A DNA stretch of 57,735 bases, from NCBI GenBank assembly GCA_029068555.1, contig JAIECJ010000131.1, forward strand, positions 1 through 57,735. The letters are read 5' to 3'. Of this stretch, positions 1 to 57,735 are shown in pieces. Position numbers and translations under genes: made by a program. The stretch is from Lachnospiraceae bacterium. Lineage in GTDB: Bacteria; Bacillota; Clostridia; Lachnospirales; Lachnospiraceae. Positions within the stretch are counted from its first letter, which is position 1. Each line of letters opens with the position of its first letter. The notes beneath the pieces were generated by a model. That model saw nothing but the letters and a program-made list of their open reading frames with translations. It did not search any database and was not told the origin of the DNA.

Positions 1-236
1 GTTCTGGTTGCAACGAATTCACCAAGCTTATGTCCAACCATATCTTCTGTTACATATACAGGCACATGCTTTCTTCCGTCATGAACTGCAATTGTGTGAC
101 CTACAAAAGAGGGGAAAATTGTAGAACGACGTGACCATGTCTTAATTACTGATTTATTTCCTGACGCATTCAAGGCATCAACCTTCTTTAAAAGGCTTGC
201 ATCTGCGAAAGGACCCTTTTTTAATGACCTTGCCAT
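1..236 (-). CDS. rpsS: 30S ribosomal protein S19 (3' end outside window)
   Basis: S19 binds 16S rRNA in the 30S head. The reading frame starts at the ATG at 236-234 and gives [19 protein letters not shown] at its N-terminus, the usual S19 opening, followed by the conserved [19 protein letters not shown] segment. The frame is open to the window edge. About 79 of the roughly 93 codons expected for S19 are present, so the C-terminal tail lies outside. It follows rplB by 57 bp in the standard S10-operon order and is presumably co-transcribed from the promoter upstream of rpsJ. Confidence 0.97.
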
Positions 237-293
237 TAGGTAATTCCTCCTTGTTTTTATAATCGAAAACCGTTTGTCTGACGGCAAAGCGAT

Positions 294-1136
294 TTATTTA
301 ATCGCCCTGCCATCTCTTCTTCTTACGATAAGCTTGTTAGAAGCCTTCTTGCTCTTTCTTGTCTTCAGACCAAGTGCAGGCTTGCCCCAAGGTGTTGATG
401 GACCTGGTCTTCCGATACCAGTCTTACCTTCACCACCACCATGTGGATGATCATTCGGGTTCATAACAGAACCACGAACTGTAGGTCTGATGCCCATATG
501 GCGCTTACGTCCTGCTTTACCGATTTTGATAAGGTTATGGTCACCGTTACCTACCACACCGATAGACGCACGGCAGACGATAGGAACCATCCTCATCTCC
601 CCTGAAGGAAGTCTTAATGTGGCATATTTTCCTTCCTTAGCCATGAGCTGCGCACTGTTTCCTGCCGAGCGTACGAGCTGTCCACCCTTACCAGGATATA
701 ATTCAACATTGTGTACATTTGTACCGACAGGAATCTCCGAAAGAGGCAGACAGTTGCCGACTCTGATTTCCGCCTGAGATCCGTTCATGACTTTCATTCC
801 GTCTGTAAGTCCCTCTGGTGCAATAATATATGCCTTCTGACCATCTTCATAGCAAATCAGTGCAATATTTGCTGATCTGTTCGGATCATACTCAACACCG
901 ATAACCTTTGCTGCAATGCCATCTTTATTTCTCTTAAAGTCTATGATTCTATATTTCTGTCTATTTCCACCACCGTGATGTCTCACAGTAATCTTACCCT
1001 GATTATTACGTCCGGCATGTTTTTTCTTTGATTTACAAAGAGACTTTTCAGGAGTTTTCTTTGTAATCTCAGAGAAATCAGAACCGGTCATGTTTCTTCT
1101 TGAAGGTGTATATGGGTTATATTTTTTAATTCCCAT
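294..1136 (-). CDS. rplB: 50S ribosomal protein L2
   Basis: L2 is a core 50S protein near the peptidyl-transferase centre. The 280-residue product begins [20 protein letters not shown] and carries the conserved [15 protein letters not shown] segment and the C-terminal [14 protein letters not shown] motif with the functionally important histidines. The reading frame is open ten codons further upstream, but the ATG at 1136 is preceded by AAGGAG at good spacing and matches the family N-terminus, so this start was chosen. It sits between rplW and rpsS, as is usual. Confidence 0.98.
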
Positions 1137-1214
1137 GTTCGTTTCTCCTTTACCTTTTATTATCACACTTGATTGTGTATAGTTTCTATCGCTGCGGTAG
1201 CATTATCGGACCTC

Positions 1215-1514
1215 TTATAGGCCAGAGAATATCTCAATATCCTTGCTGTCCTCTGTCAACTGCACGATTGCTTTCTTCGTCTTGGCTGTCCTGCCATATA
1301 CCATTCCGCGTCTCTTCTTCTTGCCATCAAGATTCATTGTGTTCACTTTTGCAACCTTTGTTCCTTCAAACATCTTCTCGACAGCTTCTTTAATCTGAGA
1401 CTTGTTTGCTTCTGTGTGAACTAAGAATGTATATTTCTTCTCACCCATGCCAGCCATACTTTTCTCAGTAATAACCGGCTTAAGGATTACGTCATAATAC
1501 TTAATATCTGCCAT
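1215..1514 (-). CDS. rplW: 50S ribosomal protein L23
   Basis: L23 binds 23S rRNA at the exit-tunnel rim and is a docking site for trigger factor and SRP. The 99-residue product has the expected [19 protein letters not shown] opening and the K-rich [12 protein letters not shown] loop followed by KAIVQL. Its start codon overlaps the last base of rplD, which suggests translational coupling. Gene order and length are those of ordinary S10 operons. Confidence 0.97.
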
Positions 1515-2134
1515 TATGCGTACACCTCCTCAATTGTCTTAACTGCATCCTTTGTAAGGATTACTGTGCCGCCCTTCATAACGTCATATACATTGATTGT
1601 ATTTGTCAACGCTGTCTGTACGTTGGGAAGGTTTCTTGCCGACATAACTACTTTCTCATCATTGTCATTCAGAACCACATAAGCCTTTGCAACGTTCAGG
1701 TTATCCATAACAGCCTTGAAGTTCTTTGTCTTAATCTCATCAAACTTAAGTTCGTCGATAACAATCAACTTGTTCTGCTGAACTCTGCTTGTGAGTGCAG
1801 ACTTAAGCGCTGTCCTCTTTTCTTTCTTGTTCATTTTGAAAGAATAATCTCTCGGAACCGGCGCAAACACTACTCCGCCGCCTGTCCACTGTGGAGCTCT
1901 TGTAGAACCCTGTCTTGCATGACCAGTTCCTTTCTGTCTCCAGGGTTTTCTTCCGCCGCCTGATACCTCAGAACGTGTCTTCGCCTTCTGAGTACCCTGA
2001 CGCTTATTTGCAAGCTGTTGAACTACTGCCATGTGTACTAAGTGTTCATTTACTTCTACACCAAAGACAGCGTCGCTCAAGTCGATTGTCTCAACTTCCT
2101 TGCCTTCCATATTATAAACAGATACTTTTGCCAT
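1514..2134 (-). CDS. rplD: 50S ribosomal protein L4
   Basis: L4 is a 50S protein whose extended loop lines the exit tunnel; in some bacteria it also represses its own S10 operon. The 206-residue product contains the diagnostic loop segment [19 protein letters not shown] followed by HARQGS and the [10 protein letters not shown] motif. It lies 42 bp after rplC and overlaps rplW by one base. If the long leader upstream of rpsJ is regulatory, L4 is the first candidate ligand (inference from other species). Confidence 0.98.
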
Positions 2135-2176
2135 CTGTATGGTCCTCCTTTCGTCCGCTCATCCCGCGAACCACTT

Positions 2177-2860
2177 TTACACATCTACTCTGGTAGTTTC
2201 TTTCAGTGTCACTAACGCCTTCTTCGGTCCAGGTACGGACCCCTTAACCAAAAGCAGGTTTTTATCAGCATCCACTCTCACAACTTCGAGATTCTGAACA
2301 GTCACCTTAACACATCCCATATGTCCTGGCATGCCCTTGCCCTTAAATACGCGGCTCGGTGATGAACAAGCACCATTTGAACCCTGATGACGATGGAACT
2401 TGGAACCATGTGCCATCGGCCCTCTATGCTGACCGTGTCTCTTGATTGCACCTTGGAAGCCTTTTCCCTTAGAAACAGCAGATGCATCAATCTTATCTCC
2501 CACTGCGAAGATATCAGCCTTAATTTCATTCCCCAATGCATATTCCTCTGCATTTTCAAATCTAAACTCTCTTACAAATCTCTTAGAAGAAACACCAGCC
2601 TTCTCAAAGTGACCCTTGAGCGCCTTGTTAACACCATGTCTGTGAATGACTTCTTTCTTTCCACCTTTATCCTTGTTAACAATTTTGTCCTTCTTATCCA
2701 CAAAACCAACCTGAACTGCTTTGTAGCCATCATTTTCCTCTGTCTTAACCTGTGTTACCACACATGGTCCAGCCTGAAGCACGGTTACAGGAATTAATGA
2801 ACCGTCTTCGTTGAAGATTTGAGTCATTCCGACTTTTGTAGCTAATATAGCTTTCTTCAT
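2177..2860 (-). CDS. rplC: 50S ribosomal protein L3
   Basis: L3 is an early 50S assembly protein. The 227-residue product starts [20 protein letters not shown], typical of bacterial L3, and has the [10 protein letters not shown] and [20 protein letters not shown] region around the conserved loop that reaches toward the peptidyl-transferase centre. It is the second gene of the S10 operon, 59 bp downstream of rpsJ, and uses the ATG at 2860 behind a GGAGG-like ribosome-binding site. Confidence 0.98.
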
Positions 2861-2919
2861 TTTCTTACCTCCATTTGTTCTACAGCGGAGCGAATCAATC
2901 GCTCATACTAGTAGAAGGC

Positions 2920-3237
2920 CTACTTGTTTTTCATTTTGATATCAATATAAACACCAGCCGGCATCTCTAATCTCTGCAGCGCATCCACAGTCTTAGGTGT
3001 CGGTGTGATGATATCGATCAGTCTCTTGTGCGTTCTCTGTTCGAACTGCTCTCTCGAATCCTTGTATTTGTGAACCGCCCTCAGAATCGTCACTACCTCT
3101 TTCTTGGTAGGAAGGGGAACTGGTCCGCTTACCTGTGATCCATTTTTCTTAACTGTTTCGATTATTTTTTTGGCAGATGCATCAACCAGCTGATGATCAT
3201 AAGCTTTTAATGTAATTCTCATTACCTGACTTGCCAT
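2920..3237 (-). CDS. rpsJ: 30S ribosomal protein S10
   Basis: S10 is a 30S head protein that doubles as the NusE antitermination factor. The 105-residue product shows the family pattern ([14 protein letters not shown] near the start, [16 protein letters not shown] in the middle, [18 protein letters not shown] toward the end). It is the first gene of the S10 operon here. AGGAGG lies 12 nt before the ATG, a little farther than average, immediately downstream of a long structured leader. The next gene upstream (3762) points the other way, so the operon promoter must lie in the 3238-3760 gap. Confidence 0.98.
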
Positions 3238-3500
3238 AAAAAAAGTCGCCTCCTTTTCGCACTTTTTATGAATAAGTACGACAAGCGGTGACTGTACACT
3301 CCTCCGTGTGTGTCATGCTGTTTCTCTCATACGAGCCCATCTGCTCCCCATATCCATTACAATCCACACATCGTTTATTACTTTGTACAGTGACTTGTCG
3401 CCAGTTTCCTAACTTGACATTCGCTCCGCGGAAAAACCTGCTCTACACACTTTTCTATATAGGCAGCAACCTCACGTTTCATCGCTATCATGTCACAGCA
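3238..3500 (-). promoter_or_regulatory. long structured 5' leader of the S10 operon
   Basis: The stretch between the predicted promoter and rpsJ holds no gene. In the transcript the segment encoded by 3384-3400 can pair with the one encoded by 3280-3299. The pairing combines 7 bp (CGACAAG with CTTGTCG) and 8 bp (ACTGTACA with TGTACAGT) around a small internal loop, enclosing about 84 nt. The 3' arm ends some 25 nt before the AGGAGG of rpsJ, so the fold could affect translation initiation or readthrough. S10-operon leaders controlled by L4 are known in other bacteria; that this is one is inference. No U-tract terminator was seen inside it. Confidence 0.5.
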
Positions 3501-3506
3501 ATTAGT

Positions 3507-3535
3507 AGTATATCGTAGCATTATCGCTTTTGCAA
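3507..3535 (-). promoter_or_regulatory. predicted S10 operon promoter
   Basis: On the minus strand TTGCAA (3530-3535) and TATACT (3507-3512) are separated by 17 bp, a good sigma-A type match with 5 of 6 bases in the -10. An A/T-rich tract lies just upstream. Transcription would start near 3500 and give a leader of roughly 260 nt before rpsJ. Confidence 0.6.
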
Positions 3536-3664
3536 GCTTTTTTTGTGATTTTATTGTTTTTTTTTGCGAACAATCTTGTTTCTCTTTGCTGTTCCGTAGT
3601 ATACTTGTTGTACTTCTTGTAAATTTTAAATGAAAAAGATGCGTGCACAGCGTACTCATCCAGC

Positions 3665-3718
3665 AAAAAGCGCCGCTTTTTGCCTAAATAATTTACGCTG
3701 TTGTATTTTCCTGTAAAG
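3665..3718 (+). repeat. short intergenic repeat, copy 1
   Basis: A segment of about 54 bp matches 7878-7930 in the same orientation at most positions. It starts with a small hairpin (GCAAAAAGC-GCC-GCTTTTTGC at 3663-3683), followed by AATAATTTACGCTGT and ending in TGTAAAG. It lies just upstream of the methyltransferase gene at 3762. It may be a dispersed intergenic element; no function is visible. Confidence 0.5.
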
Positions 3719-3761
3719 TGAAAATGCAATTTGAGCGTGCATTAGAAAGGACCAAATCATT

Positions 3762-4673
3762 ATGTGGATTGCAGACAACTGGAAGGACTATGAGGTGATA
3801 GATACTTCCTCCGGCGAAAAGCTGGAACGGTGGGGAGGCTATATGCTGGTAAGACCCGACCCACAGGTAATATGGAATACCCCCAAGGAACATCATGCAT
3901 GGAAAAAGCCAAACGGACACTATCACAGAAGTTCTAAAGGCGGCGGCGAATGGGAATTTTTCAGGCTTCCCCAGGAATGGGACATAACATATAGCAATAA
4001 GAATAACCGGAACCTTACATTTCATCTAAAGCCGTTTAGCTTTAAGCACACTGGTCTTTTTCCCGAACAGGCTGTCAACTGGGACTGGTTTTCTTCTATA
4101 ATAATGGAGACGTTAAAAAACAATCCCTCCCGCGAGATAAAAGTGCTGAATCTTTTTGCTTATACCGGCGGCGCCACTTTGAGCGCTGCCGCTGCCGGCG
4201 CCCATGTAACGCATGTGGATGCTTCTAAAGGCATGGTCGGATGGGCAAAGGAAAACGCTGCGGCATCTGGTCTTGCCAATGCGCCTGTCCGATGGCTCGT
4301 GGATGACTGCGTAAAGTTTGTGGAGCGTGAGATTCGGCGCGGAAACACTTACGACGCAGTCATTATGGATCCTCCGTCTTACGGAAGAGGTCCCAAGGGT
4401 GAAATTTGGAAAATTGAGGACTCCATTTTTCCATTTATAGAGCTTACGGCTAAAGTTCTGGGCAGTGATCCGCTTTTCTTTCTGATTAATTCCTATACAA
4501 CGGGACTTCAGCCCGCGGTTCTGACCTATATGCTTGAAACTGTCATTGTCCCCAAATGCGGCGGACATGTGTGTTCTTCCGAAATCGGGCTTCCTGTCTC
4601 ATCAAACGGTCTTGTTCTCCCCTGCGGCGCCAGCGGGCGCTGGACTGCCAAACACGCTCTAGCGCGTGTTTGA
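3762..4673 (+). CDS. class I SAM-dependent methyltransferase (RlmI/RlmK-like)
   Basis: A 303-residue protein with a Rossmann-type methyltransferase fold: motif I region VLNLFAYTGGATLSAAAAG near residues 127-145, then an acidic VDASKGMVGWAKENA strand-helix, and motif IV DPPSYGRGPKGE near residues 203-214. The DPPxYG motif is typical of the large-subunit rRNA m5C/m2G methyltransferase relatives (RlmI, RlmK C-terminal domain), so the substrate is probably rRNA, but this is inference. AAAGGA precedes the ATG. The gene is monocistronic, divergent from the S10 operon, and ends at a strong terminator. The last codons form an inverted repeat (AAACACGC and GCGTGTTT) around the stop. Confidence 0.85.
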   Translation: MWIADNWKDYEVIDTSSGEKLERWGGYMLVRPDPQVIWNTPKEHHAWKKPNGHYHRSSKGGGEWEFFRLPQEWDITYSNKNNRNLTFHLKPFSFKHTGLFPEQAVNWDWFSSIIMETLKNNPSREIKVLNLFAYTGGATLSAAAAGAHVTHVDASKGMVGWAKENAAASGLANAPVRWLVDDCVKFVEREIRRGNTYDAVIMDPPSYGRGPKGEIWKIEDSIFPFIELTAKVLGSDPLFFLINSYTTGLQPAVLTYMLETVIVPKCGGHVCSSEIGLPVSSNGLVLPCGASGRWTAKHALARV

Positions 4674-4731
4674 AATATCATTCCTGCCTCCTGCTGACAA
4701 TTTTCACCTAGGTGCCCGTGTGCATAAAATG

Positions 4732-4764
4732 AAAAACCGACAGATTAAATCCCTGTCGGTTTTT
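4732..4764. terminator. bidirectional intrinsic terminator
   Basis: AAAAACCGACAG and CTGTCGGTTTTT form a 12-bp stem around a 9-nt loop, with a T run on each strand. It lies between two convergent genes (ending at 4673 and 4799) and should stop transcription from both sides. Confidence 0.9.
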
Positions 4765-4798
4765 GGCTGTAAAATACACGATTTCACCAATATACGCT

Positions 4799-5197
4799 TT
4801 AATAGTAACCAGTAGAACCCACCATAGATAAGAATACAGCGCCATATGTAGCAACAAACACGATCATCAACACAATACTAATCAGCGCCCACACGAGCAT
4901 CGCCTTAAAGTAATTGGACTTACTTTTCTTTGTTCCGGAACCAAATGCCCATACAAACATCATAATGATATTCAGACAGGGAATACACAAGATAAGTGTT
5001 GTCACCATCCAGTCCGCAAAGCTTACAGGCTCCTCAAGCTCCGTGTCTGCGGACTGATAGGGCTGTTGCTGCTGATACTGCTGCTGGTATGGCTGCTGAT
5101 AAGGCTGCTGGTAATTCTGATAGGGCTGCTGCTGATAAGGCTGCCCCTGATCACCATTCTGATTTCCCTGGTTTAATAAATTATTGTTGTCCATCAA
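4799..5197 (-). CDS. small membrane protein with Q/P/Y-rich cytoplasmic tail
   Basis: A 132-residue protein. Residues 1-50 are a low-complexity tail of repeated YQQP units (for example QQQPYQNYQQPYQQPYQQQ). Two hydrophobic segments follow, around residues 62-85 (TTLILCIPCLNIIMMFVWAF) and 102-130. The layout resembles small two-TM CD225/DUF4190-like proteins of Firmicutes, whose function is unknown. GGAGGGAG precedes the ATG by 6 nt. The neighbour upstream encodes a DUF2752 protein, with the MITE-like repeat between them. A weak possible promoter lies at 5246-5275 (TTGCAC, 18 bp, TAAGAT). The assignment is by layout only. Confidence 0.7.
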   Translation of the reverse strand: MMDNNNLLNQGNQNGDQGQPYQQQPYQNYQQPYQQPYQQQYQQQQPYQSADTELEEPVSFADWMVTTLILCIPCLNIIMMFVWAFGSGTKKSKSNYFKAMLVWALISIVLMIVFVATYGAVFLSMVGSTGYY

Positions 5198-5314
5198 TAT
5201 CTCCCTCCGATAATTCGTTGAATAAAATAATAAGTCTCACGCTTAATCTTACCACAAAGAAATACTTTTGTGCAACACATATCGACATTTTTCAGTATAC
5301 AAAATACTGGCAGC

Positions 5315-5457
5315 GTTACAATTCACACCAACGCCAGTTTTCATCAGCTTATAAGTTATTGAGGTGTGAATTATAACAGATTTTGCACACAAAATGCTAA
5401 AAGGCAAGCATTTTGGCGCATGATTCCCACTACTTTGGCGTTGGTGTGAATTGTAAC
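5315..5457 (+). mobile_element. MITE-like inverted-repeat element, copy A
   Basis: A 143-bp non-coding unit bounded by perfect 22-bp terminal inverted repeats (5315-5336 and 5436-5457; outer sequence GTTACAATTCACACC). It is flanked on both sides by the exact octamer CTGGCAGC (5307-5314 and 5458-5465), which looks like an 8-bp target-site duplication. Inside are a second imperfect GGTGTGAATTATAAC end and a small hairpin (AAAATGC and GCATTTT). A nearly identical core recurs in the opposite orientation at 18219-18357. There is no coding capacity, so mobilisation in trans is inferred. Confidence 0.8.
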
Positions 5458-5468
5458 CTGGCAGCGAT

Positions 5469-5912
5469 TTAAAACATGCGCAAAATATTATTTCTGTAAT
5501 ATACCATCGGCGGAGCGCCTGGAAAACAATTTATCATACGATATATGTACACAGCAAGCGTGACAGCACACACAATACCCAGCCACAAATATGTACTTTT
5601 TTTATATGTGGAGTATACATATCTGTTCCAGAAAAACCAGAGCAGAAAAGCAATCCATACCGGGGCCGCCGGATTGAGTTTCATTCCCCTGGCAAACTGT
5701 CCTGTCAAAATACAGAACACAGCCCGCGTCATCCCGCATCCTGCACATGGAAATCCCGTGAGAATCAGCTGTGGACAGAATGCACCGAACAATGCCCTTG
5801 CAGCCACATTGTAAACTGCAATGAAGAAAATTGCAACGCGGAAATCCTTTATATCCATCCATATTTTTGCTAAAACAGTCTGTATCTTTCTGAAAATCTT
5901 TTCCGCCATCAT
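5469..5912 (-). CDS. DUF2752 family membrane protein
   Basis: A 147-residue protein with hydrophobic segments around residues 25-45, 85-100 and 108-128. The central motif LTGFPCAGCGMTRAVFC (about residues 51-67) is the Cys-containing signature of DUF2752, a family of small membrane proteins of unknown function. It starts at adjacent ATG codons behind GGGCGGG. Downstream lies a MITE-like repeat and then the two-TM protein gene; upstream, 63 bp away, is the DUF4173-type protein gene on the same strand. Confidence 0.8.
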   Translation of the reverse strand: MMAEKIFRKIQTVLAKIWMDIKDFRVAIFFIAVYNVAARALFGAFCPQLILTGFPCAGCGMTRAVFCILTGQFARGMKLNPAAPVWIAFLLWFFWNRYVYSTYKKSTYLWLGIVCAVTLAVYIYRMINCFPGAPPMVYYRNNILRMF

Positions 5913-5975
5913 CCCGCCCTGTTTTCCTAAATTCTTTTTACAAATACTTTTTTCACCATACTAACTGTTTTCCTG

Positions 5976-7580
5976 TTAAATGTCAATCCTGTGAGCGGCA
6001 TAAGCCCTTGAAAAATTGAACTTTCTAAATCCTAACAATCCGTCTGTCTGTTTTTGGTACTTCTCCACCCGCTTATAGTAGATGCTGCTCCTGTCATTAT
6101 AGATATCTTCAGGAAGTGCGGCAGCGGCGTCAAGGGAAAGCTGTCTCCTAAGATAATAGCTGTCATATGCCTGACCCTCCTCGCTTGTCTGAATATTATA
6201 GGAAGCTATCCAGTAATCAGGATGAGCCGCCGAGAACGTAAGCCACCCCACTGTCACGATAATTATACCGTATCGAAAAAGTGAAAAATCCATATCGTGA
6301 ATATAAATCAGAACCCCTGTCATAATCAGCGCTGTCATAACCAGCACCCACAGGACAAACAGCCGCAGGAATGTAAGCTGATAACTTGAAATATACAGTA
6401 TCATTCTATAGGCGCTTGACAGTATCATGACATATGTGCATCCGCATATAATGGTCAACAATATCTTGAGCATAGCAGAATTTTTAAAGTATGCGAGTGT
6501 AAGCAGCACAAGCAATATATTGAACAGGCTGACAAATACGAGTTCAAAAAAACCGGATCTTGCATAGGAAGCATAGGTATATCCTTCAGGAAGGCTCATT
6601 TTTCCAAGGAAAAGGCCAAATATCTGTATGCTCGAAAACAACAAGTATATCACACACATTATGGCGTTCACGGTCACTGCGATGTAGGTGTCCAGATTTG
6701 CCTTATCCCTTACAGCCATATCATTTCTGTTTTTTGTCGTCTGCGGCTCCATGTTATATGCAAAGAATCCATAGCAGACCGCGCCGGAAAGCGCAATGCT
6801 GCATGCAAGCTTTATGATTGTCCCTGTACTTTCATACACGCTGGCATCTAATGAAAAAGTCAACACATCGCATATCAGCTTAAAAAATACTGCATCCGCG
6901 CTTGCAAGCAATATCATGATAAATGCAGCAACCGGCACCGCGATAGAGAATCCGATTGCCACAGACATCAGAATACGCCTGCGATTCGCCCTTCCGCTCT
7001 CCTGCTCTTTGTCCATATGTCCCAGACGCCACGCCGCCATCATATCCCCTACCGAGGAGAACATGCTGTAAATACTGCCAAAACACATGGTCATGCCGCC
7101 TTTGAAATATGCGGCGATACTCCACCCTGTAAGATCATGCCAGTACTGTAGCAACAGTATACCCAAAAGAACTGACATAAGCATTTTGTTGAAAAATATT
7201 AATATAGCAGAATCTGTAGTGCAGTTTAATGCACCTGCAAATACGATAGATATGATTAAAAAATTTTTATGAAAATGTTCTTTCACATTTTCTTTTCTGG
7301 CGTCTGCGGAGCTGCTCTCTAGTTTTCTGGTAAAGAAGCCAAAAAACAAGAGGGTTCCGCCTGCGAAAAAAGGGTATGTGATTCCCGACGCATTGTGGTA
7401 CAGGCAGAACGTATAAAACAATGCATAGAGAAAACTGCCAACACCAAATGTCTGAAACCGTTTTTGTTTCTTCTTCATTTTATTCATCTTTTCCTCCTGT
7501 GCTGCCAAATTATTGATTGGCTGTACAGGTATCAAAACCTGCTGACTCAGCGGTTCTTGCGCAATCATATTGTTATCCAT
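5976..7580 (-). CDS. DUF4173/DUF4153-type polytopic membrane protein
   Basis: A 534-residue protein with about a dozen hydrophobic segments between residues 45 and 450, and a C-terminal soluble part containing HPDYWIASYNI, the kind of motif seen at the end of DUF4173/DUF4153 proteins. The N-terminal 40 residues are polar and charged. GGGAGG lies 7 nt before the ATG. It is the last gene of a DUF2975, HTH, DUF4173 set on the minus strand (48 bp after the HTH gene), suggesting co-regulation by that small regulator. The biochemical role is not known. Confidence 0.75.
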   Translation of the reverse strand: MDNNMIAQEPLSQQVLIPVQPINNLAAQEEKMNKMKKKQKRFQTFGVGSFLYALFYTFCLYHNASGITYPFFAGGTLLFFGFFTRKLESSSADARKENVKEHFHKNFLIISIVFAGALNCTTDSAILIFFNKMLMSVLLGILLLQYWHDLTGWSIAAYFKGGMTMCFGSIYSMFSSVGDMMAAWRLGHMDKEQESGRANRRRILMSVAIGFSIAVPVAAFIMILLASADAVFFKLICDVLTFSLDASVYESTGTIIKLACSIALSGAVCYGFFAYNMEPQTTKNRNDMAVRDKANLDTYIAVTVNAIMCVIYLLFSSIQIFGLFLGKMSLPEGYTYASYARSGFFELVFVSLFNILLVLLTLAYFKNSAMLKILLTIICGCTYVMILSSAYRMILYISSYQLTFLRLFVLWVLVMTALIMTGVLIYIHDMDFSLFRYGIIIVTVGWLTFSAAHPDYWIASYNIQTSEEGQAYDSYYLRRQLSLDAAAALPEDIYNDRSSIYYKRVEKYQKQTDGLLGFRKFNFSRAYAAHRIDI

Positions 7581-7628
7581 CTAAAATCCTCCCTTTCTAA
7601 ATCCTATAAAATATACATCTGTAAATGT

Positions 7629-7859
7629 TTACTCACTCCTGTCATCTGGTTCCTCTGTCTCCACATATTCCAGTATATCCCCCGGCTGGCACCGGAGCGC
7701 CTTGCAGATTGCATCAAGCGTGGAAAGCCTTACTGCCCTCGCCTTATTGTTTTTGAGAATCGACAGATTTGCGAGCGTGATATCCACGTCCTTTGCAAGC
7801 TCTGTAAGTCCAACCTTTCTCTTCGCCATCATTACATCAAGATTTATAATTATCGCCAT
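7629..7859 (-). CDS. small XRE-family HTH regulator (YozG-like)
   Basis: A 76-residue single-domain DNA-binding protein. MAIIINLDVMMAKRKVGLTE is followed by a helix-turn-helix (LAKDVDITLANLSILKNNKA) and a C-terminal ALRCQPGDILEY tail, the layout of the YozG-type Cro/CI proteins. These small regulators are usually encoded next to DUF2975 proteins, as here (81 bp downstream of the DUF2975 gene). It may bind the palindrome at 8491-8507 upstream of the operon, which is inference. Confidence 0.9.
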   Translation of the reverse strand: MAIIINLDVMMAKRKVGLTELAKDVDITLANLSILKNNKARAVRLSTLDAICKALRCQPGDILEYVETEEPDDRSE

Positions 7860-7877
7860 TGTTACCTTGCCTTTCTA

Positions 7878-7930
7878 AAAAAGCTTCGCTTTTTGTCTTA
7901 ATAATTTACACTGTCACAATTTCTATAAAG
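7878..7930 (+). repeat. short intergenic repeat, copy 2
   Basis: This matches the repeat at 3665-3718 in the same orientation. It begins with the hairpin AAAAAGC-TTC-GCTTTTT, shares AATAATTTACACTGT, and ends with TATAAAG. It occupies almost the whole gap between the HTH gene and the DUF2975 gene, so it is transcribed as part of that operon's mRNA on the opposite strand. Confidence 0.5.
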
Positions 7931-7940
7931 CAAAAAACAA

Positions 7941-8402
7941 TTATATTGTCAGGTCATTTTCCAGTTTGTACTCTACTGCCCTGTCAAACACAAATGCAAG
8001 CACCTTGCTGAAAAGCCCTGCAATTATAAATACCAGTACCAATACCAGCATGGCAATTGTCATATAGAGCACTGTCCGCAGCAGGCAGATCGCAGCAATC
8101 ACAAAGCTATATGTCCCCATCCTTTGCAGGCTTACCACATTATCTTTCACAAAGCAGTCATCGTTCAAAACAGTGCGGAACATTTTCCTTAGTTCGCCAA
8201 GTATCAGGCATGCCAGCATGCCCAGTACAAAATAGATCACAATAATCTCTGTATAACGCCCTTCAAAATCATGAAAATCAAAAAAATCCAAAATTTTCTG
8301 CACCACCCCCGGCAGAGGAAGCATCAGTGTCACAATAATCCCTGTAAAGTACATTATATCAAGCATATACTTTGTAAAAACAATAACAGTCGCTTGTTTC
8401 AT
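7941..8402 (-). CDS. DUF2975 family membrane protein
   Basis: A 153-residue protein with four hydrophobic segments (about residues 8-32, 52-68, 98-115 and 118-138). The motif LGELRKMFRTVLNDDCFVKDN (split here as LGELRKMFRTV then LNDDCFVKDNV) between the second and third segments is the family hallmark of DUF2975. The function is unknown; such proteins pair with YozG-type HTH regulators in many Firmicutes. It is the first gene of the operon, with AGGATGG before the ATG. Confidence 0.85.
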   Translation of the reverse strand: MKQATVIVFTKYMLDIMYFTGIIVTLMLPLPGVVQKILDFFDFHDFEGRYTEIIVIYFVLGMLACLILGELRKMFRTVLNDDCFVKDNVVSLQRMGTYSFVIAAICLLRTVLYMTIAMLVLVLVFIIAGLFSKVLAFVFDRAVEYKLENDLTI

Positions 8403-8490
8403 ATTTATCCATCCTTTTCATTTTTTAATCGTTTTCCGGAAATTTTGTATTTATATCGTATCACTTATTTCATTGAATAGCAATAATTTT

Positions 8491-8507
8491 TTATTGAAAT
8501 TCAATAA
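8491..8507. promoter_or_regulatory. candidate operator palindrome of the DUF2975-HTH operon
   Basis: TTATTGAA-A-TTCAATAA is a perfect 8+8 bp palindrome about 90 bp upstream of the DUF2975 start codon. Related half-sites (ATTGAATAG, TTATTG) lie nearby. The YozG-like HTH protein two genes away is the natural candidate ligand. No convincing sigma-A promoter was picked out beside it. Confidence 0.35.
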
Positions 8508-8537
8508 ATTTTTATTGTGACAGTTGAATAAGGCATC

Positions 8538-8568
8538 AAAAAAAGGGCGATATTTCAAGCCCTTTTTT
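8538..8568. terminator. intrinsic terminator of the NAD salvage operon
   Basis: GGGC and GCCC, flanked by A7 on the left and T6 on the right, give a 10-bp stem with a 10-nt loop. The last codon of the nrtR-like gene is 8 bp away, so on the minus strand this ends the NAD operon. The T run on the plus strand means it can also work in the other direction. Confidence 0.85.
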
Positions 8569-8575
8569 CAAAAAA

Positions 8576-9514
8576 CTACTGATAAAAGCAGTCAAGATTC
8601 CTGACATATGCCTTTGCCGGCCGGTGTCCCCCATTTTGTATCATTTTATCCGTCTCTGTCACATATTCCGAAAATTTTCTTCTAAAATTTGGCTTAATCA
8701 GCTCCTGCCCCGATATTAGCTCTACTGCCTCCTGAAAATCGGTCATGGTAAAGTACTCCGGCATAAAGTCAAACGCAATCCGCACGTCACGCGCAACCAT
8801 CTGCCTGAGCCTGTTGAACACACTGAGAATAATCTTTGCATGATCAAATGCAATTCCCTGTGAATCCACAATTTTATATGTGACAATCTCATGATAGTCG
8901 CGGTATTCGATATGTTCCCGTATCACCGCCCGCAGCGCGGATGTCCTTCCCGAATCAGATGCGCTGTCATTTTCCAGCGTTAACTGGTAGTCACTGTCAC
9001 AAGTAATTTGATTATCCTGCTCCTGCCTGCTTCCTGCCATCTTGTGCACCGCAATATCAAACCACTTTGCATCGCCGGCATCACCGCTTGCCTCAAGATG
9101 CCCGTTTGCAATATCATCCTCATTTAACACTGCAAGAAAAGACTGAGAGACAATCCATCCTCTGGGATCCCGGCCACTGTCACTGAACACGTCACAAAAT
9201 TCAAGGTATGCCTTATCCGTCCCTGTCTCCTCTTTCAACTCTCGTCTAGCAGTCTCCTGTATCGTCTCCCCTTTGTGCATAAAGCCGCCTGGCAGTGCCC
9301 ACTCCCCGCAAAAAGGCTGTTCGGCACGCTTAATCATCAACAGCCGGAGCGATTTTGCAGGCAGCCTGCGGTAGTCAGGGTCTTTCATCATCTTTGTGCC
9401 AATGGAAAACACTGCGATGTCTGCGGCAACTGACGGGCGGTCATATTGGCTAATGTCATATTTTTTCAGAAACTCCCTTTCTGCATTTTTATAATTTTCA
9501 TTTGTCTGACTCAT
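8576..9514 (-). CDS. NrtR-type regulator: Nudix domain plus winged HTH
   Basis: A 312-residue protein. Residues about 30-155 form a Nudix domain with an intact Nudix box (G77-x5-E83-x7-REL-x-EE-x-G98), so ADP-ribose or related hydrolysis may be retained. The C-terminal part has the pattern of NrtR DNA-binding domains (FTMTDFQEAVELISGQELI, then NFRRKF, then HRPAKAYVRN). NrtR proteins repress NAD genes and sense ADP-ribose. Its position as last gene of an NAD salvage operon fits this, as do the two matching operators at the operon promoter. An alternative is a catalytic Nudix hydrolase without a regulatory role, which the C-terminal domain makes unlikely. Confidence 0.85.
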   Translation of the reverse strand: MSQTNENYKNAEREFLKKYDISQYDRPSVAADIAVFSIGTKMMKDPDYRRLPAKSLRLLMIKRAEQPFCGEWALPGGFMHKGETIQETARRELKEETGTDKAYLEFCDVFSDSGRDPRGWIVSQSFLAVLNEDDIANGHLEASGDAGDAKWFDIAVHKMAGSRQEQDNQITCDSDYQLTLENDSASDSGRTSALRAVIREHIEYRDYHEIVTYKIVDSQGIAFDHAKIILSVFNRLRQMVARDVRIAFDFMPEYFTMTDFQEAVELISGQELIKPNFRRKFSEYVTETDKMIQNGGHRPAKAYVRNLDCFYQ

Positions 9515-9553
9515 GCAATATCCCCATTCAAATATCAGTTATTTTATTCATTC

Positions 9554-11506
9554 TTATTCCATAAACTCTTCTGGTTCAATCTCCGCAGGGAGCCGCAAAT
9601 CCCCGCGGGGGCTGACTGACACAGAACCGACCTTGACACCGTCGGGCATACAATTGCGCTTAAACTGCTGTCTGAAAAATCTGGTGTAGAATACATTCTG
9701 CCACTTTCTGATTTCCTCATCGCTGAATTTGTATTCGCTGCTCCTTCGGACTGCCTCGCGGCAAAGACTGAATATCTCATCTGGTGACATCCCATACCGC
9801 AATGTATAATACAGAAAAAAGTCATGCAGTACATAAGATCCGACTGTTTCCTCCGTTCTTTGCGCGATTGTCCCGTCCGCATTGGGCGGCAGCAGTTCCG
9901 GACTCACTGGTGTATCTATAATGTCCTCTACCACTTTTCTCATTCCAGAAAATCCATTTTCATCCATATAATGACCAATTTCGTCAACCAAAGTGCGTAC
10001 CAGCGTTTTTGGAACACTCGTATTGACGGCATACATGCTCATATGATCTCCATTGTATGTGCACCACCCCAGCGCAAGCTCTGACAAGTCACCTGTACCG
10101 ACAACAAAGCCACCCTCCTTGTTTGCCACATCCATTAGAATCTGTGTGCGCTCCCGCGCCTGACAGTTTTCATAGGTGATATCATGCACACGCTCATCCT
10201 GTCCGATATCCTTAAAGTGCTGCCTCACCGAATCTGCAATACTGATTTCCTTAATCGTACAGCCAAGGTATTTCATAAGCTCAATGGAATTGTTCTTTGT
10301 GCGGCTTGTCGTGCCAAAACCTGGCATTGTGATGCCTGTCACTGTCCCTGCCGGAAGCCCCAGCTTTTTAACCGCCTGCGCAGATACCAGAAGTGCAAGC
10401 GTCGAGTCAAGCCCGCCTGACACGCCCACCACAACGCATTTGCTTTTCGTCGCTTCTATGCGCCTTGCCAGCGCGGTAACCTGCATCTGAAAAATATCCA
10501 GACTTCGTTCTCTCCGGTTTTGGGACGGCACAAACGGTGTGATGGACAGTTTTGTTAGAATTTCCTTCTTCTCTACAAGCGGTTTTGTACACGCAAGTTT
10601 TACATAGCTGCGCTGGGCAAAATTCTTTTTACACTCAGAATATGTTTTATTCGCAATTCTGTCATGCCTGATTTTTGTAAGATTGAAGTCCTTCACAAGC
10701 ACCTTATTCTCAAAAGGCTTGTTTTCACCAATTAGCTTTCCGTTCTCATACATCAGGTTATGTCCGCTGAATACAAGGTCTGAAGTCGATTCATAGTTCC
10801 CAGCAGACACATATACATATCCACAGATGCAGCCTGACGATGCCGCACCCAACATATTTTTCCTGTACTGCGCCTTACCGATAACTTCATTCGACGCGGA
10901 CAGATTTACAATAATTTCTGCACCATTCAGTGCAAGGAGTCTCCCTGGCGAAATAGGTGCCCACGCATCCTCACAGATTTCGATGCCGATGCACACCTTT
11001 TTTTCTGAACCAATTTCTATAAGAACATTATTGCCGAAGGTCGTTTGCAATTTCTCATTTCCGCAGATTATTTCAAAAACCTCCGCATCATGCTCTCCTG
11101 CGCTAAACCAGCGCTTTTCATAAAATTCAGCATAGTTTGGCAGATATGTCTTTGGAACAACGGCTAATAGCCTGCCATTTTGAATCAGCGCCGCACAGTT
11201 GAACAGTTCACCATCCTTTTCAAGCGGAACGCCGACCACAAGCACTGCTCCGTTTTCCCCGTATTTCTTTGTATGCATCGTCAAATCGTACAATCCCCTG
11301 CATGCCATGTCCAGCAGATTTCTGTTGTTAAACAAATCGGCACATGTATAACCTGTCAGCGAAAGTTCCGGCGTGACAATCAGGTCTGTCTGTGCCGCCT
11401 GACTATCGTATGCCCTCTTAATCTCCTGACAATTTTGGGCAGCATTTCCTATATGGACTCTTGGAGACACTGCCGCCGCCCTAAATAAATTCAATGCGTT
11501 TTCCAT
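9554..11506 (-). CDS. nadE: glutamine-dependent NAD+ synthetase
   Basis: A 650-residue two-domain enzyme that converts nicotinate adenine dinucleotide to NAD+ using glutamine nitrogen. The N-terminal nitrilase/glutaminase domain has the Glu-Lys-Cys triad (E47 in TPELSLTGY, K119 in VPKTYLP, C178 in GIEICEDAW). The synthetase domain has the ATP PP-loop SGGLDS at 363-368 and later GTGDLSELALGW. The length fits the long, ammonia-channelling form. It sits 33 bp after a small unknown gene and 39 bp before the NrtR-type gene, within the NAD salvage operon. Confidence 0.97.
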   Translation of the reverse strand: MENALNLFRAAAVSPRVHIGNAAQNCQEIKRAYDSQAAQTDLIVTPELSLTGYTCADLFNNRNLLDMACRGLYDLTMHTKKYGENGAVLVVGVPLEKDGELFNCAALIQNGRLLAVVPKTYLPNYAEFYEKRWFSAGEHDAEVFEIICGNEKLQTTFGNNVLIEIGSEKKVCIGIEICEDAWAPISPGRLLALNGAEIIVNLSASNEVIGKAQYRKNMLGAASSGCICGYVYVSAGNYESTSDLVFSGHNLMYENGKLIGENKPFENKVLVKDFNLTKIRHDRIANKTYSECKKNFAQRSYVKLACTKPLVEKKEILTKLSITPFVPSQNRRERSLDIFQMQVTALARRIEATKSKCVVVGVSGGLDSTLALLVSAQAVKKLGLPAGTVTGITMPGFGTTSRTKNNSIELMKYLGCTIKEISIADSVRQHFKDIGQDERVHDITYENCQARERTQILMDVANKEGGFVVGTGDLSELALGWCTYNGDHMSMYAVNTSVPKTLVRTLVDEIGHYMDENGFSGMRKVVEDIIDTPVSPELLPPNADGTIAQRTEETVGSYVLHDFFLYYTLRYGMSPDEIFSLCREAVRRSSEYKFSDEEIRKWQNVFYTRFFRQQFKRNCMPDGVKVGSVSVSPRGDLRLPAEIEPEEFME

Positions 11507-11539
11507 ATTCTTTCCATTCCTTTTCCTGTATTATTCGCG

Positions 11540-11749
11540 CTATGACTCTTCGGATAATTCACTTATCACCTGTATTCTCCCAATAATATACTGGTTAAAA
11601 GTATCAAAAGATTCTGCCAAAAAACGCAGTTCCTGATGATGGCCGCTGCCAACGACGTGAATCTCTAACTTTGTCACGCAGCCTTTGCGGTCACTGTTAT
11701 ATTTTACATTCCACTGTGATGCGATTTCGGCTGCATATTTTTCGTTCAA
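11540..11749 (-). CDS. small protein of unknown function in the NAD operon
   Basis: A 69-residue protein not recognised. It is polar, with no membrane segment or signal; the central part IHVVGSGHHQELRFLAESFD suggests a small alpha/beta fold. The likely start is a TTG that overlaps the stop of the upstream transferase gene, so translation is probably coupled; the ribosome-binding site is weak. Its placement between nadV and nadE suggests a role in the same pathway, but nothing in the sequence shows which. Confidence 0.65.
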   Translation of the reverse strand: MNEKYAAEIASQWNVKYNSDRKGCVTKLEIHVVGSGHHQELRFLAESFDTFNQYIIGRIQVISELSEES

Positions 11750-13239
11750 TACCGCGTAAAAGTTCCTACAAAGTTTCCTCCGTTAAGCCTATTTCTGATT
11801 TCCGCAAGCGTCTGTTCCTTTATCAGTTCTCCGTCCCTGAATACAGCCTCGAGCATATTTTCCTGTCCAGATATTGTCTCACCTGTATAGCTATCCGCAA
11901 ATGTGATGCTGCCATTTTCATTGCGGTACACGCGGCACAGTCCCCTCTGACTCTTCTTGAAACCGCCGTCCTTTGGATCCTTGAAAATAGGGATCGGGCT
12001 GCCGTCCACCTCGCAGTAAGTCGCCTTGATGCAGGAGCTGAAGGTGTCTCTTGTAAACGGCTTAAGCATATTATCCTCCTCGACACACTGCATACTGAAA
12101 CTGCCCACCCCCAGTGCCACATTGCTGCACGCAAACCCATTATCTATCAAAATCTTATAAATTTCTTCGCAGCGCTGTATGGTAATGCTGTCGCCGTAAA
12201 TTGCCTTCACATGCGGGTCAAGCACCTTATATCCCTTAGAATTGACAGTTCCGCCAAAAATATCCCACAGCCTGAAAACGGTTTTTGTCACAACCTCCAC
12301 GCAGTCACCACTGTCGCCTCGCATCAGCATACAGCCGTTGTGCGCCAGAATCTCCTCTTTCAGCTGCGGAAGCACATTGTTGATGATGTTCCAGTAGTCA
12401 TAAGAGTCCAGTACTGCCGAAAAACTGGTATCGGGGTAAATTTCCGTAAGCAGCCTGCGAAGCAGCGTAATCTCGTCACCATCGACAGCATAGTTGCTGC
12501 ACATTACAGAGTGCTCTGTACTGACTGCCCCCAGCGCAACAGTCTCCTTCGTGCAGTCGCAGCAATACATCTGTTCGAGAAACGGAATCACTGGAACCGT
12601 AGCGGTATTCAGGAAGGACAGGCACCATCCTGCACTGGATTTTACTGCCGACTGCAGACACTCCTGTCCCCTGAAAGAAAAATCACCGAGCGCTTTTGCC
12701 CTGGGAACCGTATCATCCACCGAAATTCTGTAGTATTTGTCGACAATTTCCCTATAAGTCGCACCGACTGTCGCGCTAATCATCGGATGCCACATTTCTG
12801 CGCTGATAAGCGACTCCAACGCCTGTGGAAGCCATGCAAAATCAGGATGCGTATTGCTGATTTCAAACATCGGCACATGCATCGGGACTCTTGTGCCCTC
12901 TGGAAGTGCCTTGATTTCTATTGGAAGATGCCCTAATTTATGAAGTTTTACAATTTTTTCTGTCCTGTAAGCATCCCTTCCAAGCGCTGCTCCAAGTACC
13001 CTGTCATACTCCCCGACAACCTCGTCGCAATTTTTTCCGAAAAATTCCTCATCAAAATATTCCATCAGATATGTCCGGATAAAAGCCTGAAGCCCAAACA
13101 TCACTACATTATCCCACATTCTTACCCTGCTCATGCGCGGTGTAAAGTACGATACGGATTTCTCTATTTTTTCAGGCAGCATGTCGGAATGCACTGCCTT
13201 ATAAAAGTCAATCAGAAGCATAGGGTTTGTATTATTCAT
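11746..13239 (-). CDS. nadV: nicotinamide phosphoribosyltransferase (NAMPT/NadV family)
   Basis: This 497-residue enzyme makes NMN from nicotinamide and PRPP. The N-terminus NPMLLIDFYKAVHSDMLPE, a TEHS motif (about residue 243, where NAMPT has its catalytic His) and MRGDSGD near residue 310 are NAMPT-type features rather than those of classical nicotinate phosphoribosyltransferase. GGAG lies 8 nt before the chosen ATG, one codon inside a possible GTG start; the ATG shares a base with the stop of the PRPP synthetase-like gene. Nicotinamidase and NadE in the same operon imply that both the amidated and the deamidated salvage routes are encoded together. Confidence 0.92.
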   Translation of the reverse strand: MNNTNPMLLIDFYKAVHSDMLPEKIEKSVSYFTPRMSRVRMWDNVVMFGLQAFIRTYLMEYFDEEFFGKNCDEVVGEYDRVLGAALGRDAYRTEKIVKLHKLGHLPIEIKALPEGTRVPMHVPMFEISNTHPDFAWLPQALESLISAEMWHPMISATVGATYREIVDKYYRISVDDTVPRAKALGDFSFRGQECLQSAVKSSAGWCLSFLNTATVPVIPFLEQMYCCDCTKETVALGAVSTEHSVMCSNYAVDGDEITLLRRLLTEIYPDTSFSAVLDSYDYWNIINNVLPQLKEEILAHNGCMLMRGDSGDCVEVVTKTVFRLWDIFGGTVNSKGYKVLDPHVKAIYGDSITIQRCEEIYKILIDNGFACSNVALGVGSFSMQCVEEDNMLKPFTRDTFSSCIKATYCEVDGSPIPIFKDPKDGGFKKSQRGLCRVYRNENGSITFADSYTGETISGQENMLEAVFRDGELIKEQTLAEIRNRLNGGNFVGTFTRY

Positions 13240-14063
13240 CACTCATTCTCCAATTCAAAAACCCTGATTTTTGTATTTCTTTTTTCCCTGAAAATACTAT
13301 CTGTCGTGTAAATCTGCTTGATGCGGCTGCACTCACAAAGCTTTCCTCGCAGAACAGAATCCTCACAGTGGCTTACAAAAAGACAGATATTTTCCGCCCC
13401 AAGCGCTGCAAGCGCTTCTGCCGACCGGATAAAAGTTCCTCCATAGGAACAGATATCGTCCACCATCAGTACATCGCTTCCCTCAACCAGACCAATCTCT
13501 CCTGCAACGGAGAGTCCCTTGATTTCTCCAGTGCTCCAGTCCCGTTTCTTGATGCCGAAACAGTAGGGCAGTGTGATCATGCTGCTGTAACGCTTTCCGG
13601 CTCCCTCATCAGGGTAAAACATCAGCGGCTTTTTGCCTGTGTTTTTCTCAATTTCACAGATGACCTTTTCGATATATTTCCGGGGTGTGTACTGTTTTAC
13701 CCGGTCTATCAGGGCAAGACTTACGTTTGAGTGCGCATCCAGCACCCGCACCTCCCGAAACGCAAGACTGTTTATCATCTCGGCAAAATACTTGAGTGTG
13801 AACACATCCTCCTCATTTTTCACCCTGTCCTGCCTCGCATTTGGAATATATGGCATATTGAGGACAATGTTACAAAAGCCTGCTGCCTGTATGTGCCTTG
13901 TCAGAAAATAAACGGCGAGCAGTTCCTCGTTGTTTTCATAGTTCCATTTGATTTCAATTCCTTCATTGCGGTTCCCTGCTGTATCTGTTATTTTCTCTTT
14001 TAATAAAAATGTCCCATCCGGGAAATGACTGATATCGACTACTTTATTGTTAATCTGAATCAT
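13239..14063 (-). CDS. ribose-phosphate pyrophosphokinase-like protein of the NAD salvage operon
   Basis: A 274-residue PRPP synthetase homologue, shorter than the usual 310-320. Seen motifs: PYIPNARQDR (71-80, the PYxPxxRQDR of Prs), VLDAHSNVS (107-115) and the PRPP-binding loop VDDICSYGGT (201-210). Such Prs paralogues occur beside NAMPT genes in bacteria and phages, where they feed PRPP to the transferase. AGGAG precedes the ATG by 6 nt. Its stop overlaps the start of nadV, fitting paired production of the two enzymes. Confidence 0.9.
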   Translation of the reverse strand: MIQINNKVVDISHFPDGTFLLKEKITDTAGNRNEGIEIKWNYENNEELLAVYFLTRHIQAAGFCNIVLNMPYIPNARQDRVKNEEDVFTLKYFAEMINSLAFREVRVLDAHSNVSLALIDRVKQYTPRKYIEKVICEIEKNTGKKPLMFYPDEGAGKRYSSMITLPYCFGIKKRDWSTGEIKGLSVAGEIGLVEGSDVLMVDDICSYGGTFIRSAEALAALGAENICLFVSHCEDSVLRGKLCECSRIKQIYTTDSIFREKRNTKIRVFELENE

Positions 14064-14100
14064 ATGAAAGCTCCTTCCTGATTCATTTAAAAAAACAAAT

Positions 14101-14616
14101 TTACACGACTTTAATCTGACACATTTTCATAGCTTCCAGTGCATTGGTGTGACTCTGCGGCGTGACGCCTGCACAGCACTTTTCTATCACCCGGATTTCC
14201 GCCTCAGGCAAATACGCCTTGATAAGAAGTGCATTGGAAATGACACAAATGTCAGTACAGAGCCCAACGAGCGTGATGCTTTCCAGCCCGCCGCACGCCC
14301 TTAAGTATTCTGCAAGCTCCACAGATCCGAAGGTTGGTTTGTCAAATACTTTCATGGCACTTGTCCGCAGTACCTCAAGCTTCTTGTCGAGCCGCCAGCC
14401 GTCTGTATCTTTGATGCAGTGCGGTACCGGAAGATTTCTACCCTCCTGCGTCTCCATGTAATTGTCGTCATGTGTATCTCTTGTAAATATCACTTCCCCG
14501 TCAAAGGACCTGACTGTCTCCGCCACATTATCCACGACAGCGGCTGCCTCTTTAGTGCCTAAGGCACCATCAATAAAGTCTTTTTGCATATCCACAACAA
14601 TCAATACATTTTTCAT
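14101..14616 (-). CDS. pncA: nicotinamidase-like cysteine hydrolase (isochorismatase fold)
   Basis: The 171-residue product begins MKNVLIVVDMQKDF with catalytic D9. DTH and PHC provide the metal-site pattern, FDKPTFGS carries the catalytic Lys, and GLCTDICV carries the nucleophilic Cys. Together these are the nicotinamidase signature (nicotinamide to nicotinate). The open frame extends 37 codons upstream, but this ATG has GGAGG 6 nt away and matches the family start; the extension would run into the promoter. It is the first gene of the NAD operon, behind the two-operator promoter. Confidence 0.9.
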   Translation of the reverse strand: MKNVLIVVDMQKDFIDGALGTKEAAAVVDNVAETVRSFDGEVIFTRDTHDDNYMETQEGRNLPVPHCIKDTDGWRLDKKLEVLRTSAMKVFDKPTFGSVELAEYLRACGGLESITLVGLCTDICVISNALLIKAYLPEAEIRVIEKCCAGVTPQSHTNALEAMKMCQIKVV

Positions 14617-14652
14617 ACTTAACCTCCATTCCTGCCTTTGCACAAATTTGCC

Positions 14653-14675
14653 GTGTGAAATCGCTGATTTCACAC
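14653..14675. promoter_or_regulatory. hairpin in the 5' UTR of the NAD operon
   Basis: GTGTGAAATC-GCT-GATTTCACAC is a perfect 10-bp inverted repeat with a 3-nt loop. It lies between the predicted transcription start (near 14702) and the pncA ribosome-binding site. It has no U tract, so it is not a standard terminator. It may stabilise the mRNA or be a second protein-binding site. Confidence 0.5.
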
Positions 14676-14685
14676 TAACCTTCAT

Positions 14686-14708
14686 CTTATTATCTAATTG
14701 ATAATAAG
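14686..14708. promoter_or_regulatory. operator 1 of the NAD operon (proximal, candidate NrtR box)
   Basis: A 23-bp perfect palindrome CTTATTATC-N5-GATAATAAG directly abuts the -10 box on its downstream side and so covers the expected start of transcription. It matches operator 2 at 19 of 23 positions. Binding here would block RNA polymerase. Assignment to the NrtR-type protein encoded at 8576-9514 is inference from the operon context. Confidence 0.7.
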
Positions 14709-14737
14709 ATTGTATCGAAAAAAACACAATTTGTCAA
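14709..14737 (-). promoter_or_regulatory. NAD operon promoter
   Basis: On the minus strand TTGACA (14732-14737), a 17-bp spacer and TACAAT (14709-14714) form a near-perfect sigma-A promoter reading into pncA. The operators lie immediately on both sides. Confidence 0.85.
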
Positions 14738-14740
14738 TAT

Positions 14741-14763
14741 CTTTTTATTAAATAGATAATAAG
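14741..14763. promoter_or_regulatory. operator 2 of the NAD operon (distal copy)
   Basis: The second copy of the 23-bp operator is imperfect on one side (CTTTTTATT) but has the identical half-site GATAATAAG. It starts 3 bp upstream of the -35 box; the centre-to-centre distance to operator 1 is 55 bp, about five helical turns. The pair could support cooperative binding or looping across the promoter. Confidence 0.65.
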
Positions 14764-14775
14764 TTTTATGTGGGT

Positions 14776-16746
14776 CTACTCTGCAATCTCATACACCGCA
14801 CGGTCATATCCTACATACTGCACCGTGTCCATATCAATCGCGTCAACATTTTCCGCCGCATCCACAACCGCAATGCATTTACCTTTTCTGATAAACAAGG
14901 GCACCTCATTTAATGCCACTTCAATGTAATGGGTTCCCCGTCCCAGAACTTCCTCATAAATGCTTCCATCCGGCATAAATTTAAGAAGCTTCATCTCCTC
15001 TGGGAGATACACAGTTCTGCCGCTTACATTCTGTGTATACACTGGCGTAATCATCACTTCGTGTCCGAGAAGAAGCTGATCCTCCGTCTCCACAGCACGC
15101 CTGTCATCCGGAAAGTCAAACCCGAGCGGGCGGAAATACATCTCATCTTTCTCTGCTGCCTTGAGGTACTCACTATAAAGATACGGTATCAGTCTGTAAC
15201 GCACACCAATCACATGGCGGAAATCCTCAATATGCTCAAACTGGTAGCACTCCTGTTCCCTTGTTCCGAGCGCGGTGTGGTTCCTCATCAGCGGCGTAAA
15301 CACACCGAGCGCAAGCCAGCGCAGTACCAAATCCCTTGTCGCATTGGATCCGAATCCTCCAAGGTCAGCTCCGGCATATAGGAATCCGCACATATTGAGC
15401 GACGGCATCATCTTCAGATTCAACAGGATATGTGACCACCATGACTGGTTGTCTCCTGTCCAGATGCCGCCATAGCGATGCATTCCGATATAGGAAGAAC
15501 GAGAGAACAAAAGCATTTTCTTATCTGGTGCAATCTTTTGCAGCGCCTCGCCTGCCGCTCTCGTCATATTGAAACCGTACAAATTATGCACCAAATTGTG
15601 ACAGACTGTTTTACCGTTGACATTGTGGTAAAAGCGTCTGTAATCGTCGGGACTGTTCTGAAGATTTTCCATCTTTGACCTGATTTCACCCGGAACAAGG
15701 TCACAGTCGTCTATGCTCCCTCCGCCGTCATCGCTGTTGACTTTCTTCACATACTTTCCGATTTCCTGATTTAATTCCAGAATACCCTCCTTGGAGTAAA
15801 AGATTGCCGGTTCGTTCATATCGTTCCAGAAACCGTCGATTCCAAGACTTGTGAGTCTCTCGTATTTTCCGCCGAACCATTCCCTGGCATCCGGATTGAG
15901 CATGTCCGGAAAATGTGTCCAGCCTGGCCACACTGCCGCCACAAACTCCGAACCGTCCTCACGCTTGCAGAAATAGCCTTTCTCCACACCTTCCTCATAA
16001 ATATCATAGCCATCCTCAATCTTTACACCCGCATCTATAATCGGTATCAGATGGATTTTTTCTCCCTTCATCTTCTGCACAAACTGCGCAAAATCGGGAA
16101 AGCGTTCGGCATTTATGGTGAAATCCTTGTAGTCCTGCATATAGTCGATATCCATATACACCATGTCAATTGGCACATGGTTGTCCCTGTACCCTCTAAC
16201 CACAGTCTCGATATCTTCGGCAGTCTTATAGCCCCAGCGGCTCTGTCCGAAACCAAAGGCATATTTCGGTGCAATATAACTTTTTCCGATTATCTTCCGA
16301 AATTGTTTTACCACATCATACGCACTCTTACCAGTAATTATATACAGATACAAGTCGATCCGCTCACAGCTCACAGTGAGCATATCCTGCCTTGTATAAC
16401 CGATATCGAAACACATATCGGCAGGATAGTCAAAAAACAATCCAACATGTCTCTTTCCGGATATAACGATAAAATTGTGTGCACCGTACAGAGATGTCTT
16501 TTCTTCTGTGTGGTGGGGATCATCAGTACAGTTGCTGACATATTGATAGCCCCTTTTGTTAATGCCGCGGTTTGCTTCTCCCAGACCATAAACGACATCT
16601 GCTTCGTCCATCCGACAGCGGTAACAAAAACCATTTTCGAGTGATATTTCACCACACGCAAGCTTCCCCGTAAACGCCGAAGCCTCCATCTGCACCGTCA
16701 CCGCTTCCGTCTCAAACGGACTGCCAAATACATATTTCTCTACCAT
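14776..16746 (-). CDS. GH31 family glycosidase (alpha-glucosidase/alpha-xylosidase type)
   Basis: A 656-residue retaining glycoside hydrolase. The catalytic nucleophile is D309 in GFWNDMNEP, and the likely acid/base is D432 in IWTGDNQSWW. The barrel also shows GFGQSRWGYK and VYMDIDYM, typical of GH31. There is no signal peptide, so it is probably cytoplasmic and acts on imported oligosaccharides. Substrate specificity within GH31 cannot be told from motifs. AAGGAGG precedes the ATG. It follows the MATE gene by 35 bp and is probably co-transcribed with it, an odd pairing since no sugar transporter is adjacent. Confidence 0.93.
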   Translation of the reverse strand: MVEKYVFGSPFETEAVTVQMEASAFTGKLACGEISLENGFCYRCRMDEADVVYGLGEANRGINKRGYQYVSNCTDDPHHTEEKTSLYGAHNFIVISGKRHVGLFFDYPADMCFDIGYTRQDMLTVSCERIDLYLYIITGKSAYDVVKQFRKIIGKSYIAPKYAFGFGQSRWGYKTAEDIETVVRGYRDNHVPIDMVYMDIDYMQDYKDFTINAERFPDFAQFVQKMKGEKIHLIPIIDAGVKIEDGYDIYEEGVEKGYFCKREDGSEFVAAVWPGWTHFPDMLNPDAREWFGGKYERLTSLGIDGFWNDMNEPAIFYSKEGILELNQEIGKYVKKVNSDDGGGSIDDCDLVPGEIRSKMENLQNSPDDYRRFYHNVNGKTVCHNLVHNLYGFNMTRAAGEALQKIAPDKKMLLFSRSSYIGMHRYGGIWTGDNQSWWSHILLNLKMMPSLNMCGFLYAGADLGGFGSNATRDLVLRWLALGVFTPLMRNHTALGTREQECYQFEHIEDFRHVIGVRYRLIPYLYSEYLKAAEKDEMYFRPLGFDFPDDRRAVETEDQLLLGHEVMITPVYTQNVSGRTVYLPEEMKLLKFMPDGSIYEEVLGRGTHYIEVALNEVPLFIRKGKCIAVVDAAENVDAIDMDTVQYVGYDRAVYEIAE

Positions 16747-16781
16747 TTAAAAATCCTCCTTGTATATTAATCTCATATTTT

Positions 16782-18086
16782 TCAGGCGCTTTTTGCGCCA
16801 AATGTCTTTGCAATCGCCAGCATTACCAAATTTGAAGTAATCAGCTCTGCTGCCGGAAATGCCAGCCAGACCCCGTTCATTCCCATTACCGCCGACAGTG
16901 CGAACGCACATAAAATAATCGCCACAAAGCCTCTTGATACAGACGCCGCAAATGCCCATTTAGCCGACTCTGCTGCGCTTAAAATTCCAGTTCCCACAAT
17001 GTTGAAGCCAGCAAATGCAAAACCGATAAAGTACAGTTTTAATCCAGTCACGGCATATGCAGCAAGCTGCGCATTCCTTTCATTATTAAATACTGCCGTG
17101 ATGGGCGCCGCAAAAATGTAAATCACCACAATGATCAGCGCCGCAAGCCCAAGGCTGGTTCCCACTCCAAGCTTCACTACATTTTTCAGTGATGTCTGCT
17201 CTCCTTTTCCATAATAGTCGCTCAGAAGCGGCTGTGCCCCCTGCGATACACCATTAAAGACGGCTGCCGCCACAAGGGACGTATTGGCAACCACGCCGTA
17301 TGCCGCCACACCAACATTCCCCGCTATCTTTAAGATAATCATATTAAAAACTACTGTGGTCACACCCGACGAAATCTCCCCAACAAAGGCGGAAACACCG
17401 AGCTGGCATGATGCCAGAAGCTTTTTCGCAGAAGGCACCGCCCACCGGAACGTGACAGTGCTCTTTTGGGATAAAAGATGTGTACAGCAGATTGCCACGC
17501 CGAGCACTGGTGACAGGGCTGTAGCCAGCGCTGCCCCGCGCATTCCCATTCCCAGCGGAAACATCAGCACATAGTCAAATACTATATTAAAAAGACTGCT
17601 GCAAAGTGTCGCCGCCATCGCCACTGCCGGCGCACCGTCATTTCTAACAAACGCATTGCAGATGTGATTCCACATAAAAAACGGTGCAAACATCATAAAA
17701 ATTCCGGTATAATCCTTTCCCACCACAACAATCCTGTCATCACCGCCCAAAAGCGCCACAACTTTTTCTGGCACCAATATTCCTATCAGAATAAAGACCA
17801 AACCAATGACCAGCGCCCAGAGCAGCGCATTGGAAAAATATGTCTCGGCACTCCTGTCACGCCTCGCCCTGAGAATTTTGAATCGGATTGCCGAGCCGAC
17901 CCCCAGCATGGCGCCAATGGCAAAAATCAGACTGTAAACTGGCAGTACCAGGTTGAGCGCAGTAATGCCGTCCGCCCCCTCTGCCATAGATATAAAAAAT
18001 GTGTCCGCCAGAATGTACACCGATATCCCCAGCATGCCAAGGATATTCTGGGACACATATTTAAAGAAAAGTTTTTTTTCTGACAT
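16782..18086 (-). CDS. MATE family efflux transporter
   Basis: A polytopic membrane protein of about 434 residues with twelve hydrophobic segments in two related halves. The N-terminal MSEKKLFFKYVSQNILGMLG and the following ADTFFISMAEGADGITALN match the MATE multidrug/Na+ antiporter family (DinF/MepA-like). The ATG at 18086 was chosen because GGAGGAG lies 6 nt upstream; an in-frame start nine codons earlier has no such site. The substrate is unknown. It is the first gene of a two-gene unit with the GH31 glycosidase. Confidence 0.9.
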   Translation of the reverse strand: MSEKKLFFKYVSQNILGMLGISVYILADTFFISMAEGADGITALNLVLPVYSLIFAIGAMLGVGSAIRFKILRARRDRSAETYFSNALLWALVIGLVFILIGILVPEKVVALLGGDDRIVVVGKDYTGIFMMFAPFFMWNHICNAFVRNDGAPAVAMAATLCSSLFNIVFDYVLMFPLGMGMRGAALATALSPVLGVAICCTHLLSQKSTVTFRWAVPSAKKLLASCQLGVSAFVGEISSGVTTVVFNMIILKIAGNVGVAAYGVVANTSLVAAAVFNGVSQGAQPLLSDYYGKGEQTSLKNVVKLGVGTSLGLAALIIVVIYIFAAPITAVFNNERNAQLAAYAVTGLKLYFIGFAFAGFNIVGTGILSAAESAKWAFAASVSRGFVAIILCAFALSAVMGMNGVWLAFPAAELITSNLVMLAIAKTFGAKSA

Positions 18087-18114
18087 GTTTTGCTCCTCCA
18101 ACTGATATAGCATT

Positions 18115-18144
18115 AGAATACCCTTACAGGCTCGGCTGTGTCAA
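18115..18144 (-). promoter_or_regulatory. predicted promoter of the MATE-GH31 unit
   Basis: TTGACA (18139-18144 on the minus strand), an 18-bp spacer and TATTCT (18115-18120). The -35 is perfect and the -10 matches 4 of 6 bases. It would give a short leader before the ATG at 18086. Confidence 0.5.
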
Positions 18145-18218
18145 GTACAATTCCGCCATTCCGCCCCATCCCGGATTTATTGCGTTCTAAACAGTACAGT
18201 GCTGTTCATTCTATATCA

Positions 18219-18357
18219 GTAACAAGTACAGTGAAAATTCAGTTTCACACCTACGCCAAAATGCTTGCCTTTTAGCATTTTGTGTGCAAAATCTGTTATA
18301 ATTCACACCTCAATAACTTATAAGCTGATGAAAACTGGCGTTGGTATGAATTGTTAC
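18219..18357 (-). mobile_element. MITE-like inverted-repeat element, copy B (internally deleted)
   Basis: In reverse orientation this copy is identical to copy A (5315-5457) through a core of about 90 bp, from ACCAACGCCAG to GCATTTTGGCG. It then lacks 22 bp between two TTTGGCG direct repeats present in copy A, which looks like a slippage deletion. One outer end is GTAACAATTCATACC; the other is degraded or interrupted before an outer GTAACA. No clear target duplication remains. It separates the divergent MATE and ibrA-like genes. Confidence 0.75.
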
Positions 18358-18404
18358 TGCGCAACATTCAATTTGATATATCTTTTGTCGAATACTTGTG
18401 AAAA

Positions 18405-19775
18405 ATGGAAAATTATGGTAAATTATTAGATGACGAATGGAAGGTGATTACAACGAAACGAAAATATACAACACAAAATGTATATGATGCCCTGCAAAAC
18501 AGACTTCATTACATCTTTAAAGAATTTGACAACATCTTTGTATCTTTTTCAGGAGGAAAGGACAGTGGACTGCTGCTCAACCTGACCTTGGACTTTCAGA
18601 AAAAATATTATCCCAAAAAGAAAATCGGCGTATTCCATCAGGATTTTGAAGCACAGTACAGTGTGACAACGGAATACGTCGAGAGAACATTTACAAGAAT
18701 TGAAAAGGACGTCGAACCATACTGGGTGTGTCTTCCCATGGCAACAAGAACTGCGCTCAGCAACTATGAAATGTTCTGGTATCCATGGGATGATGCCAAG
18801 GAAGATGCATGGGTCCGCCCCATGCCGGAACATCCCTATGTCATCAATCTGAAAAATAATCCAATTACAACTTATCACTACCGCATGCATCAGGAGGATC
18901 TCGCAAAGCAATTCGGACGCTGGTACCGCATTTCCCACGGAAACAAAAAGACAATCTGCCTGCTCGGCATACGCGCCGACGAATCCATGCAGCGCTACAG
19001 CGGAATTTTGCACCGCAAATACGGTTATGACAACACCTGCTGGATTAGCAGCCAGTTTAAAAATGTCTGGTGCGCCTCACCGTTATACGACTGGACAATC
19101 TATGATGTCTGGCATGCCAACTATGTTTTTTCCTATGATTATAACCGCCTGTATGATTTGTATTATAAATCCGGACTAAAACTTGACCAGATGCGTGTCG
19201 CCTCTCCTTTTGGCGATTATGCCAAGGAAAGCCTCAATCTATACCGTGTTATTGACCCTGAAATATGGGCAAAGCTAGTCGGCCGCGTCAGGGGTGCAAA
19301 CTTCGGCGCCATATATGGAAAAACAAAAGCGCTCGGTTACCGCAATCTGACACTGCCTGAAGGACATACATGGGAGTCCTATACCAAGTTTCTTCTTGAC
19401 ACACTCCCCGTCCGCATAAGAAATAATTATATCAAGAAATTCCAGACTTCCATTGAATTCTGGCACAATGTCGGCGGCGGGCTCGAGGAAAAAACCATCA
19501 ACGAGCTGATTGAACACGGCTATCACATACGCCGAAACGGCGTTTCCAATTACACTGTCATGAAGAATTCGCGCATCGTCTTTGAGGGCAAACTGCCCGA
19601 CCACACAGACGATATCAAATCCTCCAAAGATATCCCAAGCTGGAAACGTATGTGCTACTGCATCCTGAAAAATGACCACATCTGTCGTTTTATGGGATTT
19701 GGACTGACCAAAAAACAAAGAGACAACATCAAACTGTTAAAAGAAAAATATCAAAACATAGGAGAAACGTTATGA
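18405..19775 (+). CDS. IbrA/YbdN-like PAPS-reductase-fold protein (DUF3440)
   Basis: A 456-residue PP-loop ATPase-fold protein. The motif SFSGGKDSG at 48-56 is the PP-loop of the PAPS reductase/N-type ATPase superfamily. Downstream FHQDFEAQY and LLGIRADESMQRY are typical of this family, and the long C-terminal part corresponds to DUF3440. E. coli homologues are YbdN and IbrA (linked to Eib expression); the biochemical activity is unproven. The ribosome-binding site is weak. Its stop overlaps the next gene by 4 bp (ATGA), an IbrB-like partner, which strengthens the call. Confidence 0.88.
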   Translation: MENYGKLLDDEWKVITTKRKYTTQNVYDALQNRLHYIFKEFDNIFVSFSGGKDSGLLLNLTLDFQKKYYPKKKIGVFHQDFEAQYSVTTEYVERTFTRIEKDVEPYWVCLPMATRTALSNYEMFWYPWDDAKEDAWVRPMPEHPYVINLKNNPITTYHYRMHQEDLAKQFGRWYRISHGNKKTICLLGIRADESMQRYSGILHRKYGYDNTCWISSQFKNVWCASPLYDWTIYDVWHANYVFSYDYNRLYDLYYKSGLKLDQMRVASPFGDYAKESLNLYRVIDPEIWAKLVGRVRGANFGAIYGKTKALGYRNLTLPEGHTWESYTKFLLDTLPVRIRNNYIKKFQTSIEFWHNVGGGLEEKTINELIEHGYHIRRNGVSNYTVMKNSRIVFEGKLPDHTDDIKSSKDIPSWKRMCYCILKNDHICRFMGFGLTKKQRDNIKLLKEKYQNIGETL

Positions 19776-20332
19776 CATATAAAAGTCCCGTATACCAGGT
19801 GAAATCCGTTCCTGTCGAGAAAATCGCACCAAATACATATAATCCAAATTCCGTTGCCCCGCCAGAACTGAAGCTCCTCTATGACAGCATCAAGGAGGAC
19901 GGCTATACCATGCCGATAGTGTGCTACTACGAAACCCCTACTGATACCTACATTATCGTTGACGGCTTTCACCGCTATCGCATTATGCTGGACTACCCTG
20001 ATATCTATGAGCGCGAGGGCGGCATGCTTCCTGTCGCTGTTATTGACAAGCCCTTGTCGAACCGCATGGCAAGCACGATACGCCACAACCGTGCAAGAGG
20101 CTCCCATGATGTCGACCTTATGAGTAACATTATCCAGGAGCTGCATGAGCTGGGACGTTCCGACGCGTGGATATCCAAACACCTCGGGATGGAGCGGGAT
20201 GAAATACTCCGCCTGAAACAGATTACAGGAATCGCCGCGCTGTTTGGCGATATCCAGTTCGGGAACGCATGGGTTCCGGTGGATGATCAGGCAGATGCTG
20301 TCGCTGCCCCGTTTCCAAATGACGAGGAATAA
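19772..20332 (+). CDS. IbrB/YbdM-like ParB-N domain protein
   Basis: A 186-residue protein with an N-terminal ParB/sulfiredoxin-like domain. Residues about 8-110 include VEKIAPNTYNPNSVAPPEL, IVDGFHRYRI and a later RHNRARGSHDVDLMS, the ParB-type motif set (GxxRxxA replaced by GFHRYRI). A short HTH-like segment (DAWISKHLGMERDEILRLKQ) follows. E. coli IbrB/YbdM have the same domain and the same partner gene. AGGAG precedes the ATG, which overlaps the ibrA-like stop. The two proteins probably act together, but the substrate or DNA target is unknown. Confidence 0.85.
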   Translation: MTYKSPVYQVKSVPVEKIAPNTYNPNSVAPPELKLLYDSIKEDGYTMPIVCYYETPTDTYIIVDGFHRYRIMLDYPDIYEREGGMLPVAVIDKPLSNRMASTIRHNRARGSHDVDLMSNIIQELHELGRSDAWISKHLGMERDEILRLKQITGIAALFGDIQFGNAWVPVDDQADAVAAPFPNDEE

Positions 20333-20513
20333 TATTCTGTCATAAAAAACGCCCTTTGTTTGAAAAATGCTTTCTGCCAGATGTGCGTCACTGTTTGTGG
20401 GAGGTTCAATCATCTTACAGATGACTGGCCAAATGAAGGGAGCGTAGCGGGCTACGTTGAAATCAGTGTAGTATTTTAGATATTTAGCCAAATTCAGACT
20501 GCGAGGTGATTTA
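20333..20513. other. 181-bp gap without a gene
   Basis: This gap follows the ibrB-like gene. It contains a small hairpin GTAGC-GG-GCTAC near 20445 and a CATC-TTACA-GATG hairpin near 20412, but no terminator with a T run and no clear promoter. The end of the gap carries GAGGTG, the ribosome-binding site of the next gene. Confidence 0.4.
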
Positions 20514-20819
20514 TTGATACTTCTTTATCTTCTTATGTTATTGTCATATACTGCCACGATATATTTTCTGGTGAGCCAGATATTTTTCTTTGCTTTACTT
20601 AGTTTTATTGCAAACAGCTGCCTGACGCTGTTTTGTGTCTTAAAGCTCCTACATCGTCAACCCAATACGCTGTATTCCGCGTTCTACTCCCCAAAAGCAT
20701 CCATTGATAAACCGGCTTATATCGAACAAGCTTCTCGAACAATTGCACGGTTACAGCTTGCGAACGGGAAATTAACGGAAGAAAACCAAAAACTTGAAAG
20801 GCTGATAAATGAAAAATAA
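20514..20819 (+). CDS. small two-TM protein with coiled-coil tail
   Basis: A 101-residue protein, function not recognised. Residues 2-47 contain two hydrophobic segments (ILLYLLMLLSYTATIYFLVS and FFALLSFIANSCLTLFCVLK). The tail ends in a charged helix with heptad character (LANGKLTEENQKLERLINEK). The start appears to be TTG at 20514, five bases after GAGGTG; no ATG fits. Its 3' end overlaps the nucleoside hydrolase-like gene by 11 bp, so the two are translationally linked and may form a membrane-bound pair. Confidence 0.7.
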   Translation: MILLYLLMLLSYTATIYFLVSQIFFFALLSFIANSCLTLFCVLKLLHRQPNTLYSAFYSPKASIDKPAYIEQASRTIARLQLANGKLTEENQKLERLINEK

Positions 20820-22107
20820 TGCACTTATTAAACTCTTACTCGTTTCCTATCTTGTCATCGGCATAATTGGTATTGTGCGCTATCTGACACCATCGGTTGA
20901 AAAAGATTTTTCTGATGCAGCATATACTGCAAGAAGAAGCCCGCAGGAACACGAAAATGGAACGAACTACTTGGTCAAAAAAACAGATGAAGCTGAATTA
21001 CAGACTGAAACTGACGCTGAACCGTCAAACGTTTTTTCAGCAGGGCATGGTGAATTTGTCCCTGATATGTGGAAGAATCAGATTGCCAGCTTTTTAAGCG
21101 AAATTGATACAGGAACGGATGCAGAAGATGAATACACAAATAAAAACGCCAGTTCTGACATTGGCAGCAGTTTCACCAAAACATCAATCCCAAAGCTCAT
21201 CATCGACACAGATTTCGCCTCCGACGCGGATGATGTCGTTGCCGTCAGGCTGGCAATGTGTTTTCAGGATTTGGGGCTTGCCGACATCCAGGGTATTGCC
21301 CTGTCCACGACATACTCCCGCTCCCCGCTTGCAATCCATGCGCTGTGCAGTCAGGACGGTTATGAAAATATACCAGTTGCAATGGACACCTCTGGCAATG
21401 GTGTACAGGTTCATACGGATTATGTGGATGTAATGTATGACATGCCGAAAAGCAGGGATGACTTTGAACAGCCTGTCCAGATGTACCGGCGGATTTTGGC
21501 AGAATCCGATACCAAAGTCAATATTATCACACTCGGATTTCTGCAGAATATACAGGCATTAATGCGCAGCGCCCCTGACCAGTATTCACCGTTTACAGGG
21601 GCGGAGCTGATTGCGCAGAAGGTTGACACCATCTATATCGTAGGCGGAAACAGCACAGGAAAGCCTTCTTTTAATTTTTACTGGACTGGCGAAAAGGTGA
21701 TTGAAGCTGCCAAAACGGTTGTCCGTGACTTCCCGGCAAGAATTGTCTTTTTGCAGACTGACCTAAGTGACGATACCTACTGCGGACAGTTTTACAACAC
21801 AAAAGATCCGCATCAGCGCGATATTGTGACAAAAGCATTAAAAGCAAACAATCAGGGCGGCGGCATTGTTGCATGGGATGTCTTTTCCGTCTGGTGTGCC
21901 GTCCAGGACATGAATGGAAATACAAAACAGACATTTTTATCTCTGGAACGCGGCACGCAGTATGTCAGCGACACTGGCGCGACAAAGTGGACTGCTGGCG
22001 AAACGGGCAGGCATTTTAAACTATATAAAAACGCCGAGGGTGCATATTACAGTGAGCTTATGAACAATATGCTCCTTCAAAAATATAGTCATACACATGA
22101 CCGCTAA
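20809..22107 (+). CDS. membrane-anchored or exported nucleoside hydrolase-like protein
   Basis: A 432-residue protein. Residues 6-25 form an N-terminal signal or anchor (LIKLLLVSYLVIGIIGIVRY). A low-complexity acidic linker to about residue 125 follows, then a catalytic domain. DTDFASDADD at 133-142 matches the Ca2+-binding DxDxxxDD motif of inosine-uridine nucleoside hydrolases. Later IYIVGGNST and a C-terminal TETGRHFKLYKN region are compatible with the fold. Most bacterial members are cytoplasmic, so the export signal and linker are unusual. Activity is inferred from the motif only. GAAAGG precedes the ATG. Confidence 0.75.
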   Translation: MKNNALIKLLLVSYLVIGIIGIVRYLTPSVEKDFSDAAYTARRSPQEHENGTNYLVKKTDEAELQTETDAEPSNVFSAGHGEFVPDMWKNQIASFLSEIDTGTDAEDEYTNKNASSDIGSSFTKTSIPKLIIDTDFASDADDVVAVRLAMCFQDLGLADIQGIALSTTYSRSPLAIHALCSQDGYENIPVAMDTSGNGVQVHTDYVDVMYDMPKSRDDFEQPVQMYRRILAESDTKVNIITLGFLQNIQALMRSAPDQYSPFTGAELIAQKVDTIYIVGGNSTGKPSFNFYWTGEKVIEAAKTVVRDFPARIVFLQTDLSDDTYCGQFYNTKDPHQRDIVTKALKANNQGGGIVAWDVFSVWCAVQDMNGNTKQTFLSLERGTQYVSDTGATKWTAGETGRHFKLYKNAEGAYYSELMNNMLLQKYSHTHDR

Positions 22108-22109
22108 GG

Positions 22110-22179
22110 AACTGTTCACAAACAACTTATGACAATGACATCCAGGCAAGTCATTGTCATAAGTTATCCGCTAACAGTT
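22110..22179. terminator. large hairpin between convergent genes
   Basis: Perfect 16-bp arms (22124-22139 and 22150-22165; inner sequence GACAATGAC and GTCATTGTC) surround a 10-nt loop, with outer 7-bp arms AACTGTT (22110-22116) and AACAGTT (22173-22179). It fills the gap between a plus-strand gene ending at 22107 and the minus-strand operon ending at 22171. It lacks a T run, so it may end transcription only with help or act as an mRNA 3' barrier. It would be the 3' end of the 32-kb CIS operon. Confidence 0.6.
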
Positions 22180-22638
22180 TATATATTTCACTATTGTCAG
22201 TATATTTTTATCATTCTCGTGACGATAAGATAATTCGTCCATAATATTTTTTACCATATAAATGCCAAGCCCGCCAATTTTCCTGTCCTGCGCGCCGAGC
22301 GTAATATCAGGGTCTGGTTTTTCCAAGGGATTATATCTGACACCCCTGTCAGAAAATGTAAGAACCAGTTTCCTGCTGCCATCATTTCTGACTTCGACTG
22401 TGACTTTTCCATCATCCTCTGAATACGCATAATTGCATATATTTACAAAAATTTCTTCTACCGCAATATCTGTCTGTCTTTTTGTCTTTTCATCGCAGCC
22501 AATGCGTTCCATAAAGCTGTTCACAAACAGAGTCACTTCCCCAAGTGCAGTCAGATCTGCATCCAGCGTAATACTTTCGCTGGTCTTGGCATTTCCATTT
22601 TCAGTCTTTTTTATTGTCTTAGACTTTTCCATTTTCAA
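22171..22638 (-). CDS. RsbW/SpoIIAB-type anti-sigma factor kinase-like protein
   Basis: A 155-residue GHKL ATPase. Motifs: DIAVEEIFVNICNYAYSEDD (N box), FSDRGVRYNPLEKPDPD and GGLGIYMVKNIMDE (G boxes). The single-domain size and the N box EEIFVNICNYAY fit serine-kinase anti-sigma factors (RsbW, SpoIIAB) rather than histidine kinases. Its start overlaps the SpoIIE-type phosphatase gene by 20 bp. With the STAS protein at 25708 it completes a partner-switching module. The cognate sigma factor is not in the window. Confidence 0.9.
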   Translation of the reverse strand: MKMEKSKTIKKTENGNAKTSESITLDADLTALGEVTLFVNSFMERIGCDEKTKRQTDIAVEEIFVNICNYAYSEDDGKVTVEVRNDGSRKLVLTFSDRGVRYNPLEKPDPDITLGAQDRKIGGLGIYMVKNIMDELSYRHENDKNILTIVKYINC

Positions 22639-24763
22639 TCTTTTTCACTGCTTTCTTTTTATATATCATGTCAAGCATTGTAATGTCGTCAAACTGCTCC
22701 GCCTCGCCCACAAAAAAATCTACGTCGGACTTTACCGCATTGAGAAGCTGCACCGGCGGCAGGCCGGAATCTTTATTCAGCACTTCCGCCAGCCGTTTCA
22801 TTCCGTACAGTTCCTGCCTTGTATTTGCCGCCTCAGTGACACCATCTGTATATAAAAATATTCTGTCTCCTGGCATCAGATCCAGCTCTCCCTGTGTATA
22901 TTGTACGCCGTCCATACCTGCAAGAACAAATCCCGGATTCACCTGATAAAGCTGATAAATACCGTTTCTGTCAGTGATAAACGGCGGTTCATGTCCGGCA
23001 TTCACATATACCATATGACCGGTCTCCAAATCCAGCACCCCTTCAAAAGCGGTGATAAACAATCCCTCCTCGTTGGACTCGCAAAGCAGCCTGTTCACCG
23101 CAGTAAACACATCGCCAAGTGCCGTTTCAGGCTTCGTGTGATCTTTTATCAGCGTCTTACCGATGACCATAAACAACGCTGCCGGAACACCTTTCCCAGA
23201 CACGTCCGCCATCACCATAGCCAGATGGGTATCATCCACCATAAAGAAATCGTAAAAGTCGCCGCCGACCTCCTTTGCTGGTGTCATGGTGGCATAAATG
23301 TCAATCTCCTCCCGCTCAGGAAATGCAGGAAATATGTTCGGCAGCATATCTGCCTGTATCTGTGTTGCCACTGACAGCTCCGCACCGATTCGTTCCTTTT
23401 CAGCGGTAATCAGTGTTATCTGATTGATATAAGTGTGCAGGTCATCCAGCATATCGTTAAACGCCGCTGCCAGATTCCCGATTTCGTCTGCAGATTCCAC
23501 TTCCACTTTTGTATCAAATTCCCCTTTTCCAATCTGCTCGACACTGCGCGACAGTTTCTGAATCGGTCTGGTGATGCTTCGCGCCACCGCAAAGGAAAGC
23601 ACCATTACCATAATACCGGCAGACACAAAGAATATTACAAATTTCTTCATAACTTCGGACAAAAAATCTTGTGTAAACTCCTGGGCATCGCCTGTAATCT
23701 GGTCTATCGTCTCCTTTGTATCGAGTGCGGGTTTGATAACCTCGTCCCGATCAATGCTGATGCACAGGCACCAGCCTGTCTCTTCCAGAATTGAAAACGC
23801 CACATAACTGTCAATACCATCCAGCGTCAGATTGACAATACCGGAGCTTTTCCCGCCTAATTTCTGCGCCTTCTCCAATTGGCCGCCTGTCTGTATATGT
23901 GCGTCGATATCTTTCTGAAAATCATTCTCAAAGTAGTCTGGATGAGCTATCAGCTGTCTGTCTTTGTCCATCACAAAGGCATAACCGCTCTGTCCTATCT
24001 TTGCTGTAGAAATTTCGCCAAGCATATCCTGCAGTCTGATATCCGACGCAACGACACCTGCCACATTCCCCTGTACATCGCGGAATGTCCTTGCGCTTGT
24101 GATGCACATATGTCCATATGAATCCGTGTACGTGTCAAGCCAGATGGTCTTGTCAGGATGGTCTAGCGCACTATGATACCATTTTTGCTCCCGTGGGTCG
24201 TAGGACTGGTCATAAAGATTCGATTTGGAATACCTGTATGATATACCACTCCTTGTACCCACATAGATATTGTCAAGCATATTGTTTTCGGACAAGCTGG
24301 CTCCGAAAACAGCCTCACAGTTTGACAAAAGGCGCACTTCACGCCAGATGTCGTCTGTCACGCTTACGTTCGGCGCCAAAGCATATTTTGAACAGGGCTC
24401 ACCGTCCACTGTCTGGTCAGGCAGCGGCAGGTTTCTGCCTATAAATCCTTCACTGTTTGCATAGAGATATTCAATATATCCCGCCGCCGTCGTGACCATC
24501 CGGCTGATTTCACGCATTTCCTGATTAGAATACATAGCCTGTTTACCAGCAATTTTGGTCAGGTATTCCTCCGCCTGCCCCTGCAGTGCCTCCTTGCTGT
24601 CATCGGACGCTGTAAGGCCAAGACTGACATTCGTATGCTGAAACACATCGCTTAATCTGTCTATGGAAAAATATGCATTGGCAAATGCAATTATCAGCGT
24701 CCCAAGGGACATAAACAGTACAACAAGCAGAATTTTAATACCAATTTTCATGTTTTTAAACAT
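22619..24763 (-). CDS. RsbU/SpoIIE-type PP2C phosphatase with Cache and HAMP domains
   Basis: A membrane phosphatase of about 714 residues. It has an N-terminal TM segment (about residues 6-28), a large extracellular dCache-like domain to about 370, a second TM near 385-405, HAMP (TRPIQKLSRSVEQIGKGEFD) and a C-terminal SpoIIE/PP2C domain with GGDFYDFFMVDDTHLAMVMA and DVSGKGVPAALFM. It should dephosphorylate a STAS antagonist in response to an external ligand. The ATG of MFKNMK was chosen because AAGGAGGG lies 10 nt upstream; an ATG eight codons earlier has no site. It overlaps the neighbouring gene on each side. Confidence 0.92.
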   Translation of the reverse strand: MFKNMKIGIKILLVVLFMSLGTLIIAFANAYFSIDRLSDVFQHTNVSLGLTASDDSKEALQGQAEEYLTKIAGKQAMYSNQEMREISRMVTTAAGYIEYLYANSEGFIGRNLPLPDQTVDGEPCSKYALAPNVSVTDDIWREVRLLSNCEAVFGASLSENNMLDNIYVGTRSGISYRYSKSNLYDQSYDPREQKWYHSALDHPDKTIWLDTYTDSYGHMCITSARTFRDVQGNVAGVVASDIRLQDMLGEISTAKIGQSGYAFVMDKDRQLIAHPDYFENDFQKDIDAHIQTGGQLEKAQKLGGKSSGIVNLTLDGIDSYVAFSILEETGWCLCISIDRDEVIKPALDTKETIDQITGDAQEFTQDFLSEVMKKFVIFFVSAGIMVMVLSFAVARSITRPIQKLSRSVEQIGKGEFDTKVEVESADEIGNLAAAFNDMLDDLHTYINQITLITAEKERIGAELSVATQIQADMLPNIFPAFPEREEIDIYATMTPAKEVGGDFYDFFMVDDTHLAMVMADVSGKGVPAALFMVIGKTLIKDHTKPETALGDVFTAVNRLLCESNEEGLFITAFEGVLDLETGHMVYVNAGHEPPFITDRNGIYQLYQVNPGFVLAGMDGVQYTQGELDLMPGDRIFLYTDGVTEAANTRQELYGMKRLAEVLNKDSGLPPVQLLNAVKSDVDFFVGEAEQFDDITMLDMIYKKKAVKKIENGKV

Positions 24764-25680
24764 TTTGGATCTGCCCTCCTTCCCCATGCAGATATTAATA
24801 TTCCACTGATTACATCTTCATACCGCATACCGGAGTACACTGCCGCTTTCGGCAGCAGGCTGTCCCTTTTAAGCCCTGGGACTGCATTCATCTCGAGCAT
24901 ATATGGTCTTTGTGTTCTGTCAGATACCATAAAATCCACCCTTGCCACATCCCGCGCGCCAATATATCTGAAAATGTTTCCTGCAAGCATCTCCATTTCA
25001 TCAAGACAACTTTCCGCAAGCTTCGGAACTGCTATATCATACGCCCCTGTGAATAAAATCATCTCTTTTGACGCGGGCGCCACGCCTTCCACACACTTTA
25101 GTGTCACCAGCCTGCCCGCTCTTTCCAGAAGTCCCACCGTATAAAATTTTCCCTCGACATACTCCTCCAAAAGTATGGGATCGTCATAGCAGAATACTTT
25201 ATCCAGCCTGTCCAGATCAGCAGGCGTCCGTACCAATTCGATGCCATAGCTTCCGCCCTGCGACGGTGCCTTGGCAACAAAGGGAAATCCAATTTCATTA
25301 AAATCAAATCCTCCCTGGCAAAATGCATCCTTATGTAATATTTTCCATTTTGGAGTCGGAATTGCATAATATTCAAATAAAAGCTTGCACAATATTTTAT
25401 TATTCATCACCATGGCTGTCTCCGCTCCGCTGCCGGTATACGGGATTTGTTCGTGTGTGAGCATCGCCTGTAAAGTGCCGTCTCCGTGATGTTTTCCCTG
25501 CACACACAGATAAACGATATCTATGTAACTTTTTCGTATAGTCTCAATCATGTTCTGTTGATATTCCAGCATACAGACTGCATATCCTTCTGTTTTTAAG
25601 GCCGCTTCAACTGCCATTGCATTTTTCCGGGAAGCCTCCGCTTCACTGGAAGTACCACCGTACACAATACCAACTCTCAT
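24748..25680 (-). CDS. D-Ala-D-Ala ligase-like ATP-grasp enzyme
   Basis: A 310-residue ATP-grasp protein. VGIVYGGTSSEAEASRKNA resembles the Ddl start (GGxSxExxVS), and the C-terminal ARVDFMVSDRTQ then MLEMNAVPGLKRDSL matches the Ddl Mg/ATP region. The usual HGxxGEDG loop is altered to QGKHHGDGTLQ, so substrate choice may differ from peptidoglycan D-Ala-D-Ala. It lies between the STAS and SpoIIE-type genes in the CIS operon; a role in modifying a wall or CIS component is inference. It ends 16 bp inside the phosphatase gene. Confidence 0.85.
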   Translation of the reverse strand: MRVGIVYGGTSSEAEASRKNAMAVEAALKTEGYAVCMLEYQQNMIETIRKSYIDIVYLCVQGKHHGDGTLQAMLTHEQIPYTGSGAETAMVMNNKILCKLLFEYYAIPTPKWKILHKDAFCQGGFDFNEIGFPFVAKAPSQGGSYGIELVRTPADLDRLDKVFCYDDPILLEEYVEGKFYTVGLLERAGRLVTLKCVEGVAPASKEMILFTGAYDIAVPKLAESCLDEMEMLAGNIFRYIGARDVARVDFMVSDRTQRPYMLEMNAVPGLKRDSLLPKAAVYSGMRYEDVISGILISAWGRRADPKCLKT

Positions 25681-25707
25681 ATATCCTTCCCTCCCTGCAG
25701 CAGATAT

Positions 25708-26007
25708 TTATTCTATTGTCAAGATCGAGTCAAAGCCAGTCATATGCAGCACTTCCATGACTGCCTCCGCAACATGCAGCAGCTTCATATATCCTGCCTT
25801 TGACATTGCCGTTTTATGTCCCAGAAGCAGCGCGCGCAGTCCCGCACTCGCCACATATTCCACTTTTTCAAAGTCAACCACAAGCTTATTGGAGCCTTGG
25901 AATGCCGTGATAATAGCATCCTGCAGTTCCTTACTGGTGTTTGCATCCACCCTGCCCTCCACTGTCAAAATAATTTCTGGTCCGTTTGCTGTCCGCTCAA
26001 TATTCAT
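25708..26007 (-). CDS. STAS domain anti-sigma factor antagonist (RsbV/SpoIIAA type)
   Basis: A 99-residue single STAS domain. VEGRVDANTSKELQDAI and the helix-cap motif VEYVASAGLRALLLGH contain the predicted phosphorylated serine S54 (VASAGLR, equivalent to the DSSGLG site of SpoIIAA). It would be phosphorylated by the RsbW-type kinase (22171) and reactivated by the SpoIIE-type phosphatase (22619). It overlaps the preceding gene by 11 bp, tying its expression to the CIS structural genes. Confidence 0.92.
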   Translation of the reverse strand: MNIERTANGPEIILTVEGRVDANTSKELQDAIITAFQGSNKLVVDFEKVEYVASAGLRALLLGHKTAMSKAGYMKLLHVAEAVMEVLHMTGFDSILTIE

Positions 26008-26776
26008 CCGTTTGCTGTCCTCCTGTCAATACACAATATTCTTTGTTTCTACCAATCTTCAATTCCGCCACGGTCACACCATCACGCCAAAACCGAATTT
26101 TTTCACAGCGCTCCTCCCAGTGCTGATATGCGATGATAAAGCTTCCGCTGCTGTCTGGAATCAGCTTTGCAGCCATATATATCTTTGCACTTTCCTTGCG
26201 AAAAGCCTTCTTCATTCCTCCCTTGACGCGGTAACTGTATTCGGAAGTGTCCGTCTGTCCTAAAAGAGTCACATATTCACTTTCCCCATTTTCACAGAGC
26301 AGAACAATCCGTTCCTCTGCAATTCCGTCAATCCCCCAGAGCCGGATAACCTCATCTCCCGGCGCCGTCGTTTCCATGAGCTTATATTTTGTATTATCTG
26401 TAATCCACACGGCATACAACGCTCCAGCCGCTTTACCCCCTGCACATCTGCCGCGGATTACTGTCATGTCTGCTGAAAAAGGATAACCTGCTGCGGGCTG
26501 CATCCATAGATAACGTATCACCGGCTTATTATCCTCTGGCAGACAGATATACAGCTGCCTGTCCACATAGACTCCCCCTGACACCATAATGTCCATACTG
26601 CATTCCCCAGGCTGCGCAAGTATGACCGCACAGTCTGCACCTTTCCACAAAACCTTATTCTGCTGCCGCACCTTAACTGTGATGCCTGCTTTTCCATCCG
26701 TTTTTGTCACCCACCGCCGTGTGACAGCATCAATAAACCTGAGCACGACAGCCACCTTTGTATGCACAATTCCCAT
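25997..26776 (-). CDS. CIS operon protein of unknown function (beta-rich)
   Basis: A protein of about 259 residues with no confident family. It is rich in predicted beta strands with an early VVLRFIDAVTRRWV segment and a KVRQQNKVLWKG stretch, reminiscent of small Ig-like or carboxypeptidase-regulatory-like domains encoded beside DUF4255 genes; this resemblance is weak. No signal peptide is present. The ATG giving MGIVHTKVAVV was preferred because GGAG lies 9 nt upstream. It lies 27 bp after the DUF4255 gene and overlaps the STAS gene. Confidence 0.6.
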   Translation of the reverse strand: MGIVHTKVAVVLRFIDAVTRRWVTKTDGKAGITVKVRQQNKVLWKGADCAVILAQPGECSMDIMVSGGVYVDRQLYICLPEDNKPVIRYLWMQPAAGYPFSADMTVIRGRCAGGKAAGALYAVWITDNTKYKLMETTAPGDEVIRLWGIDGIAEERIVLLCENGESEYVTLLGQTDTSEYSYRVKGGMKKAFRKESAKIYMAAKLIPDSSGSFIIAYQHWEERCEKIRFWRDGVTVAELKIGRNKEYCVLTGGQQTDEY

Positions 26777-26803
26777 ATGATTATTCTCCATGTCGATGTA
26801 ATG

Positions 26804-27379
26804 TTACATCTTATGCTGCGATACATTGATATCCACATCGGTAACCCGTGCCGTTTTTCTGCTTATTCCCGAGTCAATCGCAACTGGCGACACCTTATAA
26901 AACAAGGACAGCCTGTTTCCCATATTCGGAAAATTCCATATCTTTGACTTTTCATCCATATCCGGCTTCTGCATCTGGATATACAGCCTCTCTGCACCTT
27001 CTGTCTCCTCCAAAAAAAAGACAGGATTATCATAAAAAAGCTGTATAATGCGTCCCAATACCTGCTCCTCCTGATACAGCCTGTACATCACATCACCTTT
27101 CGTATACGGCGTAATCATGTAATAGAGACTCAGATAAACAGGTGGTCTCGAAATCCTTGTCACCAGATCCTGCTCCTGCACCACTACATTTGACTGCTGG
27201 AAAACTTCCTCGCTCTGTCGTATATCATACAAAAATACGCCCAGCGATACATCCCCTTTGTCCTCAGGGCTTCTAAGCCCGATTTCATCCGTATTCCGTA
27301 TCAGCCCTGGGCACAATGCCTGCTGCAGCATTTCTACCAGTCGTTTCCCCGTGTCCGCTATCATTGTATATTTTCCCAT
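26804..27379 (-). CDS. DUF4255 (Pvc16/Afp16-like) tail terminator protein
   Basis: A 191-residue protein. The N-terminal pattern (MLQQALCPGLIRN, then VSLGVFLYDIRQSEE) and the central SRPPVYLSLYYMITPY are typical of the Pvc16 N-terminal/DUF4255 family, which caps the tube and sheath in CIS particles such as PVC and Afp. A GGAGG-type site precedes the ATG. It sits downstream of the tail protein I-type gene, as DUF4255 genes do near the end of eCIS structural blocks. Confidence 0.88.
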   Translation of the reverse strand: MGKYTMIADTGKRLVEMLQQALCPGLIRNTDEIGLRSPEDKGDVSLGVFLYDIRQSEEVFQQSNVVVQEQDLVTRISRPPVYLSLYYMITPYTKGDVMYRLYQEEQVLGRIIQLFYDNPVFFLEETEGAERLYIQMQKPDMDEKSKIWNFPNMGNRLSLFYKVSPVAIDSGISRKTARVTDVDINVSQHKM

Positions 27380-27394
27380 TGTTCCTCCTGTCCC

Positions 27395-28513
27395 CTATGC
27401 CAAAAAGGTTTTCCCGCCCATTCTGCTGTCCTTGTCCATATGCGCATAACCCTTGCGGAAAAGCGCCGCATTGAAATCCAAAAAGCAGTAGGAGTCAAGA
27501 TTGCTGCATTGTTGCGAAAACACCAGTCGGATATTGCTTCTTGCCGGTTTAAACTGCTTTATCAGATACATTAACTGTGAATGCCGCCTTTTGTCTGCCA
27601 CATGCTTTACGAGGATTGTCACCTCATGCATACTGGAACCGTACAGCTTTTGGTAAGTCATCCTTACATTGTCCGGAATATATCCCTCAAGTCTGTTTCT
27701 TTCTATGATTAGCAAATTATTTAATGCTTCACCGCCAAGCACAATATCTGTCAGCCTTCTGATAACCTCCTTTGTCCCTTTGATGCGGTTTAGATAATAA
27801 AGCTCCTTAACCAGCCTTCGGAGCATTTCCTCGTCAGGAAAATCGCCTTCCGAAGCAAAGCCAAGCCACTCTGCAAGCTCCAGGAGGAAAGGAAACGGTG
27901 TCTTATCAATGTCAAGCAGCCTGTCCAGATTCGCTATCTGATCCGACATATCCTGATAGATGGAGGAAAATATGGACAGATAGCGATGAAAAAATCCGCC
28001 CTCCTCCTGATAAATTTCCGGAAAAGTCCACAGAAAATTATCTCCCTGCGTGTCAAGGCGCATATCATATAACATGCAGCCGACCACATCTTTGTTAATT
28101 CCCCTCTCGATCTCCACTGCAATCCATAGATATTCACCTGTCAAATTATACAGCAAAATGTCCTCATGACCGACAAACGATTCACCGTCCTGCGTAAAAT
28201 GCGCCAGCTTTTTGCTCCATGGCACATCCCCATTGTGAAAATAGCGATTGAGCTCCTCTGCCTGCTGTGGCTGCGCATCGCACGAGAATGCGTAGATTTT
28301 GAGCGTACTGTTCGGCGTCAGTTTGCTTTTACAGCTAAAACGTCCCCACTTTGTCTCTTGCTCATAGCTGCAAAAGCGGTTCAAAATCACAAAATGCTTC
28401 CCTCCCACCGCATTCTCTGCGGTATACAATGCGCTGCCATTTTGTACAAAACCCTCAAAGTAAGCCATGGAAAGCTTTGTCCCGCTGACTGTATAAATTT
28501 TTTTGTGTTGCAT
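27395..28513 (-). CDS. phage tail protein I-type baseplate component
   Basis: A 372-residue protein. The C-terminal half has the TIGR02242/gpI-like pattern: FPEIYQEEGGFFHRYLSIFS, DMSDQIANLDRLLDID, LAEWLGF and a run RRLVKELYYLNRIKGTKEVI, seen in eCIS and phage tail proteins that bridge baseplate and fibres. The N-terminal half (about residues 1-180) is beta-rich and may be the distal part. No separate tail-fibre gene is present in the window, so this protein may carry host contact or anchoring functions (inference). Confidence 0.8.
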   Translation of the reverse strand: MQHKKIYTVSGTKLSMAYFEGFVQNGSALYTAENAVGGKHFVILNRFCSYEQETKWGRFSCKSKLTPNSTLKIYAFSCDAQPQQAEELNRYFHNGDVPWSKKLAHFTQDGESFVGHEDILLYNLTGEYLWIAVEIERGINKDVVGCMLYDMRLDTQGDNFLWTFPEIYQEEGGFFHRYLSIFSSIYQDMSDQIANLDRLLDIDKTPFPFLLELAEWLGFASEGDFPDEEMLRRLVKELYYLNRIKGTKEVIRRLTDIVLGGEALNNLLIIERNRLEGYIPDNVRMTYQKLYGSSMHEVTILVKHVADKRRHSQLMYLIKQFKPARSNIRLVFSQQCSNLDSYCFLDFNAALFRKGYAHMDKDSRMGGKTFLA

Positions 28514-28552
28514 TTTCCTGCCCCCTTCCCCTGATCTGCAAATGGAAATTGC

Positions 28553-30709
28553 CTACTCTGTGCTGCTTACGCTTTCTACCCGGACACTGCCGCAATAATA
28601 CAGCGCATTTGCAGACAAAAGGATGTCAAGACCAGTTATCCGGTTATGACGATGGTTGTCCGGAAAAACTGTAAGCTCACAAACCTCCTCCACACAGTCC
28701 ATAGCTTCCAGACAGCTGTACAGTTCCTGAAACACTATCCTGCTTCCAAACGGGACATCAGAATGAATCCCGTCGAGCAGCTCCCGCAGTACCAGCTCAG
28801 TTTTCTGACTGCAGCTACCAAAGTGCTTTTTGAAGCAGACTTTCGCCGTCACATTGACCGATACATACACCGGCTGTTCAATCACAATTCTTGTTGTAAG
28901 CATTCTGTATTTCTCCAGATACCTTTCCATTTCATTCCGGTATATGACTGACAGCTTTGGAAACGCCAGGCTGCTGTTTGGCTTTACTACAATGTGAATC
29001 TCGTTTTTTTCAGGCACGGCATAAACACCTGTCTTATGGATGGAAAGTCCTGGAATTGTTTTCATAATCTGCTCACAATCATCCGCCGTCACCATTGTGG
29101 AAACGGCTTCCACATCCGACGCAAACCTGCTTTTGACCTGTTCCAAAGACTCCTCGTATCTCCCGTCCAAAGCTTCTGTACAGCTTACGCAGCTTATCTG
29201 CCCGCAGATAAGCTCTGTCCCCGCGCGTATGTTTCCACCGCTCCCCCTGTAAACAGCATAACTTCCAAGCCTGAGTTCCGCCCCCTCGTAACTGCCGCAG
29301 TCATGTATTGTCAGCGTATTGTCTGATTCATTGACACTATACCACACTTCGCCCGCGATATGGCTCTCCGGCTTTACAACATGGCAGACCTTATCGCCTG
29401 TGTCCTTTTCCTCTACTACCAATACCGAAAAGTCCTGCGGATATACCCTTTCCTGTTCCAACTTAGGAAGATGTACAATCTGCCCGTCATATCCATACAA
29501 GATTCCGAGACTTCGATATGCTGTCAGCGTTTCATCGCGACACACGGCAAGTACTTTCTGCAGCGAACCTGTAGCGGGCAGCAGCTTTACGGCGCCATCC
29601 GCAGTATACTCTGTCCGGAACACTCTCTGACTGTCTCCATGATGCCAAAAAGCTGCATCCGGTGCGTTTATATCATAATACCTGTGATACCTGCCATCTG
29701 ATTCTTTTCCATAAATTTCAAAATGTCCGGTTTTAAGGTTTTCATTTCTGACACATATGTCACTTTTTGTCTCTTCTGTGACATTTCCATCACGATCTGT
29801 CTGTTGTTCCAGAACCATCACATCCGACCGCGTATCTTTCTGCACTGCCTCCACCAGAAGTCCGCTGACTCGCGTTACAAGAGGTGTCATGTCATAGTCC
29901 GCCCGCACAGCCGTAACCTTTATAACATATGCGTTTTCCTGCCTGCTTTTCGCAATGCTTTTACAAATCTCCCTGTCCAGGGAAAAAACAACATAACCAC
30001 TCTGCAAAAAACAGTAGGTATTATCCTCCACCGCAATTGGTACATATCCTGCCAGTGTCTTTATTTCCCATCTAAACTCCGCAAACGGATTTCGGTATGC
30101 TCCGCTAATCCAATGCCGTCTGAACTGCTGAGCAATTTCAAAGTAGATGGCTGTCTTGTGTCCTGCATCAGGAATGTCCTTCAGATAAAAATACACTTCT
30201 CTTCCATCTGACGGTTTTTCTCCTAACAGGGGCAGACCGCCTTTTGCACCCCGCCTGTCCAGAATCTGTAGGGCGCTGTCTTCTGCCAACCCGTCCACCC
30301 TTACTGCACTAATACGCATGTCCTTTATCCTTGTCCCCCCGTCCGCACTCTGCTCCAGTTCATAACATATATCCTGTGCATACAGTTTTCTGCTATTTGA
30401 CGAAAAGCGTTCTGTCTCCGTCTCTGCACATTTTCCGGCATCTTCCAGCAAAACAAAAGCTTTTGCCGCGCTTCCCTTGCGCGCTTTCATTCCTGCAATG
30501 TCTAGAAGCCGCCATTTTATTTTATCTGGCACCTCGTTGATTTCACTCTGCTGCAGCGCCATAAATGCCGAAAAATTCTCCAGTATGGTAATACCTGGAT
30601 CAGAGACATTATAATTTGTCCAGTCCGCACTGTATATTGGTATCCGTTCAACCGCTTCCTCCCGAAGCTGTTCATAACTTTTATTATTCAAATCAATACT
30701 GCCAAGCAT
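28553..30709 (-). CDS. baseplate J-like protein (Afp12 type)
   Basis: A 718-residue protein. The opening SYEQLREEAVERIPIYSADW then DPGITILENFSAFMALQQSE is characteristic of baseplate J/gp47 proteins of CIS, and the C-terminal part has the family's conserved MTADDCEQIMKTIPGLSI region. In assembled CIS two related proteins form the baseplate wedges; the larger partner is encoded next to it. It starts 1 bp after that gene's stop, behind GGGGG, suggesting translational coupling. Confidence 0.88.
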   Translation of the reverse strand: MLGSIDLNNKSYEQLREEAVERIPIYSADWTNYNVSDPGITILENFSAFMALQQSEINEVPDKIKWRLLDIAGMKARKGSAAKAFVLLEDAGKCAETETERFSSNSRKLYAQDICYELEQSADGGTRIKDMRISAVRVDGLAEDSALQILDRRGAKGGLPLLGEKPSDGREVYFYLKDIPDAGHKTAIYFEIAQQFRRHWISGAYRNPFAEFRWEIKTLAGYVPIAVEDNTYCFLQSGYVVFSLDREICKSIAKSRQENAYVIKVTAVRADYDMTPLVTRVSGLLVEAVQKDTRSDVMVLEQQTDRDGNVTEETKSDICVRNENLKTGHFEIYGKESDGRYHRYYDINAPDAAFWHHGDSQRVFRTEYTADGAVKLLPATGSLQKVLAVCRDETLTAYRSLGILYGYDGQIVHLPKLEQERVYPQDFSVLVVEEKDTGDKVCHVVKPESHIAGEVWYSVNESDNTLTIHDCGSYEGAELRLGSYAVYRGSGGNIRAGTELICGQISCVSCTEALDGRYEESLEQVKSRFASDVEAVSTMVTADDCEQIMKTIPGLSIHKTGVYAVPEKNEIHIVVKPNSSLAFPKLSVIYRNEMERYLEKYRMLTTRIVIEQPVYVSVNVTAKVCFKKHFGSCSQKTELVLRELLDGIHSDVPFGSRIVFQELYSCLEAMDCVEEVCELTVFPDNHRHNRITGLDILLSANALYYCGSVRVESVSSTE

Positions 30710-30710
30710 A

Positions 30711-33650
30711 TTAGTCCCCCATTATATTGATTGTGTGCGTCCCGTTACAGCAAACCATAAACGGATTTATCCTGACTCTGTCCAGACTCATTCTATGCAT
30801 CCGGTGATTGTCCATATACTCTGCAAGTATATGGATATGCGCAATGTCCGCCGTGCGCTCCAATGTGCTGAGCATCAGCCTGATTTGCCGGATCCCTGGA
30901 AGCTTCCCTATCTTCCAGCCCGCCCTGCCGTCTGCTTTTACAGGTTCCAGAAAATCTGTAATCTTGTCTACCCACTGCTGTTTTACCGCCATGCTCTTTG
31001 TCATATCCGGAACATGGAGCCATATGTCCATTGATATCTTTACAAAAACAGGCTGTCGAACCAGTATGCCGGATTTTCCACAGGTGGTCTCGCAAATGCC
31101 TGTCAGATGCCATTTCAGGGAGTCCTGTATGCTGCGAAAAGAATAGTCCCCCAGTTTGAAATCCTTCATAAGCAGAACAAGTGTGATTCCTGCCTGCCCG
31201 GCAATGCACACTGCCTGGTCTATCGCGGATGAAAAGGTCAGTGCCTCTCTCACATAATCCTGCTCTGTCACCATGCGTTTTCTCGACGAGAGCAGGGTAT
31301 TCCCCCTTATCAGGGCATCGCGCACTTCCTCAGGATTGACTGCGCCATAGGCATCTATAGGATTTGTGATCGCCTCGACTGCTATCACTGTACCCTGAAA
31401 GCGGCTGATTGTGTTGGCCCTGACATTTGCCCGCTCGCCATCACAGCAGACAGCCCTTACTCTGAATGCAGCGCTTTGGGTATTCTGTGGAATCCTCACA
31501 TCTGCTCCATCCCCGAATACCAGCTCGTTTCGTCCCCTGTCAATACAGTAGCAGCGTTCCATATGTGCTGCATTTACAAAACTGTCAGTCTCATGCCACA
31601 GTACATAAAAATCCTCTATTTCCCCTAAGGAATTGTATTCTGCCTTTGTCTCTATATCGGAATCCGCCATAAGACTATCCATCTCCTCCAATGACAGCCG
31701 ATCCCGCTCATTGACCCAGACCTGTGCTGACAGGATATTATCCGCATACAGCGGAAACCGCATGTCCGGCGCTACGGACTCAATATAATAATCCTGTTCT
31801 TCCTTTATCACAACGTTTTCCACCATCACAGCATTCATATGAACGCTCCTGACAACCGGAACGTTATGTCTGTCTGCAGCAAATTTCCTGTCACTATCCT
31901 CTATGCGAATCCAGTACCGCCTCACCCCCTCCACCTCACACTCCGCCATGTCGGGGGGCGGAACGAACATCAAAATCCCTGAATTTTGAAAAGCGTTTGT
32001 ACCGTCGATTACTTTTAACGGTTTAAAGCTTCCCACGTTCGCTGAGGAATACGAAAAGGAAAGTTTTAGACCACTATAATCGGGAGCCGCCATCCCACTG
32101 TCCAGCTCCACGAACAGCGATACCGTCCCCTTGCCAAGGGAACGGTTAAATCCCCAGTACACATAATCACCCTGATACGGAAAAAGCGAAAATGCATCCA
32201 CGCCGCCATGATTCAGCCCGCTCCATACCGCAGCAGCTGTCCCTGCCCCCTTAATCACTGTCACAGTATTTGGCATCATGCCGTGTTCCTGTTCCTGCGT
32301 ATATAAGCTAACCTGGGACAAAATCGGATATATGTACGTAACCTCCGGCATATAACAGTTGTCCACTCTGACAGCCTGCATCCGAATACAATTTCCCTCA
32401 TAACCGCCCTGTACAATACTTTCCCAGTCATCCGGCACACTGAATGCAACATGATATTTTCCTGCATTCTCCTCCCTTGAAAAAAGCGCGCTCAAATCCA
32501 TACTGGCATCAAGACGCCGCCATCCTCTGCCGTTAAAATATTCGAAGGTAACTTCCTGAATGCTGCACTCATAATAACGCCGCGCTGCATTTTCCTGTGG
32601 TCTTCTCTTGATAATCCGTAAATCCTGTTCTGCTATTGAATCCATCTTCGGCGTATATCGGCCAAAATCGAGCTCAAAATCCAAGATCGCCACTGCGCCC
32701 GGCTGCCGCAGCAGAAAATCCTGTCCTATAAAGCATTCATCATAGAGCGCCGGCTGCTCTGTAAACGGGCAAAATGTTTCACTGTCCGCCCGCACTTCGT
32801 TTCTTCCATTCCAGATAAAGTCCGGACGCAGTGCACAGTTTTCACCAAAGAGTTCAATGCTCTGAAGCACTATATTTTCCTGAACAGGCTCTGTCATCTC
32901 AAGCATAAGGACTGTCATCCGCTCTCCGTTTTTCTCGATGGACGGAACCTTTTCAATATTACCGATTTCGACAAGTTCCCCGACATTTTTTACATAATCA
33001 AATGCACGCTGCTCTCCCTTGGCATCGGTAAGATACGAAAGCGTAAAATACGCTCTGTCGGCAAATAATTTCGCCATATGCAGACTGGTAAGATTTCCCC
33101 GAAACCGAAGCCGCACTTTCTGTTTTCGTGTATCGGGAAAGTTTCTAAAATGCATCATAACTGCCTGTCTGTGAAGTGATCTTCCCTGAACAGAAAACAT
33201 GGAAAAACTGTGCGGACTGCAAGCCGCCACCCTTTTTTCAGACACTGATGCCTGTATGATATCTGTCAGCTCTGTATTTACAGCATTGATACCATGCGAA
33301 AAGGCAAACAAAACCTCCTCCCCGGCGTCCGTCAATCCCATAACCTGTGTTCCCTTTGCCAGATATGTGCCGCCCTGTATTCCTTCCGCGACCTTTATTG
33401 TACAGACTGTCTTTGCCGGAATTGCCGGTCTCAGTGACAGTCCATACATATTTGCAAACGCGGCATGATATTTGTCTGGCACTTGATTTAGTTTGCTGAT
33501 ATTTTCCGCCATCTGTTCAGAAAAGATAATGCCGATTACCGATGCCGCATCCGGCTGCGCGTCATCAAATTTCCACTCTGGTGTGTAGGAATCGGACAAC
33601 GCCTTTATTTCGCTGATAATGTCTTCCCGCTTTCTGTTGTCAATTTTCAT
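30711..33650 (-). CDS. large baseplate J-like protein (Afp11 type)
   Basis: A wedge protein of about 979 residues. Near the N-terminus EIKALSDSYTPEWKFDDAQP is followed by DAASVIGIIFSEQMAENISK, typical of the large eCIS baseplate proteins. In the middle NELVFGDGADVRIPQNTQ and at the C-terminus VTEQDYVREALTFSSAIDQA are baseplate-J motifs. The open frame extends 38 codons further up and overlaps the gp25 gene, but GGAG lies 9 nt before the ATG at 33650 (MKIDNRK), which was therefore chosen. Confidence 0.88.
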   Translation of the reverse strand: MKIDNRKREDIISEIKALSDSYTPEWKFDDAQPDAASVIGIIFSEQMAENISKLNQVPDKYHAAFANMYGLSLRPAIPAKTVCTIKVAEGIQGGTYLAKGTQVMGLTDAGEEVLFAFSHGINAVNTELTDIIQASVSEKRVAACSPHSFSMFSVQGRSLHRQAVMMHFRNFPDTRKQKVRLRFRGNLTSLHMAKLFADRAYFTLSYLTDAKGEQRAFDYVKNVGELVEIGNIEKVPSIEKNGERMTVLMLEMTEPVQENIVLQSIELFGENCALRPDFIWNGRNEVRADSETFCPFTEQPALYDECFIGQDFLLRQPGAVAILDFELDFGRYTPKMDSIAEQDLRIIKRRPQENAARRYYECSIQEVTFEYFNGRGWRRLDASMDLSALFSREENAGKYHVAFSVPDDWESIVQGGYEGNCIRMQAVRVDNCYMPEVTYIYPILSQVSLYTQEQEHGMMPNTVTVIKGAGTAAAVWSGLNHGGVDAFSLFPYQGDYVYWGFNRSLGKGTVSLFVELDSGMAAPDYSGLKLSFSYSSANVGSFKPLKVIDGTNAFQNSGILMFVPPPDMAECEVEGVRRYWIRIEDSDRKFAADRHNVPVVRSVHMNAVMVENVVIKEEQDYYIESVAPDMRFPLYADNILSAQVWVNERDRLSLEEMDSLMADSDIETKAEYNSLGEIEDFYVLWHETDSFVNAAHMERCYCIDRGRNELVFGDGADVRIPQNTQSAAFRVRAVCCDGERANVRANTISRFQGTVIAVEAITNPIDAYGAVNPEEVRDALIRGNTLLSSRKRMVTEQDYVREALTFSSAIDQAVCIAGQAGITLVLLMKDFKLGDYSFRSIQDSLKWHLTGICETTCGKSGILVRQPVFVKISMDIWLHVPDMTKSMAVKQQWVDKITDFLEPVKADGRAGWKIGKLPGIRQIRLMLSTLERTADIAHIHILAEYMDNHRMHRMSLDRVRINPFMVCCNGTHTINIMGD

Positions 33651-33676
33651 CCCTATCATCTCCTGTCGCCGCATAC

Positions 33677-34072
33677 TCATCCTGCATTCAAATAAAATGG
33701 AAAGACAACACTGTCCTTTATATAGCTTTGGGCAAGCGTGTAGTGGACATTCACAATCAGGCACCCTTTGTCAAGTTTTGGCTCCACATTCACATCGACA
33801 TCCAAAATGCGTGGTTCCTGCTCCGAAATTGTCTGTTCAATCTCTCTTGCCATCATATTCATTCTTGTGACCGAGGTGTCCATAAATGTGTAGGATAGCA
33901 GTCTGCTCCCAAAGTTTCTGCGTGTGAACCGCTCGCCTTTCTGCGTCATCAGAATGATATATACCGATTCCTTTACACTCTGCTCACCGTCTGCCATCAC
34001 AATCCTTCCTGTCGCTCTGTTAACCTGAAGCGGAAACTTTAAGCCGCTTCCCAGATATTCCCTGTTTTCCAT
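33677..34072 (-). CDS. gp25/GPW family baseplate protein
   Basis: A 131-residue protein with the gp25 core: ILMTQKGERFTRRNFGSRLL (the family's GER..DFG-type motif) and later MAREIEQTISEQEPRILDVD. gp25 is a universal baseplate wedge protein that nucleates sheath assembly. GGAGAGGGAG precedes the ATG. It is placed between spike and baseplate J genes, the order seen in Afp/PVC operons (afp9). Confidence 0.9.
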   Translation of the reverse strand: MENREYLGSGLKFPLQVNRATGRIVMADGEQSVKESVYIILMTQKGERFTRRNFGSRLLSYTFMDTSVTRMNMMAREIEQTISEQEPRILDVDVNVEPKLDKGCLIVNVHYTLAQSYIKDSVVFPFYLNAG

Positions 34073-34094
34073 CTCCCTCTCCTTTGCTGACAGG

Positions 34095-34907
34095 TTATCC
34101 CATCTTTATAGGCTTGCCTCCAAGCGAGAGCATTCCGCTGCACTCACTCTTCAGCAGCGATGTCGCTTCCATACTGACCTGTCTCCCTGATATTTTAACT
34201 GCTCCGTCCGCCTCGACTTTCACGTTGGAAGATGCCTCGGCAGAAATCTTTGTTGCCTCGATGCTCACCTTCCCGCTCTCGCCGTTCATAACCAGTTTTA
34301 TGCTGTCCCCGACTGTTATTACAATCCGCTGCTCTGCATGGATATTTATGATACCCTTCTGCGTGCTCATCTCCACAAGACAATGCTTTTCCTTGTCATA
34401 CATCGCTATTTTGTCCGCTTCATTGTCAATGTCTATATGGTGTTCATCCTGTGCCGTGGCAACTGTAATTTTGTCCTTGGCGCCATCTTCCCTTTCGTCA
34501 TCCCAGAAAGAAATCCTGCTGCCATTTCTGGTCTGAAGCTGTTTCGTCTGGTTCTTCTCATCCGCCGATGTTTTCAGGAACTTGTCTTTGTCCTTTGGAA
34601 TACAGCCTATCACATAAGGTTTTTCTATATTTCCATCCTCAAACACAAGCAGCACCTGATCCCCCTTTTCCGGAAGAAAATAAACTCCCCAGCCTGCACC
34701 GATATAAGGCATCGCTGTCTTCGCCCACTTAAGCCGATTCGCATCTGTGTCGCGTACCGGAACCGTGACACAGAGCCGCCCCGGCATCTCCTGTGTATAA
34801 TTTTCAGCCACGATTCCGACTACTATCCCATATATCCGCTCATCGCCATATTCCGTTTTCGTCATCTGCTTTCCTGAAACCGTATCAAATACATCAAATA
34901 ACGCCAT
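34095..34907 (-). CDS. spike protein, gpV/VgrG gp5-like part
   Basis: A protein of about 270 residues. The N-terminal OB-fold domain of gp5/VgrG is visible (YGIVVGIVAENYTQEMPGRL, then WAKTAMPYIGAGWGVYFLPE, then DQVLLVFEDG). The C-terminus has strand repeats (VSIEATKISAEASSNVKVEA) that would form the beta-helix needle. The ATG of MALFDVFD was chosen because GGAG lies 8 nt upstream; an upstream start would add 33 residues of atypical sequence and overlap the gpD-like gene. Together with that gene it makes a split VgrG. Confidence 0.88.
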   Translation of the reverse strand: MALFDVFDTVSGKQMTKTEYGDERIYGIVVGIVAENYTQEMPGRLCVTVPVRDTDANRLKWAKTAMPYIGAGWGVYFLPEKGDQVLLVFEDGNIEKPYVIGCIPKDKDKFLKTSADEKNQTKQLQTRNGSRISFWDDEREDGAKDKITVATAQDEHHIDIDNEADKIAMYDKEKHCLVEMSTQKGIINIHAEQRIVITVGDSIKLVMNGESGKVSIEATKISAEASSNVKVEADGAVKISGRQVSMEATSLLKSECSGMLSLGGKPIKMG

Positions 34908-35002
34908 TTTGCAATCTCCGTTTTTATATTTTTTTAAAGTAAAGTGCGCTTTCATGACATGGCAGCCATGCAGCCTGCAATGGTACAGGGTATCACATAA
35001 TG

Positions 35003-36151
35003 TCAACTCATTAAAGAAGCCGCCATCGCAGTTATGTGTGTGCTGTACCCATTTTCGTCCGACATCATATGTCGTACATGTGTGATATAGAATTGGTTAT
35101 CACCCGGACATTCCAGACCTGTGATTTTGACAAAATGTCCTGGCTTGAGCTCCGGTATGCCGACGCAGTCACATTCAAGTGTTCCAAAACGGTATGAAAT
35201 ATCCTCCATCAGGGAATCCGCCCGACACTGTGCCTGATCCTTCGATACCGCCGCCGCATCAATAACAGTCCGCTGTGTCTGCCCGATAAGCGCCTTTGCC
35301 TTGTTTCCTGTGGATATCTTATTCGATACTTTTCTTACTGCGGACACCATTGCCGCCCTGGCTGTATCCATCCCTCTGACCTCCACGCTTTTAACCAGCC
35401 CCGTTATATCATACGTAATGTCGTAGCTGGTAACACCTTTGTCCATGCCGATTTCCATAAGGCAATCCTCCGGCGCCTGCTTTGCCTTCCTGAAATAAAT
35501 AATTCCTGTGTCCACATAGAACTCATAATGAAACCGCTTTGCCGCTTTCACAATAAATTCATAATCACTTTCTGAAACCATTTCCACTGAATAGGATGTC
35601 TCTTTATTGTTTTCTGTGCTGTTTTTATCCGGTGTCGCATCCACCCTGACGGACTTATATATTCCCTCCGCGCTCATTTTCTGATAGAGGGGTCTGCTGA
35701 AAATCTCCGACACTGCATCCCCATAATTATCTGCCGTCATCTGTCTCGCATAGCTGCCCGACATCATGAGTCCCTTGGCATCCATTGCAGTGACCTCCAC
35801 ATGATGAATGTCGCCGTCGCCGTATACAAATCGTGTCTGTGCAATGAACCCTACAAACATTTCCTCCACCACTCCACTATATCCCATGGACACTGTCACC
35901 GGACTGCCTAGCTGCACAAAGTCCTTAAACTGCGCATATTTATATGCCCGTTTATCCAAATCATACACATTATATATAGAATAGGTTACTGCTGACGCTT
36001 CCATTCCACAGCTCAATTCCACCTGCACTTCACTGAGCACCAGTTTGTATCTGTTATCCGAAAACAGCTTGTCACCAACCCGCAGCACAGCCATTGGGTA
36101 AGTAAACATCCCATATTTTTTTCTGATATCCTTGTAGTCTTTTCCTGGCAT
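35003..36151 (-). CDS. spike base protein, gpD/late control D-like
   Basis: A protein of about 382 residues resembling the gp27-like N-terminal half of VgrG and phage late control D proteins. Features include VEVTAMDAKGLMMSGSYARQ, YSVEMVSESDYEFIVKAAKR and the FYVDTGIIYFRKAKQAP strand. In many CIS this domain is fused to the gp5-like part (afp8); here the two are separate genes 95 bp apart. The ATG at 36151 was chosen because GGAG lies 9 nt upstream. Confidence 0.85.
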   Translation of the reverse strand: MPGKDYKDIRKKYGMFTYPMAVLRVGDKLFSDNRYKLVLSEVQVELSCGMEASAVTYSIYNVYDLDKRAYKYAQFKDFVQLGSPVTVSMGYSGVVEEMFVGFIAQTRFVYGDGDIHHVEVTAMDAKGLMMSGSYARQMTADNYGDAVSEIFSRPLYQKMSAEGIYKSVRVDATPDKNSTENNKETSYSVEMVSESDYEFIVKAAKRFHYEFYVDTGIIYFRKAKQAPEDCLMEIGMDKGVTSYDITYDITGLVKSVEVRGMDTARAAMVSAVRKVSNKISTGNKAKALIGQTQRTVIDAAAVSKDQAQCRADSLMEDISYRFGTLECDCVGIPELKPGHFVKITGLECPGDNQFYITHVRHMMSDENGYSTHITAMAASLMS

Positions 36152-36168
36152 CAATGTCATCTCCTGCC

Positions 36169-36858
36169 CTATGCGCCAGCGCACGCCTCCTGTTTCTGTT
36201 CTTTCCGTCTATCTCTGTGTCTATCCTCTAACTGGCTCAGTATCTTACTTGTCCCTTCCGCTTTGGCCGACGCCTCAATTGTGAGATCCATATGTCCGCT
36301 TATGGGATTTCCTGTGCTGTCAAACATATCATACTCCCCTGAAAAAGATACTAATTTTCCCTCCATATGAATGTCTGACCACGAAAAATCCACCCGTTTT
36401 GTCGGACTGTTACAGATCATGTCCATAATCAGTTCCATCTGATCCCGTACAGACTGATCCATTGGCGATCTCCTGTGAAATACCAGCGAAAAGGACATAT
36501 CTATCGTGCTTTCGCTGGTAATGGTTGTAATCTGCACGTTTTCTCCCACTTCCATATCATTTTTTACATCTGTATTTTCAGATGTACCCACTCTATATTT
36601 GATGCTCGCAGGATTGTACTGCACCCTTATGATTCCTTTCTTAATTGCCTCGTTCTCCCTGTCTGCTTTTATGTCTACATTGCTATTTTTTTCCTGAAAA
36701 CCAGCTTCATTCTGGTGCAGCTGCCGGAACGTATCCATGGCAATTTTCTGTTCCCGGTCCGCCTGCCCCTGTTTTTTTTGAAAACTGCCTTTTCCCGTCC
36801 CGTTCCTGTAATCTACTGTAAGGACTGCCTTACTCAGTTTTTCATTTGTATTTTCCAC
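36169..36858 (-). CDS. CIS tube adaptor protein (Afp7-like), copy 1
   Basis: A 229-residue protein. The central part has the CIS tube N-domain pattern: IIRVQYNPASIKYRVGTSEN, IDMSFSLVFHRR, PTKRVDFSWSDIHMEGKLVS and then FDSTGNPISGHMDLTIEA. These proteins sit between tube and spike. The C-terminus is a short basic tail; no LysM repeat, common in such proteins, can be seen. The start is GTG behind GGGAGAGG. A paralogue of similar design is the next gene upstream. Confidence 0.8.
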   Translation of the reverse strand: MENTNEKLSKAVLTVDYRNGTGKGSFQKKQGQADREQKIAMDTFRQLHQNEAGFQEKNSNVDIKADRENEAIKKGIIRVQYNPASIKYRVGTSENTDVKNDMEVGENVQITTITSESTIDMSFSLVFHRRSPMDQSVRDQMELIMDMICNSPTKRVDFSWSDIHMEGKLVSFSGEYDMFDSTGNPISGHMDLTIEASAKAEGTSKILSQLEDRHRDRRKEQKQEACAGA

Positions 36859-36871
36859 AAAATACCTCTCC

Positions 36872-37429
36872 CTAATTTTCCTGTATTGTCAAATTCACAT
36901 ATGCCCTCGTCGGCTTTCCAAGTGCATTAAAAAGCACATACTCAGCATCCACATTTTTGACAATTCCCTTATAAACCATTTCCCCCCAGCAAAAAATTAC
37001 CTGGCGCACAAATGGATTGGTTGCCAGTGCGATAAATTTTTCCACGTCGGGCTGTACATTAGAATCCTCATATATTGTCCTGTCATACACAAGCTTAAAG
37101 CTTACATTGATGGCAGCGTCTGGACAGTCGGATAAGGCTGTCTCCACTTCCCCCTGTTCTTTCTTTGATATGTCCGCTTTCTTTTTCTGCCTGCTGATAT
37201 CATGTGAAGTAAATGACAGGGTCGATGGATTGAATTGGATTTTTATCATGTAGTTGTTGTTTTTGCTGTTGTTTCCTGCTGTTTTACCTGACAACATTTT
37301 CTGTGTTATCTCAGGCCGAAGTGGGTCTGAATCCAAATCGCTGCTTTCAATCACCGCTATATATGCATTCTCAAGCATTCCGCTGCTTTTGGAGCGGAGT
37401 GCATCAGCATCCCCTTCTGCGTTGTTCAT
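36872..37429 (-). CDS. CIS tube adaptor protein (Afp7-like), copy 2
   Basis: A 185-residue paralogue of the preceding gene. MIKIQFNPSTLSFTSHDISR, INVSFKLVYDRTIYEDSNV, FVRQVIFCWGEMVYKGIVKN and FNALGKPTRAYVNLTIQEN follow the same strand order. Two such adaptors in tandem suggest a heteromeric or stacked ring at the end of the tube. GGAG precedes the ATG; the 5' end overlaps the 882-residue unknown gene by 26 bp. Confidence 0.8.
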   Translation of the reverse strand: MNNAEGDADALRSKSSGMLENAYIAVIESSDLDSDPLRPEITQKMLSGKTAGNNSKNNNYMIKIQFNPSTLSFTSHDISRQKKKADISKKEQGEVETALSDCPDAAINVSFKLVYDRTIYEDSNVQPDVEKFIALATNPFVRQVIFCWGEMVYKGIVKNVDAEYVLFNALGKPTRAYVNLTIQEN

Positions 37430-40052
37430 TTCTCAGTCTCCTCTCAAGTTCCAGATATACTTTGTCTGAAATGGCATGTACCTGTGTTTTCAGACTGCGC
37501 TCCACGAGGCTCGTAAGCTGTTTCTCACTCTGCGCGGTCAGTTCCCGCTTCATGTTCTGAAACATATTTTGAAGAACCTGTGTATCTGCAGCGTTCGTTA
37601 TATGGTTCCTGCCGCTTTTTCCATTATGCATCTTTGCAGACTCCCAGAGATCGGAACGTTCCTTTATCGACGTGTCCAAACCCTGCAGCATTTCCCTTAT
37701 CTTTTCCAATACTTCCCCACCCAGATAGTCGACTGTCTTATGTATGAAATGGAGTTTCTCCATCTTATCCGTTGCAGGACTGATTGCTGCAACGCTGTCC
37801 GTCCTGTCCTGTGCATCATATAATTCTTCTGGCTCTGTGATGTTTACCACGTCATCCGCTGTCCATGAGATGCTTTCCTCTTTCTGCGCTATCTGATTGA
37901 GCAGTGTATATAGTATAATTGCATCAGCCGGATCCGTGCCTTCACGCCCATCTGTGTTTAATCGTTTATCTGCTTCTGCAATATGTTTATTTATCTGGTT
38001 TGTTTTAACAGCTGTGTCCGTTTCATCACATAGATTATACGTTTCTGCCGTCTGGGAAAAATCTAACTTAACACGATTAAAATATGTATCAATATTACGC
38101 AGCACATTACTAATGACACTGCTGTCACATTTTTCTATTTTCTGATAAACACTTTCGCGATATCCTAAAAGCTGCTCATAGAAGGTTCTGGTCTGTTCAT
38201 CTGTAATGCTTAGCACTCTTTCCATTTCTTTTGTTGTTTCTTTTTTGACAGCAGATGCATTCTCATAAATCTCCTCCAGTACTGCCTGCGGATTTTCCAG
38301 TACACGCAATGCATTTCGCCTTGCCTGAACAGGATCCACCGACACACACCCCGATTCGCTCGCGCTTTCGTCCGGAACACTAATACCATCATCCGCCCTG
38401 TCAAAAATGACATTTGTGTCATTTTTGTTTGTCGTGTTTTCCAAAAGCTGTTTCATATTAATGTTATGCGTATTTATCCGCTCAAGCAGTCTTTCATTCT
38501 CCATAATCGGAATGTCGTGACTATTCAGAATATCCGCATGCTGGTTCAAAAATTGTTCAATATAACTGCCTTGATAAAGCGGAATACTGATCCCCGGCTC
38601 ATCCATTTCATCAGGGAAATTTACATTGTACGTCACAGCACGCCGTCTTATTATCTCCTGCCCATCCGCCTCATCAGGCAAATTCAAATTTTGTCCCTCA
38701 GCTTCCTGTACAGCAGTTTCCAGTGTACTGGGGGCATCTGTCTTCTGTGTCTCATAACTTATTTCACTGTTTCTGCGCCGCAATCTCTGATATGTTTTTT
38801 CCAATAGGCGCAGCTCATTGATATATGCATCCGTTTCTTCAGTATACCAGTTCTCCTGTTTGGTCTGATTATCTGCACATTCCCCCACTCTGATTTTTTC
38901 TGACATCTGCTTCTGATAACGCTGATTTTCCAGAATAGAAACCACAATACTGTTTCTCATGTCCGCATATAATGCATCACTGCCATCATCAAAGTGAGCG
39001 CCAGAATCTAAAAATACCAACAGCTCTGTCAGCTGAATCTCATCCTGCAGCAGTTCCTGCATTCTGTGTCCATATACCGCAATCTCGCTGATATTCATCA
39101 TTTTCCCACTCTGGTAATAACGGAACCGCTCCATCACGTCAGCGAAATCTGCGGCGCACTGATACAAAATACTGGTATAGTCCTTCCATACCACTTCACC
39201 GTTATCATGATAACACTGCCGTTCATAATGTATCTTCTGTAATATATTTTCGAAAACTGCCACTGCCATGCGCTGCATTACTCTTTCCTCTGTCCACTCA
39301 TTCTTTTCAAGCGGCATTGTTTCATATGCACAGAAATTCTGCCAAAAAGCGGAGTTGGTCTGATAAAACACATTTTCCCGCAGCTGTGAAAGCTGTATGG
39401 CATCTGCCTGTTCTATCCATGTCACGTCATGAATGCCAGTCGCCGCATTTGCCGTCCGCACCTGATTCCGATAACTGTACAGAATATTATTGCATTCTGC
39501 TGTCAGCAGCCTTTTGAAAATCTCATTGTGCAGATATCGGTTCGCCTGAAATCTGTTTTCTATCCATTTATTATCTGTGATTGTATTATCAACCGCGCCG
39601 GCTATCTGCCTGCCGTACACAAAATACTTGTCTGTCAGCTCTAAAAGCAAACGGTTCCTGATCATATGCCGGCCGACTTCCCGCATAAATCCGCCAGCGT
39701 CCATTATCCCGAGTTTTTGCAGCAAAGATGCGACAAAGACTTCATCCTGATATGTAAAACGGGGCGTATGGTACAGCATGATTCTATTGATAAGCTGGTT
39801 TATCAGTTCAAGCTTTAACCGCGCGTCTGCCTGAACCTGATTCTGTACCTGCAAAATACTGTTATATATTCCGCTGTTTTCCATACCAATATATATGTCA
39901 GGCTGCTGCTGCATCATGTGCCAAAGATCCTCCACGGTAATATTTGTGCCAGTCAGACGGTAACCTGCCCTGATTTTCTCCCCAAGGATATCTGTATAGC
40001 TGCCAAATGGGCAGATTGTCAGGACGGCGAGCGGACTTCTTATTATCAGCAT
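37404..40052 (-). CDS. 882-residue helical CIS protein of unknown function
   Basis: No family recognised. There is no signal peptide and no TM segment. Predicted helical content is high, with heptad-like stretches around residues 330-430 and 640-880 (for example MFQNMKRELTAQSEKQLTSL near the C-terminus). It lies between tube and adaptor genes. Length and helicity could fit a tape measure (Afp14), but the position and lack of a hydrophobic region make this doubtful; a scaffold or chaperone is another option. GGAG lies 6 nt before the ATG. Confidence 0.7.
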   Translation of the reverse strand: MLIIRSPLAVLTICPFGSYTDILGEKIRAGYRLTGTNITVEDLWHMMQQQPDIYIGMENSGIYNSILQVQNQVQADARLKLELINQLINRIMLYHTPRFTYQDEVFVASLLQKLGIMDAGGFMREVGRHMIRNRLLLELTDKYFVYGRQIAGAVDNTITDNKWIENRFQANRYLHNEIFKRLLTAECNNILYSYRNQVRTANAATGIHDVTWIEQADAIQLSQLRENVFYQTNSAFWQNFCAYETMPLEKNEWTEERVMQRMAVAVFENILQKIHYERQCYHDNGEVVWKDYTSILYQCAADFADVMERFRYYQSGKMMNISEIAVYGHRMQELLQDEIQLTELLVFLDSGAHFDDGSDALYADMRNSIVVSILENQRYQKQMSEKIRVGECADNQTKQENWYTEETDAYINELRLLEKTYQRLRRRNSEISYETQKTDAPSTLETAVQEAEGQNLNLPDEADGQEIIRRRAVTYNVNFPDEMDEPGISIPLYQGSYIEQFLNQHADILNSHDIPIMENERLLERINTHNINMKQLLENTTNKNDTNVIFDRADDGISVPDESASESGCVSVDPVQARRNALRVLENPQAVLEEIYENASAVKKETTKEMERVLSITDEQTRTFYEQLLGYRESVYQKIEKCDSSVISNVLRNIDTYFNRVKLDFSQTAETYNLCDETDTAVKTNQINKHIAEADKRLNTDGREGTDPADAIILYTLLNQIAQKEESISWTADDVVNITEPEELYDAQDRTDSVAAISPATDKMEKLHFIHKTVDYLGGEVLEKIREMLQGLDTSIKERSDLWESAKMHNGKSGRNHITNAADTQVLQNMFQNMKRELTAQSEKQLTSLVERSLKTQVHAISDKVYLELERRLRNEQRRRGC

Positions 40053-40065
40053 GCCTATCTCCTTT

Positions 40066-40689
40066 TTATCTGGTAAATTTTTTTACAGTTCTTGCACTTC
40101 GTTTTTCCGGCCACTTTCTGCTGTTTTCTTCCATGTCCTTTCGCCGCAGTTCATCTTTGTTATATACCGCGCGGCGTTTTCCTACTCCCATGAATTTTTT
40201 TGCTGTCCTGCCAAATGCCCACGGCTTTCTGGGGACATCCTTTTCCGACTTTATGACAGCGACCTCCTGATATGCAATCTCTGTCGTCACCACCATAAGT
40301 CCTCCTTTCTCAGCATCCAGTTCCCCGTACTTTTTGCTGATTACTGTTATTCCCGAAAAGGAAAAGGTCATTGTCGGATGATTAAAGTTGTCAGGATAAC
40401 GTCCGACATAAAGCACCAGCGGGACAGTACTTTGATAGCCTGCAGGAAGCGGGTCGAAATATTTTTCACCCACATAACGTTCTATCTGCAGGATATTGGG
40501 CTTTGAGACCGGCTTTTCCCGCAGATGGACATAATCATTCACCCCGCCTTCCACAATATTTTCATACTCCTTTTCCTGTGTAATACCGCTCACCCTGGTG
40601 CATGCCAAATCATACAGCGCATCAACCCGCAGCAGAAAAATAGTATTTGAAATTGGATTGCTTAATGAGTCACTCCTGATTTTTCCCAC
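40066..40689 (-). CDS. gp19-like tail tube protein 2
   Basis: A 207-residue protein. The N-terminal gp19/tube pattern is SNPISNTIFLLRVDALYD, then VSGITQEKEYENIVEGGVND then YVHL, where the EGGVNDYVH motif is typical of tube proteins in CIS. A basic C-terminal extension (FGRTAKKFMGVGKRRAVYNK onward) is unusual. The GTG start at 40689 has AAGGAGAG 10 nt upstream. It overlaps the preceding small gene by 28 bp. It is probably the baseplate-proximal tube (Afp5-like), with the 41276 gene encoding the main tube. Confidence 0.82.
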   Translation of the reverse strand: MGKIRSDSLSNPISNTIFLLRVDALYDLACTRVSGITQEKEYENIVEGGVNDYVHLREKPVSKPNILQIERYVGEKYFDPLPAGYQSTVPLVLYVGRYPDNFNHPTMTFSFSGITVISKKYGELDAEKGGLMVVTTEIAYQEVAVIKSEKDVPRKPWAFGRTAKKFMGVGKRRAVYNKDELRRKDMEENSRKWPEKRSARTVKKFTR

Positions 40690-40931
40690 GCAAAAATTTC
40701 TCTCCTTTTATTCTTTTCTTTCTCTTTGTCTGAGGGTGCTAGGCTCCTGTTGATGTCAGATATTTCCCTGCACCATTTCCGCCTTGTCGTGTGATCCATC
40801 TGTAGAACAGACGCTTCACTCCAATGAAAATAGTAGGCGATAAACGACATCTCCTTATACAGCTCCTCCGCCGGATACAGCCTTATCCCTCCCGTGTAAA
40901 ATTTAACGGCACCTCCTGCGTACTTCCGCAT
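40662..40931 (-). CDS. small CIS protein, DUF6760-like
   Basis: A protein of at most 89 residues whose core LYPAEELYKEMSFIAYYFHW then MDHTTRRKWCREISDINR resembles short proteins encoded after tail-assembly genes in CIS clusters (DUF6760-like, from memory). The start is uncertain: the ATG at 40931 lies 49 bp inside the previous gene with a poor site, whereas GGGAGGG stands 6 nt before a CTG codon at 40880. The shorter version would start right at the conserved LYPAEEL. Confidence 0.7.
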   Translation of the reverse strand: MRKYAGGAVKFYTGGIRLYPAEELYKEMSFIAYYFHWSEASVLQMDHTTRRKWCREISDINRSLAPSDKEKEKNKRREIFAWEKSGVTH

Positions 40932-41245
40932 TCAGAGCAGACTACTCTCATCGTAACGGTTCCCGTGTCATTGATTTTCTGATACATGTCCTGTAAGAAT
41001 GCCATATCCGCAGTAAAAAGCTTTTCTATCAGTGCTGTAGTGACCATCTCCACTCCATCCAGCGCAATGATGACCTTTGACAGGACAACAATACTCAGAT
41101 AAGAGGGATTGCTCAACACCCTTGGATCCCTTGTCGCACTGATTTCGTCTCCTGCCGTTGCAAGCCGCATTTTCCCGTTTTTATGAATCTCCCCGCTACT
41201 GTCCATATATCCTCTTGGCAGCTCAAAATCATATACCGTCTGCAC
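40883..41245 (-). CDS. tail assembly chaperone-like protein
   Basis: A 120-residue protein. FELPRGYMDSSGEIHKNGKM then RLATAGDEISATRDPRVLSN then PSYLSIVVLSKVI is a pattern shared by proteins following the tube gene in CIS clusters. The C-terminus has a CxxC pair (VVCSECGST) that may bind metal. In phages such proteins chaperone tube/tape assembly. The start is GTG behind GGGAGG. Confidence 0.8.
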   Translation of the reverse strand: MQTVYDFELPRGYMDSSGEIHKNGKMRLATAGDEISATRDPRVLSNPSYLSIVVLSKVIIALDGVEMVTTALIEKLFTADMAFLQDMYQKINDTGTVTMRVVCSECGSTQEVPLNFTREG

Positions 41246-41275
41246 ACAAATCCTCCCTTCTTACCTTTCTTTCCT

Positions 41276-41770
41276 CTAATTTGGTATAATCAGCTCCTCA
41301 TAGGCAAGCTCCACTGACTCGATTGCCACCTCGTTTGCAGTGGCATTTAAGTCCGGCGCACTGTATTTTGCCACCCATGCGTTTGTGAGTATCCATACTC
41401 TTGTGCCCTGGATGCTTGTCACAGCTGTGGATGGTGTGCCGGCATTCGTGTCTATTAATTCGATAGATACCTTGGAACGGGGCATCTCCCCTCTTGTCTC
41501 ACTGACACATTCCTGTATCCATGTCTTAAATGCGCTGTCCAAAGTATACCCCATCTTCAAAGTTACATTTCCATGCTTTACAAGTCCCGGAATTTTGACC
41601 GGAGCCATGCTGTGGGCATTGCCCTGTCTGAACTCGATTACATCCACGGAAGCCTCCACGCCGCTGACCTCGGTAAATGCCGCTGTACCACTTACGGAAT
41701 CCACCGTCACAAGAAAATTCATCTTTGTCAATGGATACGCAAGACCTGAACCATTATCATAAGTTGCCAT
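41276..41770 (-). CDS. main tail tube protein (gp19/Hcp-like)
   Basis: A 164-residue gp19-type tube protein. LTKMNFLVTVDSVSGTAAFT and then EVSGVEASVDVIEFRQGNAH match the tube family, and GLVKHGNVTLKMGYTLDSAF with a C-terminal VAIESVELAYEELI closes the barrel. This should polymerise into the inner tube ejected on contraction. It directly follows the sheath gene, the standard order. AGGAG precedes the ATG. Confidence 0.9.
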   Translation of the reverse strand: MATYDNGSGLAYPLTKMNFLVTVDSVSGTAAFTEVSGVEASVDVIEFRQGNAHSMAPVKIPGLVKHGNVTLKMGYTLDSAFKTWIQECVSETRGEMPRSKVSIELIDTNAGTPSTAVTSIQGTRVWILTNAWVAKYSAPDLNATANEVAIESVELAYEELIIPN

Positions 41771-41799
41771 ATTCTTTTTCTCCTTTGCTTGTCTTTATC

Positions 41800-43497
41800 T
41801 TAATTCCCAGAACCTGATTCCGCCGTATACTGTGTGACCCTGAATATCACAAACTCGGCAGGTCGTGAGGGTGATATGCCAATATTGCAGATTAGCCTTC
41901 CGTTTCTGATATCATCCTGTGTCATAGTGGATGATCCGATTTCAACGAAATAGCTTTCTTCCGGACTAGCGCCCGCCAGCATCCCGCTTCTCCACAGCGT
42001 ATCAAGAAAGGAGGATATTGTAATACTGACCCGCGACCACAAGGTCGTGTCATTCGGCTCAAACACCACCCAGTTTGTGTTTGCCTTAATGCTCTCCTCC
42101 ACATAGATAAAGAGTCTCCTGACATTGACATATTGAAACGCGCTGTTGCTGCCCGCAGTCCGCGCCCCCCATACACGGATTCCCTGTCCGGGAAGACTGC
42201 GAATCAGGTTAATTCCTGCAGGATTTAAAATATCCTGTTCCCCCTTATTGTAATTCACACTAAGACCAGAACACATAACCGTTTCATTTGCCGGCGCTTT
42301 ATGTACGCCTCTTGTCACATCCGTCCTCGCATAAACACCCATGACGGCACCCGACGGCGGGAAATATCCTGACTTCTGCATAGATCGGTCAAAGATCTGA
42401 ATCCACGGATGATACATGGCAGCGTAGGTACTGTCAACCATTTCACGGTACGCCAGCAGCTCCTTTGTCTTGATATAATCCTCCGGCATGTCAAGAACGG
42501 CAAACCGATTTTTGAGACTCTCGCAGTGTGAAACCAGCGAGACAACCACGTCCGGAATCGTAATTCCCGGAACCGCAAGCATACTAATCTGGTCATTTTC
42601 AATAAATGCCTGAATGCCGCTGCGATTTCCAGGACCATTATCCTCACCGATAAAGGTTCCCGCCGTAACAGCGCCGATTCTTCCATCGCTACCGCCCGCA
42701 AGAACGATATCTCCTGTCATCTTGTCATCCTCGAATATCTGACCGACAGGATCTGTAAGTTTATCCGCCAGTTCCACATCGACATTTACCAGTTCACTCT
42801 TCTTCATTCTGTGCACAATATAATCAGGTGATGCCAGATTAAAGCTGACACCTGTATAGTCCTCCACCTCGTCCCCATACCGCACCTGAATATCAGTCTC
42901 TACAAGGTACAGAAGCTTCTTTGGCACAAGTCCCGTGTCCACTGGATCATCCGTAAACGGAACCTCGAATGTAATGACATCGTCAAATATGGACACAATC
43001 CGGTTATACGCTGCCCCAAAGACCACCTTGTCCCCTTCCATGAATCCATCCACATTCTTCGCCCTGTATGCATTCTCTCCTGTCTTCTCAAGAAGCTGTA
43101 TTTTCCTTCTTGCTGCAGAAGCAATATGAATCTGAATGCGGTTTCCCCATACGCCTTCATTTGCTGCACGGATGTGTAAAATCCCCTTATTGACTGACGC
43201 CGCACATGCCCCCGGTGCCGCCACCCTTGCAACATAGCAGCGTGTGCCGCCATTTGCAAAAAACTGCTCCACAGCACCAGCGAGGTACCTGTACCCGCCA
43301 TGTGTAAACTCGCTTAGATACCCGCCAAACTCTCTTATGAATCCCGCAAAGCTTGTGATAAGCGAGGGCGCTCCCTTTGCGGCCCCCTTTACCGCCATCC
43401 CTACAAATCCTGCCGTACTTGTGCCCACGCCTTCGATAGCACGCGGGGCATTATCATATTCCTCCACATATACTCCCGGTGATAAATATTCAGCCAT
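41800..43497 (-). CDS. contractile tail sheath protein
   Basis: A 565-residue sheath protein. The N-terminal MAEYLSPGVYVEEYDNAPRA, then STAGFVGMAVKGAAKGAPSL, is the universal sheath start. The C-terminal WVVFEPNDTTLWSRVSITIS then SFLDTLWRSGMLAG and the final PAEFVIFRVTQY carry the sheath-handshake strands. The ATG at 43497 has GGAG 6 nt away; a TTG seven codons upstream was rejected. Only one sheath gene is present, unlike the three in Afp/PVC. Confidence 0.96.
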   Translation of the reverse strand: MAEYLSPGVYVEEYDNAPRAIEGVGTSTAGFVGMAVKGAAKGAPSLITSFAGFIREFGGYLSEFTHGGYRYLAGAVEQFFANGGTRCYVARVAAPGACAASVNKGILHIRAANEGVWGNRIQIHIASAARRKIQLLEKTGENAYRAKNVDGFMEGDKVVFGAAYNRIVSIFDDVITFEVPFTDDPVDTGLVPKKLLYLVETDIQVRYGDEVEDYTGVSFNLASPDYIVHRMKKSELVNVDVELADKLTDPVGQIFEDDKMTGDIVLAGGSDGRIGAVTAGTFIGEDNGPGNRSGIQAFIENDQISMLAVPGITIPDVVVSLVSHCESLKNRFAVLDMPEDYIKTKELLAYREMVDSTYAAMYHPWIQIFDRSMQKSGYFPPSGAVMGVYARTDVTRGVHKAPANETVMCSGLSVNYNKGEQDILNPAGINLIRSLPGQGIRVWGARTAGSNSAFQYVNVRRLFIYVEESIKANTNWVVFEPNDTTLWSRVSITISSFLDTLWRSGMLAGASPEESYFVEIGSSTMTQDDIRNGRLICNIGISPSRPAEFVIFRVTQYTAESGSGN

Positions 43498-43539
43498 TTT
43501 TCTCTCCTCTTTACTCAACTGTTTAAGTGTTGCATCGTA

Positions 43540-43929
43540 TTATGAAATAATTACTGTTTTCTGACCAGTATCTATGATGCCAATCGTACCTCCATAACTG
43601 CATACGACTGTTGCCCCACTGGTCAGACAGGGTTTTCCGGCCGCTATGCACGTTGTCTGTGCAGTTATCCATGTACCAGCTACCGCCGGAATACACGGCT
43701 GCGGTGTAAGCACCCCCAGCGCTGCCGCTGTCGCAGATGCTACCTGGGGGTTTGCCATAGATGAACACATTCCACAGCCTGAAATATTGACATTTGGCGC
43801 AAAATCCTGTATTGTCGCAACAGGCTTTCCCTCTGCCAGTACACTGTTCTGCGACGTGACCGAAAGCGTTGCCGGCATTGTACCAAACGGGCATTGCAGA
43901 CTTGCCCCCGCAACAACAACTGCTCCCAT
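43540..43929 (-). CDS. DUF4280 PAAR-like tip protein
   Basis: A 129-residue protein with the DUF4280 pattern: VVAGASLQCPFGTMPATL, then ISGCGMCSSMANPQ, then KPCLTSGATVVCSYGGTIGI, with paired cysteines and glycines. DUF4280 proteins are PAAR-like caps for the spike. GGAGG lies 6 nt before the ATG, which overlaps the stop of the preceding gene (TGATG). The coupling to a secreted coiled-coil protein gene suggests the two are made together. Confidence 0.88.
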   Translation of the reverse strand: MGAVVVAGASLQCPFGTMPATLSVTSQNSVLAEGKPVATIQDFAPNVNISGCGMCSSMANPQVASATAAALGVLTPQPCIPAVAGTWITAQTTCIAAGKPCLTSGATVVCSYGGTIGIIDTGQKTVIIS

Positions 43930-46604
43930 CAAAATCCTCCTTTTTCCAACAATTCTAAAAGTAATTCCTGCGACTTATCTGCCGCTTTATCATTCACAAG
44001 TACAGAATAATTTGTACCGTAAATTTCATAGCTATAACATGCAAACGTATTTTCCACAAAGGATCCCGGAATATAGATTCCGCCTGAAAATCCTGCCGGA
44101 CTGTCCATATAAATGATTTCACCCTTTTCGTTCATCACATTTTCCTGAAAAGCTGTAAAACGATAAAAATATTTTCCTCTTGACAGGATGGCATTCTTTT
44201 TTGTGTCGTTCCAGATATAACGGTACCCTAGGTAATTCGCAAGCGTCTCTGCCGGAACATAAGATTCACTTCCCTGTCTCTTTGTCTGAAACACAGCGTT
44301 ATCATTACTCTGACAGAGCGTGAAGGCAAGCCCCTCTACAAGTGCCTGTAAGTGTGAGGATTGTACTGCGCCGTTTTCATTTTCTTCTCCTGCTGCCGCA
44401 TCTGCGTTTGCTATTCGTCCTGTTTTCTTGTTAAACTCTCCCAGCGCAATAAGCACGGCAGCCAAATCCTCTTTCGGAATACCAGCCACGATATTACCCT
44501 GCCCGTCTGTCAGGGGGCCTATGCCCAGCACATCTGCAATGATACCCTGCGCGCCCTGCACTGTCATTTCACCCGACAGGCTGGAGTTGACAACACTGTC
44601 AGAAATCGCAGTTTCAATTTTGTCCTGCAAAGCCCGATAATCTCCCACACCTTCCAGCTCTGATTTTGCCAGCAGCTTCTGGTATACTTCCTTCAGCGCC
44701 TTCTGTGCAAGAGGGGATCCTTCCTCAAGCATTGCGACAAGCACACCGATATTACTCTCCATCAGCACAGCTGCCGAGTCCCCCGTGTCCCCGTCCGCCA
44801 GCAGGCTTAATATCTCATTTTTGCTCTTTATGATATTTGCAGCCTGGCTGTTCTCAGATAGACCCATTCTGTTCTCTGCAATCTCTACTTCCAGCCTGCT
44901 TATCTCAACCTGCAATGCCACAGCTGCCGAATCACCGGGGCTGCCCGATTCACCAGAATCCTCTGCCAGTTCTTTTTCCAGTTCTGCCTTTCGCTGTATT
45001 AACTCGTTTAATTGATCTGCAAAATACCCCTCAGCGGAATCTATTTGTGCATCAATATCCGCTATTTGTGCATCAATTTTTTTTGCTGTGTCCAAATCCA
45101 GCTCATCCAGCGCCTGAAGCTTCTGCTGCTGCAAATTGACTTTCTGCTCGTAGATGCCCTCCTCCTCAGTCTGACTGCTGCCATTGCTTCTAATACTGTC
45201 TAGCAGCGTATTCAGCCAGTCAACATATGATGAAACCGCATTCTGATATTCCTCCAGATAGGCATCCGCCTTTACAGACGCCTTAAATTTTGCAGCATCC
45301 TGTATCCGCAGCAAAATGTACTTCTTCGCTTCCTCCCGTTCCAGCCTGTCCACCTTCCCCTGAATGTAAAATTCCAGTTCCCCGCGCGCGGCATTTGCAT
45401 CTGCCATATCCTCCTTCATTCTGCTTTGCAGTGCCGCATGCGAAACATTTTGTGCCACAAGTGTCATATATTCCCCTGAGACACCGCCAGACAACTTTTG
45501 TCCATATGCCACATCTGCGTTGTCTATCAGCTCATTTAACAGGTCTGTTTCCCCTTTCCTGTCTACAATTATCCCATCACTAATATTTTCAAGACACTGT
45601 AATTTCCGGTTTTGTCCGTCACATCCAAAATAATTGCTTTCCATGGCGTTTGTTATCATCTCGCCGGAAAAAGCATACTCCATTTCCGCAATAACAGTAT
45701 CTCCCCTTGCAAGCATATTTCCCTGCGCCGCGCTCATACTCTCGGAAATAGCATTCTGACTATTTCCAATTGCTGTGAGAAGCGTGTCATCAAGATCTAA
45801 GTCCTCATCACCTGACACATTGGAAGCACTATCCTGCAAAGATGCCAGACCACCTTCTACCATTGTGAACACAGCTGCTTTTCTGGAGTTATCAATCTTT
45901 TCCATTACCTTCAGCACCATTTCAGAATCCCTGCTATCCGCCCCGTTAGTCACAAGCTCGTCATAATATCCCTGCAGTGCCTGAAGCTGTCTGTCACACG
46001 CATCCGTTGTGTCTGACGTGACCTGCATGGCAAAAAAATTTTGCACAAGACTTAAGCTGCGCTTTGTAGCTTTTGCCGTACTTCCCGACTCCTTCATTAT
46101 GTCATACTGTAATTTCAGCGGCTCAAGCTCCGGCATATTTTCCAAGTCATATACATTGTATATGTCAAAAACGCACACTTTTGCATTTGTCCGCAAATCG
46201 TAGGTAATCTTGTCAGATCTCGTGTGGTGTGTAAAATAAAGAGCCTGAATCTCCTCTTTGCCAATAATATTTCCCGCCGCGGTAATATCTCTCAAAGAAC
46301 CTGCATCTGTAATCTCAACCCACATTCCTCCGGCAAGCTCTGATTTGTAAAACCTTCTGTCCTGTCCGGACAAAGCAGCAGAATCCATTGCAGCTGCGTA
46401 GATTTCCTCATTCATTGCGTGCAGGTAAATCAGATGGGTTCCGATAATGAGCGTCGAGCTTTCTATTGCATCCGGATCTATATGAACTGCATTATTCTCG
46501 TTAAACAACGCAGCCACAGCCATTTCCAGATGCCGCATGGATGCCAGACAGACCAGTGTGAAAAGCAACGCAGCCAGTCTGAGCTTTGTATGTTTTGTTG
46601 TCAT
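43929..46604 (-). CDS. exported coiled-coil protein with copper amine oxidase-like C-terminal domain
   Basis: An 891-residue protein. The N-terminal signal or anchor is at residues about 8-33 (LRLAALLFTLVCLASMRHLE). The middle, roughly 400-560, is heptad-rich (LDLDTAKKIDAQIADIDAQI then DSAEGYFADQL). The C-terminal 140 residues have a Cu_amine_oxidN1-like pattern (SYVPAETLANYLGYRYIWND), which is linked to cell-wall proteins in Firmicutes. Function is unknown. Its place in the CIS operon, coupled to DUF4280, suggests a wall-spanning or anchoring part; this is inference. Confidence 0.72.
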   Translation of the reverse strand: MTTKHTKLRLAALLFTLVCLASMRHLEMAVAALFNENNAVHIDPDAIESSTLIIGTHLIYLHAMNEEIYAAAMDSAALSGQDRRFYKSELAGGMWVEITDAGSLRDITAAGNIIGKEEIQALYFTHHTRSDKITYDLRTNAKVCVFDIYNVYDLENMPELEPLKLQYDIMKESGSTAKATKRSLSLVQNFFAMQVTSDTTDACDRQLQALQGYYDELVTNGADSRDSEMVLKVMEKIDNSRKAAVFTMVEGGLASLQDSASNVSGDEDLDLDDTLLTAIGNSQNAISESMSAAQGNMLARGDTVIAEMEYAFSGEMITNAMESNYFGCDGQNRKLQCLENISDGIIVDRKGETDLLNELIDNADVAYGQKLSGGVSGEYMTLVAQNVSHAALQSRMKEDMADANAARGELEFYIQGKVDRLEREEAKKYILLRIQDAAKFKASVKADAYLEEYQNAVSSYVDWLNTLLDSIRSNGSSQTEEEGIYEQKVNLQQQKLQALDELDLDTAKKIDAQIADIDAQIDSAEGYFADQLNELIQRKAELEKELAEDSGESGSPGDSAAVALQVEISRLEVEIAENRMGLSENSQAANIIKSKNEILSLLADGDTGDSAAVLMESNIGVLVAMLEEGSPLAQKALKEVYQKLLAKSELEGVGDYRALQDKIETAISDSVVNSSLSGEMTVQGAQGIIADVLGIGPLTDGQGNIVAGIPKEDLAAVLIALGEFNKKTGRIANADAAAGEENENGAVQSSHLQALVEGLAFTLCQSNDNAVFQTKRQGSESYVPAETLANYLGYRYIWNDTKKNAILSRGKYFYRFTAFQENVMNEKGEIIYMDSPAGFSGGIYIPGSFVENTFACYSYEIYGTNYSVLVNDKAADKSQELLLELLEKGGF

Positions 46605-46648
46605 GTTTTCTCCTCTGTGTGCTTATTGAACCAGACGTATAAGGAAAA

Positions 46649-48724
46649 TCATTCCCGTTGTATATATACTTCTATCGTGCCTGTTGCAGTATTAAAACTC
46701 CCTTTGTACAGAAGCGTTTCCGACTTGTCGTAAAACACTGCCTGTACCTTGGACAAATCTCCTGCAAGCAGAGACAGATATCGGCTCTCCCTGTCAATTT
46801 CCGTAAGCTCTTTTCCCCAGGTGTCTCCGGCAAGCACATTTCCGGCCTCGTCCTCCAGTCGGTAATACGCTATGGGCTCCGCATTTTGCGGTGTTATGAA
46901 AAGCGTCGCCATTCCAGTGCTGCTGTCCATACCGCAGCTATATGACGCTACCGTTTTTACCGTATTCGCCTGTACCAGTATATAGCCACCCTTGATATCC
47001 ACTTTATCCTGATAAACAGAAGCATCTATTTCACATATATCAACTCGTTTTCCATCATTATACAGGTAAAGTTTCACACTTTCTGTCCGGTCAAGATCCA
47101 GCGCCAAATGCTCCAGATAATCTGCTGTTTTGGTTCGCTCTCCAACCTGTTCCCCGTTTACATATAGTTCAAAATGTGTAATGTCAATGGAAAAGTCCTC
47201 GGGAATGCTCACTCCCAGTCTGAAAAGATTGTCCTCCACCGCATACTCAATATAATAATATGCCTCTCCTTTTATCTCATCTGCGAGAAAACTATTTCCA
47301 CCCGATGCAGCCGTCATATTAATGTCTGTACCCTCAAGGTATGCCGTAATGCCGCCACAAGTCAATCTGTCATAAGCATACAGTAAGCTACTGTACTCTC
47401 CCAGAAGTTCCAGCCTTGCAAGCTGCTGCTGCTCATATTCCTCCTGCATATCGGACAGCTCCTCATATGTAAGCACCCCAATCCTGTTGAGCTGCAGACT
47501 CTTATCCAAATCCTTTTCCAGCGCGTCACATGCCCGAACGGCATCCGAATACGCAAGCTTTGTTGTCTTTACCGTCTCAAAATTATCTTTAACGGCCTGT
47601 GTCAGCTCCTCCTGTGCAGACTTTTTTTCGCGAACAGCATCCGCATACTCCAGTGCACCAGAATACAGAGCATATGGGTCATCCTCCACATATCGGGAAC
47701 CTGCCACTGCCCCCTTAAACCACTCTTTGTTTATTTTGATAAACAGTATCCGTATGTGTCCATCCCACGGCTCGTCGATATTCTTAAGCATCTGGTTGTA
47801 ATCCTTTTTAAACGCAGAACTGTCAATTGTGATGCCTTGCAGCGCCTGCTGGATGTATGGTTCAATTCCATTCATTTTGCTCCCATACTGGTTCCGCATC
47901 ATACTTTTCATCATATTCAGACTCTCAAGGGACAATGATGTCTCAAGTTTTGTCTCATAAAACTGCTGGTCATTGTCAAGTGTATAGTCGACAAGCTGTT
48001 CCAAAATACTTCTTGGAATTTCTGCCTCGACAAAAGGATTTTGAAATAGATAACCGGACGTGACATCGAGGTTGATCAGCTTTGACAGCTGGCTTTTTTT
48101 TGCCTCAAAGGTCCGCATCTGCAATGCAAGATCCGTTGTCAACCGGCTTATTTTCTGCTGCATCTTATCAATATCAGCCTGATCCGCCTCGCCCAAAGCC
48201 AGCTTAATCATGTTATTCTGTAATATCTTTTTTGCCTTTTCCTGACTTTCTTCATAGAAACCTATTTTTTCCTGACAGATATAAGTCTCCACATATACAA
48301 GCGATACGCGCTCCCTGCTCGCCAGCTTTTCGTCGTTGAGCTGATGCTTTAGCCCATTTATTGCACAAGTTATCTGCAGCGGCTTATACTGCCATTCATA
48401 CTCATCATCCAGCGTCGGCTTTTCTGGGAATTTAAAGGAAAGAAGCGGCGTCCAGCGGAATGTCGACATATTTTTTTTCTTCATTTTTATGGATTTGACC
48501 GCCGTTGCATATTTTATTTCCTGTATCTCTATTTTATTTAATATTTTTCTGTATTGTGCCGAGTTGGAAATTGCCATATCCTGTGCTTTTGTGAGTGATA
48601 TCTTTTTTTGCGCCGCCTGCACCGGAGCGCTTATCAGGCTGGAAGCCAAAACAGACTGGAAAAATACTGCCGCAAACAGCAAGTATATAATTTTATTTTG
48701 TTTTTTTGAGCTGCTACTGTACAA
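46649..48724 (-). CDS. TolC-like exported helical protein
   Basis: A 691-residue protein. The signal peptide IIYLLFAAVFFQSVLASSLI then SAPVQAAQ is clear. Residues 40-450 are long paired helices in the style of TolC/outer-membrane factor proteins (ISLTKAQDMAISNSAQYRKI; later TKLAYSDAVRACDALEKDLD then RIGVLTYEELSDMQEEYEQQ). A beta-rich C-terminal domain follows. A Gram-positive cell has no outer membrane, so the fold may span the wall here. The start is TTG with GGAGG 8 nt upstream. Unusual in a CIS operon. Confidence 0.72.
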   Translation of the reverse strand: MYSSSSKKQNKIIYLLFAAVFFQSVLASSLISAPVQAAQKKISLTKAQDMAISNSAQYRKILNKIEIQEIKYATAVKSIKMKKKNMSTFRWTPLLSFKFPEKPTLDDEYEWQYKPLQITCAINGLKHQLNDEKLASRERVSLVYVETYICQEKIGFYEESQEKAKKILQNNMIKLALGEADQADIDKMQQKISRLTTDLALQMRTFEAKKSQLSKLINLDVTSGYLFQNPFVEAEIPRSILEQLVDYTLDNDQQFYETKLETSLSLESLNMMKSMMRNQYGSKMNGIEPYIQQALQGITIDSSAFKKDYNQMLKNIDEPWDGHIRILFIKINKEWFKGAVAGSRYVEDDPYALYSGALEYADAVREKKSAQEELTQAVKDNFETVKTTKLAYSDAVRACDALEKDLDKSLQLNRIGVLTYEELSDMQEEYEQQQLARLELLGEYSSLLYAYDRLTCGGITAYLEGTDINMTAASGGNSFLADEIKGEAYYYIEYAVEDNLFRLGVSIPEDFSIDITHFELYVNGEQVGERTKTADYLEHLALDLDRTESVKLYLYNDGKRVDICEIDASVYQDKVDIKGGYILVQANTVKTVASYSCGMDSSTGMATLFITPQNAEPIAYYRLEDEAGNVLAGDTWGKELTEIDRESRYLSLLAGDLSKVQAVFYDKSETLLYKGSFNTATGTIEVYIQRE

Positions 48725-48748
48725 ACGATTGTCCTCCTCAATTTGTGA

Positions 48749-49879
48749 CTATTCTATCCGGTAGAAATCAAAGCCTTTCTCTTTGTCCTTACAAAAAAAC
48801 GTATACAAAACGCCCTCACTTTCATAAACATAGATGTAGGCCTGATATTCCCTGTCAAAACCACTAACTTCCTTTACATCATCATAGACCGAATTTACCT
48901 GATATCCGGCTTTCCCATAAAGAACATCACTTCCGGTTAGTCCGCACATCGTATTTAACGCAATCTCATCCTCCGCGTCCAGAAACGTGTTTCCCTCATA
49001 CACAGGACTTCCAAAAAACCCATGAAGCTGCGCAATATCGCTTAACAGCTCCCCATTCAGACAAATATCCGTCTGAAGAACATACACTCCTGAAACCAGA
49101 AATGTTCCCTCAAGCGTGTTGCTCCTGTCAGCTCCAAAATATATCGCATCAATATCTTTCATATACACGCAGTATGTATCTTCACCCATATAGATTTCCT
49201 TGGCGCCATTATACTTTGCTGCAATCTCTGATGTACTTCTTCCGATAAGTTCCTGATACAAAATCCGGTCATGTCTGAAACTGCCACTGTAAATTTGCTG
49301 CTGTGCTGTATCATACAGTGTCCCTTCCCCCTCCATAAAACCCTGGTTAAAATTTCCCTCATACCACAGCATTCCATTTTCCCGATACAGTTTTCCCGCA
49401 CCACAGTAGCGGTTATTCTGAAACGCCCCCTCATACACAAGCTGTGCATTATCAGAATAATATTTTCCCGTACCGTTATATGCATTGGCATCAAAATCCC
49501 CTTCGTAAACCACATTTCCCTGAATCCCATACAGCGTTCCTTTTCCCTTTACAATTCCACGCTCTACATCCCCTACATACGCCGTGTAACCGGACTTCCC
49601 AAGAATCCGGACTTTTCCTGTGACAAATTTCAGGGACAGCGAATTATACTTATAAGACTTCACTGCATTTTCTCCGTGAAGCTTATCAGGCTTCGAGCTC
49701 CATATCAGTGAGAGGCAAAATACGCTGATAACCGCAGCGACAGCCCAGGCCAGCTTTCTGCTGACAGACCAACGGAGAAAAACATAATAATCATCTTGGT
49801 TTTTTGGTCTGATGTCAAAGAAACGGACAAATAGATTTTTTATGCACCTCATTACATTCAAGAGAATCTCCCCTCTCAT
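48749..49879 (-). CDS. membrane-anchored MORN-repeat protein
   Basis: A 376-residue protein. One TM segment lies near residues 37-58 (LAWAVAAVISVFCLSLIWSS). MORN-type repeats follow: VYEGDFDANAYNGTGKYYSD, VYEGAFQNNRYCGAGKLYRE, WYEGNFNQGFMEGEGTLYDT. The C-terminal half is unclassified. MORN repeats mediate protein or lipid contact. The start is uncertain: the first ATG has a weak site, whereas GGGGAG stands 6 nt before an in-frame TTG and somewhat before a later ATG. Confidence 0.82.
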   Translation of the reverse strand: MRGEILLNVMRCIKNLFVRFFDIRPKNQDDYYVFLRWSVSRKLAWAVAAVISVFCLSLIWSSKPDKLHGENAVKSYKYNSLSLKFVTGKVRILGKSGYTAYVGDVERGIVKGKGTLYGIQGNVVYEGDFDANAYNGTGKYYSDNAQLVYEGAFQNNRYCGAGKLYRENGMLWYEGNFNQGFMEGEGTLYDTAQQQIYSGSFRHDRILYQELIGRSTSEIAAKYNGAKEIYMGEDTYCVYMKDIDAIYFGADRSNTLEGTFLVSGVYVLQTDICLNGELLSDIAQLHGFFGSPVYEGNTFLDAEDEIALNTMCGLTGSDVLYGKAGYQVNSVYDDVKEVSGFDREYQAYIYVYESEGVLYTFFCKDKEKGFDFYRIE

Positions 49880-49890
49880 TTTTTCTGTGC

Positions 49891-51276
49891 TTATCGAAAT
49901 AATTCATGCCCTTCATGCAGGCTGTCCTCACTGTTAAAACGCTCCTCACAAGCAAACACATACCATCTTGCAATTCCGTCTTCCGGACACTCCTCCAAAA
50001 TATCTGCAAAAGTACTTCTCGCAAGATATAAATCGTTATCGTAGTATAACTGCAGTGCGCGCTCGAATTTCTCTTTATTTTTTAGCTTTCCTGCCTTCTG
50101 AGACTGCGGACAGGCATCCAGAATTTCGTGCAGTCGGAAAGTAATCTTACCATCACCAGACGTCACATAACCGATGAAGCGCCCCTGCAAATGTTCCCCT
50201 GCATGCTGCCATGTGCTCTCTGTCACAACAATCCTCGTTCCGCCTGCCTTCAGCTCATCAATATACTGATTCAACGTCTCCATCTCAAGCGATGTCACAT
50301 ACGGATATACCTGTCTGCTCCCTCCTGCCAGTCCACAGCTAAACTCGGAGGTGTGCAGCAGTATAAAAGGCGTTGTATTGTATTCGTCCTCAGTCTGTGC
50401 GGCCAATGCCTCCATACAATCAATGCTGTACCTTACCGCTGCCAGCGCACTCTGCCCCTGAAAGACCACCTTTACATTCTCCAGATTACTGCCATTTTGC
50501 AGGAATATCGCCTTGTCTGATTCCCTCTGTGAAAATAGCACCTCCATAAGCCGGTTCACATACCGCACATATTTTTTCTGGAGCGCTCCTGTCAGCAGCA
50601 CATTCCTGTCAATCATGGCAAGAATACCAAGTGTGGCAACAATCTGCACCGTATCCCCCAGCTCGATATCCTGCAATTTTTCTTTCTCAAAAAGCTGTTC
50701 AAAATTTCTTGGTGTATACTCATACAAATACGCAGTTTCCTTAAAGTGCCGGTATTTCTGAATGCGCAGATTTGTGCACATCCGTTCCAAAGCTGCCCAC
50801 ATCGCCCCAAATTCATTGTCAGGTATCTTTTTATATACACCGACATGATAAGGTGTAATGTCATACTCTCCTCTTGATACCTTATCCATATCAGAAACCA
50901 GGCGCCCCATGCTCTCCCATTGATATGCCAGAAAAACCCTGATTATATGCATAGTCAGCAGCCATCCTGCGAACACTGCAAATATTAGTATTTTAAAATT
51001 TTCCAAATTCTGTAACTGTCTGCGGACGACTGCCATCATCACAATCATCCACACTCCGCTGACACCTGCCAGTATCGTCATAGTCTGGTATAACAGCTTC
51101 TTCTTCATCCATACCAGCTGTACCCAGAGTTCCAGCAGCGTCCAGACTGCGATATATGCCAGTGTAAAGACAGGCAGCGTAACCGCTGAACAAAAACTGT
51201 GAAAATGCGTCCAGGCTCCGCCCGCAACTGAAACTATGTAAATGACGACTGCCAAAAGAATCCTACGTTTCACCAA
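49891..51276 (-). CDS. membrane protein with HAMP-like region and degenerate class III cyclase domain
   Basis: A protein of about 461 residues. Four hydrophobic segments lie in the first 130 residues, then a HAMP-like linker (QWESMGRLVSDMDKVSRGEY), then a domain following the class III cyclase plan: VATLGILAMIDRNVL, VKVVFQGQSALAAVRYSIDC, LLHTSEFSCGLAGGSRQVYP, FIGYVTSGDGKITFRLHEIL. Both metal-binding aspartates (usually in FxDIxGFT and the GDG hairpin) are absent, so it is probably a pseudo-cyclase. A TPR-like tail ends the protein. The start is TTG or the next GTG behind AAGGAG. Confidence 0.75.
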   Translation of the reverse strand: MVKRRILLAVVIYIVSVAGGAWTHFHSFCSAVTLPVFTLAYIAVWTLLELWVQLVWMKKKLLYQTMTILAGVSGVWMIVMMAVVRRQLQNLENFKILIFAVFAGWLLTMHIIRVFLAYQWESMGRLVSDMDKVSRGEYDITPYHVGVYKKIPDNEFGAMWAALERMCTNLRIQKYRHFKETAYLYEYTPRNFEQLFEKEKLQDIELGDTVQIVATLGILAMIDRNVLLTGALQKKYVRYVNRLMEVLFSQRESDKAIFLQNGSNLENVKVVFQGQSALAAVRYSIDCMEALAAQTEDEYNTTPFILLHTSEFSCGLAGGSRQVYPYVTSLEMETLNQYIDELKAGGTRIVVTESTWQHAGEHLQGRFIGYVTSGDGKITFRLHEILDACPQSQKAGKLKNKEKFERALQLYYDNDLYLARSTFADILEECPEDGIARWYVFACEERFNSEDSLHEGHELFR

Positions 51277-51291
51277 CTTTTCTCCTTTTCT

Positions 51292-52164
51292 TCATTGCAC
51301 CAGCGATTCTGTCCCAATCCTCTCCAATGGGCCTCCAAACAGCTTCCAAAACGATAATTCCCCCAAAAACAGATGCCCGGCAGCCAGAAAAATGACAATG
51401 CAGACCAGCACAATGCACCCACAGGCTAACAGTCTGTATATACTGTCCTGTTTTAATGCTGCAATTTTTTTCAGCGTTTCAAATTTCTTCAGCACCGCAA
51501 TTCTTTTGTCACGCGTTTCGTCCAATTTGCTTATCAGCTTTATGTCCCTGTATAACTGCATCCATTCGTGATACTCTTTTCTAACCAGCTTTTTATTGAG
51601 AAGAACAGCTGCCTGAGCGGAAAACGAAGAAATTGTATTTGCTTTATACTCAAGACAACTCAATTCCATAAACAGTTTTGCACAATCTGTCACATTGTCC
51701 TGCTCACAGACAGAATCATCATAATCGGATAAATCCACGAAAAATCCGAAATATACTGCCCCATCCGGTTGTATATTCACTTGTCCCTGATTCAATATCA
51801 GATTCAGCACAGCGTCGGGAATCCCCGAAGTTATGCATTTCGCAGTAAGTTCAAGCCAAATCTGCCGATGAACACAACCAGCATTCTGAATCGTGCCCAG
51901 ATAATACCGCAACAGGGGTCTTTCCTGAAAATAAGGAAACACAAACCCCGCCTTTTCACCTAGCATAAATATTTCCTCACACAGATCCCCAATATTTCCT
52001 ATCAGTGATTTTGCGACTCTGCGATCCTTTACAATCCACACGGTCTTACTAAGTGCCGCCGGCTCTTTGCTATTCCGGCACACAAACACATCATTTGCCT
52101 TTCCTGTAAAGACTTCCCTTATTACTCTGTAATCGTTTTTTCCTGTACTAAAATACCCGGTCAT
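51292..52164 (-). CDS. pseudokinase-like protein with C-terminal membrane anchor
   Basis: A 290-residue protein. The N-terminal 200 residues follow the protein-kinase strand-helix plan (YRVIREVFTGKANDVFVC; then SGIPDAVLNLILNQGQVNIQ then GAVYFGFFVDLSDYDDS where HRD and DFG would be) but lack the catalytic residues, so it is a pseudokinase candidate. A TM segment lies near residues 245-268 (LLACGCIVLVCIVIFLAAGH). The layout is comparable to EssB of type VII secretion, by analogy only. It overlaps the upstream gene by ATGA. Confidence 0.6.
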   Translation of the reverse strand: MTGYFSTGKNDYRVIREVFTGKANDVFVCRNSKEPAALSKTVWIVKDRRVAKSLIGNIGDLCEEIFMLGEKAGFVFPYFQERPLLRYYLGTIQNAGCVHRQIWLELTAKCITSGIPDAVLNLILNQGQVNIQPDGAVYFGFFVDLSDYDDSVCEQDNVTDCAKLFMELSCLEYKANTISSFSAQAAVLLNKKLVRKEYHEWMQLYRDIKLISKLDETRDKRIAVLKKFETLKKIAALKQDSIYRLLACGCIVLVCIVIFLAAGHLFLGELSFWKLFGGPLERIGTESLVQ

Positions 52165-53945
52165 ATTGTCTGCCTTTCCTCTGCTTTATTTTTGCTGACA
52201 ACTGCATACGCATAGGTGGATATCTTCGGCATATCCGTACAATAAATATATATTTCATAGACGCCCTCTTTTGCGGGTGCCGTGTATGTTCCATCGGCAC
52301 TTATCTCTCCGCTGCATGGTTCTGTGAGCTCGTAGCTTAACCGGCAAGGCAGCAGATTTTGAAAACTTATATTAAAGTAAAAGCTTTCTTTTGGATTCAG
52401 ATGTACAGTTGGCATATCCGGCGTAATTGAACAATTTTTCCCCTCCTGTATTTCATCCGAATCCTTTGATGGACTGAATTTGACCGCCACCCAGTTTAAC
52501 TGTAGGACAATGCTTTTCTGTTCTCCCAGAAGCTTTGCTGCCACCTGAAAGCTTCCTTTGTCATTCAAAACCCGTACCGCAGTCTCAACCTGCATACAAT
52601 CATAAATATTAAACAGTTCGGGATTTCCGTAAATCGTATTTCTCCTGTTATTTGTTCCGTGAGGCATATCATCCAGATATTCCATTCCGACTTCCACATA
52701 CACATTCCCTTTTCCAAGTCCATGCATAATTTCATCAGAAAGACACACATCGCCCTTTTTCATACGAACATCCAGCGGAATCTCAATCCGCCCGCCCGCC
52801 ATTTGCATCGGCACATTTTCAGGCTCCGTACCTGTCTGCATTTCCTGTATAAATGGAACTGGTTGATGTTCCACTCTGCTGTCACGCATAAAATATGACA
52901 TCAACAGCTGCCGCTGGTCCGTTTTTTTAGGCGTAACGATATAGTGCCTTGCTTCCTGCTGCGCTGCCCCGCTTATGAGACAGCTGGTATCTGTACGCAG
53001 CAGCTTGAGCGTGGCAATACATACGTCCTCTACCAATTCTTCCCGCATGTCTGTATCCAGACTTACTTTGCCAACTTCACTTGCGGCAAGTTCATATGGC
53101 TGTTGTTCCGACAAAAGCAGCTTCATATTCAGCCCCTTTGCCGGTTCTATCTCATAATCCCCAACCTGAAAGCAGATATCCTCTTTTCTGCAAAGTATAC
53201 TTGTTTCTTCCGCCGTCGAATATTCAGCAAAAATCCAGTATTCCCTGCCCTCCGACTGCCCTTTGAAAAGCGACAGCCTGTCAATGTCAATCCTCAGCTC
53301 ATGACTCCCCTTTGCATCCGTGAAGGCAGGCATCTGTAACGTAATATGTAATGACAGCTCCTTTGCTGTATCGGAGTTTTTACATATTGTCATTGCCAGT
53401 TTTACCATATGCCCTTTGGGAACTGTGTAGGGAATACTGATATATACAGAATAATCTGCATTGTCCATGAGTGTTTCCCACAAGAGAAACGCACTATTTT
53501 TCTCAAAACTTTTTTCTTCATCTTTCAGATAAAGTTCATATCCCTCATCAATACGGTTACTCTCATACTCTCTGCCATCCGTTCCAATATCCCCGCAGTA
53601 CACATCATGGATATTTTCTTCCCGATAGCGGATGTACAAACCTGCAGCATCACCGTTTAGCGTATCAAATCCCTCCATGCCTGAGATCTTTTTAATAACT
53701 GTTGACTCTACGACAATTTCCCGTCCCGCCCCGTCAATGGCAACACCGCTTTCCACCAATATAGACAAATCATCCAGATTGACCACATTCAATCCACAGA
53801 CAATTCCACTTCCAAACAGGACACGGTTCAGAAACCGCCGTTTATTGTTCATATATAACTGTTCCGCTTCGAAGTCTGCCGAGGTCAACAGTTTTCCGGC
53901 ATAATAGCGGTTTCTCTCAAACGGAAACAATTGGTTATTCTTCAC
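52161..53945 (-). CDS. RNRYY-motif CIS-associated protein with Ig-like C-terminus
   Basis: A protein of about 594 residues, first gene of the CIS operon. The N-terminal FERNRYYAGKLLTSADFEAE then QLYMNNKRRFLNRVLFGSGI is a motif recalled from proteins encoded in CIS and tail-like clusters, function unknown. The middle is beta-rich; the last 90 residues (EPCSGEISADGTYTAPAKEG) look like a bacterial Ig-like domain. The GTG at 53945 was chosen: GGGAGG lies 7 nt upstream, and the conserved block starts right after. There is no signal peptide. Confidence 0.72.
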   Translation of the reverse strand: MKNNQLFPFERNRYYAGKLLTSADFEAEQLYMNNKRRFLNRVLFGSGIVCGLNVVNLDDLSILVESGVAIDGAGREIVVESTVIKKISGMEGFDTLNGDAAGLYIRYREENIHDVYCGDIGTDGREYESNRIDEGYELYLKDEEKSFEKNSAFLLWETLMDNADYSVYISIPYTVPKGHMVKLAMTICKNSDTAKELSLHITLQMPAFTDAKGSHELRIDIDRLSLFKGQSEGREYWIFAEYSTAEETSILCRKEDICFQVGDYEIEPAKGLNMKLLLSEQQPYELAASEVGKVSLDTDMREELVEDVCIATLKLLRTDTSCLISGAAQQEARHYIVTPKKTDQRQLLMSYFMRDSRVEHQPVPFIQEMQTGTEPENVPMQMAGGRIEIPLDVRMKKGDVCLSDEIMHGLGKGNVYVEVGMEYLDDMPHGTNNRRNTIYGNPELFNIYDCMQVETAVRVLNDKGSFQVAAKLLGEQKSIVLQLNWVAVKFSPSKDSDEIQEGKNCSITPDMPTVHLNPKESFYFNISFQNLLPCRLSYELTEPCSGEISADGTYTAPAKEGVYEIYIYCTDMPKISTYAYAVVSKNKAEERQTI

Positions 53946-53985
53946 GTAATTTCCTCCCTGTACACCAAGCATTCTTTACTTTTAC

Positions 53986-54013
53986 ATAATACCTTCCTTT
54001 GTATATTTTACAC
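53986..54013 (-). promoter_or_regulatory. candidate promoter of the CIS operon
   Basis: Two readings fit on the minus strand. One is sigma-A-like: TTGTGT, 18 bp, TATTAT. The other is sigma-B/F-like: GTGTAA (54008-54013), 13 bp, AGGTAT (53989-53994), close to GTTTAA-N12-15-GGGTAT. The second fits the partner-switching genes at the operon's 3' end, but neither is proven. The A22 run directly abuts the -35 side. Confidence 0.4.
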
Positions 54014-54072
54014 AAAAAAAAAAAAAAAAAAAAAAGTTTTTATTAGATTTTACTATACTTTTTTTTTTTTTT
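54014..54072. repeat. homopolymer tracts (A22 and T14) in the divergent promoter region
   Basis: A run of 22 A occupies 54014-54035 and a run of 14 T occupies 54059-54072, in the gap between the CIS operon and the divergent ATPase gene. Such lengths are prone to slipped-strand change, and A-tracts also act as UP elements. Exact lengths may be affected by sequencing. Confidence 0.8.
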
Positions 54073-54166
54073 GTGATACGATAAAAATGCATTCAAAAAA
54101 TGCCTTTCAATTCCGGATACAATTGTCCACACAAATTTTCAGACTTTGACAAAATGGAGGATATTT

Positions 54167-54979
54167 ATGAATAAGACAATGGATAAACCCTTTTTCCTGA
54201 CACTTAACAGTATTCTGTTTATCGCCGGCATAGGATTTCTCGCAGCAAATCATCCCTTGTTGTGCGCGGTATGTTTTCTCCTCACATCGCTTTTACTAAT
54301 ATGGTACTCCAGGCCGGACACATCAGACACACTCCCTGACAATACAGTGCCTTTTGACGAGACTGACAGTCTGCACATTGAACTGTCACTTAAGATACAA
54401 GAGCTCACTGACTCCAACAAACAGCTGACCGAAGAAAATAAACAACTCATTGACGAACGGGATCAGTACAAAAAGGAGCTGCAAAATCAAGTCCATCCTT
54501 TTTATTGCTGCCCTCTCACTGCCTCGCTTCCAGTCAACCTGAATGCGTTTTTTACCAATTATCTCAATAGCCACACAGAAATCCTGGAACGCCGAAAGCT
54601 TCACTGCGAATATAACTGCTCTGTGCCTGATGCCGATACCTATTTGTCATCAGCTGCCCTCACACTCATATGCAACAATATCTTAGACAACATACTAAAA
54701 TTCAGTCCGAGTCATGCAACCATATATATCCGGATTACTGCGGCTGCAGATAACAGCCTGATTATTTTTAAGAATGAGGGTACGGCACCCGAAGAATTGG
54801 AAATGGATACATTGTTTGATTTAAATTATCAGGGCAGCAACAAAAAATCAGGAACTGGTCTCGGACTTGCTCAGGTGAAAGCAATTATTGAAGATTTTGG
54901 AGGCAATGTTCAGGCAAAGCGTGCAAACGGCTCTGGATTTACATTATATATTTATCTGCCACGGCAACAATCAGCATAA
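54167..54979 (+). CDS. orphan HATPase (histidine-kinase-type) membrane protein
   Basis: A 270-residue protein. Two TM segments lie in residues 10-47, then a coiled coil (LTDSNKQLTEENKQLIDERD) at about 80-108. The C-terminal HATPase has the N box CNNILDNILKFS near 169-180, and GTGLGLAQVKAIIEDFGGNV from 229. The phosphoacceptor (DHp/HisKA) domain normally preceding it is missing or too divergent to see, so it may lack autophosphorylation. GGAGG lies 6 nt before this ATG; an open frame seven codons upstream was rejected. It is divergent from the CIS operon and may regulate it. Confidence 0.85.
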   Translation: MNKTMDKPFFLTLNSILFIAGIGFLAANHPLLCAVCFLLTSLLLIWYSRPDTSDTLPDNTVPFDETDSLHIELSLKIQELTDSNKQLTEENKQLIDERDQYKKELQNQVHPFYCCPLTASLPVNLNAFFTNYLNSHTEILERRKLHCEYNCSVPDADTYLSSAALTLICNNILDNILKFSPSHATIYIRITAAADNSLIIFKNEGTAPEELEMDTLFDLNYQGSNKKSGTGLGLAQVKAIIEDFGGNVQAKRANGSGFTLYIYLPRQQSA

Positions 54980-54999
54980 AACAAATTGGAGGTACTCTT

Positions 55000-55497
55000 A
55001 TGCACTTAAAAAATATGAAGGACTATACAATCTGTGTTCTTTTATCCCTTTTGCATGTTTGCGTGTTCTGTATCGGGGTTTTCATTTTTACTGCACCTGA
55101 TTCAACGCAGGACATGATGCCTGCCGTTGAGCATGAAGATGGGACGAAAGCAGCCAGCGAGACGAAAATCAATCCGGAAGCCAATACTGAAATGGAAACA
55201 GTATCACATGAAGAAAACATAATGGCGTCTGAAGAAGCAAGTGTGCCCCAAACAGAGACTGCGTCAGAAGACGAAACTGCTGAGACGGTTGTCTCCTATA
55301 CGTTTCAATATTCCGGTGGGAAACGAAACCTGAATATCAGAAAGGGTCCTTCCACCAATAATGAAATTATCGGCAAAATTCCGCCAAACGGCAGCGGCAG
55401 CGTACTGGAATTTGTCAACGATGAGTGGGCATTAATTGAGTATCGCGGAATGACGGGATATTGTAATCGGAAATGGATGGTATTGATGGTTGACTGA
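55000..55497 (+). CDS. membrane-anchored SH3b-domain protein
   Basis: A 165-residue protein. An N-terminal signal or anchor lies at residues 9-31 (YTICVLLSLLHVCVFCIGVF). An acidic low-complexity linker (about 35-98) follows, then a bacterial SH3 domain with NLNIRKGPSTNNEIIGKIPP and LIEYRGMTGYCNRKW. SH3b domains bind cell-wall peptides. GGAGG precedes the ATG by 7 nt, and it follows the ATPase gene by 20 bp. The layout (signal, linker, SH3b) suggests surface location. A transposase remnant begins directly at its stop codon. Confidence 0.85.
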   Translation: MHLKNMKDYTICVLLSLLHVCVFCIGVFIFTAPDSTQDMMPAVEHEDGTKAASETKINPEANTEMETVSHEENIMASEEASVPQTETASEDETAETVVSYTFQYSGGKRNLNIRKGPSTNNEIIGKIPPNGSGSVLEFVNDEWALIEYRGMTGYCNRKWMVLMVD

Positions 55498-55808
55498 AAA
55501 TCGTTCGCCTCCATGAGGAGGAAGGCCGCACCTATAAAAGTATCACTGCCGAGTATGGAGTGTCCAAGGTCAGTATCTCCAAGTGGTGCAGCGAATTCAG
55601 CAAAGAATGCCAGATGAAAACCCAAGCCAATTCTGATGCCCCAAATGAAATGGAACTTATGAAAGAGAACCTCCGCCTGCGAAAGGAACTGATCCTGCAC
55701 TCCATCGTCCATCCCAAGAGACCAGGCACAAAGCCTGGGAGGCCTCACAAGATATTTGAGAACAAGCTGAAGCAGGACTTCACGGCGGAGGAAATCAACA
55801 AAAAATAG
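55497..55808 (+). pseudogene. IS3-type transposase OrfA remnant, 5' truncated
   Basis: The frame KIVRLHEEEGRTYKSITAEY then GVSKVSISKWC shows the N-terminal HTH of OrfA (IS3/IS150-type). It is followed by ELMKENLRLRKELILHSIVH and a stop after EEINKK. The start codon and first residues are missing, and no OrfB or inverted repeat was found. The frame begins at the SH3b gene's stop, suggesting an insertion/deletion scar. Confidence 0.7.
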
Positions 55809-55827
55809 TGTACGGATTTCACTTACC

Positions 55828-55877
55828 TGTAAAAATTGACATTTTACATTTTTTACGCTATAATATATCACAATTGT
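55828..55877 (+). promoter_or_regulatory. blaI promoter with candidate operators
   Basis: TTGACA (55836-55841), 17 bp and TATAAT (55859-55864) form a fully consensus promoter. The palindrome ACAATTGT (55870-55877) lies at the expected start point, and an inverted repeat TGTAAAA-N7-TTTTACA spans the -35. Both are plausible BlaI sites (ACA/TGT type). The ribosome-binding site is AAGGAGG, close before the ATG. Confidence 0.75.
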
Positions 55878-55899
55878 AAGATTTAAGGAGGGTTCAGAA

Positions 55900-56280
55900 A
55901 TGAAAGCATTACCACAAATTTCAGAAGCAGAATTTGAAGTAATGAAAATTGTATGGAAATATGCTCCAATCAGCACAAATGAAATAACAGACCGTTTGGT
56001 TAAAACCACAACATGGAGTCCTAAAACAATACAAACACTGATTAAACGTTTAGTGACAAAGGGCGTTCTTTCTTATGAAAAACAAAGCCGGGTATTTGTC
56101 TATACACCATTGGTAGATGAAGCTGAGTATATAGGGCAGGAAAGCAATACCTTCCTCAACCGTTTTTATGACGGCAATATTACAGCTATGCTGTCTGCCT
56201 ATATTGACAATGACAGACTATCAGAATCTGAAATTGATGAACTCCGCTCTCTTCTTTCCAAAAATCAGAAAGGAAATTGA
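55900..56280 (+). CDS. blaI: BlaI/MecI family repressor
   Basis: A 126-residue winged-helix repressor of the penicillinase repressor family. ISEAEFEVMKIVWKYAPIST then NEITDRL is the recognition-domain start, and TWSPKTIQTLIKRLVTKGVL is the HTH. A C-terminal dimerisation helix follows. In related systems BlaR1 cleaves it. Here the partner blaR1 is broken, so it would be a non-inducible repressor of its own promoter. It is preceded by a consensus promoter and operator-like palindrome, and followed after 1 bp by the blaR1 remnant. Confidence 0.92.
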   Translation: MKALPQISEAEFEVMKIVWKYAPISTNEITDRLVKTTTWSPKTIQTLIKRLVTKGVLSYEKQSRVFVYTPLVDEAEYIGQESNTFLNRFYDGNITAMLSAYIDNDRLSESEIDELRSLLSKNQKGN

Positions 56281-56281
56281 C

Positions 56282-56933
56282 ATGGCAGAATTTATGATTA
56301 GGTTTTTAATTTGCAATATTTTTATCAGTATTATTATTGGAATACTTTTGCTCGCCAAACATTTGCTAAAAAATAACCTGATCAATCGGACGCATTATAA
56401 TTTATAGTTTCTGCTGCTTGGCTTATTGGCTATTCCCTTTATTCCGGTTGAGCCAATCCATGCACTTTTCCTGTTAGGGGCTGCCCCAGTTCTGTCCATA
56501 CAGGCTTCGGAAAATAGCCGCTACTACTTTAACGACGCTAACCATAATATATGGCAATCAGATCGTTGGAGGTGATGCATCTTCTTACTGGATAAATTCA
56601 TCCCTAAAATTATCACCTATTGAACAGGTTGAAATGCTAAAGAAACTATATTACAACCAGTTAGGGTTTTCATCGGATAATATCAAAGCCGTAAAAGATT
56701 CCATCTGCCTTTATTCTACGGAGCAAGGTTCTATCTCTGGAAAGACAGGTACAGAAGAAGTGAACAGACAAAATACTTCCGGCTGGTTCATTGGATATAT
56801 AGAACAGGACAACCACAACTACTTCTTTGCCACAAATATTCAGAGTGAAGAACTTGCTTCAGATCCCCTTGCCACAGAACTTACTTTTTCTATTCTTTCT
56901 GATTTAAAGTTATGGAATACTTACCAAGAATAA
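56282..56933 (+). pseudogene. blaR1: blaR1 remnant (nonsense codon, frameshift, large internal deletion)
   Basis: Starts MAEFMIRFLICNIFISIIIG, a BlaR1/M56-type membrane segment, and runs into an in-frame TAG (56405-56407). The same frame continues after it with LLLGLLAIPFIPVEPIHAL. The sequence then jumps, in another frame, to the C-terminal sensor part: IYGNQIVGGDASSYWINSSL, KLSPIEQVEMLKKL and the KTG motif in SGKTGTEEVN. The M56 peptidase core, the first part of the penicillin-binding domain and its SxxK are missing. About 200 of roughly 600 expected residues remain. Confidence 0.85.
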
Positions 56934-56958
56934 GGATCGGACGGCTCCTTATTCTTTT
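56926..56958. terminator. bidirectional terminator
   Basis: AAGAATAAGGA and TCCTTATTCTT form an 11-bp stem with a 9-nt loop, followed by TT on the plus strand. It overlaps the blaR1 stop and the 3' end of the metallophosphoesterase remnant on the other strand. Confidence 0.75.
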
Positions 56959-57214
56959 CTGATAAGATTTATCTCTATAATTTCCGGAATATTAAAAAAT
57001 CGGAACGGATACTTTGTCAGTCCAATACCACTGCTGACATACATTTGAGTAGAGATATCTGTCTCCGTACCATTCATGGAATAAAAACCTTTTACAAATT
57101 GATCCGAACCATTGGGAAGCAATTTTTTTTGTAAAAACGGCACAGATACTTGTCCTCCATGTGTATGTCCTGATAATATAAATGCTGTTTGTGATTTTGA
57201 TAGTGTGTTATTCC
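56949..57214 (-). pseudogene. metallophosphoesterase, C-terminal part
   Basis: The minus strand encodes FILSGHTHGGQVSVPFLQKK, with the family's GHTHGGQ metal-binding motif, then YVSSGIGLTKYPFRFFNIPE and the usual end. Reading upstream, the frame loses family sequence near 57180-57214. The N-terminal part lies inverted next to it (57182-57365). This looks like an inversion plus deletion within a YkuE-type metallophosphoesterase gene. Confidence 0.8.
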
Positions 57215-57365
57215 CGATACATTGAACCTGAAAGGTTGGTTGTGAAGGAAATTACAGTCGAAACAAATATGGATATAGAGACATGCAGGATAGTATTTTT
57301 AACAGATACACATTTTGGATCGTTATATGATGAAAAACATATAGACTACAATATTGAAAACGCTT
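57182..57365 (+). pseudogene. metallophosphoesterase, N-terminal part (inverted)
   Basis: The plus strand encodes a TM segment (LFVILIVCYSRYIEPERL) then IETCRIVFLTDTHFGSLYDE with the DTH metal motif that normally opens a membrane-anchored metallophosphoesterase. Family sequence stops near HIDYNIE; the middle of the domain is missing. It is oriented opposite to the C-terminal part. Confidence 0.75.
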
Positions 57366-57630
57366 CTCCACCAGTATAAACCCTATCCCAATCCTCCCCA
57401 ATTCCTATTCCTGTCAAAGACTGGTTATTCTCTAATATATAGGCTGCAGTTTCTTCTGAAACATTTCTTGCCAAAACTATAGGTACCCTTTTCCGTAAAT
57501 CTGCCCGCCCGTATAGCTTGCCGGACAGATTTGCTTGTTGGGAAGTATCCCAAACCCTCTTGATAGTTCTCTCACTACCTACAACCCCGTACAAGGCGAT
57601 TTTAACGAAGCTTTGAGAAAAATTTCTCAA
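57346..57630 (-). pseudogene. 94-residue fragment of unknown function
   Basis: An open frame with normal-looking composition (KLYGRADLRKRVPIVLARNV, then SEETAAYILENNQSLTGIGI) that I cannot assign to a family. Its C-terminus runs into the inverted metallophosphoesterase segment near 57365, so it is probably cut there. It may be part of an incoming element that caused the rearrangement. A start at 57630 is possible but has no clear ribosome-binding site. Confidence 0.4.
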
Positions 57631-57645
57631 AAAATTTTTTTTAAT
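57612..57645 (+). terminator. possible AT-rich terminator
   Basis: TTTGAGAAA-AA-TTTCTCAAA followed by T8 on the plus strand. The stem has few GC pairs, so it would be weak. It overlaps the start of the unknown minus-strand fragment. Confidence 0.4.
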
Positions 57646-57735
57646 CTATCTATAAAGAAGTTACTGTTCACTCCCTATATTAGCTCATTGTGAAAAGTGA
57701 CGAAATTTATTTTTTTGTTTTGTGGAAAAAAGGAG
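57646..57735 (+). promoter_or_regulatory. upstream region of a gene beyond the window
   Basis: The last bases read AAAAAAGGAG, a good ribosome-binding site at the very edge, so a plus-strand gene probably starts within about 10 nt outside. No clear promoter was picked out in this A/T-rich stretch. Confidence 0.4.

What the first reader, a model, noticed from the sequence alone, without database searches (positions are those of the whole stretch)
22171..53945. A 32-kb, 27-gene contractile injection system operon in a Gram-positive, without an AAA+ ATPase
Sequence: 27 minus-strand genes lie with gaps no larger than about 95 bp, many overlapping. Sheath, two tubes, two Afp7-like adaptors, split spike, gp25, two baseplate J proteins, tail protein I, DUF4255 and DUF4280 are all recognisable. 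Knowledge: eCIS clusters (Afp, PVC) normally also carry an AAA+ ATPase (Afp15), a fibre and a tape measure; phage tails come with capsid and lysis genes. Neither set is seen here. Inference: a non-phage, possibly cell-attached CIS of Firmicutes with its own accessory set.
Basis: partly seen in the sequence, partly recalled or inferred. Interest (0 to 1): 0.88.

Follow-up and report, generated by a model that had tools for sequence, protein, structure and literature searches.

The report
Injection-machine operon of gut Clostridia
A 27-gene operon in a bacterium of the Lachnospiraceae encodes a phage-tail-like injection machine together with its own predicted membrane and secreted proteins, one of them folded like TolC, and its seemingly missing ATPase is encoded elsewhere in the same genome.

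Summary
The operon is real: 27 minus-strand genes, 22171-53972, largest gap 44 bp, with a contractile injection system (CIS) core and no recognised capsid, terminase or lysis gene. 'No AAA+ ATPase' holds for the operon, not for the genome: an orthologue with intact Walker motifs lies on contig C125, and 17 of 30 named relatives have one in the fetched stretch 3' of the sheath. Over 60 genomes ATPase and sheath go together (17 of 19 against 2 of 41).
Two features look new. (1) Envelope genes g02-g06; g05 has a TolC-type fold and occurs in 10 of 11 clade-A genomes and 0 of 49 others, in a genome without Omp85 or OEP match. (2) A partner-switch module; a STAS gene directly follows g21 in 19 of 30 relatives.
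Best reading: a chromosomal, envelope-anchored, T6SS-like CIS, nearest in sheath to the haloarchaeal one. CIS identity is near certain; anchoring, the role of g05 and the switch's target are inferred. New variant of a known kind.

The parts
52161..53972 (-). g01, 603 aa, Cis13-like N-terminal domain
   Evidence: NCBIfam CIS13_fam residues 18-158 E 1.1e-29, under its cut-off; first gene of clade-A clusters, after g21 (Cis12-like) in clade B
51292..52164 (-). g02, 290 aa, kinase-fold domain plus C-terminal TM helix
   Evidence: AF2 pLDDT 86; all 50 Foldseek rows shown are protein kinases, E 1e-6 to 9e-6, TM by query 0.38-0.50; TM in the last 80 residues in 19 of 19 family members
49891..51276 (-). 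g03, 461 aa, polytopic membrane protein with cytoplasmic C-terminal part (topology inferred)
   Evidence: three or more hydrophobic segments in 43 of 47 family members; profile A4 only weak hits to HAMP-bearing receptors, E 0.03-0.06, and others; E<1e-5 in 49 of 100 loci
48749..49879 (-). g04, 376 aa, TM helix plus MORN repeats
   Evidence: PF02493 E 1.4e-8; 58 of 100 loci; at least one TM in 52 of 53 family members
46649..48724 (-). g05, 691 aa, predicted secreted TolC-fold protein with C-terminal beta domains
   Evidence: profile to TolC E 2.6e-5; AF2 pLDDT 80; first 44 Foldseek rows are outer-membrane-factor channels; only in clade-A CIS genomes
43929..46604 (-). g06, 891 aa, probably secreted, C-terminal Cu_amine_oxidN1 domain
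   Evidence: PF07833 2.1e-6; N-terminal hydrophobic segment in 60 of 77 family members, though none reached the threshold in the window copy
43540..43932 (-). g07, PAAR-like spike tip (DUF4280 type)
   Evidence: IglG PAAR-like 1.3e-5; DUF4280 in related clusters
41800..43518 (-). g08, sheath
   Evidence: PF04984 4.8e-20, PF17482 4.4e-16; profile A1 to 9ezm 2.4e-145
41276..41770 (-). g09, inner tube
   Evidence: PF06841 2.1e-32; TIGR02241, CIS5_fam, CIS1_fam
40883..41245 (-). g10, tail assembly chaperone-like, CxxC motif
   Evidence: phrog_508 3.1e-9
40662..40931 (-). g11, DUF6760
   Evidence: PF20546 1e-15
40066..40689 (-). g12, second tube or tube adaptor (weak)
   Evidence: PF06841 5.6e-5 under cut-off; CIS5_fam 2.8e-4
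37404..40052 (-). g13, 882 aa, candidate tape measure or plug
   Evidence: position; mostly about 620-1800 aa in relatives but 167 aa in L093; no PDB match
36872..37429 (-). g14, CIS_tube (Afp7-like)
   Evidence: PF19266 1.2e-13
36169..36858 (-). g15, CIS_tube (Afp7-like)
   Evidence: PF19266 5.6e-10
35003..36184 (-). g16, spike hub half (GPD)
   Evidence: PF05954 5e-6 under cut-off; NF033848 positions 114-351
34095..35006 (-). g17, spike OB half (gpV)
   Evidence: PF04717 4.7e-17; NF033848 positions 360-526
33677..34072 (-). g18, gp25 / sheath initiator
   Evidence: PF04965 1.3e-19
30711..33764 (-). g19, baseplate J-like
   Evidence: TIGR02243 6.5e-18, under cut-off
28553..30709 (-). g20, baseplate J-like
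   Evidence: phrog_6 1.7e-10; TIGR02243 7.8e-24, under cut-off; PDB 9gtp J-like chain 4.5e-16
27395..28513 (-). g21, Tail_P2_I / Cis12-like
   Evidence: PF09684 3.8e-4; TIGR02242 2.2e-15, CIS12_fam 9.6e-15
26804..27379 (-). g22, Pvc16_N tail terminator
   Evidence: PF14065 6.6e-28
25997..26791 (-). g23, partner of the terminator gene; in most relatives the pair sits before the PAAR gene
   Evidence: HMM of the c009 family finds g23, E 8.4e-6; order
25708..26007 (-). g24, STAS anti-anti-sigma-like protein
   Evidence: PF01740 3.2e-13; Ser of an S(A/M)GL motif kept in 24 of 24 aligned
24748..25680 (-). g25, D-Ala-D-Ala ligase-like ATP-grasp protein; perhaps a passenger
   Evidence: PF07478 2.1e-23; otherwise seen only in G033 among the loci searched
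22619..24787 (-). g26, dCache-HAMP-SpoIIE (PP2C) phosphatase
   Evidence: PF07228 2.7e-44, PF02743 4.3e-23, PF00672 6.5e-17
22171..22638 (-). g27, RsbW-type HATPase kinase
   Evidence: PF13581 6.4e-28
   Evidence: PF02518 2.3e-15; family in 15 of 30 related 3' stretches; segments
55000..55497 (+). divergent protein with bacterial SH3 domain and N-terminal hydrophobic segment
   Evidence: PF08239 5.5e-11; segment 11-29; family in 12 of 30 related 3' stretches
20809..22107 (+). convergent protein with N-terminal hydrophobic segment and nucleoside-hydrolase-like domain
   Evidence: PF01156 3.5e-8, just under cut-off; segment 5-23; in two similar clade-B clusters (L111, L113) the domain follows MORN repeats of the g04 kind in one protein, 60-64% id over about 300 aa

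Best explanation
A chromosomal, non-phage CIS of the eCIS lineage, adapted to a monoderm envelope. Shown by profile, model or gene distribution: a sheath, tube, baseplate, spike and terminator core; an eCIS-type AAA+ ATPase encoded in trans; a conserved set of predicted membrane and secreted proteins (g02-g06); a TolC-fold protein found only with this CIS; a recurrent STAS/PP2C/HATPase module. Inferred: particles assemble in the cytoplasm and dock baseplate-first on the membrane through Cis12/Cis13 (g21, g01) and the anchors g02-g04; g05 and g06 prepare or hold a site in the wall; and the phosphorylation state of STAS, set by HATPase kinases (g27, the GHKL protein) against the Cache-sensing phosphatase g26, gates assembly, docking or expression. 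Firing is then outward from the living cell, in T6SS manner.
For: Core. ATPase in trans: (62% id over 1-686 of the sister protein), Walker A and B present, co-occurrence 17 of 19 against 2 of 41, in 17 of 30 fetched 3' stretches of relatives. Envelope set: TM in 19 of 19 g02 and 52 of 53 g04 family members; order. g05; in 10 of 11 clade-A genomes against 0 of 49, and in 3 of 196 across the class, all three with the sheath on the same contig. Own genome without Omp85 or OEP match. Nearest solved sheath is the haloarchaeal T6SS, reported as membrane-bound with Bacillota Cis11 as nearest relatives (PMC11566945, passages). STAS next to g21 in 19 of 30.
Against: No experiment shows particles, anchoring or secretion. 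STAS, PP2C and HATPase could simply control a sigma factor; PP2C was found in 9 and an RsbW-type kinase in 10 of the 30 stretches only. In 13 of 30 no ATPase passed the threshold (6 of these stretches stop at a contig end; one, L161, has a partial match there), and G007 (97% complete) and G019 (88%) have the CIS but no ATPase match. The OEP model does not detect g05 itself, so the empty OEP search does not exclude other distant TolC-like proteins. A TolC trimer's bore is far narrower than a CIS tube (recalled), so g05 as a plain sleeve for the spear is unlikely at that stoichiometry. No g05 or g06 match was found in the clade-B loci (sheath 52-56% id), so these are not needed for every such CIS. 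The g02 kinase match is moderate (TM about 0.45).
Confidence: 0.6

Rival explanations
1. A released eCIS (Afp/PVC-like): particles set free by lysis that bind targets through fibres; the membrane genes then serve regulation or self-protection.
For: The core matches eCIS families CIS1/5/12/13 (below their cut-offs), and the terminator is Pvc16_N.
Against: No lysis gene and no fibre recognised in the operon; conserved envelope genes next to the core, one being a TolC-fold protein exclusive to it.
Confidence: 0.2
2. A cytoplasmic, self-acting CIS as in Streptomyces, where particles meet the membrane through a bitopic protein (CisA) under stress and kill the producer.
For: Streptomyces coelicolor sheaths rank second among solved relatives (8bky, 8bl4, 9gtp, 9gts); g02 and g04 are predicted bitopic; stress-type partner switch in the operon.
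Against: Secreted g05 and g06 have no counterpart in the passages read; sheath closer to the haloarchaeal system, reported as acting on other cells.
Confidence: 0.2
3. A domesticated prophage tail or R-type tailocin.
For: Tail genes are homologous to phage tails; a tail-assembly-chaperone-like gene (phrog_508).
Against: 0 of 1586 phage records cover 80% of the sheath, all under 60% id; Pvc16_N and eCIS-type ATPase present; no capsid, terminase, portal or lysis families among those shown for 90 proteins of three related clusters (25 of 40 and 25 of 51 families were displayed); housekeeping flank.
Confidence: 0.03
4. A truly ATPase-free CIS lineage.
For: No AAA+ in the operon; G007 has the CIS and no ATPase match at E 1e-30.
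Against: Orthologue in trans in the same genome; ATPase two genes from g01 in G013 and G016 and in 17 of 30 fetched 3' stretches of relatives.
Confidence: 0.05

Closest known systems
Haloarchaeal T6SS (Halogeometricum borinquense CIS, clade IIa; PDB 9ezm; PMC11566945)
   Same: Closest solved sheath to the family profile (E 2.4e-145); eCIS-type core; associated membrane protein; that paper finds Bacillota Cis11 nearest (passages read).
   Different: No TolC-fold protein or partner switch in the passages read; different envelope; its 6-TM protein Hbor_38620 was not compared with g03.
Streptomyces coelicolor CIS (8bky, 8bl4, 9gtp, 9gts; PMC12237407, PMC10020575, PMC10066040)
   Same: Gram-positive host; second-closest solved sheath; Cis12/Cis13-type proteins; bitopic membrane factor linked to the cluster.
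   Different: CisA has a solute-binding-like outer domain and is encoded downstream of the baseplate genes (passages read); the ATPase lies in the cluster there, here in trans; no secreted TolC-like protein in what I read.
Afp / PVC eCIS
   Same: Core gene set, Pvc16_N terminator, AAA+ ATPase.
   Different: Envelope genes g02-g06; no recognised fibre; STAS/PP2C/HATPase genes; ATPase unlinked in this genome.
TolC / OprM outer-membrane factors
   Same: Helix-hairpin topology of g05.
   Different: Short beta hairpins only (90-98, 323-332), extra C-terminal beta domains, host without Omp85 match; found only with the CIS.
Rsb / SpoIIA partner-switching systems
   Same: STAS with conserved Ser, SpoIIE-type PP2C, HATPase_c_2 kinase.
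   Different: Sits in a CIS operon; target unknown; no sigma factor family met among the operon proteins scanned.

Membership tests
eCIS-type contractile injection system | Sheath, tube, gp25, baseplate J, spike and PAAR core in one cluster (core domains listed in PMC8213781, section 10 read) | tested here: met
   DUF4280 and Baseplate_J by Pfam only in related clusters
eCIS-type contractile injection system | Pvc16_N tail terminator (named as distinguishing in PMC10020575) | tested here: met
   PF14065 6.6e-28
eCIS-type contractile injection system | AAA+ ATPase encoded by the genome and associated with the system | tested here: met
   C125:11030-13045, co-occurrence, in 17 of 30 fetched 3' stretches
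eCIS-type contractile injection system | ATPase within the same genomic region ('invariably', PMC10020575) | tested here: not met
   none in the operon; unlinked beside Tex and ABC transporter genes in G000 and G033
eCIS-type contractile injection system | Released, extracellular particles | not testable with these tools
   needs microscopy; hence filed as a CIS of the eCIS lineage, not as a proven extracellular CIS
Bacterial T6SS (Tss type) | TssJLM membrane complex, TssK, ClpV (recalled) | tested here: not met
   no such Pfam family among the 26 of 27 operon proteins scanned; not sought genome-wide
Archaeal (haloarchaeal) T6SS | Sheath of the same clade | tested here: inconclusive
   best solved match 9ezm, E 2.4e-145, but no tree was built
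Archaeal (haloarchaeal) T6SS | Homologue of the 6-TM protein Hbor_38620 | not tested
   its sequence was not fetched
Prophage / R-type tailocin | Capsid, terminase, lysis genes or phage-like sheath | tested here: not met
   (15 of 40 PHROG and 26 of 51 Pfam families not displayed)
TolC-type outer-membrane factor (g05) | Two long helical hairpins in TolC order | tested here: met
TolC-type outer-membrane factor (g05) | Outer-membrane beta barrel strands | tested here: not met
   strands of 3-4 residues only in the monomer model
Rsb-type partner switch | STAS + kinase + PP2C in one operon | tested here: met
Rsb-type partner switch | Cognate sigma factor as target | tested here: inconclusive
   no sigma factor family among the operon proteins scanned; none sought genome-wide

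The most novel reading that the evidence does not exclude
A monoderm-specific outward-firing CIS: gut Clostridia have re-used a TolC-type alpha-barrel protein as the wall-spanning part of an anchored injection machine, and a phospho-STAS partner switch reading an extracellular Cache ligand acts on the machine itself (docking or firing) and not on a sigma factor. It would be a T6SS counterpart for thick-walled bacteria, present in many gut and rumen Clostridia.
Probability: 0.3. Interest if true: 0.88.

Novelty: new variant of a known kind. Interest (0 to 1): 0.62.

Why it matters
How a contractile spear could act from a thick-walled monoderm cell is open. This cluster offers a defined candidate anchor set (g02-g06), with a TolC-fold protein in a genome that shows no outer-membrane assembly gene. 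It also warns that surveys which demand an ATPase beside the cluster would misread such genomes, and it links CIS to partner switching, for which I found no paper in the searches listed.

Tried and rejected
ATPase-free lineage: rejected for this genome, left open for G007. Prophage or tailocin: rejected. g03 as a nucleotide cyclase: my first guess by eye, no profile support, dropped. g06 and g13: no useful PDB relatives. Long ORFs after the ATPase in relatives as effectors: four of five had no Pfam family, one has a calpain-type protease domain; effectors of the window cluster remain unknown. A haloarchaeal comparison through the plasmid collection failed, because pHBOR03 was not among the 15 rows shown of 175 records. 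The terminator excess in the right half is unexplained. A first count of TM segments in g04 (55 of 57) wrongly held four nucleoside-hydrolase-like proteins that the clustering had put with g04; recounted as 52 of 53. Chen et al. 2019 (eCIS clades) is not held, so clade IIa is taken from PMC11566945.

Papers: PMC8213781 outline, sections 7 and 10 and passages; PMC10020575, PMC12237407, PMC11566945, PMC10266427, PMC12961389 and PMC12608077 passages only; PMC10066040 one passage of its reference list and its data statement; the rest search listings. Searches: 0 papers; 2; 8; 1; 20 of 79 listed; 2; STAS domain with contractile injection: 0; 12 of 7,555 listed, none with 'contractile injection', so of little weight; 12 of 401 listed; the one that held all three terms, PMC12608077, concerns Pseudomonas tailocin sensitivity. 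None that I saw describes this cluster, STAS with a CIS, or a TolC-like CIS protein. The library lacks most subscription papers.


Full report
Observation. The operon is as described: 27 minus-strand genes (22171-53972), largest gap 44 bp, 11 of 26 junctions overlapping, 99.9% coding. Profiles name the core: sheath, tube, weak second tube, two CIS_tube proteins, hub and spike as two halves of a VgrG-related model, gp25, two J-like proteins, Tail_P2_I/Cis12, Pvc16_N, Cis13-like g01 and a PAAR-like protein. The left flank carries ribosomal proteins L2, L4 and L3 and NAD-metabolism genes, an ordinary chromosomal setting. The right end, after 55.5 kb, holds what look by eye like transposase and other broken mobile pieces.

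Relatives. With the sheath as query, 20 of 60 related genomes (own included) match. One of the 20 (G031) is weak at 1.4e-5, which leaves 19 with a clear homologue. Two groups appear: clade A (71 of the 80, sheath 60-89% id, the window's kind) and clade B (9 of 80, 52-56%). Gene order g01 to g21 is conserved in clade A. The DUF4255 gene and its partner sit before the PAAR gene in most relatives and at the 3' end in the window and its nearest kin; an HMM of that partner family finds g23 (8.4e-6).

The ATPase. No AAA+ gene lies in the operon. In two sister genomes (G013, G016) an AAA+ protein lies divergently, with two genes between it and g01. Used as query it finds an orthologue in the window's own genome, C125:11030-13045, 62% id over residues 1-686, with Walker A and B, between Tex and ABC-transporter genes; G033 has the same arrangement. 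Over 60 genomes, 17 of 19 with a sheath at E<=1e-100 have an ATPase match at 1e-30, against 2 of 41 without (Fisher p 7e-11, kinship not corrected). The two exceptions with a sheath are G007 and G019. In 30 named genomes (29 clade A and L102 at 55%) I fetched about 10-20 kb 3' of the baseplate genes, 40 kb in two: 17 have the ATPase there, and of the 13 others 6 stretches stop at a contig end. The claimed absence is thus most simply a relocation in this lineage.

Envelope genes. g02 has a C-terminal TM helix in all 19 family members, g04 at least one TM in 52 of 53 and g03 three or more in 43 of 47; g05 and g06 have N-terminal hydrophobic segments in 45 of 59 and 60 of 77 family members. The g02 model (pLDDT 86) has a protein-kinase fold; all 50 Foldseek rows shown are protein kinases, TM about 0.45. 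The layout recalls EssB of type VII secretion (recalled, not tested). g05: a profile of 36 sequences matches TolC (2.6e-5). Its model (pLDDT 80) has two long helical hairpins in TolC order with only short beta hairpins. The first 44 Foldseek rows are outer-membrane-factor channels, E 2.9e-7 to 1.9e-3, TM by target up to 0.61; 37 say so in their titles, 7 have general titles and are so named from recall. The family occurs in 10 of 60 related genomes, all clade-A carriers (10 of 11; G034, 71% complete, lacks it). Across the class it is in 3 of 196 genomes, each with the sheath on the same contig; two more of the 196 have a sheath match and no g05. The genome has no Omp85 or OEP match while 7 of 14 controls ring for each; the OEP model does not detect g05 either. 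A TolC-fold protein in a genome without an outer-membrane assembly gene, tied to a CIS, is the most surprising single result.

Regulation. g24 (STAS), g26 (Cache-HAMP-PP2C) and g27 (RsbW-type) form a partner-switch set. STAS follows g21 directly in 19 of the 30 named genomes and also in G021, G030 and G051; the Ser of an S(A/M)GL motif is kept in 24 of 24 aligned, and that it is the phospho-acceptor is inferred. PP2C occurs in 9 and RsbW-type in 10 of the 30; one of each lies in the second stretch fetched for G078. A GHKL kinase (54146-54979) and an SH3-domain protein (55000-55497), divergent from g01 here and in G033, G013 and G016, have relatives in the 3' stretches of 15 and 12 of the 30. 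The convergent nucleoside-hydrolase-like gene (20809-22107), kept at this place in G033, G007 and G013, is fused to MORN repeats of the g04 kind in two similar clade-B clusters (G017, G020), while a third clade-B copy tested (L116) lacks it; this ties it to the system.

Mechanism. I take this to be an anchored CIS. Its nearest solved sheath is that of the haloarchaeal T6SS (9ezm, 2.4e-145), then Streptomyces coelicolor (entries identified). PMC11566945 (passages) reports membrane-bound, contact-dependent action, suggests Cis12 and Cis13 at the membrane, and finds Bacillota Cis11 nearest. Here Cis13-like g01 is followed by predicted membrane proteins g02-g04 and predicted secreted g05 and g06. 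Steps shown: gene content, predicted folds, linkage. Steps inferred: docking, passage of the wall, outward firing, control by phospho-STAS. A TolC trimer would be too narrow for the spear (recalled), so g05 may form a wider ring, a wall anchor or a gate.

Novelty. CIS genes in Bacillota are known from surveys (PMC11566945 uses them). In the searches listed I found no paper on this clostridial type, on a TolC-like part, or on a partner switch in a CIS; the library is open-licence only. I rate it a new variant of a known kind, with a bolder reading at 0.3.

Noticed in passing
G000:C5:15939-16376 (L001): A second sheath gene in the same genome, E 8.5e-25 to PF04984; possibly a prophage or another tail locus.
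   Followed up: no
window 55480-57735: By eye: a transposase-like helix-turn-helix frame and fragments of other mobile or regulatory genes just after the SH3-domain gene, where G013 and G016 carry the ATPase; fits loss or relocation by a mobile element.
   Followed up: partly
L105:17139-19873 and L106 start (G007): UvrD-helicase-like and weakly DUF2290-like genes inserted between g11 and g12; the same genome lacks an ATPase match. A decaying or truly ATPase-free copy.
   Followed up: partly
L132 (G002), L133 (G005): The clade-A-type ATPase lies near a Pvc16_N gene, on another contig than the sheath.
   Followed up: no
L122:2824-3486 and 10 of 30 named genomes: A single ABC ATPase gene, usually within a few genes of g21 or STAS, with no obvious permease beside it.
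   Followed up: partly
L130:7049-10593: Beside the relocated ATPase lie ABC, HlyD-like and MacB-like genes, the usual partners of a TolC; chance or link unknown.
   Followed up: no
L146:728-5605, L154:11553-17882, L142:5663-11227, L159:4197-7889: Very long ORFs (1230-2109 aa) near the ATPase in relatives with no Pfam match; candidate cargo.
   Followed up: partly
L118:3086-5845 (clade B): A large BTAD/TPR regulator-like gene beside the clade-B ATPase; clade B seems regulated differently.
   Followed up: no
L171:9149-11812, L173:9082-11622: PP2C and RsbW-type domains in one protein in two relatives.
   Followed up: no
L102 (55% sheath id): An intermediate cluster: clade-B-like sheath, but g01-g02-g03 and the DUF4255 pair in clade-A order, without g05 and g06 matches.
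   Followed up: no
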